From Paracyclopina nana (lineage: Eukaryota; Arthropoda; Copepoda; Cyclopoida; Cyclopettidae), in the NCBI GenBank assembly GCA_019096065.1, contig JAGUCH010000009.1:630001-694000 (forward strand): a DNA stretch of 64,000 nt, in the 5' to 3' direction. Every line of letters starts with the position of its first letter. Within the stretch, counting starts at the first letter, position 1. A model generated the notes under the pieces. That model had not been told where the DNA came from. It was given only the letters and a program-made list of their open reading frames with translations, and did no database searches. Shown here piece after piece: positions 1-64,000 of this stretch. A program made the position numbers and the translations under genes.

Positions 1-134
1 ATTAAGGCCCTTAGGATTTGTAAGGCATGCGAAGTTGGCCTTGAGCAGACCAGGTGGATGCAAGATTGGTTCTTGGGCTAGAAACGGAAATATTCAGCTG
101 AATGCGGCCCGAAAAGAGGCAATTGTATGGTCTT

Positions 135-372
135 TAAAAGTGGGCACTTTTTTTAATCAAAAGTGACCACTTTCTTAGTTAAAAATGACCACTCTTTAAG
201 TTGAAAGTGAGCACTTTTTGAAAGTTGAAAGTGACCACTTTTTGAAATTTGAAAGTGACCACTTTATGAAAGTTGAAAGCGACCACTTTTTGAAATTTGA
301 AAGTGACCACTTTTTGAAATTTGAAAGTGACCACTTTTAGAAATTTGAAAGCGACCACTTTTTGAAGTTTTG
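135..372. repeat. 24-bp tandem repeat in nompC intron 3
   Basis: Roughly ten imperfect copies of a 24-bp unit containing GAAAGTGACCACTTTTT lie in the intron that follows the ankyrin exon. On the minus strand the unit keeps a frame open as an 8-residue repeat (KSGHFQIS-like), which is a by-product of a period divisible by three. The rest of positions 1-585 shows no exon. AGTGGTC-type words persist to about 580. Confidence 0.85.
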
Positions 373-585
373 AACTTTTTGAACCGCCACTCAGTGGTCA
401 ATTGAGTATTGTGAAAGTTGTATGATTTTGGATGAAAGGGCCACAAGCATGGGTAACCAAAGTGGTCCCATTTTCACCAAACCATCAAAGAGGCCACGTT
501 TTCAGCAAAACTGAAAAGTGGTCCCATTATTTAAGGCGGTTAAAAAAAGTGACCACCGATCAGTGGTCCATAAGTGGTCATTTAC

Positions 586-786
586 CCCTCCTGGTCCGGT
601 GGGGTCGGCCTTTTTGGCCAGGAGCTGTTTGACGGTGTCTTCCCGCGAATACATTGAAGCTAGGTGCAATGTGGTGTACTGTTCTTTGTTCTTGGCATTG
701 ATGTCACAACCAAGCTCGATCATTCGGTCAATGAGCAAAGTTCGATTCTCCATCGCAGCGTACATCAAAGGCGTATTTCCAGTGAC
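586..786 (-). CDS. nompC (TRPN) exon 3: first ankyrin repeats
   Basis: This 67-codon exon encodes the first two ankyrin units of a TRPN-type mechanotransduction channel. Visible motifs are TPLMYA, IDRMIELG, then TTLHLAS and MYSRED followed by KQLLAKKADP. The run TPLMYA...DRMIELG...MYSRED is the signature I recognise from the start of the insect NompC ankyrin spring. The exon starts after TTTGCAG (AG at 787-788) and ends at GGAGGG|GTAAAT. Both ends are in phase 0, matching the two upstream exons. NompC normally has about 29 ankyrin repeats and six membrane segments, so most of the gene lies to the left of the window. Identity is strong by motif order but was not searched. Confidence 0.85.
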
Positions 787-1370
787 CTGCAAACGCAAAT
801 GTCCCGTTCATCTACAATACCTACATTTATGGAGTCTTTTTTAGATTTTCATTGTTTAAAATTATTTAGGCCCAGTTCATATGCTACATAACGGTAAACG
901 ACGTAACGGAAACTAAGATCATAATTTCTAAACAGTATAACATTATAAATCATGAAAAAATAATCAATGTTTTCCCCTGAACTGATGAGATTTTTTAATT
1001 TAAAGCTTTCTTTATACTTATTACACTTCAAATTCAAATGTTATCAAAATTGCAAAAAATAGAGTTTTTAAAACTCTATTTAGTAGATGAACGGTGCCTT
1101 AGTACCACGTTTCAGCGGAGTCAGCTGCCATAAAACAAATCACAAAAAGTAATTGTGATGGCTCAGATATTGATTCTCCTGCTCTCCATCCAGTGAAATT
1201 ATCTAGAAAGTTCCTTGACAAAAACGGAGCAAGAAAAGAGCCTAAAATTCTCTTTAGAATCCAATTCTATGAATTTCAAACACACAAGCTAAGTAAGGAG
1301 TAAAGTGAACTTTACATCTTAAAGTTAAAGCTTTCTTAAGTTCTTAAGTTAAGACTCAATGAGGACTCAC

Positions 1371-1631
1371 ATTGTCACTTATTCCACTCAAAGGTTGCTT
1401 AGCTGTTGATCCATCTTCGACTGCTCTTTCCAAGGCTTTTAAGGCGGATTCGCAACCAGTCCAATCGCCTTTTTGTGCAAGCACCAAAATTCGCATAGAA
1501 TTCGCATTCGGTGGTCCGGCTACAGATGATGTCTTTTTGTCCTTTTTCTCTCCTTTTTCTCCTTCTTTCTCAGCCTCACTCCCCTTCTTCGATGGCTCAT
1601 CTTTGACCTCTTGCTTTGCATCTTTCTTCGA
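1371..1631 (-). CDS. nompC (TRPN) exon 2: pre-ankyrin linker
   Basis: This 87-codon exon is bounded by CAATTTCAG|TCG upstream and GACAAT|GTGAGT downstream, both phase 0. Its first half is a Lys/Glu-rich low-complexity stretch. Its second half contains the segment MRILVLAQKGDW, then ESALKALERAV and QPLSGISDN. That order (a short helix pair, then a PL-G-D turn directly before the first ankyrin repeat) is what insect NompC has just ahead of repeat 1. It joins in frame to the ankyrin exon at 786. The opposite strand is also open (1372-1635) but has no coding character. Confidence 0.8.
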
Positions 1632-1679
1632 CTGAAATTGTAATTAAACATTCAATCAGCCAAGTTTACCTAGTTTTGG

Positions 1680-2085
1680 CAAATTAAGTACTCATGACAA
1701 TTTTAAGTACTTTTGACAATTAAAGTACTTTTGACAATTAAAGTACTTTTGACAATTTTAAGTACTTTTGACAATATAAAAGTAATGCTGACAATATAAA
1801 AGTAATGCTGACAATTTTAATGTACTTTTGACAATTTTAATATACTTTTGACCATTTAAGTACTTTTGACAATTTAAGTACTTTTGACAATTTTAAGTAC
1901 TTTTGACAATTTAAGTACTTTTGACAATTAAAGTACGGTTGACAATTTGAAAGTACGGTTGACAATTAAAAAGTGCTTTTCACAATTTCAGTACTTTTCA
2001 CAATTGAAGCACTTTTTACAATATAAAAGTACTTTTGACAATATAAAAGTATTTAAAAGTGCTTTTTGACAATATAAGGGCTCTA
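1680..2085. repeat. 18-bp minisatellite in nompC intron 1
   Basis: About twenty imperfect copies of AAGTACTTTTGACAATTT run in tandem, with variants such as AAAGTACGGTTGACAATT and AAAGTAATGCTGACAATA. Isolated copies recur near 2655. The unit contains TTGACAAT, but there is no reason to read it as a promoter in an animal intron. Confidence 0.9.
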
Positions 2086-2230
2086 CTGTGTAAAGGCACC
2101 AGGGGCAAAGGCATTATGATTAAAGGCTCCATGATAAAAAGCACGCTGCTTAAAGGCATAGTGGGCAAAAGCAACATTGATAAAAGGCAACTTAACTAAA
2201 ATGGCACTGAAAGAAATGGTATCACAAATT
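2086..2230. repeat. Degenerate AAAGGCA repeats in nompC intron 1
   Basis: A short array of 15-20-bp words around AAAGGCAC, AAAGGCAT and AAAAGCA directly follows the 18-bp minisatellite. It resembles the AAAGGCAAATGTC array at 8.2-8.4 kb. The remainder of the intron (2230-3599) has no feature I can support, apart from an acceptor-like site near 2970 followed by an open plus-strand stretch. Confidence 0.55.
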
Positions 2231-3599
2231 TATTTGTCTGTTTGTAAAAAATCTGACAGCAGAATTAGCATTTACGCCGACATTTTTGAGAAATGATATT
2301 TGATTGGTTGATTGCTGAGTGCCAGGTCTGGGGAGTTGTGTTGTCAGTCCAGACAAGTTTTCCTGTCAAAATTAGCAAGTCAAGGTTGTCACAGATCCTT
2401 TTCCTAAATGAACTTATGAGCTAATGGCTTAAGCATGATATCATAAGTGACCTGGTCCAATGTCACTCCTGTTTCGTATTTCCCTTAATTCTTCACCAAA
2501 TAGTGACAGCCTGCCGTTGGTTTCCATAAGATTGGAGCTTTGCACAAAAGAGGTTTTGCTCAAATTAGGATCAGTTGGAGGACTAGGATCAGACGGATCA
2601 GGAAGTATACTTGTGACAAGTTGTGTACGTTCGACAATTCAGTTATTTATGACAAATTAAGTACTTTTGACAAAATATTATTTAACCAACTTATGAGTAC
2701 CCTAAACAGTAAACAACTGTAAAAACACCTATGCTATGAGTTTTTAGGAACCTTTAAAGGCTCTCTTTGGAAAGTTTGTAGAACAATTATGTAGGCTTGG
2801 CCAGGATTGACATTTTTAAATACTTTTGATAGAATCTTCGTTTTTTAGCACTGTTACAATTTTGAGCATTGTAACTTCTTCAACTTTTCATAAAATATAT
2901 CACATCATGAATGGAAGCTGGGCTTTTTATCTGCCAAGTGGCCATGAGCAGTTTTCTTGCTCTTTTTACAGGGAATATTGAGGAAACATTTATCCAATAA
3001 TTTTGTGCTCGATGAAGGAATAGTAAAAAGAGTTGGCCTACTTTTATTTGCAGCACATCTTTTCGGACCAAACGAACCGCACAAAAGCAGAAATGTTGGA
3101 AAATTTGGCTTTTTTATAGTATTTATGTGGAATGAAAAAAAAATTTCATCAATAGCAATATTTCTCATAAATTGATTCTAGAAATCTTGGAAGATAAGTG
3201 ATAAAGCTATTTAACAAATCACATGTTAAATTAGGGTGTGTTCATCACATCTTTTGTAGGTCTAAAGCAATAATGGCAATAAAAGGAAAGTTGCTGTTTT
3301 CTTGCTGCTTTAGAGGGTGACCCAGAAAAAAGTAGACGTTGAACTAGGTTAAGCGGAAGCCAAATTGATAAAATCTAAAAAGGTCAACAAAATATGCCTT
3401 TCTTTGCATTTCCTTTTGCCCATAAACTTGAAAAAGTTTCCAAAACGGAAATTCTCAAATGAACTTTATAAAAAATAAATACATTGAAAACTGAGCTGAG
3501 ATTGCTGAAAGTGCTGAGACCACAGTAAACAAGATGAGAGATCTGTGAAGCTGCTGAGACTTTTGACCGCTGAAAATGACTCAAGCTATTGCATTTTAC

Positions 3600-3911
3600 C
3601 TCAACAGCTGATGGCTCAGCAGCGTCAGCTGTCTTGCTCAGTTGACCCATTAGCTGATCCTTGACCCGTGCGCCGACGGACTTCTTTTGGTCGATTTCCA
3701 TCAACTTTGAGGCCAGCTCTTCCACTGATGAGGCATCTTTTGAGACTTTTTTGGTACTGTCTGGTAACTCTGGCGGATCTGGCATTTTTTCACCCTCCAC
3801 CAATTTTTGAGGCGGATTAATTGTAATTTTGAGGTCGACCTCTGACCCGAAATGTTTTTCGGCATTTTTGGACGGTTTTTTGCCGGTATTTTTCGGGTTG
3901 TTGGACGCCAT
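3600..3911 (-). CDS. nompC: nompC (TRPN) exon 1 with start codon
   Basis: This first coding exon encodes the cytoplasmic N-terminus of the putative NompC channel. The ATG at 3911 follows AAACA, a good animal initiation context, and the exon ends at GTTGAG|GTAAAA in phase 0 after 104 codons. The product begins MASNNPKNTGKKPSK and is rich in Lys, Pro, Asp and Ser, with no transmembrane or signal segment, as expected for the disordered region before the ankyrin spring. Intron 1 (1632-3599) carries minisatellites. Sequence conservation is weak in this exon. Its assignment rests on splice phase and on joining cleanly to exon 2. Confidence 0.75.
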
Positions 3912-4150
3912 GTTTGTTTGGCTTTTTCTAGTGATTTTTGGCTGTAAGAAAAGGAAACTTGTTAAATAATGGAGTTTTAAATATTTTTGTAAAATTGCGC
4001 TGTAGATTACAAAGTTAAAGGTACCTCAATATTTTCTTGGCATTTTTTTCATAAGCTTTCTTCTGTAGCGGAGAAAATGTTTGACTGGCGTCGACTTTTG
4101 CTCTTGGTTTGATTGTCAAGCTGCAAGGTGTGCACGTTTTCCAGCCAATT
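3912..4150 (-). promoter_or_regulatory. Putative spliced 5' leader of nompC
   Basis: Just upstream of the exon 1 ATG is an acceptor-like CCTTTTCTTACAG (exon side at 3941). At 4025 there is a donor-like ATTGAG|GTACCT. Together they suggest a non-coding first exon at about 4025-4150 and a short 5'-UTR intron. The proposed leader carries a short upstream ORF beginning in the TTATGAAAAAAATG stretch. No TATA box or initiator stands out. Transcript data would be needed to confirm it. Confidence 0.35.
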
Positions 4151-5127
4151 TCGTAAACTACATGCAGTACTCTACCATAATACTGCTATGAGTATGTATT
4201 TTCTGCTACAGGGCTTTAAAATTAACTCAATGATTAGCTTGGAGTAACTATTTGACCAAAAATTCACTTTTTCTCTGAAATCATGAGCTTCTTGAAAACA
4301 GAAGATCTTAAGCAAAAAGTTAGGAAAAGTATTTAAGAAAATAGAGTCAAAAACTTAATAAAATTGTTTTTTTGCAAACCAAACCAATTTTTTAAATCAA
4401 ATTGTTTTCTATAATTGAATAAGTGCTAAAGTTGAGCAAAAATGAAATTTGAGAGAAATAAAGCAAGTTTTATGAAACATTACAGATGAACTTTGTGTGC
4501 CATAATTTCAAGTTTTTTTAAGCAACACATTTTAGGTAAAGTACAGTAAAAATCAAGTCCAATACGCCTAATTTTCAAGTAAACTTAGAATCCAAGTTTC
4601 AAGTCAAATATAGCTGAATTTTGTTGAGATTGCCTAGATTCAAAATGTGATGTTACGATATTTTCCAAAAATGAAGTATTAAAGTATGCAGAATATAATT
4701 AGCACCGTTGTTAACCTTAAAGCCCTATAAGCTTCATTGAAGATTGCTTTCATGGGTGAGGTCACGCTTTTTTTGCTTGGGCCCCATGAAATTATATGGT
4801 ATAGTGTAATAATAAATGTGCACTTTACCAGCCACCAACAAATCACTGACTGAAAAAATCCAACTATGGATCAAACTGAGATTGTCATCTGGACACACCA
4901 AAAAACAAATCAAGTGAAAGCTGAGTCACGACACTTTTCAGCCTTTTGGTCGACTAAAGCACAACTAACTGTGGCATAGATGACCACACCTTTCAAAATT
5001 GCTATGTGTGCTAGAGTGCAAATTCTGTGGTAGCATTAATACTATGCACCAAGCCAAAAATGACCTAGATGTTTGAAGTGTTCCTTCATTTAGTAAAAGT
5101 TTACTTCAGTTCAATAGAAGAAGAGAT
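4151..5127. other. AT-rich stretch without recognisable gene
   Basis: I see no coding exon, RNA gene or repeat array here. The stretch lies upstream of the nompC leader and could hold its promoter, but nothing specific identifies one. Confidence 0.5.
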
Positions 5128-5148
5128 TTGCCAGGAACGGCTCATAAT

Positions 5149-5779
5149 AACAGAATGACTTACAGTCATAGAATGACTTACAGTCATAGAATGACTTACA
5201 GTCATAGAATGACTTGCAGTCATAGAATGACTTGCAGTCATAGAATGACTTGCAGTCATAGAATGACTTGCAGTCATAGAATGACTTGCAGTCATACAAT
5301 GACTTGCAGTCATAGAATGACTTGCAGTCATAGAATGACTTGCAGTCATAGAATGACTTGCAGTCATAGAATGACTTACAGTCATAGAATGACTTACAGT
5401 CATAGAATGACTTACAGTCATAGAATGACTTACAGTCATAGAATGACTTGCAGTCATAGAATGACTTGCAGTCATAGAATGACTTGCAGTCATAGAATGA
5501 CTTGCAGTCATAGAATGACTTGCAGTCATAGAATGACTTGCAGTCATAGAATGACTTGCAGTCATAGAATGACTTACAGTCATAGAATGACTTGCAGTCA
5601 TAGAATGACTTACAGTCATAGAATGACTTACAGTCATAGAATGACTTACAGTCATAGAATGACTTACAGTCATAGAATGACTTACAGTCATAGAATGACT
5701 TACAGTCATAGAATGACTTACAGTCATAGAATGACTTACAGTCATAGAATGACTTACAGTCATAGAATGACTTACAGTC
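5149..5779. repeat. 18-bp minisatellite, about 35 near-perfect units
   Basis: Thirty-five tandem copies of ATGACTTACAGTCATAGA alternate in blocks with the single-base variant ATGACTTGCAGTCATAGA. One unit has CATACAATG. Eighteen is a multiple of three and no stop occurs in three of the frames, so 226-234-codon ORFs of six-residue repeats appear on both strands. These are artefacts. Each unit contains the near-palindrome ATGACTTACAGTCAT, so single strands could fold into serial small hairpins. TGACTTACAGTCA also resembles paired half-sites for bZIP proteins, which is speculation. Confidence 0.95.
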
Positions 5780-6540
5780 ACTCCCGGTCATTGAATGATT
5801 CCCAGTCACTGAATGAAACAGTCACTGAATGACTCGCAGTCAATGAAAGACTCCCAGTCACAGAATGACTCACAATCAATGAATCAACCACATTCACTAA
5901 ATGACTCACAATTACTTAATGCCTCAGTTGCTTATTATCTAGCACTCACAAGATGACTCGCAGTCAATAAATGATTCACAGTCAATAAATGACTCACAGT
6001 AACTGAATGACTCCTAGTTTCTGAATGAAATACAGTCACTGTATGACTCCCTGTGACTGAATGACTCACTGTCACTGAATGACTTCTAGCCACTAAATGA
6101 CTCGCATATATTGAATGACTCACATGCAGTCATTGAATGATTTCCAGTCACTAAATGACTCACAATCAATGAATTAACCACGGTCACTAAATGAATGACT
6201 TTCAGTCAAAGAGTTGACTCTCAGGGTGATTGTAACTAAAAGATGAGTGACAGTTACTAAATGACTTGTTATGACTGAGCGACTTGCTGGCACTGAATGA
6301 ACCATAGTCACAGAGTGACTCGACTCGCAGCCATGTAATGACTTAAAGTCACTAGATGATAGTAATTGCCTATCATTAAGTGTCCCAATTTCACTGAATG
6401 ACTAACTGTTACTGAAACTGCCTGACTTGCTGCAACTAAATAAGCCATAGTCACCAAATGATTTGCAGTCACTAAAAAAGTTACAGTCACCTAGTGACAA
6501 GCAGTCACAGAATAGCTAGAAGTATCTGAAACAAAACGAT
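5780..6540. repeat. Degenerate continuation of the 18-bp minisatellite
   Basis: The core array decays into diverged units of the form CACTGAATGACTCACAGT over roughly 750 bp, with the period kept near 17-19 bp but with many substitutions and indels. The sharp contrast between the homogeneous core and this tail suggests that the core was recently re-amplified from an older array. Confidence 0.8.
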
Positions 6541-8165
6541 AAGAAGGATTCACTGAAAGGCTAACAGTCACCGAAATGCTAGCTTCTTTCTCAGAAGGTC
6601 TTCGTTATATGTCACCTAGTGATGACCTTCCATCCTCTCCTTGAGACCAACATTGCCAAATGCTTAAGCTGTCTCATATCACATGCCATATGTCAATAAA
6701 TGACTAAGTGTCTCATTTATTAAATAATTAGCTCACTCAGTCACGATAAGCCACTAGCTACTTAAGATACTTCTATAGCAAATGTCTCAGTCTAGTAGAC
6801 ACTTTTACCAAAGCTTTTAAAAAATGGAATAAAAAGCATTTAAGAAAGCCATTTATGTTCCCGTGAAAATTGCATGGTGAGTCAAGGCCAGGTATTTTTA
6901 TGGTAAATCATGAGTGTTGTTTCCAAATCTTGCGTGATCAAAATGACGTGTTTGTATATTGGCTCAAAAAAGGTTCCCCCACACATGGTGTCCCATAAAC
7001 CTTGGCCTCCCATAAAAATACAATTTGGAAGTCCAAGCACAGCAAGCACTAATACATTTTCAAATTTCCGACATTTTCTGATTTAGACGTTTCTGTTTTT
7101 GAGCACATCTCTTTGGGTACATTTATTTCAATTTACCAATTTCAATTTTGGTCACCTTCTAAGTTGCACATTGTGCATTAATGATGTTTCCTTTTGGGAC
7201 ATATTTGCTTTGCTTTCATTTTATCATTTTTATGTGCTCTTCAAGTCAGCTTCACTCGAAATGCATTGCATGCCATTTCGACGGAAATTTGCCAAAATTA
7301 CGTCTTTAATTGGGCGCAATCAATTACTTCAAGGTTAAGTCATAAATTCGGGTAAAAGCCTGCCAATTTCAGAAAAGGGCAACACATTTAGTAGCAAACG
7401 TGATTAATGTTTGCGCATGGTTTTAGCGAGTCATGAAAGCAATCACCATAAAAAATCATCCCTGATTAATATCAGCTCAAGATAATCAGTCTTCTTCACC
7501 CATGCAATGTAAACAAAACAATTTTGGTGATCAGGACTTATTACATTGGGCACACGAAACGTTACGTCTCAATTTCCATATCAGAGCAGCCATGGTTGTT
7601 GGTACATGTCCCATGAGACTTGACCTTAATTTGGTCCAATTTTATGGTGTGTCAGCTAGTAGCTTGGTGGTGTGACATTATTCATACAACATTCGGAACA
7701 ACACGTTGATCCATTTTTAATAGCGCCATAACTTGATTGGCATAAGTTGTGATCACCAAACTTGTTTTGGTGTCAAAACATGCTTAAGTCAAGCAGATTT
7801 TTCAGGGATGCAATTAACCGAGGCTGAGAATTGCATGTTTTTTGATTAATCGAGGAAAACCATGAACGCCTCAAATGATTAATTGACATACGACCCAGGT
7901 ATTCTTCTTTGCAAAATTAAGGGCCTTTTATTGCCACATTGAAGAAATGCTCCTGGTCTTGGATTGAACTTTCCATGTGCCAAAATTAAAGTTGCAAATG
8001 CAATGTTTTGGCCCAAAATGACCAAAAGGCCAATAAATGATTGAAACGGCAAGTTTTCGGAAAAAAACACAATCATCAATTGTGAGAGTGCCCAAAAACG
8101 CGTACATCCAAAACAGAAGCTTTCTTTATTGGCAAATATCCAATTAGGCAAATGGTTATCAACTG
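6541..8165. other. Non-coding stretch, nothing recognised
   Basis: This is AT-rich DNA with short ORFs that lack coding character on either strand. No splice-bounded exon, RNA gene or terminal-repeat structure was found by eye. Confidence 0.5.
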
Positions 8166-8169
8166 GCTA

Positions 8170-8445
8170 ATGTTTGAAGGGTAAATGTCCCAAAATGGAA
8201 AATGTTAGGATAAACAAATGTCCCGAAAGGCAAATGTCAAAAAGGCCATTTCCCAAAAGGCCGTTGTCCCAAAAGTTCCAAAAGGCAAATGTCACAAAAG
8301 GCAAATGTCACAAAAGGCAAATGTCACAAAAGGCAATGTCCCACAAGGCAATATGTCCCATAAGACAATGTCACAAAAGACTAAGTCCCTACAGGCAAAG
8401 GCCCTAAAATGCAAAAATCCCAAAAGGCAAAAGTCTAATTCAAAT
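8170..8445. repeat. AAAGGCAAATGTC tandem repeat
   Basis: Around fifteen imperfect copies of a 14-15-bp unit, AAAAGGCAAATGTCAC or AAAAGGCCATTTCCC, make up this array. Open frames across it are repeat by-products. A similar word is found in nompC intron 1 at 2.1 kb. Confidence 0.85.
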
Positions 8446-8772
8446 TGTGTCTAGACAGTCAAAATGTCACCCAAAAAGGCAAAAAGACAAGTGATGTCCC
8501 ACATGACACAATAATACCCAAGCCATGAGAGTTTTTGAGAAGCTAAACAGTCTAAGCACTTATTAATTACTTGAAAACTTTTGTCAATTAAGCATTCAGC
8601 CATGACAGGTAGGGGAAATAGAATGACAAGGTATACATTCATCAAACTTCACCAGCCCCCTTTTTCGTGATAAAAGCTTTTAGCAATGGTTAATATGCAA
8701 AAGTTGATAGCCATTTTTTACTTCCTAAAAAATAAAACTGAGGCAACTTTTTGATCGTTTTTCTTTGCTTAC

Positions 8773-8892
8773 CAAAAACAGCTTTTCATTTTCCTGCTCC
8801 ACCGTGATGGCTTTACTTTCCACTTTACCATACCAGGGTGTTTCATTTTCCATTGGTCTCAAAGCTTCGCCAGTGGCAGCGAATTCAACGCA
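8773..8892 (-). CDS. Possible orphan coding exon
   Basis: A 40-codon open stretch runs from an AAAG acceptor-like site (8893-8894) to TTTTTG|GTAAGC, a good donor, at 8773. The translation contains ATGEALRPMENETPWYGK and ends in KLFL. It reads like ordinary soluble protein, with balanced charge, unlike the noise ORFs around it. I cannot name the family or find neighbouring exons. The acceptor lacks a convincing pyrimidine tract. It could be an exon of a larger minus-strand gene or chance. Confidence 0.3.
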
Positions 8893-9676
8893 CTTTGTAA
8901 GTTTGTTTACAAAAACAACCAGCCTGACATTTTGCTTATATCTTGATGTATCAGTTTAGCCCAAGCCCAAAAAAATAATATTATCATTATTATTAATGCA
9001 TATTAAAATGGGAATACAATTTCGAGCCTCGAAAATTATCTGATTTAGATGTAGAAAAATGACATAAATATGAAATATGTTATTCTGTTGGCAAAGGTTA
9101 AACGCCTGAAAATAATTTGTCCGCTTCATTGCACAGGTTTTAAAGCATTGGTCATTTGCTTACGGTGTAGTTACTTTTTTCGGATTTGCTAAAAAAAAAG
9201 ATGGCGCTCCGATTCTTTTTCACGACTAGTTTTTCGCGTAATCGATATCATTTGGCTTTTGACTTTTTTTAAAACGAAATATTTGGCGTTATATTGCCGA
9301 GAAACGAGAGATTTTCTGACTTTTCCAGAAATCTCTGCAGGGTTACTTGCTTTTCTTGCACAAATTGTCCCACAACATATCCAATTATTACTCAATTTGC
9401 CCTTTAAACGGCTACAAAAGTAGATCAATACTTGCTTTAAAAAAATTAAAAGACTAAAAAATAGCTGTAAAGTAGTTGAAATAGCATCAAATCTGTTCGC
9501 TTCAAAAATTGGCTTAATTTTTGTAAGCCTCACTTTGAAGAGGTTGCAAGAAATAAAAGTCATTCTTGCGCACTTTGTCCAAGAAAATTACCATAATTTT
9601 CTATGAAAATAAATTGTAACTATAAAGAAAATGTCTATTTAGTTCAACAATTGAAACTCAAAACAATCACTCGCTC

Positions 9677-10242
9677 TCTTGACACAAAAAATAATGAGTG
9701 TTTTCCTCCAGCCCAGAGGTGTATAATCCTATTACTATTAGCTGCCCCCCAACATTTCAAGCATTGGCTAAAATTGAATTTAGGAAAGTTTTTTAGGCTT
9801 GATTTTTGCAAGATATGCCTTAAATTTTGCGATTCGCTTTATTGCAGAGAGCGAGCGTGAGCTCATCAAAGCTGAACCAGAGGTCTCCAGTCGACCTAGG
9901 TCTAGCCCACCATGGCCATGTTTTTGCAGCGCTCGCAGTTTACTGCAGTAGCTATTTGACCCAGCTCCTAAGCTTAACCTTCGTAATCAAATTTAATGGC
10001 TCAGAGGTAAAAAAAAAAACAATTGGCGATGGAGATCTTTACTCGGAGGTAGAGCGTCGGCGCGCTATCCGGGTGTCCTGAGTTCGATTCTTGCTACCTC
10101 CTTCCTTTTTTTCTATGATATTCGAATAAAATAGATGGCGCAGAGATCAAGTGAGGCATAATGATCGTTATCCATCTGTAGGATGCATAATGTTCATTAT
10201 CCTCCTCTAGATCAAACAACAATGAAAAATCGTGGAAATTAT
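9677..10242 (+). mobile_element. Composite tRNA-like/hairpin element, copy 1 (truncated)
   Basis: This copy begins inside the terminal hairpin (GACACAAAAAATAATGAGTG) and passes through GGTGTATAATCCTAT and TACTATTAGCTGCCCC. It then continues through the shared body (CATTTCAAGCATTGGCTAAA, GATATGCCTTAAATTTTG) and a tRNA-like block, and ends near GTGGAAATTATAG. Compared with the copies at 29.3-30.6 and 50.0-50.7 kb it lacks half the hairpin and the far terminus. It has an A-rich insertion in the A-box area of the tRNA-like block. Confidence 0.8.
10035..10105 (+). repeat. tRNA-like Pol III block of composite copy 1
   Basis: GGAGGTAGAGCGTCGGCG is followed by GTCCTGAGTTCGATTCTTGC and a CTTCCTTTTTTT tract. 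The spacing and words match a box A, a box B (GAGTTCGATTC) and a Pol III terminator of a tRNA-derived sequence. It is not a functional tRNA gene: the acceptor stem does not close and the same block recurs in each composite copy. Confidence 0.6.
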
Positions 10243-10708
10243 AGGGAAGCGAATCGGTGATTTTCACTGTTTTTCGGAGGTCCGCTCAGTGAACGTGACG
10301 TCATGATCGCGTGAGCGAAGTTGACCCGTACCTCAAAAGTGTTTCAAATTGTTGGAAATAGAATCAGGTCAAAAGAGCCAACATTTTAGACTATTTAGCC
10401 ACTTTTTATAAGTAATGCCATTCTGGGAACACTTTTGATTGATGCATTGGCTTGCCTAAAAGCCAGCCCGAAATTAGCAGAAATATTGAATTTACCAGCA
10501 AAATATGGGCAAATTACAATAAAATATGTACTTTCTACCCCCAAGTTCAAGTTATGCTTGACAAAATCACTCCATGTGAAAAAAACTGATTCATTAGAAA
10601 TTGGAGGTCTGAAGCAGGCAGCGATCGGACCTCCAAAATGTTGCATAATTCGACGGTACGATAGATATGGTATATTTTTCTTTGACTAAAAGATGCAAAG
10701 TAATTATA

Positions 10709-11730
10709 TTATTGTAGCTTGTAATGTCTCCTGAGCTCAGGTGATGACCAAACATGAGACACAGAGACAAGGCTGCCAATCACAAGGACACATAAAGGGT
10801 GAATGGCTGGCTCCAGGATGCCAATGCCGCGATTTAGCAAGACTAGCACAACGATAGACAATATGGTTTCAAGCACAAATGTAGAAGCTTGTCCTGACAT
10901 TGTCAAGAGATTTTTGTGGTGTCTTGCATGAACTACAGGAGTCGGCAGAATTTCACTGTTCAAAAGCTTCTGGTTATGCTGTCGCAAGCAATTAAATAGG
11001 AAAGAGTAGAGCATCAGTTCCACCCCAATGAATGCTTGCAGCACCAAAATCATGAAAGAGTTGAGTGAATAAAAGAGAGAGAACTGATCGTTTGATGTGC
11101 CCTGAATCGTCTTATCCATGATGAAAGTGTGGCCATGGCAAAATTCGAGACTGAGTCCAGTTCCATGGTGTTGATGGTTGATGTTAATAGTAGCAATCAT
11201 AGCCATCATGACAACTAATGCAAAAGCAATGATTCTTTTCAACATCCGATTTGCTGCTTGGCCTTGAATTTCCCACTTGATGACGATAACCCTGAAGAGA
11301 GCCATGACACATCCCATGATGCCCAAACAGCAGTTATGAGCTGTGATTGCCAAGCTGAACAGTTGACAACCACTTGATCCTATGATGTCGTACAAGCTAG
11401 TCCCCATGATCAATGAAGCCAGTATCAGTGGAACAAATGCTACGCTAGTCAAGAGTAGGATAGCCTATGGCAGAAAATATTAACTTGACCGACATCTATT
11501 TGTAACATCTTGTATACCTGATCTAGTAAAATTAGTGTGTTGATTGGTCGATTCTTAGGTGCCAATGTGACTGCATAGTGGATGACAACTACTTTGCTGG
11601 TTAGCCCTATGAATCCAATGCAACCCAGAAAGATGATGAGCATTGGTGATCTTACATGACTCCACAAGATGAATTGCACTCTTTCATCAGTCATGTCCAG
11701 TGCAAATATTTGGTCAACATGGAATTGCAT
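10709..11730 (-). CDS. Seven-transmembrane receptor-like gene (two exons)
   Basis: Exon 1 is 11518-11730 and exon 2 is 10709-11464. The 53-bp intron has CTGATCAG-type borders (CAG|GTATAC and GCCATAG|GC) and is phase 0. The 322-residue product has seven hydrophobic helices. TM1 is near residues 30-52, TM2 spans the splice junction, TM3 contains ITAHNCCLGIMGCVMALFR, and TM4-TM7 follow. A loop lies between TM4 and TM5 with FCHGH, and there is a terminal SSPELRRHY. A charged helix 8 after TM7 is typical of rhodopsin-class GPCRs, but the DRY and NPxxY motifs are not recognisable. It would be a plasma-membrane receptor with unknown ligand. The start ATG at 11730 has an in-frame stop upstream. Confidence 0.6.
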
Positions 11731-11945
11731 TGTGAGATACTTTGATAGTGCTCTTATTTCTTGTGATGAGTATTTTTAGTGGTTGCTTGGGCTACATGAC
11801 ACAAACAATCCCCACAAAACAAAGTGAAACTTATAATACATAAATACTTTGAATCTTTACCTAGACTTTACAGCTTAAGTTAAGTTAAGTATCTTATATG
11901 TTAAGTATGTGAAGCTTTAAATGGAAACTTTAACTAGCAATTATA

Positions 11946-12720
11946 ATAATATTAGTGTATTTGTTTAGACATTAAGAAAAACCATCGCATTTGGTGGGAC
12001 ATCCACAGATTTTCTATCACATGTCCTTATGAAAACCATCCAAGGAGAACCTGTAATTTATCAACATTTTTATTGGCTTGAAACTTCAAATAGGGTGTGG
12101 GCAAAAAAAAAAATTGTGACCATCTTTTGCATTTGCTCTTCACTGAAGTATTCACAATCCTCTGAACCAAAATGTCTAGTAACTTCTTGCTCACCTAGGA
12201 AACCATCACAAGCATTTTGGAGACATTGGCCCTTGTCCCAGAAGTGCACAAGCAAAAAGCACCAAAGAATTTTAGTTTTCATGCTTTGATCATGTTTCCC
12301 ATGTTCTTTGAAGCACAATTAAAACTTTAATGCAATACCAATTAAGCTCATCTTATGTTTTCCCTTAATCTAAAAAAACAATTGTTTGAGGCTACTGCAC
12401 TTAATCACAAAGTGCTTGTTTTGATTAAATCACTCTAATTAATCAAGACAATCTTTTAACAACGAATGCCACAAAACAAATCTCTTATTGTTAGGGTTTG
12501 CGTCAAGGTGATCTACCCCACAAAACAAAATGAAAATCGCTCCTGATTAAAGTGGGATTTACTATGGATAAAAATTCATAATTCTTGCACTGAAAAGTCT
12601 GATTTAACTGTGACACTTTGATTAAATAAATCGATTATAGGATACTGATTTTTTTAAATTGATCATATGACTATACATAATATTAGTGTAGTTGTTTAGA
12701 CATTAAGGAAAACCTTCGCA
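11946..12720. repeat. Direct repeat pair flanking a 700-bp stretch
   Basis: A ~44-bp word containing ATAATATTAGTGTA, TTGTTTAGACATTAAG and AAAACC-TCGCA occurs at about 11946-11990 and again at 12676-12720, with a few mismatches. The interval holds the possible secreted peptide ORF and otherwise nothing recognised. A local duplication or a pair of old element ends could explain it. Confidence 0.5.
12070..12282 (-). CDS. Possible small secreted cysteine-containing peptide
   Basis: A 70-codon ORF starts MKTKILWCFLLVHFW, a plausible signal peptide. It continues with an acidic stretch that holds cysteines (QCLQNACDGFL, SEDCEYF). The stop codon overlaps AATAAA, a possible polyadenylation signal. 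It lies 340 bp upstream of the receptor gene on the same strand. A good internal donor (CCTAG|GTGAGC) suggests it could instead be a first exon spliced elsewhere, but splicing to the receptor gene meets a stop. I do not recognise the family. Confidence 0.3.
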   Translation of the reverse strand: MKTKILWCFLLVHFWDKGQCLQNACDGFLGEQEVTRHFGSEDCEYFSEEQMQKMVTIFFFAHTLFEVSSQ

Positions 12721-12947
12721 GAATTTTCAATAACCACTCTAGCGGCACCGAGAGCTTTTTGAAAATCTTATGGAACAGCTTGAGGGGCTACCCCTAGATA
12801 GTCACCATGCCAAAGGGTTTTGCCCTTGGGCCCCTGGGAGGGGAGATATTGGCCCTCACAGCCATATGAAGCAACATTTATGTACCTATTTCTTGGCCAT
12901 TGTAGGGCCCCCTAAGGGCGTCTTTGGAAATGGGATAAAAGTTGTCG

Positions 12948-13138
12948 TGTAGCAGGATCCCGAGCCTGCGTGCCTGCGCTCTCGCCTCCCTCCTGGGGCG
13001 ATACCACTATTGTATAAGGCAGTAAATAAATGACCATGCTCGAGCGAACAGCTCGACGAGATATTCCCTAATACACAGTAAGGTCTACAAGTTAATAAGG
13101 CGTAGCGCGTTGGTCTCAAGAGTGTTCGAACCCCTACA
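12948..13138 (+). repeat. 5' LTR of element A
   Basis: The LTR runs TGTAGCAGGATC...CCCCTACA. It contains TATAAGG (13013) and AATAAA (13025) only 12 bp apart. A TGGCGCGG primer-binding-like sequence starts at 13142. The only difference I see from the 3' LTR is C/T at the fourteenth base. Confidence 0.9.
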
Positions 13139-14419
13139 AATTGGCGCGGTGCTGAGGACAACTCTTCGAGTACTGCAAAATACACGACGCCTTCGCTCCC
13201 GCCTCCATTCCCGGGGAGGTCGCTGTTTTCGACACGACCATACCAATACCGGGAAGAGGAAGCAATAATATTGGTGCGTTCAGGCTGAAAGCATGCCACG
13301 AACATCCAAAAACCTCGCCTCCAAGGCTCGAGGCCGCTGTGGCGATGACCACCACTCTCGCCTTCCGGCTGGAAGTATGCCACGAACATCAACCTCACCC
13401 TCGCTGAGGCTACGGTGGCTGAGGCTACCAAAGCTCACGAGCGGGAGCAAGTTGGGCAGCAGATCCCGTCACCCGCGCCGTCCATGGAGACACCGAGTGC
13501 GGATGCTGTGCCCCCTGGGTTCACACACCAGGACCGTTTCCGCGTCGAGGCCGGGGGCGCCCTTGAGAAGGAGGCCACCAACCCCTGGATCACCGGAAGC
13601 GCGTAACACAGTGGGCAGTGCATCACTCAGCAGAAAGTGCAACGAGCCGCTACGATAACCAGATAATCAGTCACTGTACACGCATTGCGAATGCTAATAA
13701 ATCAAACGCGATCAACATGATCAATTCAAAGCTCATTTTTCATGCTCCCAACTCGATTCGAATACCTGCGCAGTGAGCTGCCGGGTCGGCCACACCCACA
13801 CACGTCACAATCGCCGGCCTCGAGGCCGCGGTCGCCCCAAGCCCACGGGGCGGGTTAGCAACCCCCCTTAGGGCAGCGACCCAAGATCGTATCATTTAAG
13901 AGTGCCAGCGCCGCTCCGTTCCAATGCATTCAACGCACAATTGCCGCTGCAATTTACGTATTGGCCATCTTGCAGCGAGACAAGAGAGCACCAATAAACA
14001 AGCCATAAACTGGCCTCTTTATGAGGGCTGCATGCTGCGCTTCACATGTCAACGAACTAAAAGCCATTATTCTCGCATGCACAGCATTTGCTCCAAACAA
14101 CCTTCTTGTTTAACGACCGTCAAAATCTCCTATCGGGGACCGGATCGCACAAACAATTTCGAATTGCTGAGCTAAAACGATCACCCGAGGGTCAGAAAAC
14201 TGCAGCGGATGCTGCGGGTGAGCGGTTGCTGCACAGGGGACGAGAGAGGCTATAAAAGATCGAGTACCAGGGGAAAAAGTCACAGTTCTTTGGATTCATT
14301 CCAAGTTGCTACACCCTGCTCTCGCGCTTTTTACGCCACTCTCGGTAAATATGCATTCACTCACTTTACTAGGGCCTTGAGCCAACCCCTTTCGCTTCTG
14401 CAGCCGTTGCTCACTCGCC
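13139..14419 (+). other. Long leader of element A with internal promoter-like site
   Basis: The 1.3-kb leader is GC-rich and holds no ORF that I can tie to a Gypsy protein. A 63-codon ORF at 13415-13606 may be an eroded gag-like N-terminus. At 14251 is CTATAAAAG, and about 30 bp later TCACAGTT, the arthropod TATA-to-initiator spacing. The gag ATG follows at 14420. The site looks like a real Pol II core promoter placed inside the element rather than in the LTR. Confidence 0.5.
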
Positions 14420-15268
14420 ATGCCTGTCGGTCGATCTCCTCCTCATGCCTCTGCAAACGAGGGCCTCGGCACGTCCCCGGATAGCCACGAATTGGGTACT
14501 GACCCCTCCGGGTTCCAGCATTGCTTCGAAGCTGACCTAAGGAGCCTAGGGGCCCAAGGGGGCGCTAGTGAAGCCCGGCCGGGCCTGGACCCCCTCGGGT
14601 TTCCTCGGGCCCCTGGAACGACTACTGAACCTACCACTGGGGCGCGACCTCGCGCTGAGGCCAGGGAGGATCCGCCACTCCTACCAGCCGAGGCTAACCC
14701 GGCTGGCGCCAGCCCAGGCACCGACGGCCTGTCACAGGCTATGCTGCTGCAATTCCTGAAGTCCATGGAGGCCCAGCGGCAAGCTGATGCGCAGGCCCGC
14801 CAGCAGGAGGCCGAGCTACGCCTCCTGGAAATCAACACTCGCCGCCTCGAGGCCGAGAATGCCGCTGCCCGCACCGGACGCAAGCGCAAACTTGAGAAGT
14901 TCGAAGACACGGAAGCCAACAAGTGGCTCACCTTCCGCCTCCATGTGGAGGCCACCTTCTTGGGGTCCAAGGATACTGAGGCTACCAAGAAGCTGGAGGT
15001 GAAGCACGCCATGGTGGGCGCGGCCCTCCGCACCATCAATGAGGTGGACCTGTTCCTGGCGGATGAGAGCTTCACTCTCAAGCACCTGCTCGACGCCTAC
15101 GAGAGGTTCTTTGTCACGGCCACGTCCTCTCAGGTGGCCCGCATCGCCCTCGAGACGGCTCACCAGCACCCCGATGAAGGAGTCCCACAGTGGCATGCCA
15201 GGTTGCGCAGCATCTTCGTCCGTGCTAAGCCAGAATTGGCCAAGGAAGTGAGACCTACCCGGACCTGA
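14420..15268 (+). pseudogene. Element A Gag (capsid region), truncated
   Basis: A 282-codon ORF carries a Pro/Gly-rich N-terminus and a Gln/Arg/Glu-rich coiled coil (about residues 115-150). It ends in a capsid-like domain with FEDTEANKWLTFRLHVEATF and later QWHARLRSIF, the pattern of Ty3/Gypsy Gag capsids. It stops in the middle of the expected capsid C-terminus. No CCHC zinc knuckle follows, so the 3' part of gag is lost by frameshift or deletion before the protease remnant. Confidence 0.7.
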
Positions 15269-15383
15269 TCCGCATGTTTGTGACCAAGCTACACCGCAAG
15301 CCCGAATCCGAAGCCTCAGGCGACTCGGCACCGGGAAACGACTCGACCCAATTGTAGAGAGCTCCAGCCGGGTCCCCTCATGA

Positions 15384-16901
15384 GTGCAGCTAGGCAATCA
15401 CCCTCACTCCTTCTCAATCCGGCCTGCAGTGGTGCGAAACCTCTCTATGGATTTCAACTTGTTAGGGCCGTTCCTGAGCCACCATCGCATCGACCAGCTT
15501 CACTCCCAAGGGACCCTCCGGGTGCACGGGAAACAGTGTCGTTGGTGGGCGCTCTCCAACCCGCTGCGACCCAAGAGGAGTACGAAGTCCGGATTTTGCG
15601 GCCCGTCCAGATCCCGGCCCGCACTGTCACCTTGGTGGCCGCAGTGGCAACCCACTGGCCTCACGGATCCACGCGGTCCGCCGCCCTCGAGGCAGAGCCC
15701 CAGTTCGCCGCGCAGACGCAGTTAGCACCTTGGAGCGTCGCGTTAGTCCAACCAAAGGCCGGCGGGACCCTGTCGGTCAGGGTGTTAAATCCCTTGGACC
15801 ACCCGCTCCGTCTGAAGAATCTGGGGTCAACCCCTTGGTGCAAGCCGTGCGTGCGTCCACCGTCGCGCGCGACGCCGGTCAGAAGCAGCCTGAAGTCGAC
15901 TCAGCTCGCCGCTATGAGCAAGTCAACTTTATCATTGACACCTTCAAACTAAAGGACAATGAAATGCTCAAGGGAAACCCTAAGTGGTTGGCCCAGGCTG
16001 CCGCGTTGCTCGCTGCCCATGTGAAGGCCTTCTCCCTTGACGGCCGCACCGGACAGACCAAGCTGGTCGAACATGCAATCGACTTCAAACCCGGGACGAA
16101 ACCCATCAACATCCGTCGACGGCCTATCAACCCGAATCTCGAAGTTTCCCTAGAGGTCATGCCGGCCTACATCGACCTCATCCGCGAGTGGCCACTGCCT
16201 ACCACCCGGAAGCAACAGTGGATATTCCTTGGCAAGGCCAACTACTACCGATCCTTCATCGAGAAGTATCAACACGTCGCACCCTTGTCCGACAAGCTCT
16301 CCAAAGACGATAGCACCAGCGACAACTACGTCTTCCAGCCCACTCCTGAGTACCGGGCCGCCTTCAACGAGCTCAAGAGCAGATTGACCTCGGCGCCCGT
16401 ACTGGCTTACCCTAAATTCGCTTCATCCAACCCTTTCATCTTGGACACTGACTTCTCGCAAGAAAACATGGCCGTTTTAGGGGTTCTCTCCCAAGTTCAG
16501 GATCGCAAAGAACGGGTCATCTTATACGGCGCCAAGAAGCTGAACGCGGCTCAGAGCAATTACTCCGCTAACCAGGGCGAGCTGGTGGCGGTAATAATCT
16601 TCATCAAACAATTTAAATATTATTTGCAACATCGCCGTTTCATCCTGCGCACTGATCATCGGGCCCTTCTCTGGATTCGCTCCATGGAGGCCCCTACGGG
16701 CATGCTGGGCCGATGGCTCGACACCATTTCCAACTACGACTTCGAAGTGGTTCACCGGGCTGGGGTCAAGCACGGCAATGCCGACTCCCTCAGCCGTGCT
16801 CCTCATTTAGAGTCGCGAGGAGATCACATCAGCTCGGATGTATCGGATGACGACTTTTTCCGGGTGGCCAACCTAAAGCTGATCCCTACTAAACCAGATA
16901 T
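15384..16901 (+). pseudogene. Element A Pol: protease remnant and RNase H; RT core missing
   Basis: Reading needs at least three frames. From 15384 a protease-end segment includes MDFNLLGPFL, then a linker with ARTVTLVA and RVLNPLDHPLRLKN. From about 15880 one frame continues to RNase H. It passes straight from the segment that precedes RT (RRRPINPNLEV) to the thumb/connection region (GKANYYRSFIEKYQ). The fingers, palm and YxDD box are absent. The RNase H domain keeps its acidic set: LDTDFS, NQGELVAV, RTDHRALL and GNADSLSR. Element B interrupts the frame at 16902 and integrase resumes at about 24040. Confidence 0.8.
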
Positions 16902-17123
16902 TGTATCCTGGACTTCCCAAGATCCTAACAACTATGGCGAGCCGGAATGAGCACAACTTGCTAGCTCAAAGTCAGTGTCAAATCTGTTCCTTTATTGCAG
17001 TACTCGCACTTATATATCTGTCGCACAAGGTTACGGCACTATCATAAGAGTGAGTGTTGTTAGGCGGAAGCAGGAAAGGGGTTAGTTGCGTAAAAGAGTG
17101 ATTGCCAGGAAGTCAAAAGTACA
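16902..17123 (-). repeat. 3' LTR of element B
   Basis: This 222-bp LTR matches the one at 23815-24036 except for three substitutions (GTGTC/GTATC, GCACTT/GCGCTT and AAGGGG/AAAGGG in plus-strand reading). It follows the purine tract downstream of env. Confidence 0.9.
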
Positions 17124-17148
17124 ATATCCCTCCCCATGGTAAAAAGAT

Positions 17149-18489
17149 TTAGGTGGTGACGTTATTGGGAATTAGGTCATGGTCCTGATTTTTAGTTTGT
17201 CGGAAGAAAGTCATTACGCGGAAATTCTTGAAGGCGTAGGAGTAGACCAGGAGAACCAAAACTAGGGAGATGACAGCAACGATGGCAATGATGATTAACG
17301 TCTCATTCCAAGTTGTGACTGGTTCAAAATGGCTTTTGAGGAAAGCCAGAGAATGTGGGTCAGTTGGAGGTAAAGTGGAGTTGATCTGGCTTAGAGTCTT
17401 CAGAATGTCGTCTGGTGACATATTGTGACCAAGCTGGAGAATTGGGACATTCCATTTGTAGGTTTCCATAGTCTTCTCCACTCTGATTTCTATGCCCCCA
17501 AACAACGTGAAGTGTGGAAGCTCAACATTGCAACCCTCTTCTAACTTGAAATGATGAAAGTGGTGTAGTTGGTTAGTTTTCGTGGTGCCATTGCTGCATG
17601 TCAGTTGGAAATAAGTTGGATCCTCAGTAAAAGCAGAAAACTCGTTGTTCCCAAATGGAAGGATGCAATCGGTAGCTTGCCGTATTGCCAGTTTACAAGT
17701 TTTTAAAGCTTGATTGTGGTCTGCAAGATAGAGGGACATTACGCAAGAAGGCTGATTTCTTTTGGCCAGATAGGATATATGGGGACAGATATAGTAGTTG
17801 TGCACCTTTTCACACATAGAGATGTCCGTGTGGGATAGCTCAAAGTGCGATCCGGATTCTTCGTGTAAGGCCAACATGTCATGTTCTGGATGAACTTCTA
17901 CAGTTAGGCCTGGCGTGATTTCAATGGGGAAGGGCAAGTAGCGATAGAGTGTCAAAACCTGATCTTCATTGGTAAGTGGCACATGTACAAGTAGGTTAAA
18001 TCCGTCCACGTCAAAGATTATGGAAGTCTCAAGCTGGTATAGGTAATGGGGGTCAGTAACAATTGGCTGTAAGCCCTTGTTGCGTGCCATCTTCGCGACC
18101 ACTTTTAAGGAGCTGGAGGCTTCCTCGTAAGAGAGTAAGCCATGGGCAAGTCTGTGACTGGCGCCGGCAGCTGCTGCAGCGACATACAAGTCAAGCTTAT
18201 TTTCAATCAGGCTAAGGATGTGGTCAGATTGCATGGCTAGAACGGTGACTTCTATTTCTAGCTGGTTCTTGCTTACCAGGTTGGAAACAGCAGACAAGGC
18301 TTCTCTTAGTTTAGCAATGTCTACCCTGTTTAAGCGGACGTTTTCATTAGTCTTACCAAGGAGGTGTATTATTTTGTCCTGGCGGAAACCCAGCTTGTTG
18401 TTGTTTCTGGCAAGGTTGTCTATCTTTCCTTGGTCAAGTAATCCGAATAGAACAAGTTGCAGAGCGATAAAGTACAGGTGTAGGTTCAT
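17149..18489 (-). CDS. Element B envelope-like glycoprotein, intact ORF
   Basis: This 446-codon ORF is uninterrupted. It begins with a hydrophobic signal-like segment (MNLHLYFIALQLVLFGLL), then a long heptad-rich helix (about residues 25-110) and a cysteine-bearing ectodomain (MCEKVHNYYICPH, QPSCVMSLYL, GCNVEL). A single membrane anchor lies near residues 396-418, with a ~28-residue tail. This architecture fits the baculovirus-F/errantivirus Env family (class I fusion proteins), though I see no furin-like site and the protein is shorter than typical. The ATG overlaps the pol stop as ATGA, suggesting coupled or reinitiated translation. It is unusual for env to be intact while pol is broken. 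Confidence 0.75.
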   Translation of the reverse strand: MNLHLYFIALQLVLFGLLDQGKIDNLARNNNKLGFRQDKIIHLLGKTNENVRLNRVDIAKLREALSAVSNLVSKNQLEIEVTVLAMQSDHILSLIENKLDLYVAAAAAGASHRLAHGLLSYEEASSSLKVVAKMARNKGLQPIVTDPHYLYQLETSIIFDVDGFNLLVHVPLTNEDQVLTLYRYLPFPIEITPGLTVEVHPEHDMLALHEESGSHFELSHTDISMCEKVHNYYICPHISYLAKRNQPSCVMSLYLADHNQALKTCKLAIRQATDCILPFGNNEFSAFTEDPTYFQLTCSNGTTKTNQLHHFHHFKLEEGCNVELPHFTLFGGIEIRVEKTMETYKWNVPILQLGHNMSPDDILKTLSQINSTLPPTDPHSLAFLKSHFEPVTTWNETLIIIAIVAVISLVLVLLVYSYAFKNFRVMTFFRQTKNQDHDLIPNNVTT

Positions 18490-20463
18490 TTCTTCTTCGT
18501 GTATTTCTTGTATTCAACTGGCCTGGAAGGTAAAACTGGATCTTGTATCTCGATATTTTTTGCAGCCGCAGCTCTACGGGTGGTAGCGGGTTGTTCGGTG
18601 GGAGCAGTAGCCTTCTTATAGGAACGGGCTTGGCGTTGGGCTTCAGGGTCGAGGGGGACAACCAGGTTGCCTAGCTCGGTACCAAAATCAGATAACGGTG
18701 AAATACCTTGCCGTAACCGCTGAAACAGCCCTGTGGGTTGATTATCAGTAGCAGATTCTGGGCTTGGTGGTTCCTCTTTAACGTTAGGCCGAGTGAAGTC
18801 AGTTGCAGACTCTTGATCAGTATCAGTTTTGATCGGGATGGGCTGCGGCGGAGGTGCCAGAGGGTTAAGAATGGTGATGTCGTCGTCTTCAATCCTTATA
18901 TAGCCAGATTTTGTTTCTGAGGCATGCGTTTCATTTTCTTCTGCACGAGTTGCGACGTCTGGCTTTGGGTTGTCGGGCAAGGCGCTTGACTGAGTAGGCC
19001 CAGGCATGTTGGCTGCGGATTTGCAAATTCGCAATCTGTCTTTGTGCACATATCTTGTTTTCTTTGTCTGCATGTGTTGGATGAGCGCATTCTCATCTTG
19101 CAGACCCACAATAACATACATGCCTTCCCAAGGGGAATTAATTTTAGGGTTAATCTTGCGTAATTCAGGTCTGTGTAGCCACACTAGCATACCTTCCCTA
19201 AAGTCTTCTTGTTTTACCTTTGCATTGTGCTGTGCAGTGTACAACTCCTTGTAGTGAATGTTGTTTTCTGCGGCCACTCGTCGCGCAATTTGGAGACGTT
19301 TTCCAATTTCGTCTTTGTAGCTATCACTGTAATACTTGTGGTCTACCACATTTGGATCCATGTATGGGGTCCTGGGGTGTACCCCAAACAGAAGGAAGAA
19401 CGGGCTCATTTTCGTTGCTTTACTAACGCCCACATTGTAGCTCAGTTGCAATGCTGGTAACATTTCTTCCCAGTCAAGCGTCGAATCCAAGTCGAGCGTT
19501 TTCTGCAAATAGCTAATGATATGCTTATTAATTACTTCAGCCGCGGCGTTAGTTTGGGGGTGTCTGGGGCTAGTTTTCTTCTTATCAATTTGCAGTAGCG
19601 AGAACAGTTCATCATTGACCTTTAAATTCCTTACCACCGTCGGTTACCAAAATGCATGGTGATCCATAGCGCGAAATCCACCTGTTGAAAATGCCTCGGC
19701 TAACTGTCTCTGGAGTCTTGTCTGGCAATGCCACAAATTCGGCATATTTTGTGAAAGCATCCGTAATGACTAGGATAAACTTCTTTTGTCTACCTGATGT
19801 TCGTAGTGGTCCGAAGAGATCACAGTGCACTCGTTCAAACGGCCCTCTAGGTTGTGATAGCGGGTTTAAGGGAGTGTTGGGGTGTTGTGACTTTAGCTTG
19901 CTTTTGTCACATTTCCAGCATGAGCCAATGTATTCTTCCACGTCAGCCACCATCTTTGGCCAGAAATATTGTTCTCGTATTCGTTCACAAGTTTTGTAAA
20001 CTCCTTTATGGCCAACGGCAGCATGAGCAGCACTAATGATGTCAGCCTGGCATATAGCCGGTGCACAAATAACCCGGCGGCCTAGTTGTCCAATTGTTAT
20101 CAGCAAGATGTCATCTTTGAGTTCACAATGTCTGGCATATCTATTCACAATTCGCTTCAGTTCGGGAGTAGATGGCGTCAAATTGGTCTTGATCTTGGCG
20201 ATCAGAGCGGAAAGCACCGTGTCTGAATTCTGCAGCTGCTTCATGACTTCCAAATCCTCTAAGGCTTCTGTAGAGACCCCATACACACAGGCGTTGATTT
20301 GGCGCAAGGCCTCGGGCACATTTCTAGAACAAAAGTCAGCAGGATTTTTGTCACCTGGACAATATTGGACTGTAAATGAATGCTGTATCATGAGGTCCTG
20401 GAGGCGAGAAAGTGTGCGAGTATGGGTCTTGTTGAGCTTCTCCAAGGGTTTGTGACGACTGTA
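18486..20463 (-). pseudogene. Element B integrase with one frameshift
   Basis: After the RNase H end come the integrase zinc-binding region (HAAVGHKG...CWKC), the catalytic core with HCDLFGPL and LVTDGGKEF, and the final glutamate in NAAAEVINKH. This completes D,D,E. A frame change of one base near 19620-19640 separates the second aspartate from the glutamate. The C-terminal part has a GPY/F-like fold region (SPWEGMYVIVGLQDEN). It ends in a long Pro/Glu-rich tail whose stop codon overlaps the env start. The frameshift is inside the catalytic core, so this copy's integrase is broken. Confidence 0.8.
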
Positions 20464-22614
20464 CTATGTGACCTTGGTTCCAGTAAGGTAGCCAGCATAG
20501 TGTTCAATCGCCCAGGTGCAAGCCAATAGTTCGATTAGATAAGGTGTCTAGTTCTTCTCGTGCTTCAGGAGCCTCCTTGATGCATAGCTGATTACCCTAG
20601 GCTCGTTGATTTGGTACTGGATCAACACAGCGCCCAGTCCACCATCCAAACTGTTGTCCACAGTGCCTTGGGAACCATCCACATATAAATGGTAGTCGAG
20701 CTCAGGCTTGGGGTAAGCCAACACAGGCTCACTACACAAAAGCTCCTTCAATTTCTGAAAAGATTGTGAGGCTTGAGGGGGCAGAGGGCCAGAGCGCCAG
20801 CTTGAGTCCTTGCAGGTTAACTGTGATAACACATGTGAGTGCTTGCTAAACCTTGGAATGCAGGACCGAAAGAAATTGCATAGTCCCAGAAATTGCCTTA
20901 TCTCACGGACAGTGGTAGGTGGAGGAGCATCTTCTATGGCTTGTAATTTCCTCTTATTAGGTTGGTAACCCGTAGGTGATAAGGTGAAGCCTAGATAAGT
21001 GCACTCAGTAGTTCCAAAGGAGCACTTGGGGAGGTTGATTTTCAGATTTGCTTTTCGAAGCCGCGTGAAACATTCCTCCAAACCTGCAATCATGTCATTG
21101 TGATCAGTTCCCTTGACTAAAATATCATCCAAATAAAGCAAAACTCGTTTGGGAGTCAGGTGTTCAAACACTTTCATCATCATACGCTGAAATGATAGGG
21201 GCATGTTGCAAAGTCCAAACGGTGCCCTGCAGTATTGGAATTGGCCTCTCCCGGGGATAGTAAATGCAGTCAAGTGTTTGGAAGATTCATCCATTTGCAT
21301 TTGGTGAAAGCCATTGCGGAGGTCTAATTGTGAGAAAAGTTGGGTTCCTGACCTTCCAATGTCATCGATGCATTCGGAGATGAGTGGGAGGCGATAGCTT
21401 GATGGCTCTGTTTTGGCATTCAGGCCTCTATAATCAATCACTGGTCTCCAGCCTGTCTGTCCATCTGGAAGTTTTCTTGGGACACAGAATATTGAGGAAT
21501 TCCATTCGGAGTCAGATGGCTCAATTATTCCCATTTTCAGCCATTCGTCAACACTTTCACTGATGTGCTCCAAATGTTTCTGAGGGATCGGAAATTGTTT
21601 GTTGAACACTGGGTTCTTGTTAGTCAGATTGATCTTGTGCTTCATTAGGGTACATTTACCCAAGTCGTATTCTGAAATGGAAATAACGTCAGAATTGTTT
21701 AAGAGCAGTTTTAAATAATTCTGACGCTCATTAGGAGTCAAGTGGTCAAGTCTGGCATGCTTGTTAATATACTCCTTCACCATGGGATCATGCCTAGGTG
21801 GCTGTACCGAAGTAGAAATGCTGGAAACACAAGCAAATACATCATTAAACGGTACAAAATTGGATAAATCAACGTTGACAAGTTCACCAATTTTTAGCCC
21901 CTTTTTCAGTGTAGTGGGCTCCAATCCAGGGTTGGTAATCTTCACAGTAGCGAGTCCAAATTCGTCTGTTCGGAGAAGGCAGTCGTCTGCGCACACCATG
22001 GAATCCTCGAAGTTTCTGAGTTTGAAACATCCTTCAAAATTAGGTTGTCGTTTGCGTTGTTCATCAGTAATTAACAGTTTGACAGTTGCTACGCTTCTGG
22101 CAGGCAGAAAGGTGTCATTGTGCACGACAGCAGCGGTTGGCGAGGTTTTCTCATAGTGAACAGCCATAGAAACAGGGTCGTAGTGCAAACCAGCAGCATG
22201 GATAATGTCTACCCCTAGGATGCCTTCTACGTTTAAGGAGTCACAAACATAAAAGTTGCACAGAGTTTGTTTTCCTTTGATGTCACATGGCAGCTGATAA
22301 AGTCCAAGTATTCGCAGCGGCGTACCGGACGCACAGGTAGCTCTTAGCGGGGATGCAGTTAGCACTTTTTGAGGCCTCTTGTCAATGGGAATCTTTCTAA
22401 AGGTGGTGCGTGACAACAAGCTGATATTAGCACCAGTATCGTAAAGGCAATTGAAGTTTGCTCCGTGGCAAGTTACAGTCAAAAATGGCCGTTTATTGGT
22501 AACAGGTCGACTTACAGTCATGGTTGTGAAGTATGAGAGTAGCATCGAGAATGTTGAAGCGGCCAGACCAGGGCGGCTCGTCGGCTGGAGCACGGGACGG
22601 CCGCCTACCAGTTT
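20464..22614 (-). pseudogene. Element B Pol: protease, RT and RNase H, two in-frame stops
   Basis: The frame entered by -1 slippage encodes an aspartic protease with CLYDTGANISLL and a reverse transcriptase with the catalytic box LLYLDDIL. Recognisable RT blocks include GWRPVIDYRGLN and QLDLRNGFHQM. The tether and RNase H start follow (LYVDGSQG). Two TAG codons, at 20548-20550 and 20464-20466, interrupt the RNase H domain while the frame continues unchanged on both sides. Between the second stop and the integrase part, the expected DH pair reads RH. These look like point mutations in an otherwise well preserved polymerase. Confidence 0.85.
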
Positions 22615-22617
22615 AAA
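22572..22617 (-). promoter_or_regulatory. -1 ribosomal frameshift signal between gag and pol of B
   Basis: In the Gag frame the codons read T TTA AAC at 22617-22611, a canonical X XXY YYZ heptamer (TTTAAAC). The Gag stop follows after one codon. The pol frame is open only from the TTT of the heptamer onward, because an in-frame TGA sits directly before it. Five bases downstream, GGCGGC (22605-22600) can pair with GCCGCC (22577-22572), giving the expected stem after a short spacer. Sequence, spacing and frames all fit programmed -1 slippage. Confidence 0.8.
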
Positions 22618-23696
22618 TCACCTTGAACTTCATGAGCTTGCTTCCCTTCACTGGCCCTCTTGCTTCCAGGCTTGGGTTTATATAGATTGTTCTTCTGATC
22701 TCTTTTCTTGCTGAAACACTCCGTCTCTCGGTGGCCTGGAATGTCGCAATACCAGCATTTAAGGCGATTACCCTGGGAGGTCCTAGGTGGTCTGCGTTCC
22801 CCAAGGCGACCTTTGACAAGGTCAATGAATTTCTCCACCGTATTTTCGAGGCTCTCTTGATTCTTGGGTTGGGCCGGTTGATCTTCCTTATCTTGAATCT
22901 TGATGGCATTAACCTCTGGTGGTGGTACTGAAGCCTTCTTGTCATTGGAAAATGAAGCTTCCACTCTTGATGCGAAGCCAACTATATCTTCCAACTTGGT
23001 GTATTCTTGGACCACAACCTGCGACTTGATAGTCTTGATGAGCCCGTGTACAAATCGGCGCTTCACCATAAATTGGTAGGCCTCATTCTTCGCCAATTCC
23101 TGGACCTCTGGCAGTTTACCCGCGGCAACCAGAGTGGTGGGGGTGTTCTCCAAAGGTGCGAAGTTCTCCATTAAGGTCAGGGTCCCAGTTTTGACCCTAT
23201 CAAAGAAGTCCTTGACTGTCTCATTAGGCTCCTGTACCAAGGAGTCTTCAATTACCGCCGATTCTTCAGCCAAGGTGCACACATGGTGGAAACGAGCAAG
23301 AAAAATCTTCTTCAATCCATTAGGCCCCTCCCAAGTGGAGGGCGTCTGCTTCTCCTCAGCCAAAATATTATACCACTGACCTGCTTTGCCTTTCAAGGCC
23401 AAAGCTGCATAACTTGCAGTGGCTTCATCACTCCAGCGGGGTTGTTCAGCAGCAGCAGCCCCTTGGTTGACAATTGTACGCAGGTGGTCTATGCGTGTCA
23501 CCCAGGCTCGAGGTCCAAGCTTGTCCGTCGATCGGTCTCCAGAAAACTCAGGCAAATCGATTGCCTTGATTGCCCTGTTGGCCATGGCAGTAGTGCTGTG
23601 ACTGCCCAATTGATCCAATTTGCCCGCAGGCTCCTCTTGATTACCAGGCTCCACTGGTACGTCTTCTTCACCTGCAACTCGTCCTGAGCCAGGCAT
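22605..23696 (-). CDS. Element B Gag with CCHC zinc knuckle
   Basis: An intact 363-codon structural polyprotein assembles the retrotransposon particle and binds its RNA. It has an acidic N-terminus, then a Gag capsid-like region (IDLPEFSGDRSTDKLG, YAALALKGKAGQWYN, VKDFFDRVK). Near the C-terminus is a single nucleocapsid knuckle CWYCDIPGHRETEC, of the CX2CX4HX4C form. The start is taken at the first ATG (23696), just after the leader. The ORF ends at TAG 22605-22607, two codons after a slippery heptamer, so Pol is expected as a -1 frameshift fusion. A related, decayed gag is found at 62.5 kb (element D). Confidence 0.85.
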   Translation of the reverse strand: MPGSGRVAGEEDVPVEPGNQEEPAGKLDQLGSHSTTAMANRAIKAIDLPEFSGDRSTDKLGPRAWVTRIDHLRTIVNQGAAAAEQPRWSDEATASYAALALKGKAGQWYNILAEEKQTPSTWEGPNGLKKIFLARFHHVCTLAEESAVIEDSLVQEPNETVKDFFDRVKTGTLTLMENFAPLENTPTTLVAAGKLPEVQELAKNEAYQFMVKRRFVHGLIKTIKSQVVVQEYTKLEDIVGFASRVEASFSNDKKASVPPPEVNAIKIQDKEDQPAQPKNQESLENTVEKFIDLVKGRLGERRPPRTSQGNRLKCWYCDIPGHRETECFSKKRDQKNNLYKPKPGSKRASEGKQAHEVQGDLNW

Positions 23697-23814
23697 ATAC
23701 ACTGACTATGTTCCGGCGCAAAGTCTGCTCTTTTGCAAGCAAGCAAAAAGGGCAGAGTCCCTCCCCCAGGTTAAAAACGAGGACGTGAGGTCGAAAACCA
23801 GATGCCACCAATAT

Positions 23815-24036
23815 TGTATCCTGGACTTCCCAAGATCCTAACAACTATGGCGAGCCGGAATGAGCACAACTTGCTAGCTCAAAGTCAGTATCAAATCTGT
23901 TCCTTTATTGCAGTACTCGCGCTTATATATCTGTCGCACAAGGTTACGGCACTATCATAAGAGTGAGTGTTGTTAGGCGGAAGCAGGAAAAGGGTTAGTT
24001 GCGTAAAAGAGTGATTGCCAGGAAGTCAAAAGTACA
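23815..24036 (-). repeat. 5' LTR of element B
   Basis: In element orientation it runs TGTACTTTTGAC...GGATACA. It contains GATATATAAGTG (TATA) and GCAATAAAGG (polyadenylation signal), which places R near the middle. It is the mate of the LTR at 16902-17123. Confidence 0.9.
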
Positions 24037-26055
24037 ATACAGAGTTGTGGGCCGCGGCCCAGGAGGAAGACGACGACCTGGTCCTCCTAAAACAGCTGGT
24101 TCGGCTGAAACAATCGCCCTCGAAAGAGAATCTCAACTCTGCATCGCCCCGAGGCCGCGTGTTGCTGGAGCAGCTCAATTCCATGACTCTGGACCAACAG
24201 GGCGCTCTCCGCCTGCTCGACAGGAAAAGGCAACTTTCGCGCCTGGTGGTCTGGTGGTACCTCGCAAATGGCAGGAAGCCAGCCTCCGTCACGTGCACAA
24301 TACCATGGGTCATCAGGGGCGCGACTCCGTGGTCCAGCATTTCTACTTCCCCGGTATGACGCGCTTGGCTGACGAAGTCGTCAAATCCTGCCTCCTTTGC
24401 CAGCGATCCAAGCTGGCCCAAAAGAACCAGCAACACACCCTCCGATCGCATCACGCGGGATACCCGTTTCAAATCTTGAGCCTCGACTACGTGGGACTGT
24501 TCCAGCCTTCCTCAAACCGCCACCGTTTCTTGTTCACCGCCAAGTGTGTGTTCACCAAATGGATTGAAGCATTCCCGTGCAGCTCCAACGACGCCGAGAC
24601 GGCGGTGCGGTTCTTGACCACCGAAATCATCCCTCGATTCGGCCTTCCACAAAGACTCCACACAGACCAAGGGACCCACTTCACGGCTCATCTCATGCGA
24701 GAGGTGTGTGCAGCTCTGGGGATACAGGCCACTACTACCCCTTCATACAACCCGCGCAGCAACCCGGTTGAGCGGGCACACAGGGACCTCAATGAATTGA
24801 TCCGGAAGATGGTCAAAGGCCGATATGCGGATTGGGCCGAAGTTGTTCCCTTTGCGCTCCGCTCTTCGCACTTCGTACCACCAAGAACCGCTCTACGGGC
24901 CTGGCACCATACCAAATGGTTTTTGGTCGTCAACCCTCGACCAACTTAGACTTGATCTTCGGGGACCCGCAACCGGCAGTGGCAAAGGCCACACAGGCAG
25001 GCTGTTTTGCCAAGCAGCTCAAGGAACGAATACAGCTGGCGCATGAATGGGCATGGAAGAATATTTCCACCTCCATTGAACGACAACGCCGAGCCTACCA
25101 CATGGACAAACGTGCGTTCTCTGTGGGACAAAAAGTGTGGTTGTTCACTCCAAAGGTCATTCCGCGAATCTCTAAAAAGCTGCAAACCTTTTGGACTGGA
25201 CCCTGGACCATAGTGAAGCAAGTCAACGAGCTCACTTATGAGATCGCCCCCGATCCATCTTGGACTCGCACGCGAAACCAAGTCGTCTCGGTGGACCGCC
25301 TTAAGCTGTACGTCACGTACGAGCAAAACGACGACAATACACCTACAGCACCACCGGCCGAAGACGTGGACCTGTCCATGCTGGGCGATGAGTCCGCCGA
25401 ATTCCTCATGGACCCGCCGGACGGACCCGTGACAGAATCTACCAGCGACCTCTCCACGCCGTACGAATATGCGGTGGCCCCGACAGATCGAGAGTATGGG
25501 TTTCCGGAAGCTAACAATGATCCTATTCCGGTTTTCAATGATGACCCGACTATACCTGAATATGACTGCACTCGATACGAGCCCGATCCGAACGACCGGT
25601 CCTCCACCCCAGAGAATGAGTCGGACACCGGAAACCTGCCTACGCTAAATACACCACCACTGCAAGAATCTTCTACTCGCGCAAATAGCCCACAACGCAC
25701 CAGCACGGTAGCCAAAAGAAAACGCCGATCAAATGCTGAAATGCTTCAAGCCGACACAGAACAATTCTTAGGCGGGCCAGACGCATTCTCAAAGCAGTCA
25801 CAATCAAAAACCCGTAGTGGCGACAGGCAAATCACACCAGACGATGACACATTACCACTGCACCACTTGCAGCCTGCTCCACCACCTATGCATCAAACAG
25901 CACGGTATCTATTGCCACCACTAGAACCTCGACCACTACCGCTCCGGCCATCCATTCCATCACCTATCAGGGAGGTGTCGCATTCAACATCCTCGTCGGC
26001 GCCATCAGCAGCTACAGCAGAAACGTGCGATGATGTGTTCCAGGACAAAAAATAA
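24037..26055 (+). pseudogene. Element A integrase and C-terminal tail, frameshifted
   Basis: Immediately after B the pol frame resumes with an acidic linker, and it changes frame near 24235. The zinc-binding region (HVHNTMGHQG...CLLCQRSK) and core follow: LDYVGLF, HTDQGTHF and NPVERAHRDLNE supply the D, D and E. A second frameshift near 24880 moves to the frame carrying GLAPYQMVFGRQP, FSVGQKVWLF and the GPY/F module (FWTGPWTIVKQVNELTY). About 230 acidic, Pro/Thr/Ser-rich residues follow, ending at 26055. The domain set is complete, but no single frame spans it. Confidence 0.8.
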
Positions 26056-26322
26056 CTACAGTGCACAACACCTACACCATCAATATTTTGCTCCCTCAAG
26101 ACAAAGTTTGGGGGGGTGCGCACACATATTTCACATATATGCCAGATTTCACACATGTATCATAACTTGCATAATTCACATCTGCTCATGTTTATAAACC
26201 ATGACGTTCGGCCGCAAGCAAACGCTAAAGACATATAATAATTGCTCCCTTTCTCTCTTGCAGTCTGAGTGACCAACTAACTACCTCTTAAAAGAATCTA
26301 CACTTAGCACGCTACCTCAACC

Positions 26323-28353
26323 ATGCATCCGGGCCATTGCTTGTGCAACCCTACACTGATGCTCATGGCATTCTTCATCTACAGCTATTGGATCCTCTTG
26401 AGCGAAGTGGCCCAAGCGGCAGCATTCCCGGGGCAATCGCCTCGCCCAGCAGACCTGTACACCCCAGACGCCAAGGTGACCTCGTTCACCACTTATGACT
26501 GCGCGCATCCAGACGCCATGCATGAGGCCATCGACTTGAGCCAGCCTGAACTCTGTGAAGACATCCGCAGCTCCTACCAATCACCAGTTAACATCACGAT
26601 CCAGGTGTTACAGACCGCTTCGACCCTTTCCGTCAAGGCTTACCGATGCCGGGTACACATCTCGCGAGAAGTTACCCGCTGTGGATACGACAGCATTAGC
26701 TATGGGAGCCAGATGACTGGCGTAAATCGACCATATCTGGTGACGCCTCAAGCATGCCGAGATGCCGCCAAAACGCTTCCTCTTGGTGGAGAACAAAAGG
26801 TCCAGGTCACGCTCAACAACCCTGTGTCCTTGTCCTACTTCTCTAAGGGCGGGCTCGACAAGGATCACAAATGCACGACGACCACATTTACCAGCGGCGG
26901 GATCACCTTCTCCCGTTAAATGCAGAGACCACCACCATCCACGCCCTGGTGGAGCCCATCTACGGCAAGCTCAACACTGCGAACGGCCGGGTGGTTTTCT
27001 CCAACCACCTGACTGCCAATTTTCAGGATTTGATTGTGCAGGATGACGCGGAAGGCACCATTGTGTGGCCTAAACGCAAGGCTCCTCGCTGCGAGGGACG
27101 AGCTAATCGAGGTATACAAAGGGCCGGCCGTACTGTATCCTCATCGCAATTCATCCAGCCTCAGCAGCAACACTGGCCACCTGGGAGACCTACTCCTCCT
27201 TGCCCACGAAAAGGAGTCGCGGTTCGCGGGGTTTGTCTTGAAAGGTGTGCAATCTATGTGTCAGCGGCGGCTCTTCACCACACAGCTCCGCGACTTCGCG
27301 GTCTTGATCATTGGACCAGGGGATTGGCCTCTCGAGGCCAAGTACCTTCATCCCGAGGACATGGATGGTGCGAACATCCAAACCCAGCTAGCGTTCGTGC
27401 ACTCGCAGCACGCACTACATATCCAGGACCGCTTCAAGTTCCTCCAGGAGCTCATCTGCAAAAATGAACGCTCGATTTTGCACTCCAAACTCCAGAGCAT
27501 GGCTTCCGGCTCTTCGTCATACGCCACCCTCGACAGCCACGGGCCAGGCCACCTGGTTACTCGCACGGGGCCGTGGCCTACGTCACGTCTTGCTACCCGG
27601 TACAAGCCGTCACACGGTCCATTGCCAACTGTACACAAGAAATCACGGTGCTGGTGAACAACGAAACCCGGTTTGTAGACCCCCTCTCCTTCGTGCTGAC
27701 CGACCGGCCCAGTGTGGTCCCATGCGACTCGATCACCCCGATCAAATGGAAGATCCACAACCAGTGGATGTGTGCCACGCCTCAGATTCACGCCTGCATT
27801 GCCCCGACACAGCTTAACCCCATGTCGGATGCGGCGCCCCGGAGTGGACATTACGACATCAGCCGAGGACTAGGAGGTGGCGTGTTCTCCGCGGAACAGC
27901 GAGCCAACCACATCCTCTACCTCCACCTTTTCAGCAGCCGGGAGGCTGTGGTAAATACGATCACGAGCAATGTGCTACATAACTCCCTTATCACAGGCAG
28001 TCGGTCGACCACACTATGGACACAAGAGGACATAGACCAGATGGTAGACCACGTTGGCAGCGATCATTCCGTTCTTTAGTTCAGTGGGAAAATACTATTC
28101 CTACTTTACGGGAACCCTCATCACCATCGGCCTGATCAAGCTGATCCTCGGCGCCGTCATTCGAATGGTTATCCTATACCGGCGGCGGGGACTGGGCTGG
28201 TGGATGTTCTTGGCCCTATGGCACACGGCCTTCCTCATGGTAGAGATGCCGTGGCGAATGCTCACCAACTTGGGGCATGACCAGATTTTGTTCCCTGGTG
28301 GAGACGACGGCGATGAGGACCAACCTCCAATGCGTGGCAGACGTCGACCTTGA
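26323..28353 (+). pseudogene. Element A env: Jingchuvirales-type glycoprotein, broken
   Basis: The ATG at 26323 is followed by a signal peptide (LMLMAFFIYSYWILL). The ectodomain has the cysteine spacing I associate with chuvirus-derived glycoproteins in arthropod retroelements: YDCAHPDAMHEAIDL, KAYRCRVHISREVTRCG, ELICKNERSIL and WMCATPQIHACIAPTQL. These are class III fusion proteins. The frame shifts near 26890, 27070, 27510 and 28050. Two hydrophobic segments follow in the last frame (FTGTLITIGLIKLIL near 28100 and FLALWHTAFLMVEM near 28215), before a stop at 28351. Five frames must be combined, so no functional product is expected from this copy. Confidence 0.7.
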
Positions 28354-28788
28354 ACCCGGGCTGGACCCGAAGCGTACCGGCTGGCGGCCCTCAGCGATGG
28401 AGATGAAGAGGACGAATACCCCGACGATGCGCCGCCGAAATACGGGTCTGCGGAGCAAGGGGAAGCCGATGAGCTCCGCCGGTCTGGATTCCGCCAGCAG
28501 ATGAAGGAGGCTCTCTTCAAGGAACAAGATGGCCTCTATCGAAACCTCCAGGCTCAGGTCGACGCCCTAGCGAGACAGAACGAGACAATGCACAACTACA
28601 TTATGGCTGTGCTTCCCTCTGCCCCGGCGCCTAACACTGTGGCCTCTGCAACCTCTACGCCCTTGAAGTCGCCAATGGAAGGAGGAGCCACTGCGGGCCC
28701 ACCTATCTCCCCAGTACCTCCGGCCACGGGATCCCCCAGGCATCGGGTACCAGCATTGCGCCGTGAGGACACGGCCACGCTTCAATAG
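28354..28788 (+). pseudogene. Element A post-env segment: acidic/coiled cytoplasmic tail
   Basis: Past the TGA at 28351, the same frame stays open for about 145 codons to TAG at 28786. The stretch holds an acidic DGDEEDEYPDD segment, a helix with QMKEALFKEQDGLYRNLQ, and a Pro/Ser/Thr-rich end with no membrane segment. It may be the cytoplasmic tail of the glycoprotein cut off by one nonsense codon, or a separate small ORF. Confidence 0.5.
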
Positions 28789-28796
28789 GGGGAAAT

Positions 28797-28987
28797 TGTA
28801 GCAGGATCCTGAGCCTGCGTGCCTGCGCTCTCGCCTCCCTCCTGGGGCGATACCACTATTGTATAAGGCAGTAAATAAATGACCATGCTCGAGCGAACAG
28901 CTCGACGAGATATTCCCTAATACACAGTAAGGTCTACAAGTTAATAAGGCGTAGCGCGTTGGTCTCAAGAGTGTTCGAACCCCTACA
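28797..28987 (+). repeat. 3' LTR of element A
   Basis: This LTR has the same 191 bp as the 5' copy, with T instead of C at position 14. It is preceded by the polypurine tract and followed by the GTCG target duplicate. Confidence 0.9.
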
Positions 28988-29247
28988 GTCGTCTCTCATG
29001 CCCACTGTGATACAAGAGGCACAATGTGAATTTTCGGGGTTAACTTTGGAGCAAAATTGAGGGAACTTCCCCAGGATGAATTTTGTTCATTTTTTGCACA
29101 GAGTCAGCCAAAGATGAGTACTTACAAATAAAAAATGGTCCATTTTTGTTTGGAGCCAGATATTGTCTGTCAAAGTTTTGCTAATTTTAGCCAATGTAAC
29201 TTTGTTATACAGACTTCAGATTCATGACCTAAAAATGAAATTTTATT
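28988..29247. other. Flank between element A and the palindrome
   Basis: This is short AT-rich DNA without a gene. It is the original right flank of the GTCG insertion site of element A. Confidence 0.5.
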
Positions 29248-29272
29248 ATAATTATAACATGTTGTGAGCAAT

Positions 29273-29993
29273 ATAGGATTATACACCTCTAGGCTGGAGG
29301 ATAACACGAATTATTTTTTAGTGTCAAGTGACAGATCACGAGTGAGCGGAGCGAACGAGTGATTGGCACGCGACACTAAAAAATAATGAGTGTTATCCTC
29401 CAGCCTAGAGGTGTATAATCCTATTACTATTAGCTGCCCCCAGCATTTCAAGCAATACCTGAAAGTCAATTAAGAAGTCCTTTTCTTGCTCTTTTTTTGC
29501 AAGATATGCCTTAAATTTTGGGGTTCGCTTTATTGCAGACAGCTCATCAAAGTTGACCGAGCGGTCTAGCTGGCACCGGCCGGGCTAGCTAGTGGCCGCT
29601 GCACACAGCAAGCGTGAGCTCATCTAAGCTGACCCAGCAGTCTAGCGTTCAACATGCACCTGTTGTGTCTTGCGACCATGCCGCGCCGGCCCGTTTGGCC
29701 ATGTTTTTTAAGCGCTTGATCCTAAGTAATTTTTGTAATCAATTTGATGGCTCAGCGGTAGAGCCTCGGCGCGCTACCCGGGTGACCTGGGTTCGGTTCT
29801 TACTGCCTCCTCCTTCCTTTTTTTCATTGATATTTAAATAAGATAGATGGCGCACCTATAAATTGAGATATAATGATCATTATCCACTTGTAGATGGATA
29901 ATGTTCATTATCATCCTGCGAGCCAAAGAGGATCATGGAAATTATAAGGTCGGAGCTTATGTACTGCTCAGCCGTCTCAGCTAATAGTAATAC
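29273..29993 (+). mobile_element. Composite tRNA-like/hairpin element, copy 2 (full length)
   Basis: This copy begins with a 152-bp near-perfect hairpin (ATAGGATTATACACC to GGTGTATAATCCTAT, 29273-29424). It continues with TACTATTAGCTGCCCC, the shared body and a tRNA-like block with box A TGGCTCAGCGGTAGAGC and box B GGGTTCGGTTC (29747-29815), then CCTTCCTTTTTTTC. A 3' part ends in CAGCTAATAGTAATA. The words at the body's two ends are inverted copies of each other, so the body has its own TIRs and the hairpin sits outside one of them. Confidence 0.8.
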
Positions 29994-29994
29994 T

Positions 29995-30617
29995 TATTAC
30001 TATTAGCTGAGATGGCTGAGCAGTACATAAGCTCCGACCTTATAATTTCCATGATGCTCTTTGATTCGCAGGATGATAATGAACATTATCCATCTACAAG
30101 TGGATAATGATAATTATATGTCAATTGATCTGTGCGCCATCTATTTCATATCCATATAAAAGAAAAAGCAACGGAGGGTGGCAAGAATCGAACCGGGGGC
30201 AACCGAGTAAGGCGCCGAAGCTCTACCACTGAGCTATCAGTGTAACCATAAAAATAATGGTTTTTTGTCGTTCTTGATAGAGCTAGATGAGCGGCCAAAC
30301 GGGCCGGCACAGGCTGCATCATATCTGTATGTCACCAGCAGTGCTGAGCTAGTGGTCATAAACAGGCCAGATGGGTCATGCAAGCAGTACTAGCAAGCGC
30401 AGCAAAAACATGGCCGTACGGGCCGGAGCGTCATGGTGGCAAGACGCAACAGCAACAGATGCATGTTGATGGCTAGAACGCTGGGTCAGCTTTGATGAGC
30501 TCTCACTCGCTATCTTCAATAAAGCGAATCGCAAAATTTAAGGCATACCTTGCAAAAATCAAGCATAAGAACTTTCCTAAATTCAATATGAGCCAATGCT
30601 TGAAATGTTGGGGGGGT
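29995..30617 (-). mobile_element. Composite tRNA-like/hairpin element, copy 3 (inverted)
   Basis: This is the mirror image of copy 2, reading on the minus strand. It has TATTACTATTAGCTGAG at the palindrome centre, the tRNA-like block at 30178-30240, and the CAATGCTTGAAATGTTGGGGG region by 30617. Its terminal hairpin is displaced to 31009-31033 plus 32238-32376 by later insertions. Confidence 0.8.
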
Positions 30618-30629
30618 CAAGATGATGTA

Positions 30630-30980
30630 TACTTATAAGGTGAGTTCTTATCGCTGCTTTACTATAGCGCACAGTCTGACTGAGCTGTGGTAGGCTTTAA
30701 GATGAAATTTCAATAGAATTTTGTGGATTTCACTTCCAAAAATTTCCTTAATCCACCATAAATTAGCAAAATGTGCCTAAATCGCAACTTTTTTTTATAA
30801 AAACAGAACTTATCTGGGAGCTCTGTTTAAAAAGCGAGATATTAGCCCGCTCGCTTCCATCACTGACGTCACTTGAGCTCACGCGCTATGTTGTAAGAAC
30901 TACTAGCGCCACCGCAGCTAAGACAAACAGATTTGGTGATTTTAGCATGCAAAACTTGCGTCAAGAACTCACTTACGAGA
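30630..30980. mobile_element. Small MITE-like insertion in the palindrome
   Basis: The block absent from the left arm is bounded by imperfect inverted repeats, ACTTATAAGGTGAGTTCTTA and CAAGAACTCACTTACGAG. No ORF is present. The outer limits are blurred by G and C runs on both sides, so the target duplication cannot be read. Confidence 0.5.
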
Positions 30981-31005
30981 CCCCCCGGGGGGGGGGGGGG
31001 GGGGG
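30981..31005. repeat. C6G19 homopolymer junction
   Basis: Six C are followed directly by nineteen G, next to where the composite element normally has five to seven G. Expansion of that G run or an assembly slip is likely. Confidence 0.8.
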
Positions 31006-31033
31006 TAGCTAATAGTAATAGGATTATACACCT

Positions 31034-32237
31034 CCCCACAAACCAAAATCGCGTTTTCAATATCAAAACATAGTAGTTGATATTTAGATAATTTTCAACT
31101 CAATTCTCACATAAGGTCGCCTACTATTTGTCAAACTAGGAGATGAATTTAAGATTTCTAGTAGTTGTGTGCTAATTGATGATCAAATATATATCTCAAT
31201 ATATATTTAAGATTTTTAGTAGAAGCAAGGTTGACGTCGCTAGAAATAATGAAGGAGCTAATAAGATGTACTATTTATCAAATGAAACACTCAATATAAA
31301 CTTGAGATGTATGCTCTAAATCTAGTCTTCTATGTTTCATATTGGTAAACTAGCCCTAAACTAGGAGATGGCCAACAACAGTCATTTGGGCCTTCTGGGC
31401 CTTTTTGCTAAAATAAGTGGGCATGTATTGCTACCAGCTATGTTAAATCCTTAATATTAGAATATTTTTATTATGTAAATATTAGGTTTGTATTGGTATG
31501 TTCATATTGACATATCTATAAAGCATTTTAGCAAAAGTAGCAACAAGTCCTTCCTCAATAGAGTCAGCAGAAGTCTTGCTGCCGCCATGCTGATCTCGTA
31601 GGTTTAGTGACCTCATGATTCTTTCAATTCGGAAATGTTTGACTCCTAAAAATCCAAGTCTAATAATAAAATATATACAGCATCTAAGAAGATTCAGTAC
31701 CTCTAACAATCCAAGCAAACAGCCCAATGGCAAGCAGCCCTTCCTCGGTCATAATGGGGAAAGTCACTTTTTCAAATGCTTCATCATATTGACAAGACGA
31801 GTTCAAGATATTTTCTGCACGATTTAATTTTGGCCGTCACACTTGAATTTTCATTTAACAAGTGATGATTTCACAACAATTATTTGAATAATACTTCAAC
31901 GGATTTTTTTTTACTTCTGTTTTTTCTAATGGAAATGTTGATATATAGTTGTTGTGTAATGGATGATTACTACTAGTTGGCTAAAGGACGAAACATCCAG
32001 TCCATTCATGAACTAAGACAAGATCTCAACTGTTTTCTAAAAATATTAAAGTAGAAGAAATTATCAAGATATATAGTTTTTGCTTGGCATGACAAAATTG
32101 GGATCAAGATATATCAAAATACCTAGAAGTGCTTCACTAAAAATTATCTAATGATTCCTAAGAAAACCAAAAAATTGAAATCTAGGAGATGTCTCCCGAT
32201 ATCTAGTTTCAGAAAATTGAGATTTTGGTTTGTGGGG
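31034..32237. mobile_element. 1.2-kb TIR element (CCCCACAAACCAAAATC) with CT duplication
   Basis: Terminal inverted repeats of 17 bp, CCCCACAAACCAAAATC, bound the block. The surrounding hairpin sequence is split at ACAC-CT|CTAGG with a 2-bp CT duplication. No transposase ORF is present inside, so it is non-autonomous. It resembles the element at 40846-42751 in terminal bases and in target duplication. Confidence 0.75.
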
Positions 32238-32376
32238 CTCTAGGCTGTCAGATAACACTCATTATTTTTTAGTGTCGCGTGCCAATCACTCGTTTGCTCT
32301 GCTCACTCGTGATCTGTCACTTGACACTAAAAAATAATTCATGTAATCATCCAGCCTAGAGGTGTAAAATCCTATA
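32238..32376. mobile_element. Remainder of the terminal hairpin of composite copy 3
   Basis: CTAGGCTGTCAGATAACACTC through TTTTTTAGTGTCGCG to GGTGTAAAATCCTAT is the rest of the ~150-bp hairpin whose first bases lie at 31018-31033. The loop contains GATCTGTCACTTGACACTAA, as in the other copies. Confidence 0.75.
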
Positions 32377-32400
32377 TTGCTCACAACATGTTATAATTAT

Positions 32401-32757
32401 TGTAGCTGGAACTTGAGTATACGGGTGTGCTCGTGGGCGCGCAATGAGCTGCAAGGCGAAGGCCGGAAAGGCTTGGCTCCTGGAGAGCCGGTCAAGGATC
32501 ACTGAGCAATGTACTAATGAGGGAAGTTAATCCCTTGACCCGTAGATGGGTCGGCTTCAGCTGCTTATCGCTGATCCGCTCACGGTCACTTTCGAGATCT
32601 GATATTGCCAGGCACAAAATATGGTCATAAATGGTCACTCTTGAGACCTAGCATGGTTGTTGCGCAAACACGGTTGTAAACAGTCCAAGCCGCTGGCCTC
32701 TTTATGGCCAAATTCCCAAGGTTGCTCCTAGTAACAAGGGAGATCAATTGCTATTTG
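32401..32757. other. Unclassified spacer before the satellite
   Basis: This moderately GC-rich spacer has no ORF of note. A partial satellite-like word (ATGGCCAAATTCCCAAGG) appears at 32703. Confidence 0.4.
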
Positions 32758-35700
32758 CTTCAAACCCATGGCCAAGTTCCTCTGGGCTGGCTCCAGGTTC
32801 TGGAGGAGGAGTATTTCTTCCCGGCCCCGCCCTCGGCTTCCTGGGCATACCTCAACTTGCATGCCAGCTCTGCAGTGAAGTGGAAACTCGAGATGTGCCA
32901 TTGGAGACATGGGCGTGGCCCAGACCCAGCTTCAAACCCATGGCCAAGTTCCCCTGGGCTGGCTCAAGGCTCTGGAGGACAAGTATTTCTTCCCGGCCCC
33001 GCCCTCGGCTTCCTGGGCATACCTCAGCTTGGCTGCAAGCGTTGCAGTGAAGTGGAAACGCGAGACGAGCCATTGGAGACATGGGTGTGGCCCAGACCCA
33101 GCTTCAAACCCATGGCCAAGTTCCTCTGGGCTGGCTCCAGGTTCTGGAGGAGGAGTATTTCTTCCCGGCCCCGCCCTCGGCTTCCTGGGCATACCTCATC
33201 TTGCATGCCATCTCTGCAGTGAAGTGGAAACTCGAGATGTGCCATTGGAGACATGGGCGTGGCCCAGACCCAGCTTCAAACCCATGGCCAAGTTTCCCTT
33301 GGGCTGGCTCCAGGTTCTGGAAGGTTCTGGAGGAGGAGTATTTCTTCCCGGCCCCGCCCTCGGCTTCCTGGGCATACCTCATCTTGCATGCCAGCTCTGC
33401 AGTGAAGTGGAAATGCGAGACGAGCCATTGGAGACATGGGCGTGGCCCAGACCCAGCTTCAAACCCATGGCCAAGTTCCCCTGGGCTGGCTCAAGGCTCT
33501 GAAGGACAAGTATTGCTTCCCGGCCCCGCCCTCGGCTTCCTGGGCATACCTCAGCTTGGCTGCTTGCTTTGCAGTGAAGTGGAAATGCAAGACGAGCCAA
33601 TGGAAACATGGGCGTGGCCCAGACCCAGCTTCAAACCCATGGCCAAGTTCCTCTGGGCTGGCTTCAGGTTCTGGAGGAGGAGTATTTCTTCCCGGCTCCG
33701 CCCACGGCTTCCTGGGCATACCTCAACTTGCATGCCAGCTCTGCAGTGAAGTGGAAACTCGAGATGTGCAATTGGAGACATGGGCGTGGCCCAGACCCAG
33801 CTTCAAACCCATGGCCAAGTTCCCCTGGGCTGGCTCCAGGTTCTGGAGGAGGAGCTTTTCTTCCCGGCCTGGGCAACCTCATCTTGCATGCCAGCTCTGC
33901 AGTGAAGTGGAAATGCGAGACGAGCCATTGGAGACATGGGCGTGGCCCAGACCCAGCTTCAAACCCATGGCCAAGTTCCCCTGGGCTGGCTCAAGGCTCT
34001 GAAGGACAAGTATTTCTTCCCGGCCCCGCCCTCGGCTTCCTGGGCATACCTCAGCTTGGCTGCTAGCTTTGCAGTGAAGTGGAAACTCGAGATGTGCCAT
34101 TGGAGACATGGGCGTGGCCCAGACCCAGCTTCAAACCCATGGCCAAGTTCCCCTGGGCTGGCTCCAGGTTCTGGAGGAGGAGTATTTCTTCCCGGCCCCG
34201 CCCTCGGCTTCCTGGGCAACCTCATCTTGCATGCCAGCTCTGCAGTGAAGTGGAAATGCGAGACGAGCCATTGGAGACATGGGCGTGGCCCAGACCCAGC
34301 TTCAAACCCATGGCCAAGATCCTCTGGGCTGGCTTCAGGTTCTGGAGGAGGATTATTTCTTCCCGGCCCCGCCCTCGGCTTCCTGGGCATACCTCAACTT
34401 GCATGCCAGCTCTGCAGTGAAGTGGAAACACGAGACGAGCCATTGGAGACATGGGCGTGGCCCAGACACAGCTTCAAACCCATGGCCAAGTTCCCCTGGG
34501 CTGGCTCCAGGTTCTGGAGGAGGAGTATTTCTTCCCGGCCCCGCCCTCGGCTTCCTGGGCAACCTCATCTTGCATGCCAGCTCTGCAGTGAAGTGGAAAT
34601 GCGAGACGAGCCATTGGAGACATGGGCGTGGCCCAGACCCAGCTTCAAACCCATGGCCAAGTTCCTCTGGGCTGGCTTCAGGTTCTGGAGGAGGATTATT
34701 TCTTCCCGGCCCCGCCCTCGGCTTCCTGGGCATACCTCAACTTGCATGCCAGCTCTGCAGTGAAGTGGAAACACGAGACGAGCCATTGGAGACATTGGCG
34801 TGGCCCAGACCCAGCTTCAAACCCATGGCCAAGTTTCCCTTGGGCTGGCTCCAGGTTCTGGAGGAGTAGTATTTCTTCCCGGCCCCGCAAACGGCTTCCT
34901 GGGCATACCTCAACTTGCATGCCAGCTCTGCAGTGAAGTGGAAACTCGAGATGTGCCATTGGAGACATGGGCGTGGCCCAGACCCAGCTTCAAACCCATG
35001 GCCAAGTTTCCCTTGGGCTGGCTCCAGGTTCTGGAGGAGTAGTATTTCTTCCCGGCCCCGCCCACGGCTTCCTGGGCATACCTCAGCTTGGCTGCTTGCT
35101 TTGCAGTGAAGTGGAAATGCAAGACGAGCCATTGGAGACATGGGCGTGGCCCAGACCCAGCTTCAAACCCATGGCCAAGTTCCTCTGGGCTGGCTTCAGG
35201 TTCTGGAGGAGGATTATTTCTTCCCGGCCCCGCCCTCGGCTTCCTGGGCATACCTCAACTTGCATGCCAGCTCTGCAGTGAAGTGGAAACTCGAGATGTG
35301 CCATTGGAGACATGGGCGTGGCCCAGACCCAGCTTCAAACCCATGGCCAAGTTCCCCTGGGCTGGCTCAAGGATCTGGAGGACAAGTATTTCTTCCCGGC
35401 CCCGCCCTCGGCTTCCTGGGCATACCTCATCTTGCATGCCAGCTCTGCAGTGAAGTGGAAATGCGAGACGAGCCATTGGAGACATGGGCGTGGCCCAGAC
35501 CCAGCTTCAAACCCATGGCCAAGTTCCCCTGGGCTGGCTCAAGGCTCTGAAGGACAAGTATTGCTTCCCGGCCCCGCCCTCGGCTTCCTGGGCATACCTC
35601 AGCTTGGCTGCTAGCTTTGCAGTGAAGTGGAAACTCGAGATGTGCCATTGGAGACATGGGCGTGGCCCAGACCCAGCTTCAAACCCATGGCCAAGTTCCC

Positions 35701-38700
35701 CTGGGCTGGCTCAAGGCTCTGGAGGACAAGTATTTCTTCCCGGCCCCACCCTCGGCTTCCTGGGCATACCTCAGCTTGGCTGCTAGCTTTGCAGTGAAGT
35801 GGAAACACGAGACGAGCCATTGGAGACATGGGCGTGGCCCAGACCCAGCTTCAAACCCATGGCCAAGTTCCCCTGGGCTGGCTCAAGGATCTGGAGGACA
35901 AGTATTTCTTCCCGGCCCCGCCCTCGGCTTCCTGGGCATACCTCAGCTTGGCTGCTAGCTTTGCAGTGAAGTGGAAATGCAAGACGAGCCAATGGAAACA
36001 TGGGCGTGGCCCAGACCCAGCTTCAAACCCATGGCCAAGTTCCCCTGGGCTGGCTCAAGGCTCTGGAGGACAAGTATTTCTTCCCGGCCCCGCCCTCGGC
36101 TTCCTGGGCATACCTCAACTTGCATGCCATCTCTGCAGTGAAGTGGAAACTCGAGATGTGCCATTGGAGACATGGGCGTGGCCCAGACCCAGCTTCAAAC
36201 CCATGGCCAAGTTTCCCTTGGGCTGGCTCCAGGTTCTGGAGGAGGAGTATTTCTTCCCGGCCCCGCCCTCGGCTTCCTGGGCATACCTCAACTTGCATGC
36301 CAGCTCTGCAGTGAAGTGGAAACTCGAGATGTGCCATTGGAAACATGGGCGTGGCCAAGACCCAGCTTCAAACCCATGGCCAAGTTCCCCTGGGCTGGCT
36401 CAAGGCTCTGGAGGACAAGTATTTCTTCCCGGCCCCGCCCTCGGCTTCCTGGGCATACCTCATCTTGCATGCCATCTCTGCAGTGAAGTGGAAACTCGAG
36501 ATGTGCCATTGGAGACATGGGCGTGGCCCAGACCCAGCTTCAAACCCATGGCCAAGTTCCCCTGGGCTGGCTCAAGGATCTGGAGGACAAGTATTTCTTC
36601 CCGGCCCCGCCCTCGGCTTCCTGGGCATACCTCAGCATGGCTGCTAGCTTTGCAGTGAAGTGGAAACACAAGACGAGCCATTGGAGACATGGGCGTGGCC
36701 CAGACCCAGCTTCAAACCCATGGCCAAGTTTCCCTTGGGCTGGCTCCAGGTTCTGGAGGAGGAGTATTTCTTCCCGGCCCCGCCCTCGGCTTCCTGGGCA
36801 TACCTCAACTTGCATGCCAGCTCTGCAGTGAAGTGGAAACTCGAGATGTGCCATTGGAGACATGGGCGTGGCCCAGACCCAGCTTCAAACCCATGGCCAA
36901 GTTCCCCTGGGCTGGCGTAAGGCTCTGGAGGACAAGTATTTCTTCCCGGCCCCGCCCTCAGCTTCCTGGGCATACCTCAGCTTGGCTGCTAGCTTTGCAG
37001 TGAAGTGGAAATGCAAGACGAGCCATTGGAGACATGGGCGTGGCCCAGACCCAGCTTCAAACCCATGGCCAAGTTCCTCTGGGCTGGCTTCAGGTTCTGG
37101 AGGAGGATTATTTCTTCCCGGCCCCGCCCTCGGCTTCCTGGGCATACCTCAACTTGCATGCCAGCTCTGCAGTGAAGTGGAAACTCGAGATGTGCCATTG
37201 GAGACATGGGCGTGGCCCAGACCCAGCTTCAAACCCATGGCCAAGTTCCCCTAGGCTGGCTCAAGGATCTGGAGGACAAGTATTTCTTCCCGGCCCCGCC
37301 CTCGGCTTCCTGGGCATACCTCATCTTGCATGCCATCTCTGCAGTGAAGTGGAAACTCGAGACGAGCCATTGGAGACATGGGCGTGGCCCAGACCCAGCT
37401 TCAAACCCATGGCCAAGTTCCCCTGGACTGGCTCCAGGTTCTGGAGGAGGAGTATTTCTTCCCGGCCCCGCCCTCGGCTTCCTGGGCAACCTCATCTTGC
37501 ATGCCAGCTCTGCAGTGAAGTGGAAATGTTCCCCTGGGCTGGCTCAAGGCTCTGAAGGACAAGTATTGCTTCCCGGCCCCGCCCTCGGCTTCCTGGGCAT
37601 ACCTCAGCTTGGCTGCTAGCTTTGCAGTGAAGTGGAAACTCGAGATGTGCCATTGGAGACATGGGCGTGGCCCAGACCCAGCTTCAAACCCATGGCCAAG
37701 TTCCCCTGGGCTGGCTTCAGGTTCTGGAGGAGGAGTATTTCTTCCCGGCCCCGCCCTCGGCTTCCTGGGCAACCTCATCTTGCATGCCAGCTCTGCAGTG
37801 AAGTGGAAATGCGAGACGAGCCATTGGAGACATGGGCGTGGCCCAGACCCAGCTTCAAACCCATGGCCAAGTTCCTCTGGGCTGGCTTCAGGTTCTGGAG
37901 GAGGAGTATTTCTTCCCGGCCCCGCCCTCGGCTTCCTGGGCATACCTCAACTTGCACGCCAGCTCTTATGTGAAGTGGAAACTCGAGATGTGCCATTGGA
38001 GACATGGGCGTGGCCCAGACCCTTCTTCAAACCCATGGCCAAGTTCCCCTGGGCTGGTTCAAGGCTCTGGAGGACAAGTATTTCTTCCCGGCCCCGCCCT
38101 CGGCTTCCTGGGCATACCTCATCTTGCATGCCATCTCTGCAGTGAAGTGGAAACTCGAGATGTGCCATTGGAGACATGGGTGTGGCCCAGACCCAGCTTC
38201 AAACCCATGGCCAAGTTCCCCTGGGCTGGCTCAAGGATCTGGAGGACAAGTATTTCTTCCCGGCCCCGCCCTCGGCTTCCTGGGCATACTTCAGCTTGGC
38301 TGCTAGCTTTGCAGTGAAGTGGAAACACGAGACGAGCCATTGGAGACATGGGCGTGGCCCAGACCCAGCTTCAAACCTATGGCCAAGTTTCCCTTGGGCT
38401 GGCTCCAGGTTCTGGAGGAGGAGTATTTCTTCCCGGCCCCGCCCTTGGCTTCCTGGGCATACCTCATCTTGCATGCCAGCTCTTCAGTGAAGTGGAAATG
38501 CGAGACGAGCCATTGGAGACATGGGCGTGGCCCAGACCCAGCTTCAAACCCATGGCCAAGTTCCCCTGGGCTGGCTCAAGGCTCTGGAGGACAAGTATTT
38601 CTTCCCGGCCCCGCCCTCGGCTTCCTGGGCATACCTCAGCTTGGCTGCTAGCTTTGCAGTGAAGTGGAAACTCGAGATGTGCCATTGGAGACATGGGCGT

Positions 38701-40345
38701 GGCCCAGACCCAGCTTCAAACCCATGGCCAAGTTCCTCTGGGCTGGCTTCAGGTTCTGGAGGAGGAGTATTTCTTCCCGGCCCCGCCCTCAGCTTCCTGG
38801 GCATACCTCAACTTGCATGCCAGCTCTTCAGTGAAGTGGAAACTCGAGATGTGCCATTGGAGACATGGGCGTGGCCCAGACCCAGCTTCAAACCCATGGC
38901 CAAGTTCCCCTGGGCTGGCTCAAGGCTCTGGAGGACAAGTATTTCTTCCCGGCCCCGCCCTCGGCTTCCTGGGCATACCTCAGCTTAGCTGCTAGCTTTG
39001 CAGTGAAGTGGAAACTCGAGATGTGCCATTGGAGACATGGGCGTGGCCCAGACCCAGCTTCAAACCCATGGCCAAGTTCCTCTGGGCTGGCTTCAGGTTC
39101 TGGAGGAGGAGTATTTCTTCCCGGCCCCGCCCTCGGCTTCCTGGGCATACCTCAACTTGCATGCCAGCTCTGCAGTGAAGTGGAAACTCGAGATGTACCA
39201 TTGGAGACATGGGCGTGGCCCAGACCCAGCTTCAAACCCATGCCCAAGTTCCCCTGGGCTGGCTCAAGGCTCTGGAGGACAAGTATTTCTTCCCGGCCCC
39301 GCCCTCGGCTTCCTGGGCATACCTCATCTTGCATGCCATCTCTGCAGTGAAGTGGAAACTCGAGATGTGCCATTGGAGACATGGGCGTGGCCCAGACCCA
39401 GCTTCAAACCCATGGCCAAGTTCCCCTGGGCTGGCTCAAGGCTCTGGAGGACAAGTATTTCTTCCCGGCCCCGCCCTTGGCTTCCTGGGCATACCTCAGC
39501 TTGCCTGCTAGCTTTGAAGTGAAGTGGAAACGCGAGACGAGCCATTGGAGACATGGGCGTGGCCCAGACCCAGCTTCAAACCCATGGCCAAGTTCCCCTG
39601 GGCTGGCTCAAGGCTCTGGAGGACAAGTATTTCTTCCCGGCCCCACCCTCGGCTTCCTGGGCATACCTCAGCTTGGCTGCTAGCTTTGCAGTGAAGTGGA
39701 AATGCAAGACGAGCCATTGGAGACATGGGCGTGGCCCAGACCCAGCTTCAAACCCATGGCCAAGTTCCTCTGGTCTGGCTCCAGGTTCTGGAGGAGGAGA
39801 ATTTCCCATGGGCCCCACCTACGGCTTCCTGGGCATACCTCAGCTTGCATGGAAACTCGAGACATGTGCTATTGGAGACATGGGCGTGGCCCAGACCCAG
39901 CTTCAAACCCATGGCCAAGTTCCTCTGAGCTGGCTCCATGTTCTGGAGGAGGAGTATTTCTTCCCGGCCCCGCCCTTGGCTTCCTGGGCATACCTCAGCT
40001 TGCATGCCAGCTCTGCAGTAAAGTGTAAACTTGAGATGTGCCATTGGAGACATGGGCGTGGCCCAGACCCAGCTTCAAACCCATGGCCAAGTTCCTCTGG
40101 GCTGGCTCCAGGTTCTGGAGGAGGAGAATTTCCCATGGGCCCCGCCCTCGGCTTCCTGGGCATACCTCAGCTTGCATGCCAGCTCTGCAGTAAAGTGGAA
40201 ACGTGAGACGTGCCGTTGGAGACATGGGCGTGGCACAGACCCAGCTTCAAACCCCTGGCCAAGTTCCTCTGAGCTGGCTCCATGTTCTGGAGGAGGAGAA
40301 TTTCCCACGGGCCCCGCCTACGTCCTCCTGGGCATACCTTAGCTT
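32758..40345. repeat. ~172-bp satellite array, about 44 monomers
   Basis: Tandem monomers share GACATGGGCGTGGCCCAGAC, CCATGGCCAAGTT and CCCGGCCCCGCCCTCGGCTT. Two main classes intermix. One has GGCTCAAGGCTCTGGAGGAC with CTCAGCTTGGCTGCTAG; the other has GGCTCCAGGTTCTGGAGGAG with CTCAACTTGCATGCCAG. A third subtype has CTCATCTTGCATGCCATC. Some monomers lack three bases before CCTCATC, and one near 37530 has an internal deletion of about 90 bp. The last few units (from about 39780) carry AATTTCCCATGGGCCCC and are more diverged. The array is nearly stop-free on both strands, so the many 60-277-codon ORFs are not genes. Confidence 0.95.
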
Positions 40346-40706
40346 GGCCTCAATGTTGACTGCCAAATCTCTTGAAATTGGCCAATCCAAAACCTGAAAA
40401 TAAAAGAAATAATTGTATTAACAGCTTTTAACTGAAGTTTTTTGTCACAATTCTCTCTATCATTCTGTGTCTGAAATCTCCTTTTGTAAGATCACACTTT
40501 TCATGATGATAATTTGTTTTTATGTGATTTGCCAAAGAAGAGGAGCATAAAAAATGTTCATAAATAATTTTGATGTCTGATTAATTGAAATAGAAAAGAG
40601 GATTTTGTTGTCTTTTTTTTTTGGAGAGGCTATGAGAATTTTGAAGTCCTTTTTAAAGATGAAGAATTGTGAATTTTGATTGTCATATATGAAGAAATGA
40701 TGAGTT
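40346..40706. other. 3' flank of the Ly6-like gene
   Basis: This is AT-rich DNA downstream of the stop codon at 40707 on the minus strand. It presumably contains the 3' UTR. There is no AATAAA close to the stop. Confidence 0.4.
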
Positions 40707-43025
40707 TTAAGGTCCAAAAGAAGAAGTTGATGCAGGCAGGAATGTCAGCTCAGTGGCATTCAAGGTTGAGTCCTCCTTGTTTTTGGGGCACCTGTGTAGG
40801 ATAAATAAATTGTCAGTCTTATTCAAGCATGTGAATTAAGCCTCTCCCAACCAAACAAAAACAAAAAAACTACTGATTTAATACAAATTTACTACCAGTA
40901 TAATCATCCGTATTTTCCCGGTTTACTACTGATTTATTTGTAACGATATCATAAAATATAAGCTTTTCAAAATACTGATTTGTAAAATTAATGTTACAGA
41001 TTTCTAATCATTATTATTGGCTTCATGGCACTCTAGCGATGCCAAATATGTAGTTAATTTTTTCAAAAAATGTTTCATTTGCAAGTTAACAATGATTTAA
41101 TTTTTGAATATAAAATTATTTTCAGTAGTTAATCTGTCAAATACTTGATTTCTACTCATTAAAACCTGTTTTTTTTCTAATTTTCGTGAATGCAAGCCTG
41201 TATTTTATCAGTAGTAAAACTGTTTTTTATTTGTAGTGTACGGTGAAACTGCTGATTTCCACCACACCCAACTCTACAGCAGGATATCTGTATCCATTTC
41301 CCTACTTCTGCCACCAAACTACTGAATATCTACCCATCATTTATAGGCAATTGACATTGAAACTGCTGATTTCCACCACACCCGCCTACAGCAGGATATC
41401 TGTATCCGGATCCCTATTTCTGCCACAAAACTACTGAATGTCTACCCCTCCTATATTGGTGATTGACAGTGAAACTAGAAACTTTGCATGCCTTAGATTT
41501 GATGACTCAATTCTCTTCTTCAGAGAACTTGTTCCATTCATCAGACTAGGTGATTGGTAATCATACATGTGGTCATGTGAATTATAAGCACTTAAGGCAA
41601 TACCTTCTTTCCTAACAAATACATTTGATTATTTATGAAGTTTTACTTATTTATTCAAAAATAAGCATGAATGCTATTTTCAATAGCATATTTAGAGACT
41701 TATAGCTAAAAGCTATTAATACTTTTTTTCAAAATCTACAACTCAACAAAAGTTATTTACAAGACAATTTTCACAATATAATGATATGTAATCAGCGCCA
41801 TCTCTGAATAGTTTACTAAATTTAATTCATGAAAACAGATAAAATACTGATTTACAACTGACCAAGTAAATCCGGTTCAGACTGATTTCAAACTGATTTA
41901 GTACAGATTTTTTAGCAAGGATGAAAAAGCGCACTAGCGAGTTAGGTGGCAGTAGATAATGTGTTATCTGCTGATATAAGACAGGTGGCGACAGCCATGT
42001 GCAAAGTTGCACTTCACCAAATTACTACTGCTGCAGTAAATCAGGTTCAGACTGATTTCAAACTGATTTAGTACAGATTTTTTAGCAAGGATGCACTGGG
42101 GAACTACCGAGTTAGGTGGCAGTAGATAATGTGTTATCTGCTGATATAAGACTGGTGGCGACAGCCATGTGAAAAGTTGCACTTCACCGAATTACTACTG
42201 CTGCAGTAAATCAGGTTCAGACTGATTTCCTACAGATATAATACGCAAATAATTATTAATTAACTTGAACGTGAATACTGATAAAAAACAGATTTCAAAA
42301 TAAGTAGTAAATGGATTAAATACTGATTTAATATATATATGTATGGCAAATAAAATTTTTTCCTACTACTGATAAAAATTTTACAGTAGTATATAAGTAG
42401 TACAACTGTCAAAACCTAATTTAATACTTTAATAATACTGACTTAAAAAATTAACAATATTAAAAAAAATCAATTATTTTTCTTTGCTTGATCCTAGCAA
42501 CATGATATAAGTTGAAAAAAATTGGTTTCCTAAAAAATTAGTAGAGTCTGTCAAAGAGCCAAAATGACGCAAAATCAAGTTTTAAAAAAATCATATCTCT
42601 TATGTTTGAAATGATATTTAAGTAAAAATTACATTTGTGTATACTAAATACCATGGAGAATAAATATGTGAGGATATTTTTTAAAAATTAACATTTTTAA
42701 TTTTCAGATCCGTTTACTACGGATAAACTACGGATCATTTGTTTGGTTGGGCTATTACCTTCTTTTGCAGTAGGCTATTGCCCAACAGCCAGCTGCAGCA
42801 ATGAGGCAGCTAACTGCCCCAAATGCCCACCCATAAATGTGGGCATTGCTGTAGCTTTGAGGTTGGCAAGGATCATAGTTGCATCTAGAAAGCATAATTG
42901 TTAGAATGACCAAAAAATAAACTCCAAATCCCATACCGATCTGTAGTGCAGACTTCATATTTAAAAATATCTGCATGTAGGGCGCTCATGATTACGCCGG
43001 CTTTCGTCATCGTTCCATTTTCGCA
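40707..43025 (-). CDS. Ly6/three-finger-like membrane protein, 3' exons
   Basis: Three exons join in one frame: 42937-43025 (after TTTGCAG), 42759-42884 (after a 52-bp intron) and 40707-40791 (after a 1967-bp intron), ending in TAA. The splice phases (2, then 2) match. The first exon holds CENGTMTKAG and ends in EVCTTDRC, and the second begins NYDPC. The C-x-x-D-x-C-N pattern is the closing motif of Ly6/uPAR domains. A transmembrane helix follows (IYGWAFGAVSCLIAAAGCWA), then KRRCPKNKED and a 30-residue tail ending in SSFGP. Most insect Ly6 proteins end in a GPI signal, so a helix with a charged tail is a variant. The 5' exons lie upstream, beyond the inverted satellite block. Confidence 0.6.
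40846..42751. mobile_element. 1.9-kb TIR element (CCCAACCAAACAAA) in the Ly6-like intron
   Basis: Inverted 14-bp ends CCCAACCAAACAAA at 40846 and 42738-42751 flank an AT-rich block full of ACTGATTT words and flanked by a CT dinucleotide on each side. No transposase ORF is visible. It lies in the last intron of the Ly6-like gene, leaving just seven intron bases (GTAATAG) between the upstream exon and the element. Confidence 0.7.
41243..42215. repeat. Internal duplications of the 1.9-kb element
   Basis: There are two local duplications. One is a ~117-bp pair starting GAAACTGCTGATTTCCACC (41248 and about 41360). The other is a ~170-bp tandem pair containing GTGGCAGTAGATAATGTG and ending CATGTG-AAAGTTGCACTTCA (about 41870-42212), plus the start of a third copy. 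Confidence 0.75.
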
Positions 43026-43130
43026 CTGCAAAGAGGAGTTGTTGAATAGGAGAACCGTAAAATATTCCACTTGGGAAAAGCTTGCCTCAAGCTTTGATTA
43101 ATGCCAAATCATATCTAGATGGCGCTGCAC

Positions 43131-43955
43131 TCATACACAGAGGGCACTTCTCCTCCTCCAGAACCTGGAGCCAGCCCAGAGGAACTTGGCCAGGGGTTAG
43201 AAGCTGGGTCTGGGCCCCGCCCATGTATCCAATGGCACGTCTGGAGTTTTCACTTTACTGCAGAGCCGGCAGGCAAGCTGAGGTATGCCCAGGAAGCCGT
43301 AGGCAGGGCCCATGGGAAATTCTCCTCCTCCAGAACCTGGAGCCAGCCCAAAGGAACTTGGCCATGAGTTTGAAGCTGGGTCTGGGCCACGCCCATGTCT
43401 CCAATGGCACGTCTGGAGTTTTCACTTTACTGCAGAGCCGGCAGGCAAGCTGAGGTATGCCCAGGAAGCCGTAGGCAGGGCCCATGGGAAATTCTCCTCC
43501 TCCAGAACCTGGAGCCAGCCCAGTGGAACTTGGCCATGAGTTTGAAGCTGGGTCTGGGCCACGCCCATGTCTCCAACAGCACGTCTCGTGTTTCCACTTT
43601 ACTGCAGAGCTGGCAGGCAAGCTGAGGTATGCTTGGAAGCCGAGGGCGGGGCCGGGAAGAAATACTTGTCCTCCAGAACCTGGAGTCACCCCAGAGGAAC
43701 TTGGCCAGGGGTTAGAAGCTGGGTCTGGGCCCCGCCCATGTCTCCAATGGCACATCTCGAGTTTTCACTTTACTGCAGAGCCAGCAGGCAAGCTGAGGTA
43801 TGCCCAGGAAGCCGTAGGCAGGGCCCATGGGAAATTCTCCTCCTCCAGAACATGGAGCCAGCCCAGAGGAACTTGGCCATGGGTTTGAAGCTGGGTGGTC
43901 TGGGCCACGCCCATATCCCCAATGACACGTCTCGAGTTTTCACTTTACTGTAGAG
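43131..43955. repeat. Inverted satellite block, about five monomers
   Basis: These ~172-bp units are in the opposite orientation to the main array. They carry GGGCCCATGGGAAATTCTCC, which matches the diverged units at the right end of that array (39780-40320) rather than its centre. The block sits upstream of the Ly6-like exons, probably within that gene's intron. Confidence 0.9.
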
Positions 43956-45029
43956 CTGGCGCTGAAAATACCTTCTTTTATTTCAAACTAAGAAATCATT
44001 GAAACCTCACCTTTTTCTTGGCATTTGGGATCTAGCAATTTGTGCCTTTTTGAGAGAATTGCTGCCTCTTTTCCTCATGTGTTTTCTGTAGCAATATTGG
44101 CTCCTTATTTCCGGCAATTTTTTCACGGGAATTGTGGCCTGTTTTGCACCAGAATTCGGGTCTGTTTCCACAGTAAGGCTCCAAGAAATCATGCCCTTTT
44201 TTACAAAATTCTTGGCTTTTTTTTCCAGGATAGCAGCCTGTTTTTCTTGGGGAATTCGGCCCACTTATCGGCTTGTTAAGAATTCGGCGCGCATTCAGGC
44301 AATGCAGCTGATGCAACTGAGTGACGTCACACTGCTTCGCTACGTAGTTAGCGCGCGGCAATTTGACGGAAAAATAATAACTCCATGTTTTAAAAAATTC
44401 GCGAAATGGCGGATCGCAAGGCTGGAAAAAACCTTGATTTTGATGCACTTCCCGGCCACGCAGAGAAAAAAGCTTTGGTGTTTTGGCGATCCCATGGGAC
44501 CAGTGATGCACCGAGCAACAAAAAATTGGGCACTTATTAGTGAAAAAAAGCAACGTCTCAATTTTGTAGAGTTGTAGCGCGAAAGGTTACACCACCTTTT
44601 ATTAAGTTCTTATTTTCAACTTAATAAATTTTTTGCATAATTGCTGCCGAATTATTTAAACTTATTTCAACTTATTTTTTGTCACTTATTTCCTTGCAAA
44701 TAAAATAGCATATTAATAAGTTCTTATTCCCAGTTCACGAAAAAAAATTTTCCTAATTATTTAAGATCTTAATAAATTGACAAGAAGCACTTATTGAAGT
44801 TACCTGATGAGAATCCTACCTTTAAGTAATGTTGATTATTTCCTTTTTAGTAATTTTGTAAAATGTGCGGACTTGAGTTGTGTATTCAAAGAAATAAATG
44901 TTTTTTAAACAATTTCTAATGTTTATTATCTATTTTTGGTATCATAAAATCTGCATTTTCATAACAGTGACATTAATATCTGACTTAAAAGTGATTTTGC
45001 ATGTTAAATCAATCAGACTAACAATTTGA
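43956..45029. other. Spacer with a 44-codon plus-strand ORF
   Basis: This is mostly non-coding. On the plus strand, ATGGCGGATCGCAAGG at 44406 opens a 44-codon ORF (to 44540). It lies downstream of GTGACGTCAC (44321), a CRE-like palindrome. The N-terminal sequence MADRKAGKNLDFDALPGH looks protein-like, so it may be a first exon or an element's N-terminus. The minus-strand ORF across the same region (44032-44553) shows no coding character. Confidence 0.35.
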
Positions 45030-46774
45030 CTACACAATAAACGACTCATTTGGCACAGCAAAAATGATGTTCTCACAAATGCCAGCTTTGCACATTATAT
45101 CATCAAACTTTAAAATGACTTTTGTAGGCTCATCCTCATTTGTGCTCATTTCACACACAAACACGTCGTTAAAGTCAATATCATTTACTTTGTGATAATA
45201 GTGTCGTCTTGTTTTGATTTCTTGTGCAACGAAGCCTTCTGCATTGTCTTCAACAAGCTTGTAGTAGTGGCCATCAAAAGTTGCTACTAAGTTGTTGCAA
45301 GAGCGTTTTGGACCAACTTTGATTGACAGTTTGATTTTGGGTTGGCAACTGTGGCGCTTCATGTTGTAAATGAAGGATTTCATCATCACTTGTTTCGCAA
45401 AGGACAAAGTGTTGGGAATTATTATGCGCTTCAAATAGGAAAAGAAACCTTCAAATTTTATTGCCGACATCCCGCTTAGGAGACCAAGTGTTCTGACATG
45501 AAGTGTGTGGTTGAAGCCGTGTATGTTGAAAACACAGCCTTTTCAAATTCCTCGTAGAATCGTTTTTGCCATAAAATGGACTTTAGCTCATTCATTTTTC
45601 TCTTGAAAATCTTGTCTGGCATCAGAGCAATTTGCACAATAACAATGAAGTAGATCCACACACGCCTCACTGTTTTGTACATGTCACTCTCCATTGCTTT
45701 ATGAAAAGCATGGAATCCGCAAACAATCACTGACATGAATTCCACAGCTTTATAATGAATAAAGCATGAGTTCTGTTCACGAGGCCTTCTCGGAAATTCA
45801 CTAGGGAGATCCATGTCCATCCAAAATTGTCGAATGCCTTAGAAACGACATTTCCAGCTTCACTAAGCCACTTTTGGTCTTTTTTGTGTTGCAAAATCAA
45901 GGTCATAATCAGCCAGCACACTCCTAAATTGATATTGTGCATGGGGTCAACTGGTGAGTCGTCGATAATGGAAAAATATTCCAATTTCAATCTCTTGTTT
46001 TTGCTGATAGTATGTGGGCGGTCTCTTATGGCTTTGGCAATTTCAATCCACTCTGCCATTGTCCTTGGCTTGTACTTAGCAGTGAAGGCTAGATAAGTCA
46101 TTTTTCTAAACTTCTTATGCTGACCTCATTGGCATATCGCCCAAAAACTTGCGCACTGTGAACTGTTTAGCAATGGCTTCATCAATTATCTTACTGACAA
46201 GGTTCATCATTTGAGTTTCATGGCCTTTTCTCTTCACTTGAATTGCCAATGGCCAAACTTCTTGGCAATGGTTGAACCTTGCGCATGTCACGTTCATAGA
46301 TGTGTCTCCACTTTTTGTGAGGGGCACTCCATCAATAAATAAGTCAACAAGCCTCTTTTTTCCTTCCTCGCTATCCAAAACTTCATGAATCTTGAGGAAG
46401 AACATATAAAGTTCAAATAAAGAGGCCCATTCACACATCATTTTGAATCTGGGGCGTGGAAATTCTTTCCTGGGATATTTATCGCCAGCGTGTGCATAGG
46501 TTTCCTTATCAACGGTATCGAAAAATTCATATATCATACGAATTTTTGGAATCTCCTTTTCAAAATGCTTACGAATGGTTGGATAAGTGTACCAGTCTTT
46601 TGAATCACCAACCATTGCACTTTCGTGATTCCAGATCATGTTGGCTTGAACTTCCTTTAGAGCTAGCTCACTGCACATTGCCATATAGTTCTGGTAGTAG
46701 GCCTCGTTCTGCTGCTGCTCCGTTGGAAGATTTTCAAACTCAGCAAACAGCTCCTCAAATTTCTGTTTGGTCAT
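45030..46774 (-). pseudogene. CACTA/EnSpm-like transposase, catalytic half
   Basis: Consecutive minus-strand frames (46774-46115, 46101-45727, 45820-45476 and 45470-45030) read as one decayed transposase. Recognised segments are FIDGVPLTKSGDTSM with QEVWPLAI, then SPVDPMHNINLGV, then HYKAVEFMSVIV and FSYLKRIIIPNTLSFAKQV. The order DG-PL-KS, DPMHN-LG, KA-EF and F-YLKR matches TNP2-type proteins of the CACTA (EnSpm/CMC) superfamily. The zinc-ligand segment between the first two blocks is missing and frames shift at each boundary, so the copy is inactive. The N-terminal part is separated by element C. Confidence 0.6.
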
Positions 46775-47074
46775 TTCTCTTAAATTTGGACTTTAGAATG
46801 TCCATCTTCTGGATCCTCATAGTCCGCCGCATTCATTCCTGCATCAATGTCTTGCAAGAATGCATCATAATGCACTTGTTGAGTATCACTATCTCCCTGA
46901 GTCATTTCTTGAGCAACTTCGGGCACTACTGTTCTTGAGTGGTTGGATGACAGCAGTGATTCACTTTCCTGAAATCAAAAGAGAAAATACATGTTAAAGA
47001 TATAATAAGTTATCCAGACTTTGTCTCAGTTTACATAGTTAGTTTGTTGCATTTAATTGTCTGAACCAGATATA
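46775..47074 (-). pseudogene. CACTA-like gene: acidic exon and intron left of element C
   Basis: An acceptor (TTTTGATTTCAG at 46972-46983) precedes a stretch coding for SESLLSSNHSRTVVPEVAQE and an acidic run DYEDPEDGH. It ends just before the catalytic half in another frame. Beyond the acceptor is intron sequence, cut at 47074 by element C (target duplicate ATATA). Confidence 0.5.
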
Positions 47075-47299
47075 TGTACGCAATGTCGTCGCAAGAATAC
47101 TGAAGTCCTTGGAAGAATTGCGGATGACTATGAAGTATTGTTTTTCAGGTTTTAATGAAACTATGAAGTTTTCAATAAAGACGTGGAAACGATGAATGCA
47201 AAATGGTAACTGACTGTTTTATTCAGCTGATCAGCTTACACTATGAAATGAGACTAATTGAAAGGCGGGAATATTCAAACAGTTGGCGAAGTTCGAACA
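47075..47299 (-). repeat. 3' LTR of element C
   Basis: This LTR of ~225 bp is the mate of 58713-58942. It differs by a 5-bp indel near GATGACTATGAAG and by several transitions. It is preceded, in element orientation, by the purine tract AGCGGGGAA. Confidence 0.88.
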
Positions 47300-48730
47300 T
47301 TCCCCGCTGGTGGCCCATCGTCACCATTGTCATCTTCGCCGAACATGAGTTGATGGGCTTCAGCCATATCGATGTCTTTGTCGTCTTCTTCTCCCTCCTC
47401 CCTTTTTAGGAGATCTTCCGATACTTCAGCGAGTAAACGGCCAGCATTTGCTCCAGGGATCGGTGGGATGGGCGTAGCCAAAGGGACGGGAGGTTGGGTG
47501 ACCGGTTGCAAATGTTGCGTGGAAGTAGGTGGAGCCATCGGCGGAGGAATTTCCACCTTTAAAGGGGCTAAAGGGGCTACTTCCGGAGCCAGTGGGGCTG
47601 ATGACGTTGGCTGAAGTGGATGCGCAGCGTTGACGTCAATCTTCAAAAGAAGCTGTTCGAACGGCAGGATTTTTTGCTTCGCTTCTTCCAGATCAGACGC
47701 CAGAGCTGACTCAAAGTCTGTCCCCGAAGGGGGCGTGGTAGACCTGGAAGTCATGGATGGCTCGGATCCCAACTCCAATGAGGTCGACGTGGAAGTGGTG
47801 GTGGATGACCTCAGGAGATCCGCCGGATTAGGGCAATATGAGGCATACGAAGCTGCTTCCATTGAGGCCGAGGCTGATGAAGGGGACACAAGATCCACAG
47901 TGTTGGGGGTCTCTCCGGTGTTTTTGCGAAGCTTCGCTACAAAGTTTGCTTCGCCAGTTCGAATCTCCCATCATCGGTCTCTCCTCACAAAGTCATTGTT
48001 TGAGTGGAAGAAGTCATTCACCAAGACGTGAGGGTTTTGGTTTATGATCGTGTTTATTGCAGAGATCGGGACCAAGACTACTTTATCGCTGGAAATAGTA
48101 CAAGTGAGTCCTTTTGGGTGGGTTCGAGGATCTCTGAACGAAATGCTTTTAGGGAAGTTTGCAATCATTTCATCTCCCTTTTTTCTAGCCTGGTTACTCC
48201 CTCTGTTTTGATTTACAGTTTGTGAGGAAGAGGCCAAAGAGGATTGGTTTCGGATTGGAGCTCCAGCGATTTGGCGAATAAGATCTTCAAGACCTCCCTT
48301 TTCGCGCTGAAGCTCATTGTAGTTTCGAAGAGCAATTCTACGTGTTTCATCATTTTGCATGGTTCGGTGGATGGGGTAAGGATCTGCTGAACTAAAGAAT
48401 TTCATAGATTCATCATACGCCCGCCCAAGTTCGCTAAAGATGTGAATTGCTTCTTTTACGTTACCCCTGCTCAGGTATAAAAGCCTGAGGCTGTCTAGTT
48501 TCACCAAGTCTAATCGTTTTCGTAGGTGTTCCATTGGGATCCTGGAGATATGACCTTCCTGGAGCTTGGAACCTAAGATTCGGTTCATCAGGTTGAGCAG
48601 GACCTCGGCTATGCCACTGCCTTTCGTTTTCAAGTCCGAATAGAAGGTGGGCTTGTCGAACTTGAATTGGTAGTTAGTTCCCTTTTCTGTTGATGGACGG
48701 GGCTGATAGTTGTTGAGCCATTTTTCTTTT
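47300..48730 (-). pseudogene. Accessory ORF downstream of element C pol, unknown function
   Basis: Two long frames (48633-47971 and 47898-47300) follow each other between the integrase end and the 3' LTR. The first half is helical and basic (KLQEGHISRIPMEHLRKRLD, LSRGNVKEAIHIFSELG). The second is Pro/Ser/Thr-rich with an acidic end (KREEGEEDDKDIDMAEAHQ). There is no signal peptide or membrane segment, so it is not an Env. The order of basic helical core then acidic tail recalls nucleocapsid- or chaperone-like proteins, but I cannot assign a family. It is GC-richer than the neighbouring pol. Confidence 0.5.
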
Positions 48731-48789
48731 TAGAGAAGTTTTGGACAACTGGAGGTTTGAGATGGCCACGTGGTCTCGATTTGGTTTTA

Positions 48790-48835
48790 GAACACAATGG
48801 GGATCGAACCTGGGTTCACATGAGCTATTTATAGT
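48790..48835 (-). promoter_or_regulatory. TATA-type promoter candidate upstream of the accessory ORF
   Basis: In element orientation ACTATAAATAGC (48823-48834) lies about 100 bp before the accessory ORF. The downstream word GGTTCGATCCCCATTG is about 25-30 bp from the TATA box, the position of a start site. It suggests a separate subgenomic-type transcript. Confidence 0.4.
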
Positions 48836-49189
48836 GTTCAGCCGGCTCCGAGAAGTGTCTCAGCAAATACGCGTGCAATGAGGTTTGTCTACGTCATTTT
48901 TGATCGGCCTCTAATTCGTACTTTGGGACTTTGGGATTTTAGCTATTTTCCACGAAGTTTTCCGTGCAAGTTCTTTGTTTATGGGTGATCGCCACGCGAT
49001 TCGCCGTTCAGCTTTCCCTGCAACTTGCGCATTGCGACAAAAACTTATGTCATTGACAATTGTATAAGTTTGTTTTTCAAAGCTTTTTTCCCCGCATAAT
49101 AGTATTTTAGGGGGATTCTTGGCTACTCGCAAAAATTCCCAGCGTTTAGAGTATATTTAGCGGAATTAGTTGATGAATAGAATATACGT

Positions 49190-49986
49190 CAGTTTTTGCA
49201 GGTTTTATTTCGTTTGTCTTAGTTTTACTTTGATTGCAGGGTATGAGGATTTCGCATTTTCTAATCAGTCCGTCTTTGTCTGGAATGAGTTTGATAATTC
49301 TTCCCATTTCCAGTCATAGCGTGGAGGAACTTGCCATGTCTTTTTAGCATCCGGCGATTGCATTATAAGACAAAGCTCTTCAATATTTGGGTTGTCTCTA
49401 AATTTTTGCCATTTAGGAAACATTTTTTAGGTCATCGATTATGGCAGTTGTCCATTGTTGCCAGTAAGTATCTATTAAGTCCCGGACATTCAAGTAAAGG
49501 TTTATGAATCTGTTTTCATCTTTTACTTGAAGGACACTATTGTCAAAGTTTAACCTGACTTTATTAAGTCATTTATGCATAGAATGCCTTCTATTTTGTC
49601 AGTTTCAATTGGATTGACTGGTCCATTGTTTATCAAGTTTATTATCATTTCAGATGCCGTCATTAATTCATCCAAGGTAAAAGTGGAGCTTTCTAGACAT
49701 GGAAGTCTCGCTTTTGCCATTCATTCAGCGAGGCCATTGTTTTGGGGGCTATATACCGGAGAGAATTCCCATGTTTCAATGTTTAAGGTATTTTGAATTT
49801 TTGTCATATCAGGTATTAATAGCTTTTTGGCGCAACAAAATTGAGCTGCATTATCAGATCTTATGGTTTTCGGAGTTCTGCGTTTGCTGCAGAATCTTTG
49901 TAGAGCTGAAATGACATGTTTGGTTGCCTTGCTTTCCATGATTTCCATATGAAAGGCATGAGTTTGTTGGCAGACTATGATCAATA
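49190..49986 (-). pseudogene. Element C integrase core and C-terminal domain
   Basis: The integrase core resumes with IIVCQQTHAFHMEIMES, then the second catalytic aspartate in RSDNAAQF, and FSPVYSPQNNGLAE near the third acidic residue. Several stops follow. The end carries GRIIKLIPDKDGLIRKCE, the hallmark of the BEL/Pao C-terminal domain, near 49200-49320. Overall this is a decayed but recognisable Pao integrase. Confidence 0.75.
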
Positions 49987-49990
49987 AGTA

Positions 49991-50705
49991 TTACTATTAG
50001 CTGAGACGGCTGAGCAGTACATAAGTTACGACCATATAATTTCCATGATTTTTCACTGTTGTTTGATCTAGAGGATAATGAACATTATGCATCTGCAAGT
50101 GGATAATGATCATTACGCCTCACTTGATCCTTGCGCCATCTATTTTTTTTGAATATCATAGAAAAAAAGGAAGGAGACAGTAAGAATCGAACCCCGGTCA
50201 CCCGGGTAGCGCGCCGACGCCCTACCTCGGAGCCACCAATTTGATTATGAAAATATCTGAGGAGCGAGCGCCTAAAAAGCATTGTCCAACGGGCCGGCGC
50301 GGCCGGTGCAAGCTAGACCGCTGGGTCAGCATTGATGGGCTAACGCTTGCTGTGTGGAGTGGCCACTATCTGGCGCGGCCGGTGCAAGCTAGACCGGCCG
50401 GTGCAAGCTAGACCGCTGGGTCAACTTTGATGAGCTGTTTGCAATAAAGCGAGCCACAAAATATAAGGCACATCTTGCGAAAATCAAGCCTAAAAAACTT
50501 TCGTAAATTCAATTTTAGCCAATGCTTGAAATGTTGGGGGCCAGCTAATAGTAATAGGATTATACACCTCTAGGCTGTCGGATAACACTCATTATTTTTT
50601 AGTGTCTCGTGCCAATCACTCGTTCGCTCCGCTCACTCGTGATCTGTCACTTGACACTAAAAAATAATTCGTGTTATCCTCCAGCCTAGAGGTGTATAAT
50701 CCTAT
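49991..50705 (-). mobile_element. Composite tRNA-like/hairpin element, copy 4, in C integrase
   Basis: This is a full-length reverse copy. It has the terminus TTACTATTAGCTGAG at 49991, the tRNA-like block (50165-50235, plus-strand reading GAATCGAACCCCGGTCACCC), the shared body, and the terminal 152-bp hairpin at 50554-50705. AGTA on each side (about 49987-49990 and 50706-50709) is a candidate 4-bp duplication. The body has extra copies of GGCCGGTGCAAGCTAGACC near 50,300-50,400. Confidence 0.8.
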
Positions 50706-51423
50706 AGTACTTGTGGATCGGGCGACCAATTTTTACTTTTATTGGTCCTGCAAAGGCTATAGAGATGGATTCAAGCAGTTTCAAGGTTTCCAATTTTGAA
50801 TCTGGAAGTGGTGCCATGTGCTGGCTTTGAAAGGGTTTTCCTTTCGTTAGGTTGCATATCAAACTTACATAGTGCCATTGGCTTTTTTCAGTGGTCTCTC
50901 TTATTAACGCTAGTCTTGTTGCAATGAATTGTTCAAGCCTTCTGCTCGTGAACTTAATCCATAGCAAAGTGCACTGTGAATCGAGAAAAGTAGTGGACAT
51001 TTTCTTTTGGCACTTCGTAATTTACCAGTTTCAAGTTTTTAATAACATTAGGAACTATTTGGGCTGCGCAAACTGCTCCCATTAGTTCAGCTTTTGGAAT
51101 TGATCTCCCTGAAAATGAGATCAGTTTCTTTTTTGCAACAATAAGATGAGCTTTTATGAGCTCGTTTTCATCGTCATTTTTATAAAAAGTTCTAATGTAG
51201 ACGGCGACGCAGTAAGCTTTTCGAGAAGCATCGCAGAAAGCATGTATTTTGCGTTTTGTAATAGAGTCTGCATTGACAGATATGTAGCGAGGTAATGTGA
51301 TTTCGTTTATTCTACATCCGTCATATACATAGTTTTGAAAAGCTAGAAGGATTGGCTCGATTCTTTCGTCTTTGTCTTTATATTCTACTAGTTTATCATC
51401 CCAGCCAAGTTTTAAAGTATCGT
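50706..51423 (-). pseudogene. Element C RNase H and integrase N-terminal part
   Basis: The frame continues after the foldback element with TLKLGWDDKL, then RNase H (HAFCDASRKAYC, SIPKAELMGA and, after a frame change near 50990, FLDSQCTLLWIK). A segment leading into the integrase core (GPIKVKIGRPIHKYY) follows. A composite element interrupts at 50705. Confidence 0.7.
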
Positions 51424-51427
51424 TTAA

Positions 51428-53861
51428 CAGCTCCTGACTGTAAGCCACAAGCAATCCTGATACAAGGTTTCGGATTCGAAAATCAGTTTTTTGGCCCAAA
51501 CCCCTTGCAATAGTGTGAAAAGTTGGAAAATTAAGTTTCATGACCACTGGACCACTCTAGGGTGGTCAAGTGGTGCGGTAAGCAAAATGCTGTTTAGATT
51601 AAGGCAAAAATGAATGGGGGCCTAGCTGGAGGTGTGGGTATGGCCAGAAATCAACTATACCCTAATTATCTAGGCCCTGGGGGGGTCTCTAGGTGTCAGG
51701 GAAAAAAAGTTGAAAAATGTAAACAAACTAGTTGAAAAATGGCCAAAATTCACTTTTTCGGACCCTACTTTGAAGGCATTTTCCTCCCATGTCAGTGGAT
51801 GGATTTTTGATTTTTCAACTCTGGATGAAAGTCAAAGATTGGAACTGTCATTACAAAAAAGAAAATTCATTATATGTCTGCAGATGGAGCTCCTGGAGCG
51901 ATTCAAAAATACACATTTTTTACAAAAATGACTTTACAGTAAAACATATAAAACTGACAAGCGGAAGTGAAGTCAAATACAAACATTTTTTTATCATCAC
52001 AAACATGTCAGTGCACACCCAGAGGCTTCTCCCAAACAAAAAAATTCAGGATATATAGGCCCTGCCCCTGGCCAGGAGCCTGGGCGGTCCCATTTATTCT
52101 CTGCTGTAACAGCTACATAGGCCAACAGGGAGCCCTTGGCTCCCATGTCAGTGGATGAAAGTGTCCTTTTTTGGCCTCCTGAGGTCTGTGCTGACCTGGA
52201 GGCTTGGGCCAATCAAAAAAATTCAGGGTACATTGGCCCTGGCCAGGAGCCAGGGCGGTACCGGTTATAATCTACTGCAGCAGCTTCATAGGCCAACAGG
52301 TAGCCCCTGGCTCCCATGTCAGTGGATGAAAGTGTCCTTTTTTGGCCTCCTGAGGTCTGTGCTGACCTGGAGGCTTGGTCCAAGCAACAAAATTCAGGGT
52401 ACATTGGCGTTGGCCCGGAGCCAGGGCGGTACTGGTTATACACTCTGCTGCAGCAGCTACATAGGCCAATATGGAGCCCCTGGCTCCCATGTCAGTGGAT
52501 GAAAGTGTCCTTTTTCATCCTCCTGAGGTCCAAAAGCAAAGAAGATCTGAACACCGATGAATTGTGGGTAGAAATGGAGTCCCATTTGTGATCAAAAGGT
52601 CTAATGAATCCTTGAAAATAAATTTGATAAACAGGCTATTGATCTGAGAGTCTGAAAAAACTCATAAGAATGAAAAATTAACAAAATGTATAGCTGAAAC
52701 TGCCCAGACCAATGTACCCTGAATTTTTTTGCTTGGACCAAGCCTCCAGGTCAGCACAGACCTCAGGAGGCTGAAAAAGGGCACTTTCATCCACTGACAT
52801 GGGAGCCAGGGGCTCCCTGTTGGCCTATGTAGCTGCTGCAGCAGAGTGTATAACAGGTACCGCCCAGGCTCCAGGCCAGGGCCAATGTACCCTGAATTTT
52901 TTTATTTGGACCAAGCCTCCAGGCCAGCACAGACCTCAGGAGGCTGAAAAAGGACACTTTCATCCACTGACATGGGAGCCAGGGGCTACCTGTTGGCCTA
53001 TGAAGCTGCTGCAGTAGATTATAACCGGTACCGCCCTGGCTCCTGGCCAGGGCCAATGTACCCTGAATTTTTTTGATTGGCCCAAGCCTCCAGGTCAGCA
53101 CAGACCTCAGGAGGCCAAAAAAGGACACTTTCATCCACTGACATGGGAGCCAAGGGCTCCCTGTTGGCCTATGTAGCTGTTACAGCAGAGAATAAATGGG
53201 ACCGCCCAGGCTCCTGGCCAGGGGCAGGGCCTATATATCCTGAATTTTTTTGTTTGGGAGAAGCCTCTGGGTGTGCACTGACATGTTTGTGATGATAAAA
53301 AAATGTTTGTATTTGACTTCACTTCCGCTTGTCAGTTTTATATGTTTTACTGTAAAGTCATTTTTGTAAAAAATGTGTATTTTTGAATCGCTCCAGGAGC
53401 TCCATCTGCAGACATATAATGAATTTTCTTTTTTGTAATGACAGTTCCAATCTTTGACTTTCATACAGAGTTGAAAAATCAAAAATCCATCCACTGACAT
53501 GGGAGGAAAATGCCCTCAAAGTAGGGTCCGAAAAAGTGAATTTTGGCCATTTTTCAACTAGTTTGTTTACGTTTTTCAACTTTTTTTCCCTGACACCTAG
53601 AGACCCCCCCAGGGCCTAGATAATTAGGGTATAGTTGATTTCTGGCCATACCCACACCTCCAGCTAGGCCCCCATTCATTTTTGCCTTAATCTAAACAGC
53701 ATTTTGCTTACCGCACCACTTGACCACCCTAGAGTGGTCCAGTGGTCATGAAACTTAATTTTCCAACTTTTCACACTATTGCAAGGGGTTTGGGCCAAAA
53801 AACTGATTTTCGAATCCGAAACCTTGTATCAGGATTGCTTGTGGCTTACAGTCAGGAGCTG
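51428..53861. mobile_element. 2.4-kb foldback element with TTAA duplication
   Basis: TTAA (51424-51427 and 53862-53865) flanks two inverted arms of about 1.1 kb that begin CAGCTCCTGACTGTAAGCC. Each arm contains a unique outer part and two to three tandem units of about 170-180 bp (words CCTCAGGAGGC, CATGGGAGCCA and GTACCCTGAATTTTTT). The ~100-bp centre (52590-52690) is unpaired. There is no transposase ORF. TTAA is the piggyBac-type target. Excising the element and one TTAA leaves element C's pol frame intact across the junction. Confidence 0.85.
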
Positions 53862-53865
53862 TTAA

Positions 53866-54612
53866 GCCCCAGACTTCTTGGGTTATAAGTCTGTCTTTTA
53901 AGGTGAATGGGGCTAATAGGTCTTGAGGGTCAAAAATTTGAGCCACTACTGATGTGATGTATCTTCTGGTCACAATTTTGAGATAATCATCAGTAAGTTT
54001 TGTTTTTAGAGGTTGAAAGCTGATAGTGTCATCGCTTGAGATCCATTTGATGCCTAGAGCTTTGACGTCGGGAGTTCTGGACTTGAGGTCAAATGTGGGA
54101 TGCCAGTCTGCAGTTTCAATTTGTGACATGAAGTCTTTGTCATTACTGACCCACTTTTTGAAGACCATTTTCGATTTCGCGTGGACATTTTTGACATCAT
54201 TGTAGACTGCCAAAGCATTGCTTGTGTTGTCGCAGCTGAACAAGATATCGTCCATGTACAGGCAGTCATTGAACACGTATTCTGTCAATGGGTGTAGATT
54301 GCCCTCTTTTGAGATCTCTTTCATTGTATATAGTGCAGCATATGGGGAAGCTGCGTTACCAAAGACCCATGACTCAAACTGGTAGGCTTGGCCTCTATGA
54401 ATGAGTCTATGGTATTTCTTGTCTTTTTTGCTGAGATGGACATTTTTCGGCGTCTGCGATATAGCCTTTTAGTACCATCCAGAATCTCATCCAGATCGAC
54501 CATATATCGCCTTGAAGTTTTTGGCCAGTCATAACTTGTGAGTTTAGTGAGACTTTGTTTTTGCCAAAAGGACGAGCTGCATCCATGCAGACTCAAACTT
54601 TCATTGTAAGTC
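53866..54612 (-). pseudogene. Element C reverse transcriptase (YMDD), split by foldback insertion
   Basis: RT fingers are read in a decayed frame (54596-54321). The palm is in the next frame with CLYMDDILFSCD, the catalytic box, followed by the thumb (GIKWISSDDTISF, ITSVVAQIFDPQDLL). The frame reaches QEVWG, where a TTAA-flanked foldback element is inserted. On the far side it resumes with the RT/RNase H connection. Confidence 0.8.
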
Positions 54613-54614
54613 TG

Positions 54615-55613
54615 TCAAGTTTGACTACCATAACTCGAGGTATGTAAAAGTTTGTCTTCGTCTTCGTGTAGTAGATGTAAAGCTCCGTGTTTAACCATGT
54701 CTTCAATGGCTTTGTCTACTTGTTTCATGTTTTTAGGACCTAATTTGTCCTCTTGTTTCTTTTCGAAAGTGTAGACCTGATAGTAATTGTTTGGTAGTGG
54801 AGGTGGATCTGGCCATGAGTACCAGGGTACATCCATTTCTTTGTTTCCTTTGGCATTTGTGTGGATGCTGCCTTTTATGATTTCTCGGGCCTTTATTTCA
54901 TCTGCCGTTAGGTATTTGTTACTTTTAATTAGTTTTAGGCCTAGACTGTCGTCATCAAACAGTGCATACATGATTTCCTTCAGTTCAGGGCATTCGTTTT
55001 GCACTATTTCATGAGTCAGAAGCGTGGCGCTTGAATTGTGTTTTGAGTCCGTATTTGAGTAGGTCAATGTGTTGCCAAAGATTGTCTCTCGAACTAGTGG
55101 CGAGTTTTCCATTCTGGATGAGGTGTCTTTGAAGCTTGTGTGTAGGGTTGGATAATTGATTCCTAGTAGGATTTCCACAGGTCCATTATGTAGTTTTGGA
55201 AGGTTGATGGGCTTCAAAAAGTCAAATTGCCTCTTAAGTTTGTCATAGTTAGGCAATTTTATTAATTTGTTGATGCCATCAGACGTGTATGCTTGGATTT
55301 CGAAGTTTTGTTTCATTTTGAAGATTGGTCTGATGTTAATTTTGCATCTGTAGCTTTTCATGTCTTGTATTTTGTCATTTATGGTTGAGACTGAGTAGTT
55401 GACTTTTTGTCCTTGAAGATTTAGAGCTTTGTGAAGACTAGTGCTGATGAATGTGTTGCTCGAGGCCTCATCTAGTACCATGTTAGTCTTCAGTTGCTTG
55501 TCGCCGTTTGATACTATGACAGGGACTACTCTAAAGCATTTATTTGTGGTTAGCTTAGATAGATTTAACTGTCTTTTGATTTCTATCATTTGTAAGGCGA
55601 CTGCTTCAGGCAT
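54615..55613 (-). pseudogene. Element C aspartic protease region
   Basis: A 332-codon open stretch carries the protease. The catalytic aspartate is in NMVLDEASSNTFIS, where the usual D-S-G is altered to D-E-A, and the second hydrophobic strand is EILLGINYP. The segment leading to RT (KKQEDKLGPKNMKQVD) follows. The frame ends at 54615, where the RT fingers begin in another frame. The change at the active-site triad and the frameshifts suggest a dead copy. Confidence 0.7.
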
Positions 55614-55621
55614 TTTAGTTG

Positions 55622-58013
55622 CTACGTTATTGCTTCGCTCGGTTTGCTGCTTTCTAAAAAACTGTTTTGCTCGAGCAGCGTGGCTAGCGTAGTTTCAATT
55701 TTTTCCAGTTTTTTGTCTATGTTTTGAGACAATGACTCTTTTTGTCTGTTGTCAAAGTGTTTGTGCATGAGGCCGTGATGTTGGCCATTGCAAGCTTTGC
55801 ATTTTGGGGCTTTGCATGAATTCCTTCTGTGTTTTGAGGTTAGGCACCGCATGCAGACTCATTTTTCTATGCATTTTTTGTACTTGTCTTTTGCTGCCAT
55901 TTTGTAAAAGACTCTGCATTTTGGCAGCGTGTGGTCGTCTTTGTTACATATTGGGCAGCCAGACAAGGTTTCGTCTTGGGTTGCAGTGGCCAGGCACGTT
56001 TCTGAGAAATCAGACGAATAGTCGGATTCGACTTCGGTGTCTGAGTCAGAACGGACTAGCAAAGTTGTCTCGGCTTTCTTTTTAGTTTTTGTAGCCGTGC
56101 CTTCTGTTTTTAGAGTTTTTTCATACTCGTTCAACCTGTTTAATGACATGTGCCATTCCATGAACTGTAATACTGATTCTGTGTTCAATGTCAGGTTTTT
56201 GGATTCGATGTACGTTTCAAACGCCATTTTGGAGGACTCTTTCCATTGGATGCCAAAAGGAATCGTTTGGATGCCCATGTCTGGATCGCATTTGAGACTT
56301 TCTCCTTCATCTCTGTAGTGTTTTCGCAGAGCATAAATGACGTCTTTATATTCAATGAGTAAGTCCTTGTTTGAGTGATCTAAAGGTCGAAGGCTGCATA
56401 GTTTGTTCATCAAGTTGCCTGTGCGCCCTTTTTGATGGGCATAGAGCAAGTCTAGCCTTTCAATGGCGTTTGCCAGGTTTCTCAAGTTTAGAGGCTTGCA
56501 GTCTTTGACCTCAGTGAGAGCTTCACCTTCAACACAGTCTGCTAGGATCATTAGTTTGTCAGCCGGGGAAATAGTGGTGTTTTTAATGACTTTCAGGAAA
56601 AACCTATCTGCAAAGTCTGGGTAGTCTCCCATGTTGCCCGTGAATTTCACTTTGAGGTTGTCGGTGTCTTTGGGCAATTTTTCCTTTTTTGGGTCGAATA
56701 TTTGGCTTAGTTTGAAAGCCCTTTTGTAGAGGTCTGACCACTGTGTTATGGGGTCTTTCTCTGCTTTTCTGAGAATGGAATTGCGGTCTGTTTTTATAGT
56801 GATGAATAGTTCGTCTTCATCACTTGACGGCGAAGGGGATCTGTGTCCAGATCCTCGTTTTCGATAAGAATTTTCTGTTTTTTCATTTCCATTGCCATTG
56901 GTATTGCCATTTGGGTTTGGTCCCTTTATGTGTGAGACTGGCCAGTTTTCTGTTTTCGTTGGATTGGGTGTCAGTTCTAGCTTTGGAGCCATCATGTTTT
57001 GCCTCTGTATTGTGAGGTCCAGATCTTCAAATGCCCTTTTTTCGAAGCTTTTCATTTCTCCGTCTGGGTTGCTGTTGGATGCCTCTGGCACTTTAGGGGT
57101 TTGTTTTGGAGCTTGTTTTCGAGGTGGGGCAGGTGTAGACGTTGGGGCTGAAGCTTTTGATTGGGGCAGTTTCAAAGTCCTTAGTAAAGCTCCTGAGCTG
57201 CTGCGATGGCGCCTTATATGCCCTTGGAAGGATCTGTCTCGAGTCCAGTTTTGTATGCTTGAAAGCATCCTTGGCTTCCTGAGCTTTTAGCACAACTTTT
57301 GATTCCATTTCATCCAGGATTTGCTTTCGCGTTTGGTACAAGTCCGGATTCGGGTCATTCTCATAAGTTTCAATTTTACTTTTCAGGTCCGAGATGAAAT
57401 ACTTGAGTTGTTTGTATAAGTCATTGGCTTTTGCGTTTTCCGGAATGGATAGATCAAAAGGCAATTGTTTGGCTTTCATTGTCCCCGCGGAGGGTTTCTC
57501 TTTTTTCGAGTAGTTCCTCTCTAGTTTTGTTGCCCAGGTTCGAATGCTTTGAATAGTCGAGGTCTTTGAAGTCGCAGACGTAGGATGATTCTGCGAAGGA
57601 GACTTGTAACTCATCCGGGTGAAGTTTTTCATATTCAGCCTGGTACTTTGAATTGAGCGAATCAAGCTCGTCTCCGGATTAATAGTTTTTCAAGTTTGAC
57701 ATCGAGGTCTCGAGCGCAGTCATCGTGGTCCGTGCCATCATCGTAGTCAACATAGTCCATTTTGTAGACTGAGTTGATCCTTTCTTGGAGGACGGCTAGA
57801 TCTGGTTTAAAGTCTTTTAAAGCTCTAATTTTCGATTTGATGTCGCTTTTCATGACGGCTACTGGAATTTTGCGCCATTCAATGAAGATGTCAGCGACTC
57901 ATTTGAGTTCTTCTTCAATGTCTTTTATAGCATCCTTCCAATGCTGGCTGGTATCCTCTTCAGAATTCGTGCTTGTCTTTAGAAAGTTTGAAGCCATTTT
58001 GATGTGGAATTGA
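55622..58013 (-). pseudogene. Element C Gag (Pao type), with stops and shifts
   Basis: Reading starts at ATG 58013 (MASNFLKTSTNSEEDT), meets a TGA after 32 codons, and continues in the same frame to 57662. It then shifts twice into the long frame 57268-55859. That frame holds a helical domain (FTGNMGDYPDFADRFFLKVI, LADCVEGEAL) typical of Pao Gag, then a CPICNKDDHTLPKC knuckle. A second Cys/His motif (CKACNGQHHGLMHKH) and a coiled coil follow in the next frame, to 55622. BEL/Pao elements normally encode Gag-Pol in one ORF. Confidence 0.75.
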
Positions 58014-58712
58014 AGGTGAACAAGTTTTTATCACGAATGAGTTTTATTTTTCGTATAGACACTAAGTTGTACTGTAAATCAGAAGTTTTGAATGACAAGT
58101 AGACAATAGTTTTTACAGATTGATAGATGGTGGCAATCCTTTTGGAGATTTGGAGGATTGCCTGGGTTGGGTTCACTGTAAGAAAGTTTTGAAGAAGTTT
58201 GATGGGAAAGTTTTTGTGTAGAAAGGGAAGGTTTGGAAGAAAATGACGATTTCGGAGCTCTGATGCCTCGGGATTATACGAATGCCAGGGGATTTCGCTT
58301 GTCTGATGGTCATATGCCAAATGGAAGCTCAGGTTTGATGATGCTTTCGAAGTTCTGATGCCACAGGATTGGTTTGATGCTGTGGGATTTCACTTCTCTG
58401 AGGATCACCTAAAGCCGAGTTGCCACGTGGTTTTTTGATCACTGGCTCACGGGATTTCAACGCCGCTTTTCAGCATGTTTTCTGATGCCGCTTGCAAGGA
58501 TCAGTTTAATAGCTTTCGCCAATCACAGGATTTTGCCGCCGCTTTTCAGAGTGTTTTCTGATGCCGTGAAAGAGATTGCCGTTAGCTGAAATAAACGGGA
58601 TTTCAACACGAGGTTTCTGATGCCGTTTTATTTGAGCCCCAAGAGCTACTGCATTCAATACTTACCTGCGGTTATACAGGGGCTGAGTTGGTCCTGTACA
58701 CGTTGGGCGCCA

Positions 58713-58942
58713 TGTACGCAATGTCGTCGCAAGAATACTGAAGTCCTTGGAAGAATTGCAGATGACAGTATGATGCAGTATTGTTTTTCAGGTTTTAATG
58801 AAACTATGAAGTTTTCAATAAAGACGTGGAAACGATGAATGCAAAATGGTAATTGACTGTTTTATTCAGCTGATCAGCTTACACCACGAAATGAGACTAA
58901 TTGAAAGGTGGGAACATTCAAACAGTTGGCGAAGTTCGAACA
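58713..58942 (-). repeat. 5' LTR of element C
   Basis: This LTR of ~230 bp runs TGTTCGAACTTCGCC...TGCGTACA in element orientation and contains TGAATAAAACAG. The PBS TGGCGCCCAACGTGTACAGG lies at 58693-58712. Confidence 0.88.
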
Positions 58943-59412
58943 ATATATCAAAGTCATCCATATTGTCATCACTGTCCAACTCCTCATCTGCATGCTCAAG
59001 AACAAGTGGTTTGATTTCATTCACATAAACATCATCAACATGGCTTTCAATTGGACTGTCTGAGTCACTGGAATCTTCCTCCAATGAATCCTCAATGAAC
59101 GTTTGCTCATTGTTAATTAAGTAGTCACTACTGTTGAGGGTCAGGTGGCCAATATCTGTCTTGGCTGCTATTAGCGCCTTCATCAACAATTTGAGGCATT
59201 TCAGGTGGAGTTCCAACTGTCGGATCAATGACCTCTCTTTCTCTTCTTGGCATTTGAGTTGACTTTGCCGGCGGAGTGAAAACAGTGTTGTTGCTCCATT
59301 CTCCATCATACAACTCTTGAGTGCCATAATCTTGGCTTGAATGAATTGAAATATTCAATATTAAGAAGTAGCAGTAAGCCTTGCATTTCAAATTGGATCG
59401 GCACAAACTCAT
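58943..59412 (-). pseudogene. CACTA-like gene: N-terminal exon right of element C
   Basis: After an acceptor-like TTCATTCAAG near 59335, one frame codes for SSQDYGTQELYDGEWSNNT and then PPAKSTQMPRRERE. After a single-base shift, a strongly acidic stretch follows (IEDSLEEDSSDSDSPIE, DEELDSDDNMDDFDI) that reaches the element C insertion site. Acidic, serine-rich N-termini are common in such transposases. Together with the part left of C it shows one gene split by the retrotransposon. Confidence 0.45.
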
Positions 59413-59973
59413 CCACAGTTGGCAGATTGGCTACGAAGGATTTCTTCCGCCTTTATTCGGTCAAGTTCGATTTGCGCCTTGCGCTTCAGTTCTTTCTCCC
59501 TTTCTCGTTACGTCCTTTTTCGCTTGTTGGGCCTTGTCAAAGTAGCACTTTTTTTAGCCAAGTTCAAGTAATGGCATCGTTAGTTGTTGTTTGGCGTCGT
59601 TTGGCGTCAGCTGCCGCATCAGCAGTTGCAGACGGAACGTGCAAAAGTGTTTGTAACGCAACCTGTAAGTATTTTTAGAAATGGTTTTAAATGCGTTCAA
59701 CAAAACCTACAATGATATTGAAATGAAATTCGAAATGCATAGACATTAATAATTATATTGCTTTAATTTCTTTTGCTCAAATCGTCATATTCAATGAAAT
59801 TTTTGCCTATAAGTTACTTTGGTCATGAAAAGACTTATTGAAGTTATGGCAAGAATATTCTGGAATAAAAAGCTGCCGCGAAACAATTAAAAAAACAGTC
59901 AAATCGCAATAGGTGAAAATAACCGGCGGCGAATCTTCAAAAAAGTTTCAATTCGTTGAATAAGGCGTTAGAA
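59413..59973. other. Possible divergent promoter region
   Basis: This stretch separates the minus-strand CACTA-like N-terminus from the plus-strand decayed gene. A charged minus-strand stretch (KRKAQIELDRIKAEEILRSQ) at about 59420-59530 may be an eroded first exon. No terminal inverted repeat was identified. Confidence 0.35.
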
Positions 59974-61002
59974 ATGGCTCTGGATGGACCAAAGGACGAT
60001 CCTGGGACTGAGAACGACAGAGTTGTTGTGCTTTACCTCAATGAGAGCCCGCCGGCGGCTCATTTAGGCTTAGAGATGTCCTCCCAAGTGGCCGTACTGT
60101 CGCCGAGACGATCACATTCGATGTGAAGAATCCTCTTACAACTGCAAATCGTTTGAGGACTTTCAAATACCAAGAAAAGGGAGAATCTGGCTGGCGCGAA
60201 TTTTCTGTGTTCGCACGTTTGGAAAAAGGTAATAATAAGTTGACACAACAACATTTTCAAATAAGTAATGGGTAGTTTATTTTAGGTTTGGAGCTACACA
60301 GAATCAGGGACATCACCACCAGGATTAATAAGCAATTCCAAGGAGTTAATGAGGCCGGAAAAAGGTTGGCGATCAAATCCATTGTGGTTAACAACTTCCC
60401 TGAATAAGCGACCGTGAAGTACAACTACCCACAATTCGCTGCAAGTGGAAAAGTCATTTATAGCTTGTGGAAGGAAACCTCAACAAGGTCGAAGTCAAGG
60501 AGGAAAGCTACTGCGCCTTCTCCTGCACCATCATCAGTTCCGACAACTGCATCAACAGCATCAATTGCCTCGGCTCAAGCTGCTGATGAAGGGGATAATG
60601 ACATTGTCCAATTGTCATCATCATCTGATGAACCTTTGACCAGCCCAGTGAAGGCCGATAAGGTAATTGCAAAGCTAATTAGAAATGTCTTTGCCATCAT
60701 AATATTTACTTTTTCAGGGAACAAGCCAGGAAGTACTGACTGTCACAGTGCCAGTGGTTCAGCAGCCCGTTGATGACAAAGTGGCAACTCCATTTGAAAG
60801 CCTCAATAAGGAAGAGAAAGAGGAGATCCTCACCAAAGTTCGGGAATTGGAAATGAAGCTTTTCTTGAAAGAGGCTGTTAAAGAGGTTTATAAGGAATGC
60901 ATTCAGCCACAACTTGATGCAATGGATGCCAAAATTGATGAACTGTCCAAAAAGTTTGAAAGTGAGATTAAGGCATTGAAGGAAAAGCCTAGCTGACATG
61001 AT
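59974..61002 (+). pseudogene. Decayed multi-exon gene of unknown identity
   Basis: Three exons are supported by clean splice sites: 59974-60228 (GAAAAAG|GTAATA), 60286-60662 (TTTTAG| and GATAAG|GTAATT) and 60718-61002 (TTTTTCAG| and GAT|GTAAGT). The first exon starts MALDGPKDDPGTEND and shifts frame near 60064. The second holds FSVFARLEKG and DITTRINKQFQG, and a TAA at 60405. Then come a Ser/Thr/Ala-rich linker and a charged coiled coil (NKEEKEEILTKVRELEMKLF, DELSKKFESEIKALK). The order of folded N-terminal domain, linker and coiled coil suggests a DNA-binding or accessory transposon protein. Confidence 0.4.
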
Positions 61003-61129
61003 GTAAGTATACTATCCATTAAAGGGAGCTAAATGGTTAATTCCAATTGTATTTTATTAAGAGAACAATGGGGATCTGCAACGAAATTAAGATGTTGCTT
61101 TCTAACCTTTCTTTCTTCAATTGAAACGG

Positions 61130-61532
61130 GGAAGTCAAGAGGCAGATTGATGTCAACATGGCGAGTAATGCAGACTCGCAAGCTAGAGCAATGTCAATCA
61201 TTGCAAGGGCGCTCACATGGGACTTGATGGGCCAAGCATGCGACGTGTATTTTGCCATTCATCTTGTGCAGGGCGTATTAGTGGGTTATCTCATGCCATG
61301 CTTCAAGTGAGTGGACAATGAGATCAACTACTACATTGCTAAAGCAGTGTGTAAGAAATTCTTCAGCATCAATGGTCTTGCACATTTAGTGCACAAACAC
61401 CCTGCCAAGTAAGTCGATTATAAAGATTTGCACGGTTGTAACAAAAAAAAATAACTTTTACAGTTTGAAGAAAGTTTACTTTTTCAAACGGCCTGTCCCA
61501 CCCACCATCATGAAATTTATTGAGACGAGGCT
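61130..61532 (+). pseudogene. Further exon-like stretch, cut by LTR D
   Basis: An open stretch contains MASNADSQARAMSIIARALT, then YFAIHLVQGVLVGYLMPCFK, a stop, and INYYIAKAVCKKFFSINGLA in the same frame up to a donor-like CCAAG|TAAGTC. After an acceptor (TTTTACAG) a second piece reads KKVYFFKRPVPPT. It is probably the 3' part of the preceding decayed gene, ended by the LTR at 61533. Confidence 0.3.
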
Positions 61533-61752
61533 TGTAGCATGTCTAATGTGCAAAATGAACTTGCACATTGCGTCTTCCTACTTCCTTGCAACCTTTGATT
61601 CCGCATAGCAACACTTCCACCATTGAGCTGACTTTATCTTTGCACTTCCCTGTCTGGGTCTATAAATATGCTTGGTCCTTCAAATAAAGCAACTAGTTAT
61701 ATTCAGAGATTCGCAGAGAGTAGGCCATTTTGTACCGCATTCATAGGAGACA
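61533..61752 (+). repeat. LTR of Gypsy-type element D
   Basis: This ~220-bp stretch starts TGTAGCATGTC and ends GGAGACA. It holds GTCTATAAATATGC and CAAATAAAGC in the order expected for U3-R. Three bases downstream a MITE is inserted, and past it is a PBS-like TTTGGTGGCAAC matching element B's leader. No 3' LTR is present in the window. Confidence 0.6.
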
Positions 61753-61755
61753 CTA

Positions 61756-62359
61756 CACATTGACTTGAAGGAGGTCCTAACCCAAGCTCTTTACAACACC
61801 CAAAAAATATACATTTTCTGAAAGCTTATGTTCTCAGGGTTCATTTGGTAGTAATTTTAAAATCCTGGCCTATGGCTTCCCATAACATAAAATTTTCAAA
61901 AACGTCTAGCACCTACAGTTTATTATCTTTTGAGATTCTTTATAGCAATGACCCCCTCTGAAAAGAAAAGATCTAACTTTTTGTATTTCATAAGTAAGTC
62001 TGTAAAATGCACTAAAGTTGAGATATTTGCTACTAAGCTTATTATGTAAAATTAATCTAGTTGGTAGTAATCCACTTTTAGCGTAGCTATATCTCCCTTT
62101 CTGTTCATCCTAGCGATTTTACTATGAAGTAACTAAAGTTATATTTTTGAATTTTAGTGGGGGTCATTGAAGCTAACTATCCCCAAAAAATGAGCCGTTT
62201 TTGCGCTAGACGTTTTTTTAAATTTTATGTTATTGGAAGCGATAGGCCAGGATTTTTATTTTATCACCAAATGAACCCTTGGGACATAAGCTTTCAGAAA
62301 ATATATAATTCTTGGGTGTTGTAAGTAGTTTGGGTTAGGTCCTTAGTCAAGTCAATGTG
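61756..62359. mobile_element. 604-bp MITE with 130-bp inverted arms and ACTA duplication
   Basis: Inverted repeats of about 130 bp (ends CACATTGACTTG) face each other at 61756-61890 and 62220-62359. Words such as CTGAAAGCTTATG and GGTTCATTTGGT occur in both arms. The target duplicate ACTA flanks it (61752-61755 and 62360-62363). There is no ORF. It sits between LTR D and the primer-binding site. Confidence 0.8.
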
Positions 62360-62464
62360 ACTATTTGGTGGCAACATTTATCGAACCTACACGCCTGCCT
62401 ACCCTGGGGAGGGGTATACATAAGTATTTTTACCACAGACAGAAATTAATTATCTAGTTCCAAA

Positions 62465-62820
62465 ATGGCAACAAATGATCCTCAACCGCCTGCCCCTACG
62501 GCAATGGAGAGAAGAAGCATAAAAGGTATTGACATCCCTAATTGGAATGGTGACCCTGAAATTGATCAACTCGGCGCCAGAGGGTGGACTCAACAAATTG
62601 ACATTTGTAAGAAGATAGGGAACTGGGATTCCCAGCTGACGGCCCAATATGCTGGCATGGCTCTGTGAGGGCCCGCGGGCATTTGGTACCAAGGCCTATT
62701 AGAGCAAGTTCCACAACCCTTTGAAGCAACCAATTGGGACGACAATGGAAACTGAAAAAAAGGAATGAAATTGATGGGCAACGAGCACATCACTTCCTTG
62801 GAACGGAACATAGCTGGAAT
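62465..62820 (+). pseudogene. Element D Gag N-terminus, decayed
   Basis: ATG at 62465 opens MATNDPQPPAPTAMERR, followed by IKGIDIPNWNGDPEIDQLG and AQYAGMAL, then a TGA. The same frame continues with GIWYQGLLEQV. Position by position this parallels element B Gag (AIKAIDLPEFSGDRSTDKLG, SYAALALKGKAGQWYN), so D belongs to a related Gypsy family. After about 62820 the similarity ends. Confidence 0.7.
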
Positions 62821-64000
62821 AAGACTGGACTGGACTGGATCTTCCCTGTGGAGCCCGTGGAGGCCAGGAGGCCATGTCTATTCAACGCAACATCACCACC
62901 TCAAAATCACCTAAACCTCCCTTCTTCCATCATCAATTCATCACCTCTAAACTCACTGCTGCTGCTGCTGCCTGCTAATGTGAGCCGTGCATGGGCACTC
63001 TACCTGACCTTGGTTAGAGGAGAAGTGGCTAGCCAGTGCACAGAGGATTTGCTAGCTGCTACATAGAGAAGCTGCATGCTGCCGCATGATGATGGGGAGA
63101 AGCAGATGGAAGCTGATGGAAAAGACCGCCTGCGCATCGACTGAAAAAGGGAGAAAAGACTCGGGGAGTTCGATGGGAGACTTCAGAGAAGCAAGATGTA
63201 GGCCTTAGAGCTCAAGGCCTACTGAGTGAGCTCTGCCTTGCTACTGTCTACCCAGAGTTTCTCCATAGTGTGCTGAGGCATGAAGAAGATGGCCACAAGA
63301 ATATTTACTGCTGTATTTAGTTCATTGTGCTAGTAGCCATTAATTTGTGTGATGTTGCAAACTGAGTGAATAGACTGACACCTGACCATAAATCGTATAT
63401 TGGTTCTCCTGGGCAGTTTTGCATTCAAGTCTGAGGTAGTTGAGGACGTCGAGGTCGAGGACTTGGATAGGGGACCTAATCACAGGTCTACAGCACTGTA
63501 GCTTGCCAAGAGATGTCCTCGCCAGAGTTGGAGCTCTGAGGTTGCGACTTCAGGTCCAAGGCGAGTGGAGCATCCGGTACAGCACCCGATGGCTGCGACC
63601 GGTACCGAGGCCATAAAGCCGATGCTAACCTTCCTAGGCTTTAGAGGGTGTGACCGTCGCACATCATTTTGGAGGCCCCGGAGGGATTGAGGCCACTTTC
63701 TCTCCAGATGGTTTGATCACCAAAGAAGAAAAGTCCCGTAAAATGTCTTGGTAGTGGATCAAGGCTCCTGTGCTGCCGGAGAGCAAGGAGGCAGATGGAG
63801 CGCAGGTTGGGCGGCACCCTGCTTGCGACCAGGGTGTGATAAAGTAAAAAGTCCCGAAGGCTGACGAGCTGATGTGGGCCGCTGTTCCAATGGCATGTGG
63901 GATCCTGAGCTATGGAAGCTATCGATAGAAGCTATGCTTGGAACCCATGTGTGCATTGATGCCTTTGCCGAGTCGAGGAGCACATGGATAATAGAGGCCA
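62821..64000. other. Right-edge sequence, not identified
   Basis: I see no terminal repeats, convincing splice-bounded exons or RNA genes. Short ORFs on both strands lack coding character. It may be further eroded element D sequence. Confidence 0.4.

Follow-up and report, generated by a model that had tools for sequence, protein, structure and literature searches.

tRNA-derived SINEs are marked by a box A, a box B and a T-run. Animal Cryptons (CryptonA and CryptonI) are described without terminal repeats by Kojima & Jurka 2011 (PMC3212892). The origin of DIRS retrotransposons is unsettled; their recombinase may, as one proposal has it, stem from Cryptons (PMC4157794, PMC6681497). Replitrons of algae and non-seed plants have, according to a review, short direct terminal repeats and duplications of 2–8 bp.

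The repeats considered here lie in a 64,000-nucleotide window of the copepod Paracyclopina nana (contig JAGUCH010000009.1, positions 630,001 to 694,000), in which an initial annotation had recognized four copies of a mobile element built on one plan. With a probability of roughly 0.7, these copies are non-autonomous members of a tyrosine recombinase (YR) DNA-transposon family whose coding capacity is Crypton-like, that is, YR-only, the recombinase assignment being based on weak profile matches together with motifs.

Copies in the window

The features are as follows, with lTer and rTer denoting the left and right termini, and lICR and rICR their internal complements.

9681..10246, minus strand: degenerate copy with about half of the hairpin, lICR and body, but no left terminus and a broken box A; consensus columns 103–663, 75%
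29270..29992, minus strand: element A, complete from its left end (29992) to its hairpin end (29270); consensus columns 1–706 of 706, 81.6%; both ends intact
29273..29424, minus strand: hairpin of element A (rTer and rICR); 61-nt arms, 92% complementary, 30-nt spacer
29422..29436, minus strand: lICR of element A, adjoining rICR; motif match
29748..29799, plus strand: tRNA-like box A (29748–29758) and box B (29790–29799) of element A, T-run downstream
29978..29992, minus strand: lTer of element A; motif match
29995..32378, plus strand: element B, facing A head to head; lTer 29995–30009, lICR 31006–31020 (1 mismatch), right terminus ending at about 32378
30185..30236, minus strand: box B (30185–30194) and box A (30226–30236) of element B
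49989..50708, plus strand: 50.0-kb element, full length; lTer 49989–50003, lICR 50542–50556
50184..50235, minus strand: box B (50184–50193) and box A (50225–50235) of the 50.0-kb element
50554..50705, plus strand: hairpin (rICR/rTer) of the 50.0-kb element; its 152 nt match the 29.3-kb hairpin at 98%

The body-end motif TATTACTATTAGCTG is found at all four places (9730, 29422, 29995 and 49989); inverse copies lie at 29978 and 50542, and one with 1 mismatch lies at 31006. An intact hairpin is present in only two of the four copies (29273–29424 and 50554–50705), and the foldback, which had been called near-perfect, is complete over 152 bp in these two. Arm complementarity is 92% over 61 nt, with the 30-nt spacer between the arms. 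The proposed box A, box B and T-run are all present inside the body, and, as described, only one of the two body repeats has the hairpin on its outer side. Elements A and B, the copies at 29.3 and 30.0 kb, are two head-to-head insertions 2 bp apart, and the hairpin arm of B is split by an insert of ~1.2 kb (31035–32237) with the ends CCCACAAACC/GGTTTGTGGG. The hairpin of A recurs with 100% identity at 4 other genome places, and the 568-bp body of the 50.0-kb element matches C4:4789419–4789986 at 100% as rounded (1021 vs 1025 bits).

Family architecture in the genome

Copies are laid out as TATT-ACTATTAGCTG...body...CAGCTAATAGT-AAT-AGGATT(152-bp hairpin)AATCCTATATT. By exact word search, the 92-Mb genome holds 131 right-end motifs and 189 left-end motifs, terminal and internal copies taken together (106+83 exact copies), with 0+0 for the reversed-word control of the left-end motif, and the hairpin/body junction AGTAATAGGATTATACAC occurs in 119 exact copies. 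A left end is paired with a right end in 57 of 70 exact right ends examined, at 325–4962 bp (median 778); since left ends were mostly picked by exact motif, their constancy is biased. The outer ends, ATTACTATTAGCTG and AATATAGGATTATAC, show by inspection no inverted relation to each other, so the body and hairpin ends are not ordinary TIRs.

The repeat is real, a single unit and a mobile element. Among 40 loci picked solely by the exact TIR motif, 39 carry the hairpin sequence (the exception is L026), and among the 100 exact right ends listed out of 131, an exact hairpin/body junction lies within 260 bp upstream in 71, at a junction-to-right-end distance of 139 or 142 bp in 56 of these. Young copies exist as well, given that L027 and L029 share 701 identical bp at different genome places. 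The initial view that hairpin and body travel together therefore holds for the most part, and the opposite picture, with the two mostly apart in the genome, is not what was found. That a 152-bp palindromic MITE merely sits beside an independent TIR MITE finds some footing in two palindromes without a body, L061 and L064; the genome-wide counts of exact junctions (119) and of exact right ends (131) and a hairpin orientation relative to the body that is constant in 33/33 standard-length hairpins argue against it, and L064, with two right-type arms and inverted flanks, has the make-up that a head-to-head pair would show after collapsing. This reading is extremely improbable.

Integration site and tandem joins

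Insertion takes place mostly at A(A/T)(A/T)NNN-TATT and without target duplication. Position −6 from TATT is an A in 30 of 33 insertions, whereas among the 3259 TATT sites used as control this holds for 995 (p = 9e-13); AWW lies upstream in 27/33 and 430/3259, respectively. The core at the right end is TATT in 32 of 35 copies, TAAT in 2 and TAGT in 1, and across 72 right-end occurrences its four positions deviate 0, 1, 9 and 1 times, in that order. Target duplications had been put forward as a check, and in 35 two-ended copies the flanks match each other about as mismatched flanks do in the control. Two loci stand out, L029 with a 16-bp and L037 with an 11-bp flank repeat, and these count against the no-duplication reading. 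Empty sites likewise indicate insertion without duplication, those of L045 differing from the filled site by one base. Hence the element combines a short recombination core with no target duplication, as Cryptons do, and outer TIRs with constant-length duplications, the mark of MITEs and foldback elements, were not found in these copies.

Seven of the eight places with the exact junction word are head-to-tail joins; the eighth, C5:4526707 (L065), is an internal junction with two extra bases. The internal junction is 2 nt shorter than the tandem junction, and the right terminus has 2 extra nt.

Pairing of the ends

In the stretch CAGCTAATAGT-AAT-AGGATTATACACC, the left and right internal complements abut and overlap on AAT. 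The size range holds 19 copies, of which 6 with mutated motifs were left out; when the other 13 were folded as single-stranded DNA, both termini paired with the contiguous internal complement in 13/13, with mean pairing probabilities of 0.89 and 0.98 for the two termini. Compensatory changes in the hairpin arms amount to 10 cells, against a shuffle mean of 1.1 and a maximum of 5. What had been annotated as a hairpin plus internal TIR thus matches the internal complementary region of DIRS1-type elements, and the long hairpin end with its inverted repeats looks like a built-in splint that would bring both ends together.

An alternative is that the family is DIRS-derived, consisting of truncated, RT-less remnants of DIRS1-like retrotransposons moved via RNA by DIRS enzymes in trans. 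DIRS1-like elements have the same features in their internal complementary regions, which are contiguous and share AAT, in their ends, both with ATT, and in the lack of duplication (PMC3266345). Against it, the outer ends are not inverted terminal repeats, the gene has the complementary region upstream of it rather than at its 3' side, the paired right ends span no more than 4962 bp, and the single 4.96-kb copy consists mostly of tandem-repeat ORFs, with three ORFs lacking a Pfam match. We regard a DIRS derivation as unlikely. The Pfam results for these three ORFs and for L017, the coding copy described below, include no RT, RNase H or methyltransferase.

The tRNA-like block

Boxes A and B are more conserved than their surroundings, and in the 27 copies that have both, their spacing is always 31 nt, with a T4 located 15–18 nt past box B and far from both ends. 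A known tRNA gene was rejected as an identity of the block, with 0 ARAGORN tRNAs and 0 Rfam matches at gathering in the window, and 0 Rfam matches at E<=1 for the 50-kb element. A Pol III transcript that ran from box A as far as the T-run is predicted to measure roughly 90 nt and to include neither end.

The repeat is neither a SINE nor a foldback transposon, and the suggestion of the one captured by the other is wrong: such a transcript could carry neither end, and target duplications do not exceed the control. A LINE-mobilised retroposon, SINE or otherwise, that has a hairpin at its 3' end would in turn account for tRNA-type boxes at fixed spacing and for right-end fragments standing alone in 5 of 18 fetched loci (L049, L050, L052, L058 and L063). 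With the T4 where it is in 27/27 copies, a Pol III transcript would not span the element; boxes and terminator are internal, variable target duplications are not seen above control, and the YR-coding copy L017 lacks the tRNA-like boxes, all of which speak against a retroposon and give it hardly any probability. Because a copy with matching ends encodes a YR-like protein and does without the boxes, the family is placed with the YR elements, and the tRNA-like block is internal cargo, a conserved passenger of the non-autonomous copies.

A recombinase-like gene within family ends

L017 (C1:5255005-5257208, 2.2 kb) has both family ends, and its predicted coding content is solely a divergent tyrosine-recombinase-like protein of 535 aa. 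It is encoded on the minus strand by two exons, which are in frame with each other once a predicted 58-nt GT-AG intron is taken out. Exon 2 matches a PHROG integrase (E = 0.00097) and PF00589 (E = 0.0076, below the PF00589 cut-off) weakly, and the spliced protein matches PF00589 at 0.015. The tyrosine of GHKSLETLAHYDP is the last residue of the PF00589 stretch, and the motifs read R..R..H..Y. Searches found only two homologues, P0001, in which R332, H355 and Y364 are conserved, and P0002, with two related domains, neither of which has the tyrosine; in our own alignment, A, D, G or C stands in place of the H in the R-H-R-Y set. Structure models of P0001 and P0002 (pLDDT 53 and 34) are too poor for a fold search, and NCBIfam and PDB sequences gave nothing useful for the recombinase-like protein. 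A second genome place encodes the same 339 aa (100%), and in L067 full identity begins at the exact left end and breaks off after 1388 bp. With just a single complete YR-coding copy observed, the YR gene could be cargo.

The Crypton profile PF12012 (DUF3504) does not match the L017 protein at E<=10, and comparison with the DUF3504 genes of this genome gave an hhalign Prob of 0.4 and a marginal blastp match (E = 0.006). A PF00589 search of the genome found no YR, which weighs against a DIRS derivation, but it likewise missed L017. The genome's DUF3504 genes read as WOC/ZMYM-like, and BEL/Pao- and gypsy-type Pfam matches are also present in the genome.

A non-autonomous Helitron2/Helentron-type rolling-circle element, in which a Rep nicks at TATT/AC and replicates one strand, was favoured at first for the asymmetric inverted repeats, the terminal hairpin and the lack of duplication, to which head-to-tail joins can be added (PMC5148889). 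Rep-like matches of Helitrons do occur in the genome (7 to PF14214, 5 above the cut-off). All 7, however, lie on C2 near 14.5–14.7 and 17.15–17.26 Mb, where no exact family ends or junctions are found; the exact left-motif, right-end and junction lists are complete for C2, the comparison covering exact ends, and by it no Rep-helicase stands between matching ends. The gene that does stand within family ends, in L017, is YR-like, and the target, TATT with AWW upstream, differs from the TT of Helentron, the TTTT/T-or-C of Helitron2 and the TNAT/T of FoHeli1-2 quoted in the same source (PMC5148889). The Rep matches on C2 and the gene of L017 led us to lower this explanation, which now has little probability. 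As for other Reps, the viral profile PF02407 has 0 matches in the genome, but its control likewise matched nowhere, so that this zero carries no weight. TATTAC resembles a CRESS/geminivirus-type Rep site.

A possible route of transposition

For a YR DNA transposon, the following route may be proposed. The recombinase from an L017-type copy would act in trans on the short copies, and the element would be excised or copied as a circle, the joined ends of which would read GGTGTATAATCC-TATATTAC-TATTAGCTG. The TATT core would then recombine with a genomic (AWW)NNN-TATT site (target AATNNNTATT), and crossing over between TA and TT would leave no target duplication. Acting as a DIRS1-type internal complementary region, the hairpin and the internal inverted repeat may hold the termini side by side in a single strand, a splint that could template or stabilise the joining of ends.

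A more specific version, which we put forward tentatively and hold to be doubtful, is a YR-only DNA transposon with a DIRS1-type splint untied from reverse transcription, either present in Crypton-like elements before the capture of RT by DIRS or evolved twice, with a single-stranded stage in which the ends stand in register at TATT, and with the Pol III promoter kept under selection in short derivatives. No paper among the matches listed from the open-licence PMC literature describes a Crypton with a Pol III promoter, or an element that has YR as its only gene and whose ends are hairpins or have internal complements. A recombinase-only element with DIRS1-type complementary ends would make the order of events in the origin of DIRS testable and would show the function of the splint without a reverse transcriptase, and young copies such as L027/L029 make the family practical to work with. 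Why a tRNA-type promoter would be carried by a DNA element is a further question, posed by the retained Pol III boxes.

Comparison with known systems

Starships are likewise YR elements, with short direct repeats in 19/20, TIRs in 18/20 and gapped target motifs, but they are fungal and about 20–700 kb in size, and the available part of their description mentions no internal complementary region (PMC12153272). With Helitron2/Helentron and HINE/DINE elements, the family shares asymmetric inverted repeats, a hairpin near the 3' end and the lack of duplication; it differs in that no Rep/helicase was found in matching ends, in another target preference and in a hairpin much longer than those quoted (PMC5148889). 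In contrast to tRNA-derived SINEs, its promoter is internal to a DNA element, and the transcript cannot span that element.

Relative to the DIRS1-like elements of PMC3266345, the family has the same abutting lICR and rICR with an AAT overlap next to the right terminus, ATT ends and no duplication, and fits the model of YR recombination through a circle, whereas RT, RNase H and methyltransferase were not seen in the copies examined, inverted terminal repeats are lacking, the complementary region is upstream of the gene, and the junction differs by 2 nt. Animal Cryptons, as described in PMC3212892, are set apart from it by the 152-bp hairpin end, the internal left-end copy, the Pol III promoter and a YR without a PF12012 match, the absence of terminal repeats in animal Cryptons contrasting with a hairpin in 39/40 loci and 119 exact internal junctions here. 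What the family has in common with Cryptons, as described there, is a putative YR as the apparently sole gene, no target duplication, a short core, and non-autonomous derivatives that far outnumber the coding copy (PMC3212892).

Copies in the window and the genome

The copies at 9.7, 29.3, 30.0 and 50.0 kb of the window belong to a family that we regard, with a probability of roughly 70%, as Crypton-like and, by prediction, recombinase-only, with DIRS1-type internal complementary ends and short derivatives bearing a Pol III promoter. The left-end motif TATTACTATTAGCTG is present at all four places named in the initial annotation, and also at three inverse places, one of them with a mismatch. 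The 152-bp hairpin that had been ascribed to all four is complete only at 29273-29424 and 50554-50705; at 9.7 kb there is just a fragment of a copy, and in the 30.0-kb copy (element B) an insert splits the hairpin.

Across the 92 Mb and 10 contigs searched, in which the window occupies C9:630001-694000, TATTACTATTAGCTG occurs exactly 189 times, terminal and internal copies pooled, and its reversed-word control 0 times. When 40 loci of 5-10 kb were sampled by the exact motif alone (all from contig C1 and a portion of C2, taken in the order listed), hairpin sequence was found in 39, in some merely as a remnant; L026, the sole exception, contains none. Exact right ends number 131 genome-wide and exact hairpin/body junctions 119; the hairpin mostly travels with the body, as had been proposed. 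For 71 of the 100 right ends listed of the 131, an exact same-strand junction lies no more than 260 bp upstream, at a distance of 139 or 142 bp in 56 of the 71. In 18 loci picked by an exact right end, the majority with no listed exact left motif close by, body sequence remains visible in 11 and is absent in 7, five truncated (L049, L050, L052, L058, L063) and two lone palindromes (L061, L064).

An alignment of 30 copies gives conservation values of 0.96-0.99 for the hairpin and for the last 46 nt. The adjoining 120 nt reach 0.91, and the sequence in between lies at 0.76-0.87. The 70 exact right ends of C1-C3 (as far as 6.85 Mb) divide into 57 with an exact same-strand left motif within 12 kb and 13 without one; the paired copies measure 325-4962 bp end to end (median 778). 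The word GTATAATCCTATATTACTATTAG occurs at 8 genome places. Of these, 7 are head-to-tail joins, established from the sequence itself in three cases (L031, L086, L087) and deduced from where the ends lie in the other four; the eighth is the L065 internal junction, which has the two extra bases described below. Diverged tandem joins are present in L022 and L073.

Termini, target sites and crossover

Of 35 two-ended copies, 33 have TATT as their left core, the exceptions being L016 (GCTT) and L047 (AATT); at the right end, TATT forms the core in 32, TAAT in 2 and TAGT in 1. Constant-length target duplications, which the initial annotation had suggested looking for, did not emerge, the flanks of these copies matching like mismatched-flank controls save at L029 and L037. 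The L037 flank repeat is 11 bp and AT-rich; the L029 flanks carry a 16-bp direct repeat, with none at its sister L027, identical over 701 bp. Empty sites (for L012, at L019 and two L048 sites; for L045, at L043, L015, L028 and L016) reveal no duplication beyond the ambiguous core, and the L045 empty site has one base (C) unlike the filled site.

Target preference was read from 33 copies, after removal of L016, whose left end is chimeric, and of the second tandem unit in L031. A stands at -6 from TATT in 30/33 copies versus 995/3259 control TATT sites, AAT upstream of TATT in 15/33 versus 112/3259, and AWW in 27/33 versus 430/3259. The target of L067, outside this sample, reads AATTTG-TATT.

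Right-end core deviations, in 72 occurrences from 67 loci, number 0, 1, 9 and 1 at positions 1 to 4 and are thus almost confined to the second half; the decayed end of L010 accounts for the position-2 deviation and one of the nine at position 3. Positions 1-2 are fixed at L049-L087 because those loci were mostly chosen by exact GTGTATAATCCTATA; the 35 left-motif-chosen copies, free of this selection, have 3 right-core deviations, all at position 3. Left-end deviations fall at positions 1-2, a weak half of the argument because left ends were mostly chosen by exact motif. The pattern fits a putative crossover between TA and TT, in which the target would supply the outer half of each core. The L018 5' flank and the L010 3' flank, at opposite element ends, share about 400 bp (90%) abutting the same base.

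A recombinase-like gene

C1:5255005-5257208: L017 element, 2204 bp, ends same as in the family
Within L017, on the strand that reads from the hairpin toward the left end: ORFs of 257 aa and 339 aa

An in-frame join over a predicted 58-nt GT-AG intron gives a predicted protein of 535 aa. Exon 2 matches the PHROG 'integrase' (E=0.00097) and, below the cut-off, PF00589 (E=0.0076; spliced protein 0.015), and the last residue of the PF00589 stretch is the tyrosine of GHKSLETLAHYDP. R332, H355 and Y364 are kept in the homologue P0001; in P0002, which contains two related domains, RRGEEG and RPT are present and the tyrosine is missing at the corresponding place. The H of HxxR is substituted in our own alignment. 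The same 339 aa are encoded at a second genome place, and, starting at its exact left end, L067 is identical to L017 for 1388 bp, after which the match ends, with no right end found within the 4.4 kb fetched. L017 shares with the non-autonomous consensus about 250 nt on the hairpin side (88%) and 38 nt at the left end (92%); neither box A nor box B was found in it. A 4.96-kb family member (L048:4343-9302) is filled mostly with GKSPQGQKSPRAKVP-coding tandem-repeat ORFs, three of which were tested and gave no Pfam match.

The tRNA-like block

In 30 copies of 500-1150 nt, with 2 mismatches allowed per box, box A and box B are recognisable in 27 (both strict in 15), always 31 nt apart and always with a T4 15-18 nt downstream of box B, which upholds the reported tRNA-like block with its T-run. 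Mean identity is 0.92 in box A, 0.93 in box B, 0.83 in the spacer, 0.69 upstream and 0.88 downstream. Indels affect 9/30 rows in the 74-nt block. Of two 78-nt blocks upstream, both have them in 30/30 rows, and the two blocks downstream in 14/30 and 13/30. Sequence conservation suggests that a candidate Pol III promoter is kept in the copies; the box identities and indels give no indication that it drives transposition.

Local complex and surroundings

Elements A (29.3 kb) and B are arranged head to head, and their outer flanks repeat each other in inverse orientation over about 25 bp; the target was therefore probably a palindrome containing GCAATAAGTATTGC and offering AATNNNTATT on both strands. 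The lone hairpin of L064 is structured as expected from a collapsed element pair, and the insert of element B is probably a separate TIR transposon. Other features of the window are listed with these:

L064:456-737: lone hairpin, two right-type arms within a palindromic flank, 65-nt arms
31035-32237: insert in the element B hairpin arm, about 1.2 kb, ends CCCACAAACC/GGTTTGTGGG
32605-40346: 172-bp satellite array, >40 units, starting shortly past the element B right end
About 43142-43896: arm of the array's inverted stretch
51424-52530 and 52759-53865: inverted repeat, 1107 nt, 98% complementary, amid BEL/Pao-like fragments
17149-23705, minus strand: Gypsy-like gag and pol ORFs, then an ORF whose position suggests an envelope gene (scan covering gag, pol and one other ORF)
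5077-5832: short tandem repeat array, several frames open

Elsewhere in the genome, Helitron Rep matches cluster on C2 at 14.49-14.66 and 17.15-17.26 Mb, one within a 1443-aa open frame.

The hairpin as a proposed internal complementary region

From 5' to 3', the element reads left terminus ATTACTATTAGCTG ... CAGCTAATAGT-AAT-AGGATTATACACC ... GGTGTATAATCCTATATT, the internal stretch being the complement of the left end followed directly by that of the right end, with an AAT overlap. Of 19 copies of 600-740 nt, 6 had mutations in the searched motifs and were skipped; in single-stranded DNA folding of the others, both termini are predicted to pair with the internal stretch in 13/13 copies, at mean probabilities of 0.89 and 0.98. 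Among 33 of 42 distinct hairpin sequences, those of standard length, compensatory change is found in 4/63 arm pairs (10 cells, where shuffles average 1.1 and reach at most 5). We infer that the internal complementary stretch acts as a splint.

As outlined in PMC3266345, DIRS1-like elements carry, close to the 3' end, a pair of internal complementary regions that overlap by the 3 bp of the circular junction; they mostly have NTT at start and end, ATT being commonest, with no duplication. The present family resembles that outline in its abutting end complements overlapping on AAT, but differs in a right end with two extra nucleotides (TATATT, not TATT).
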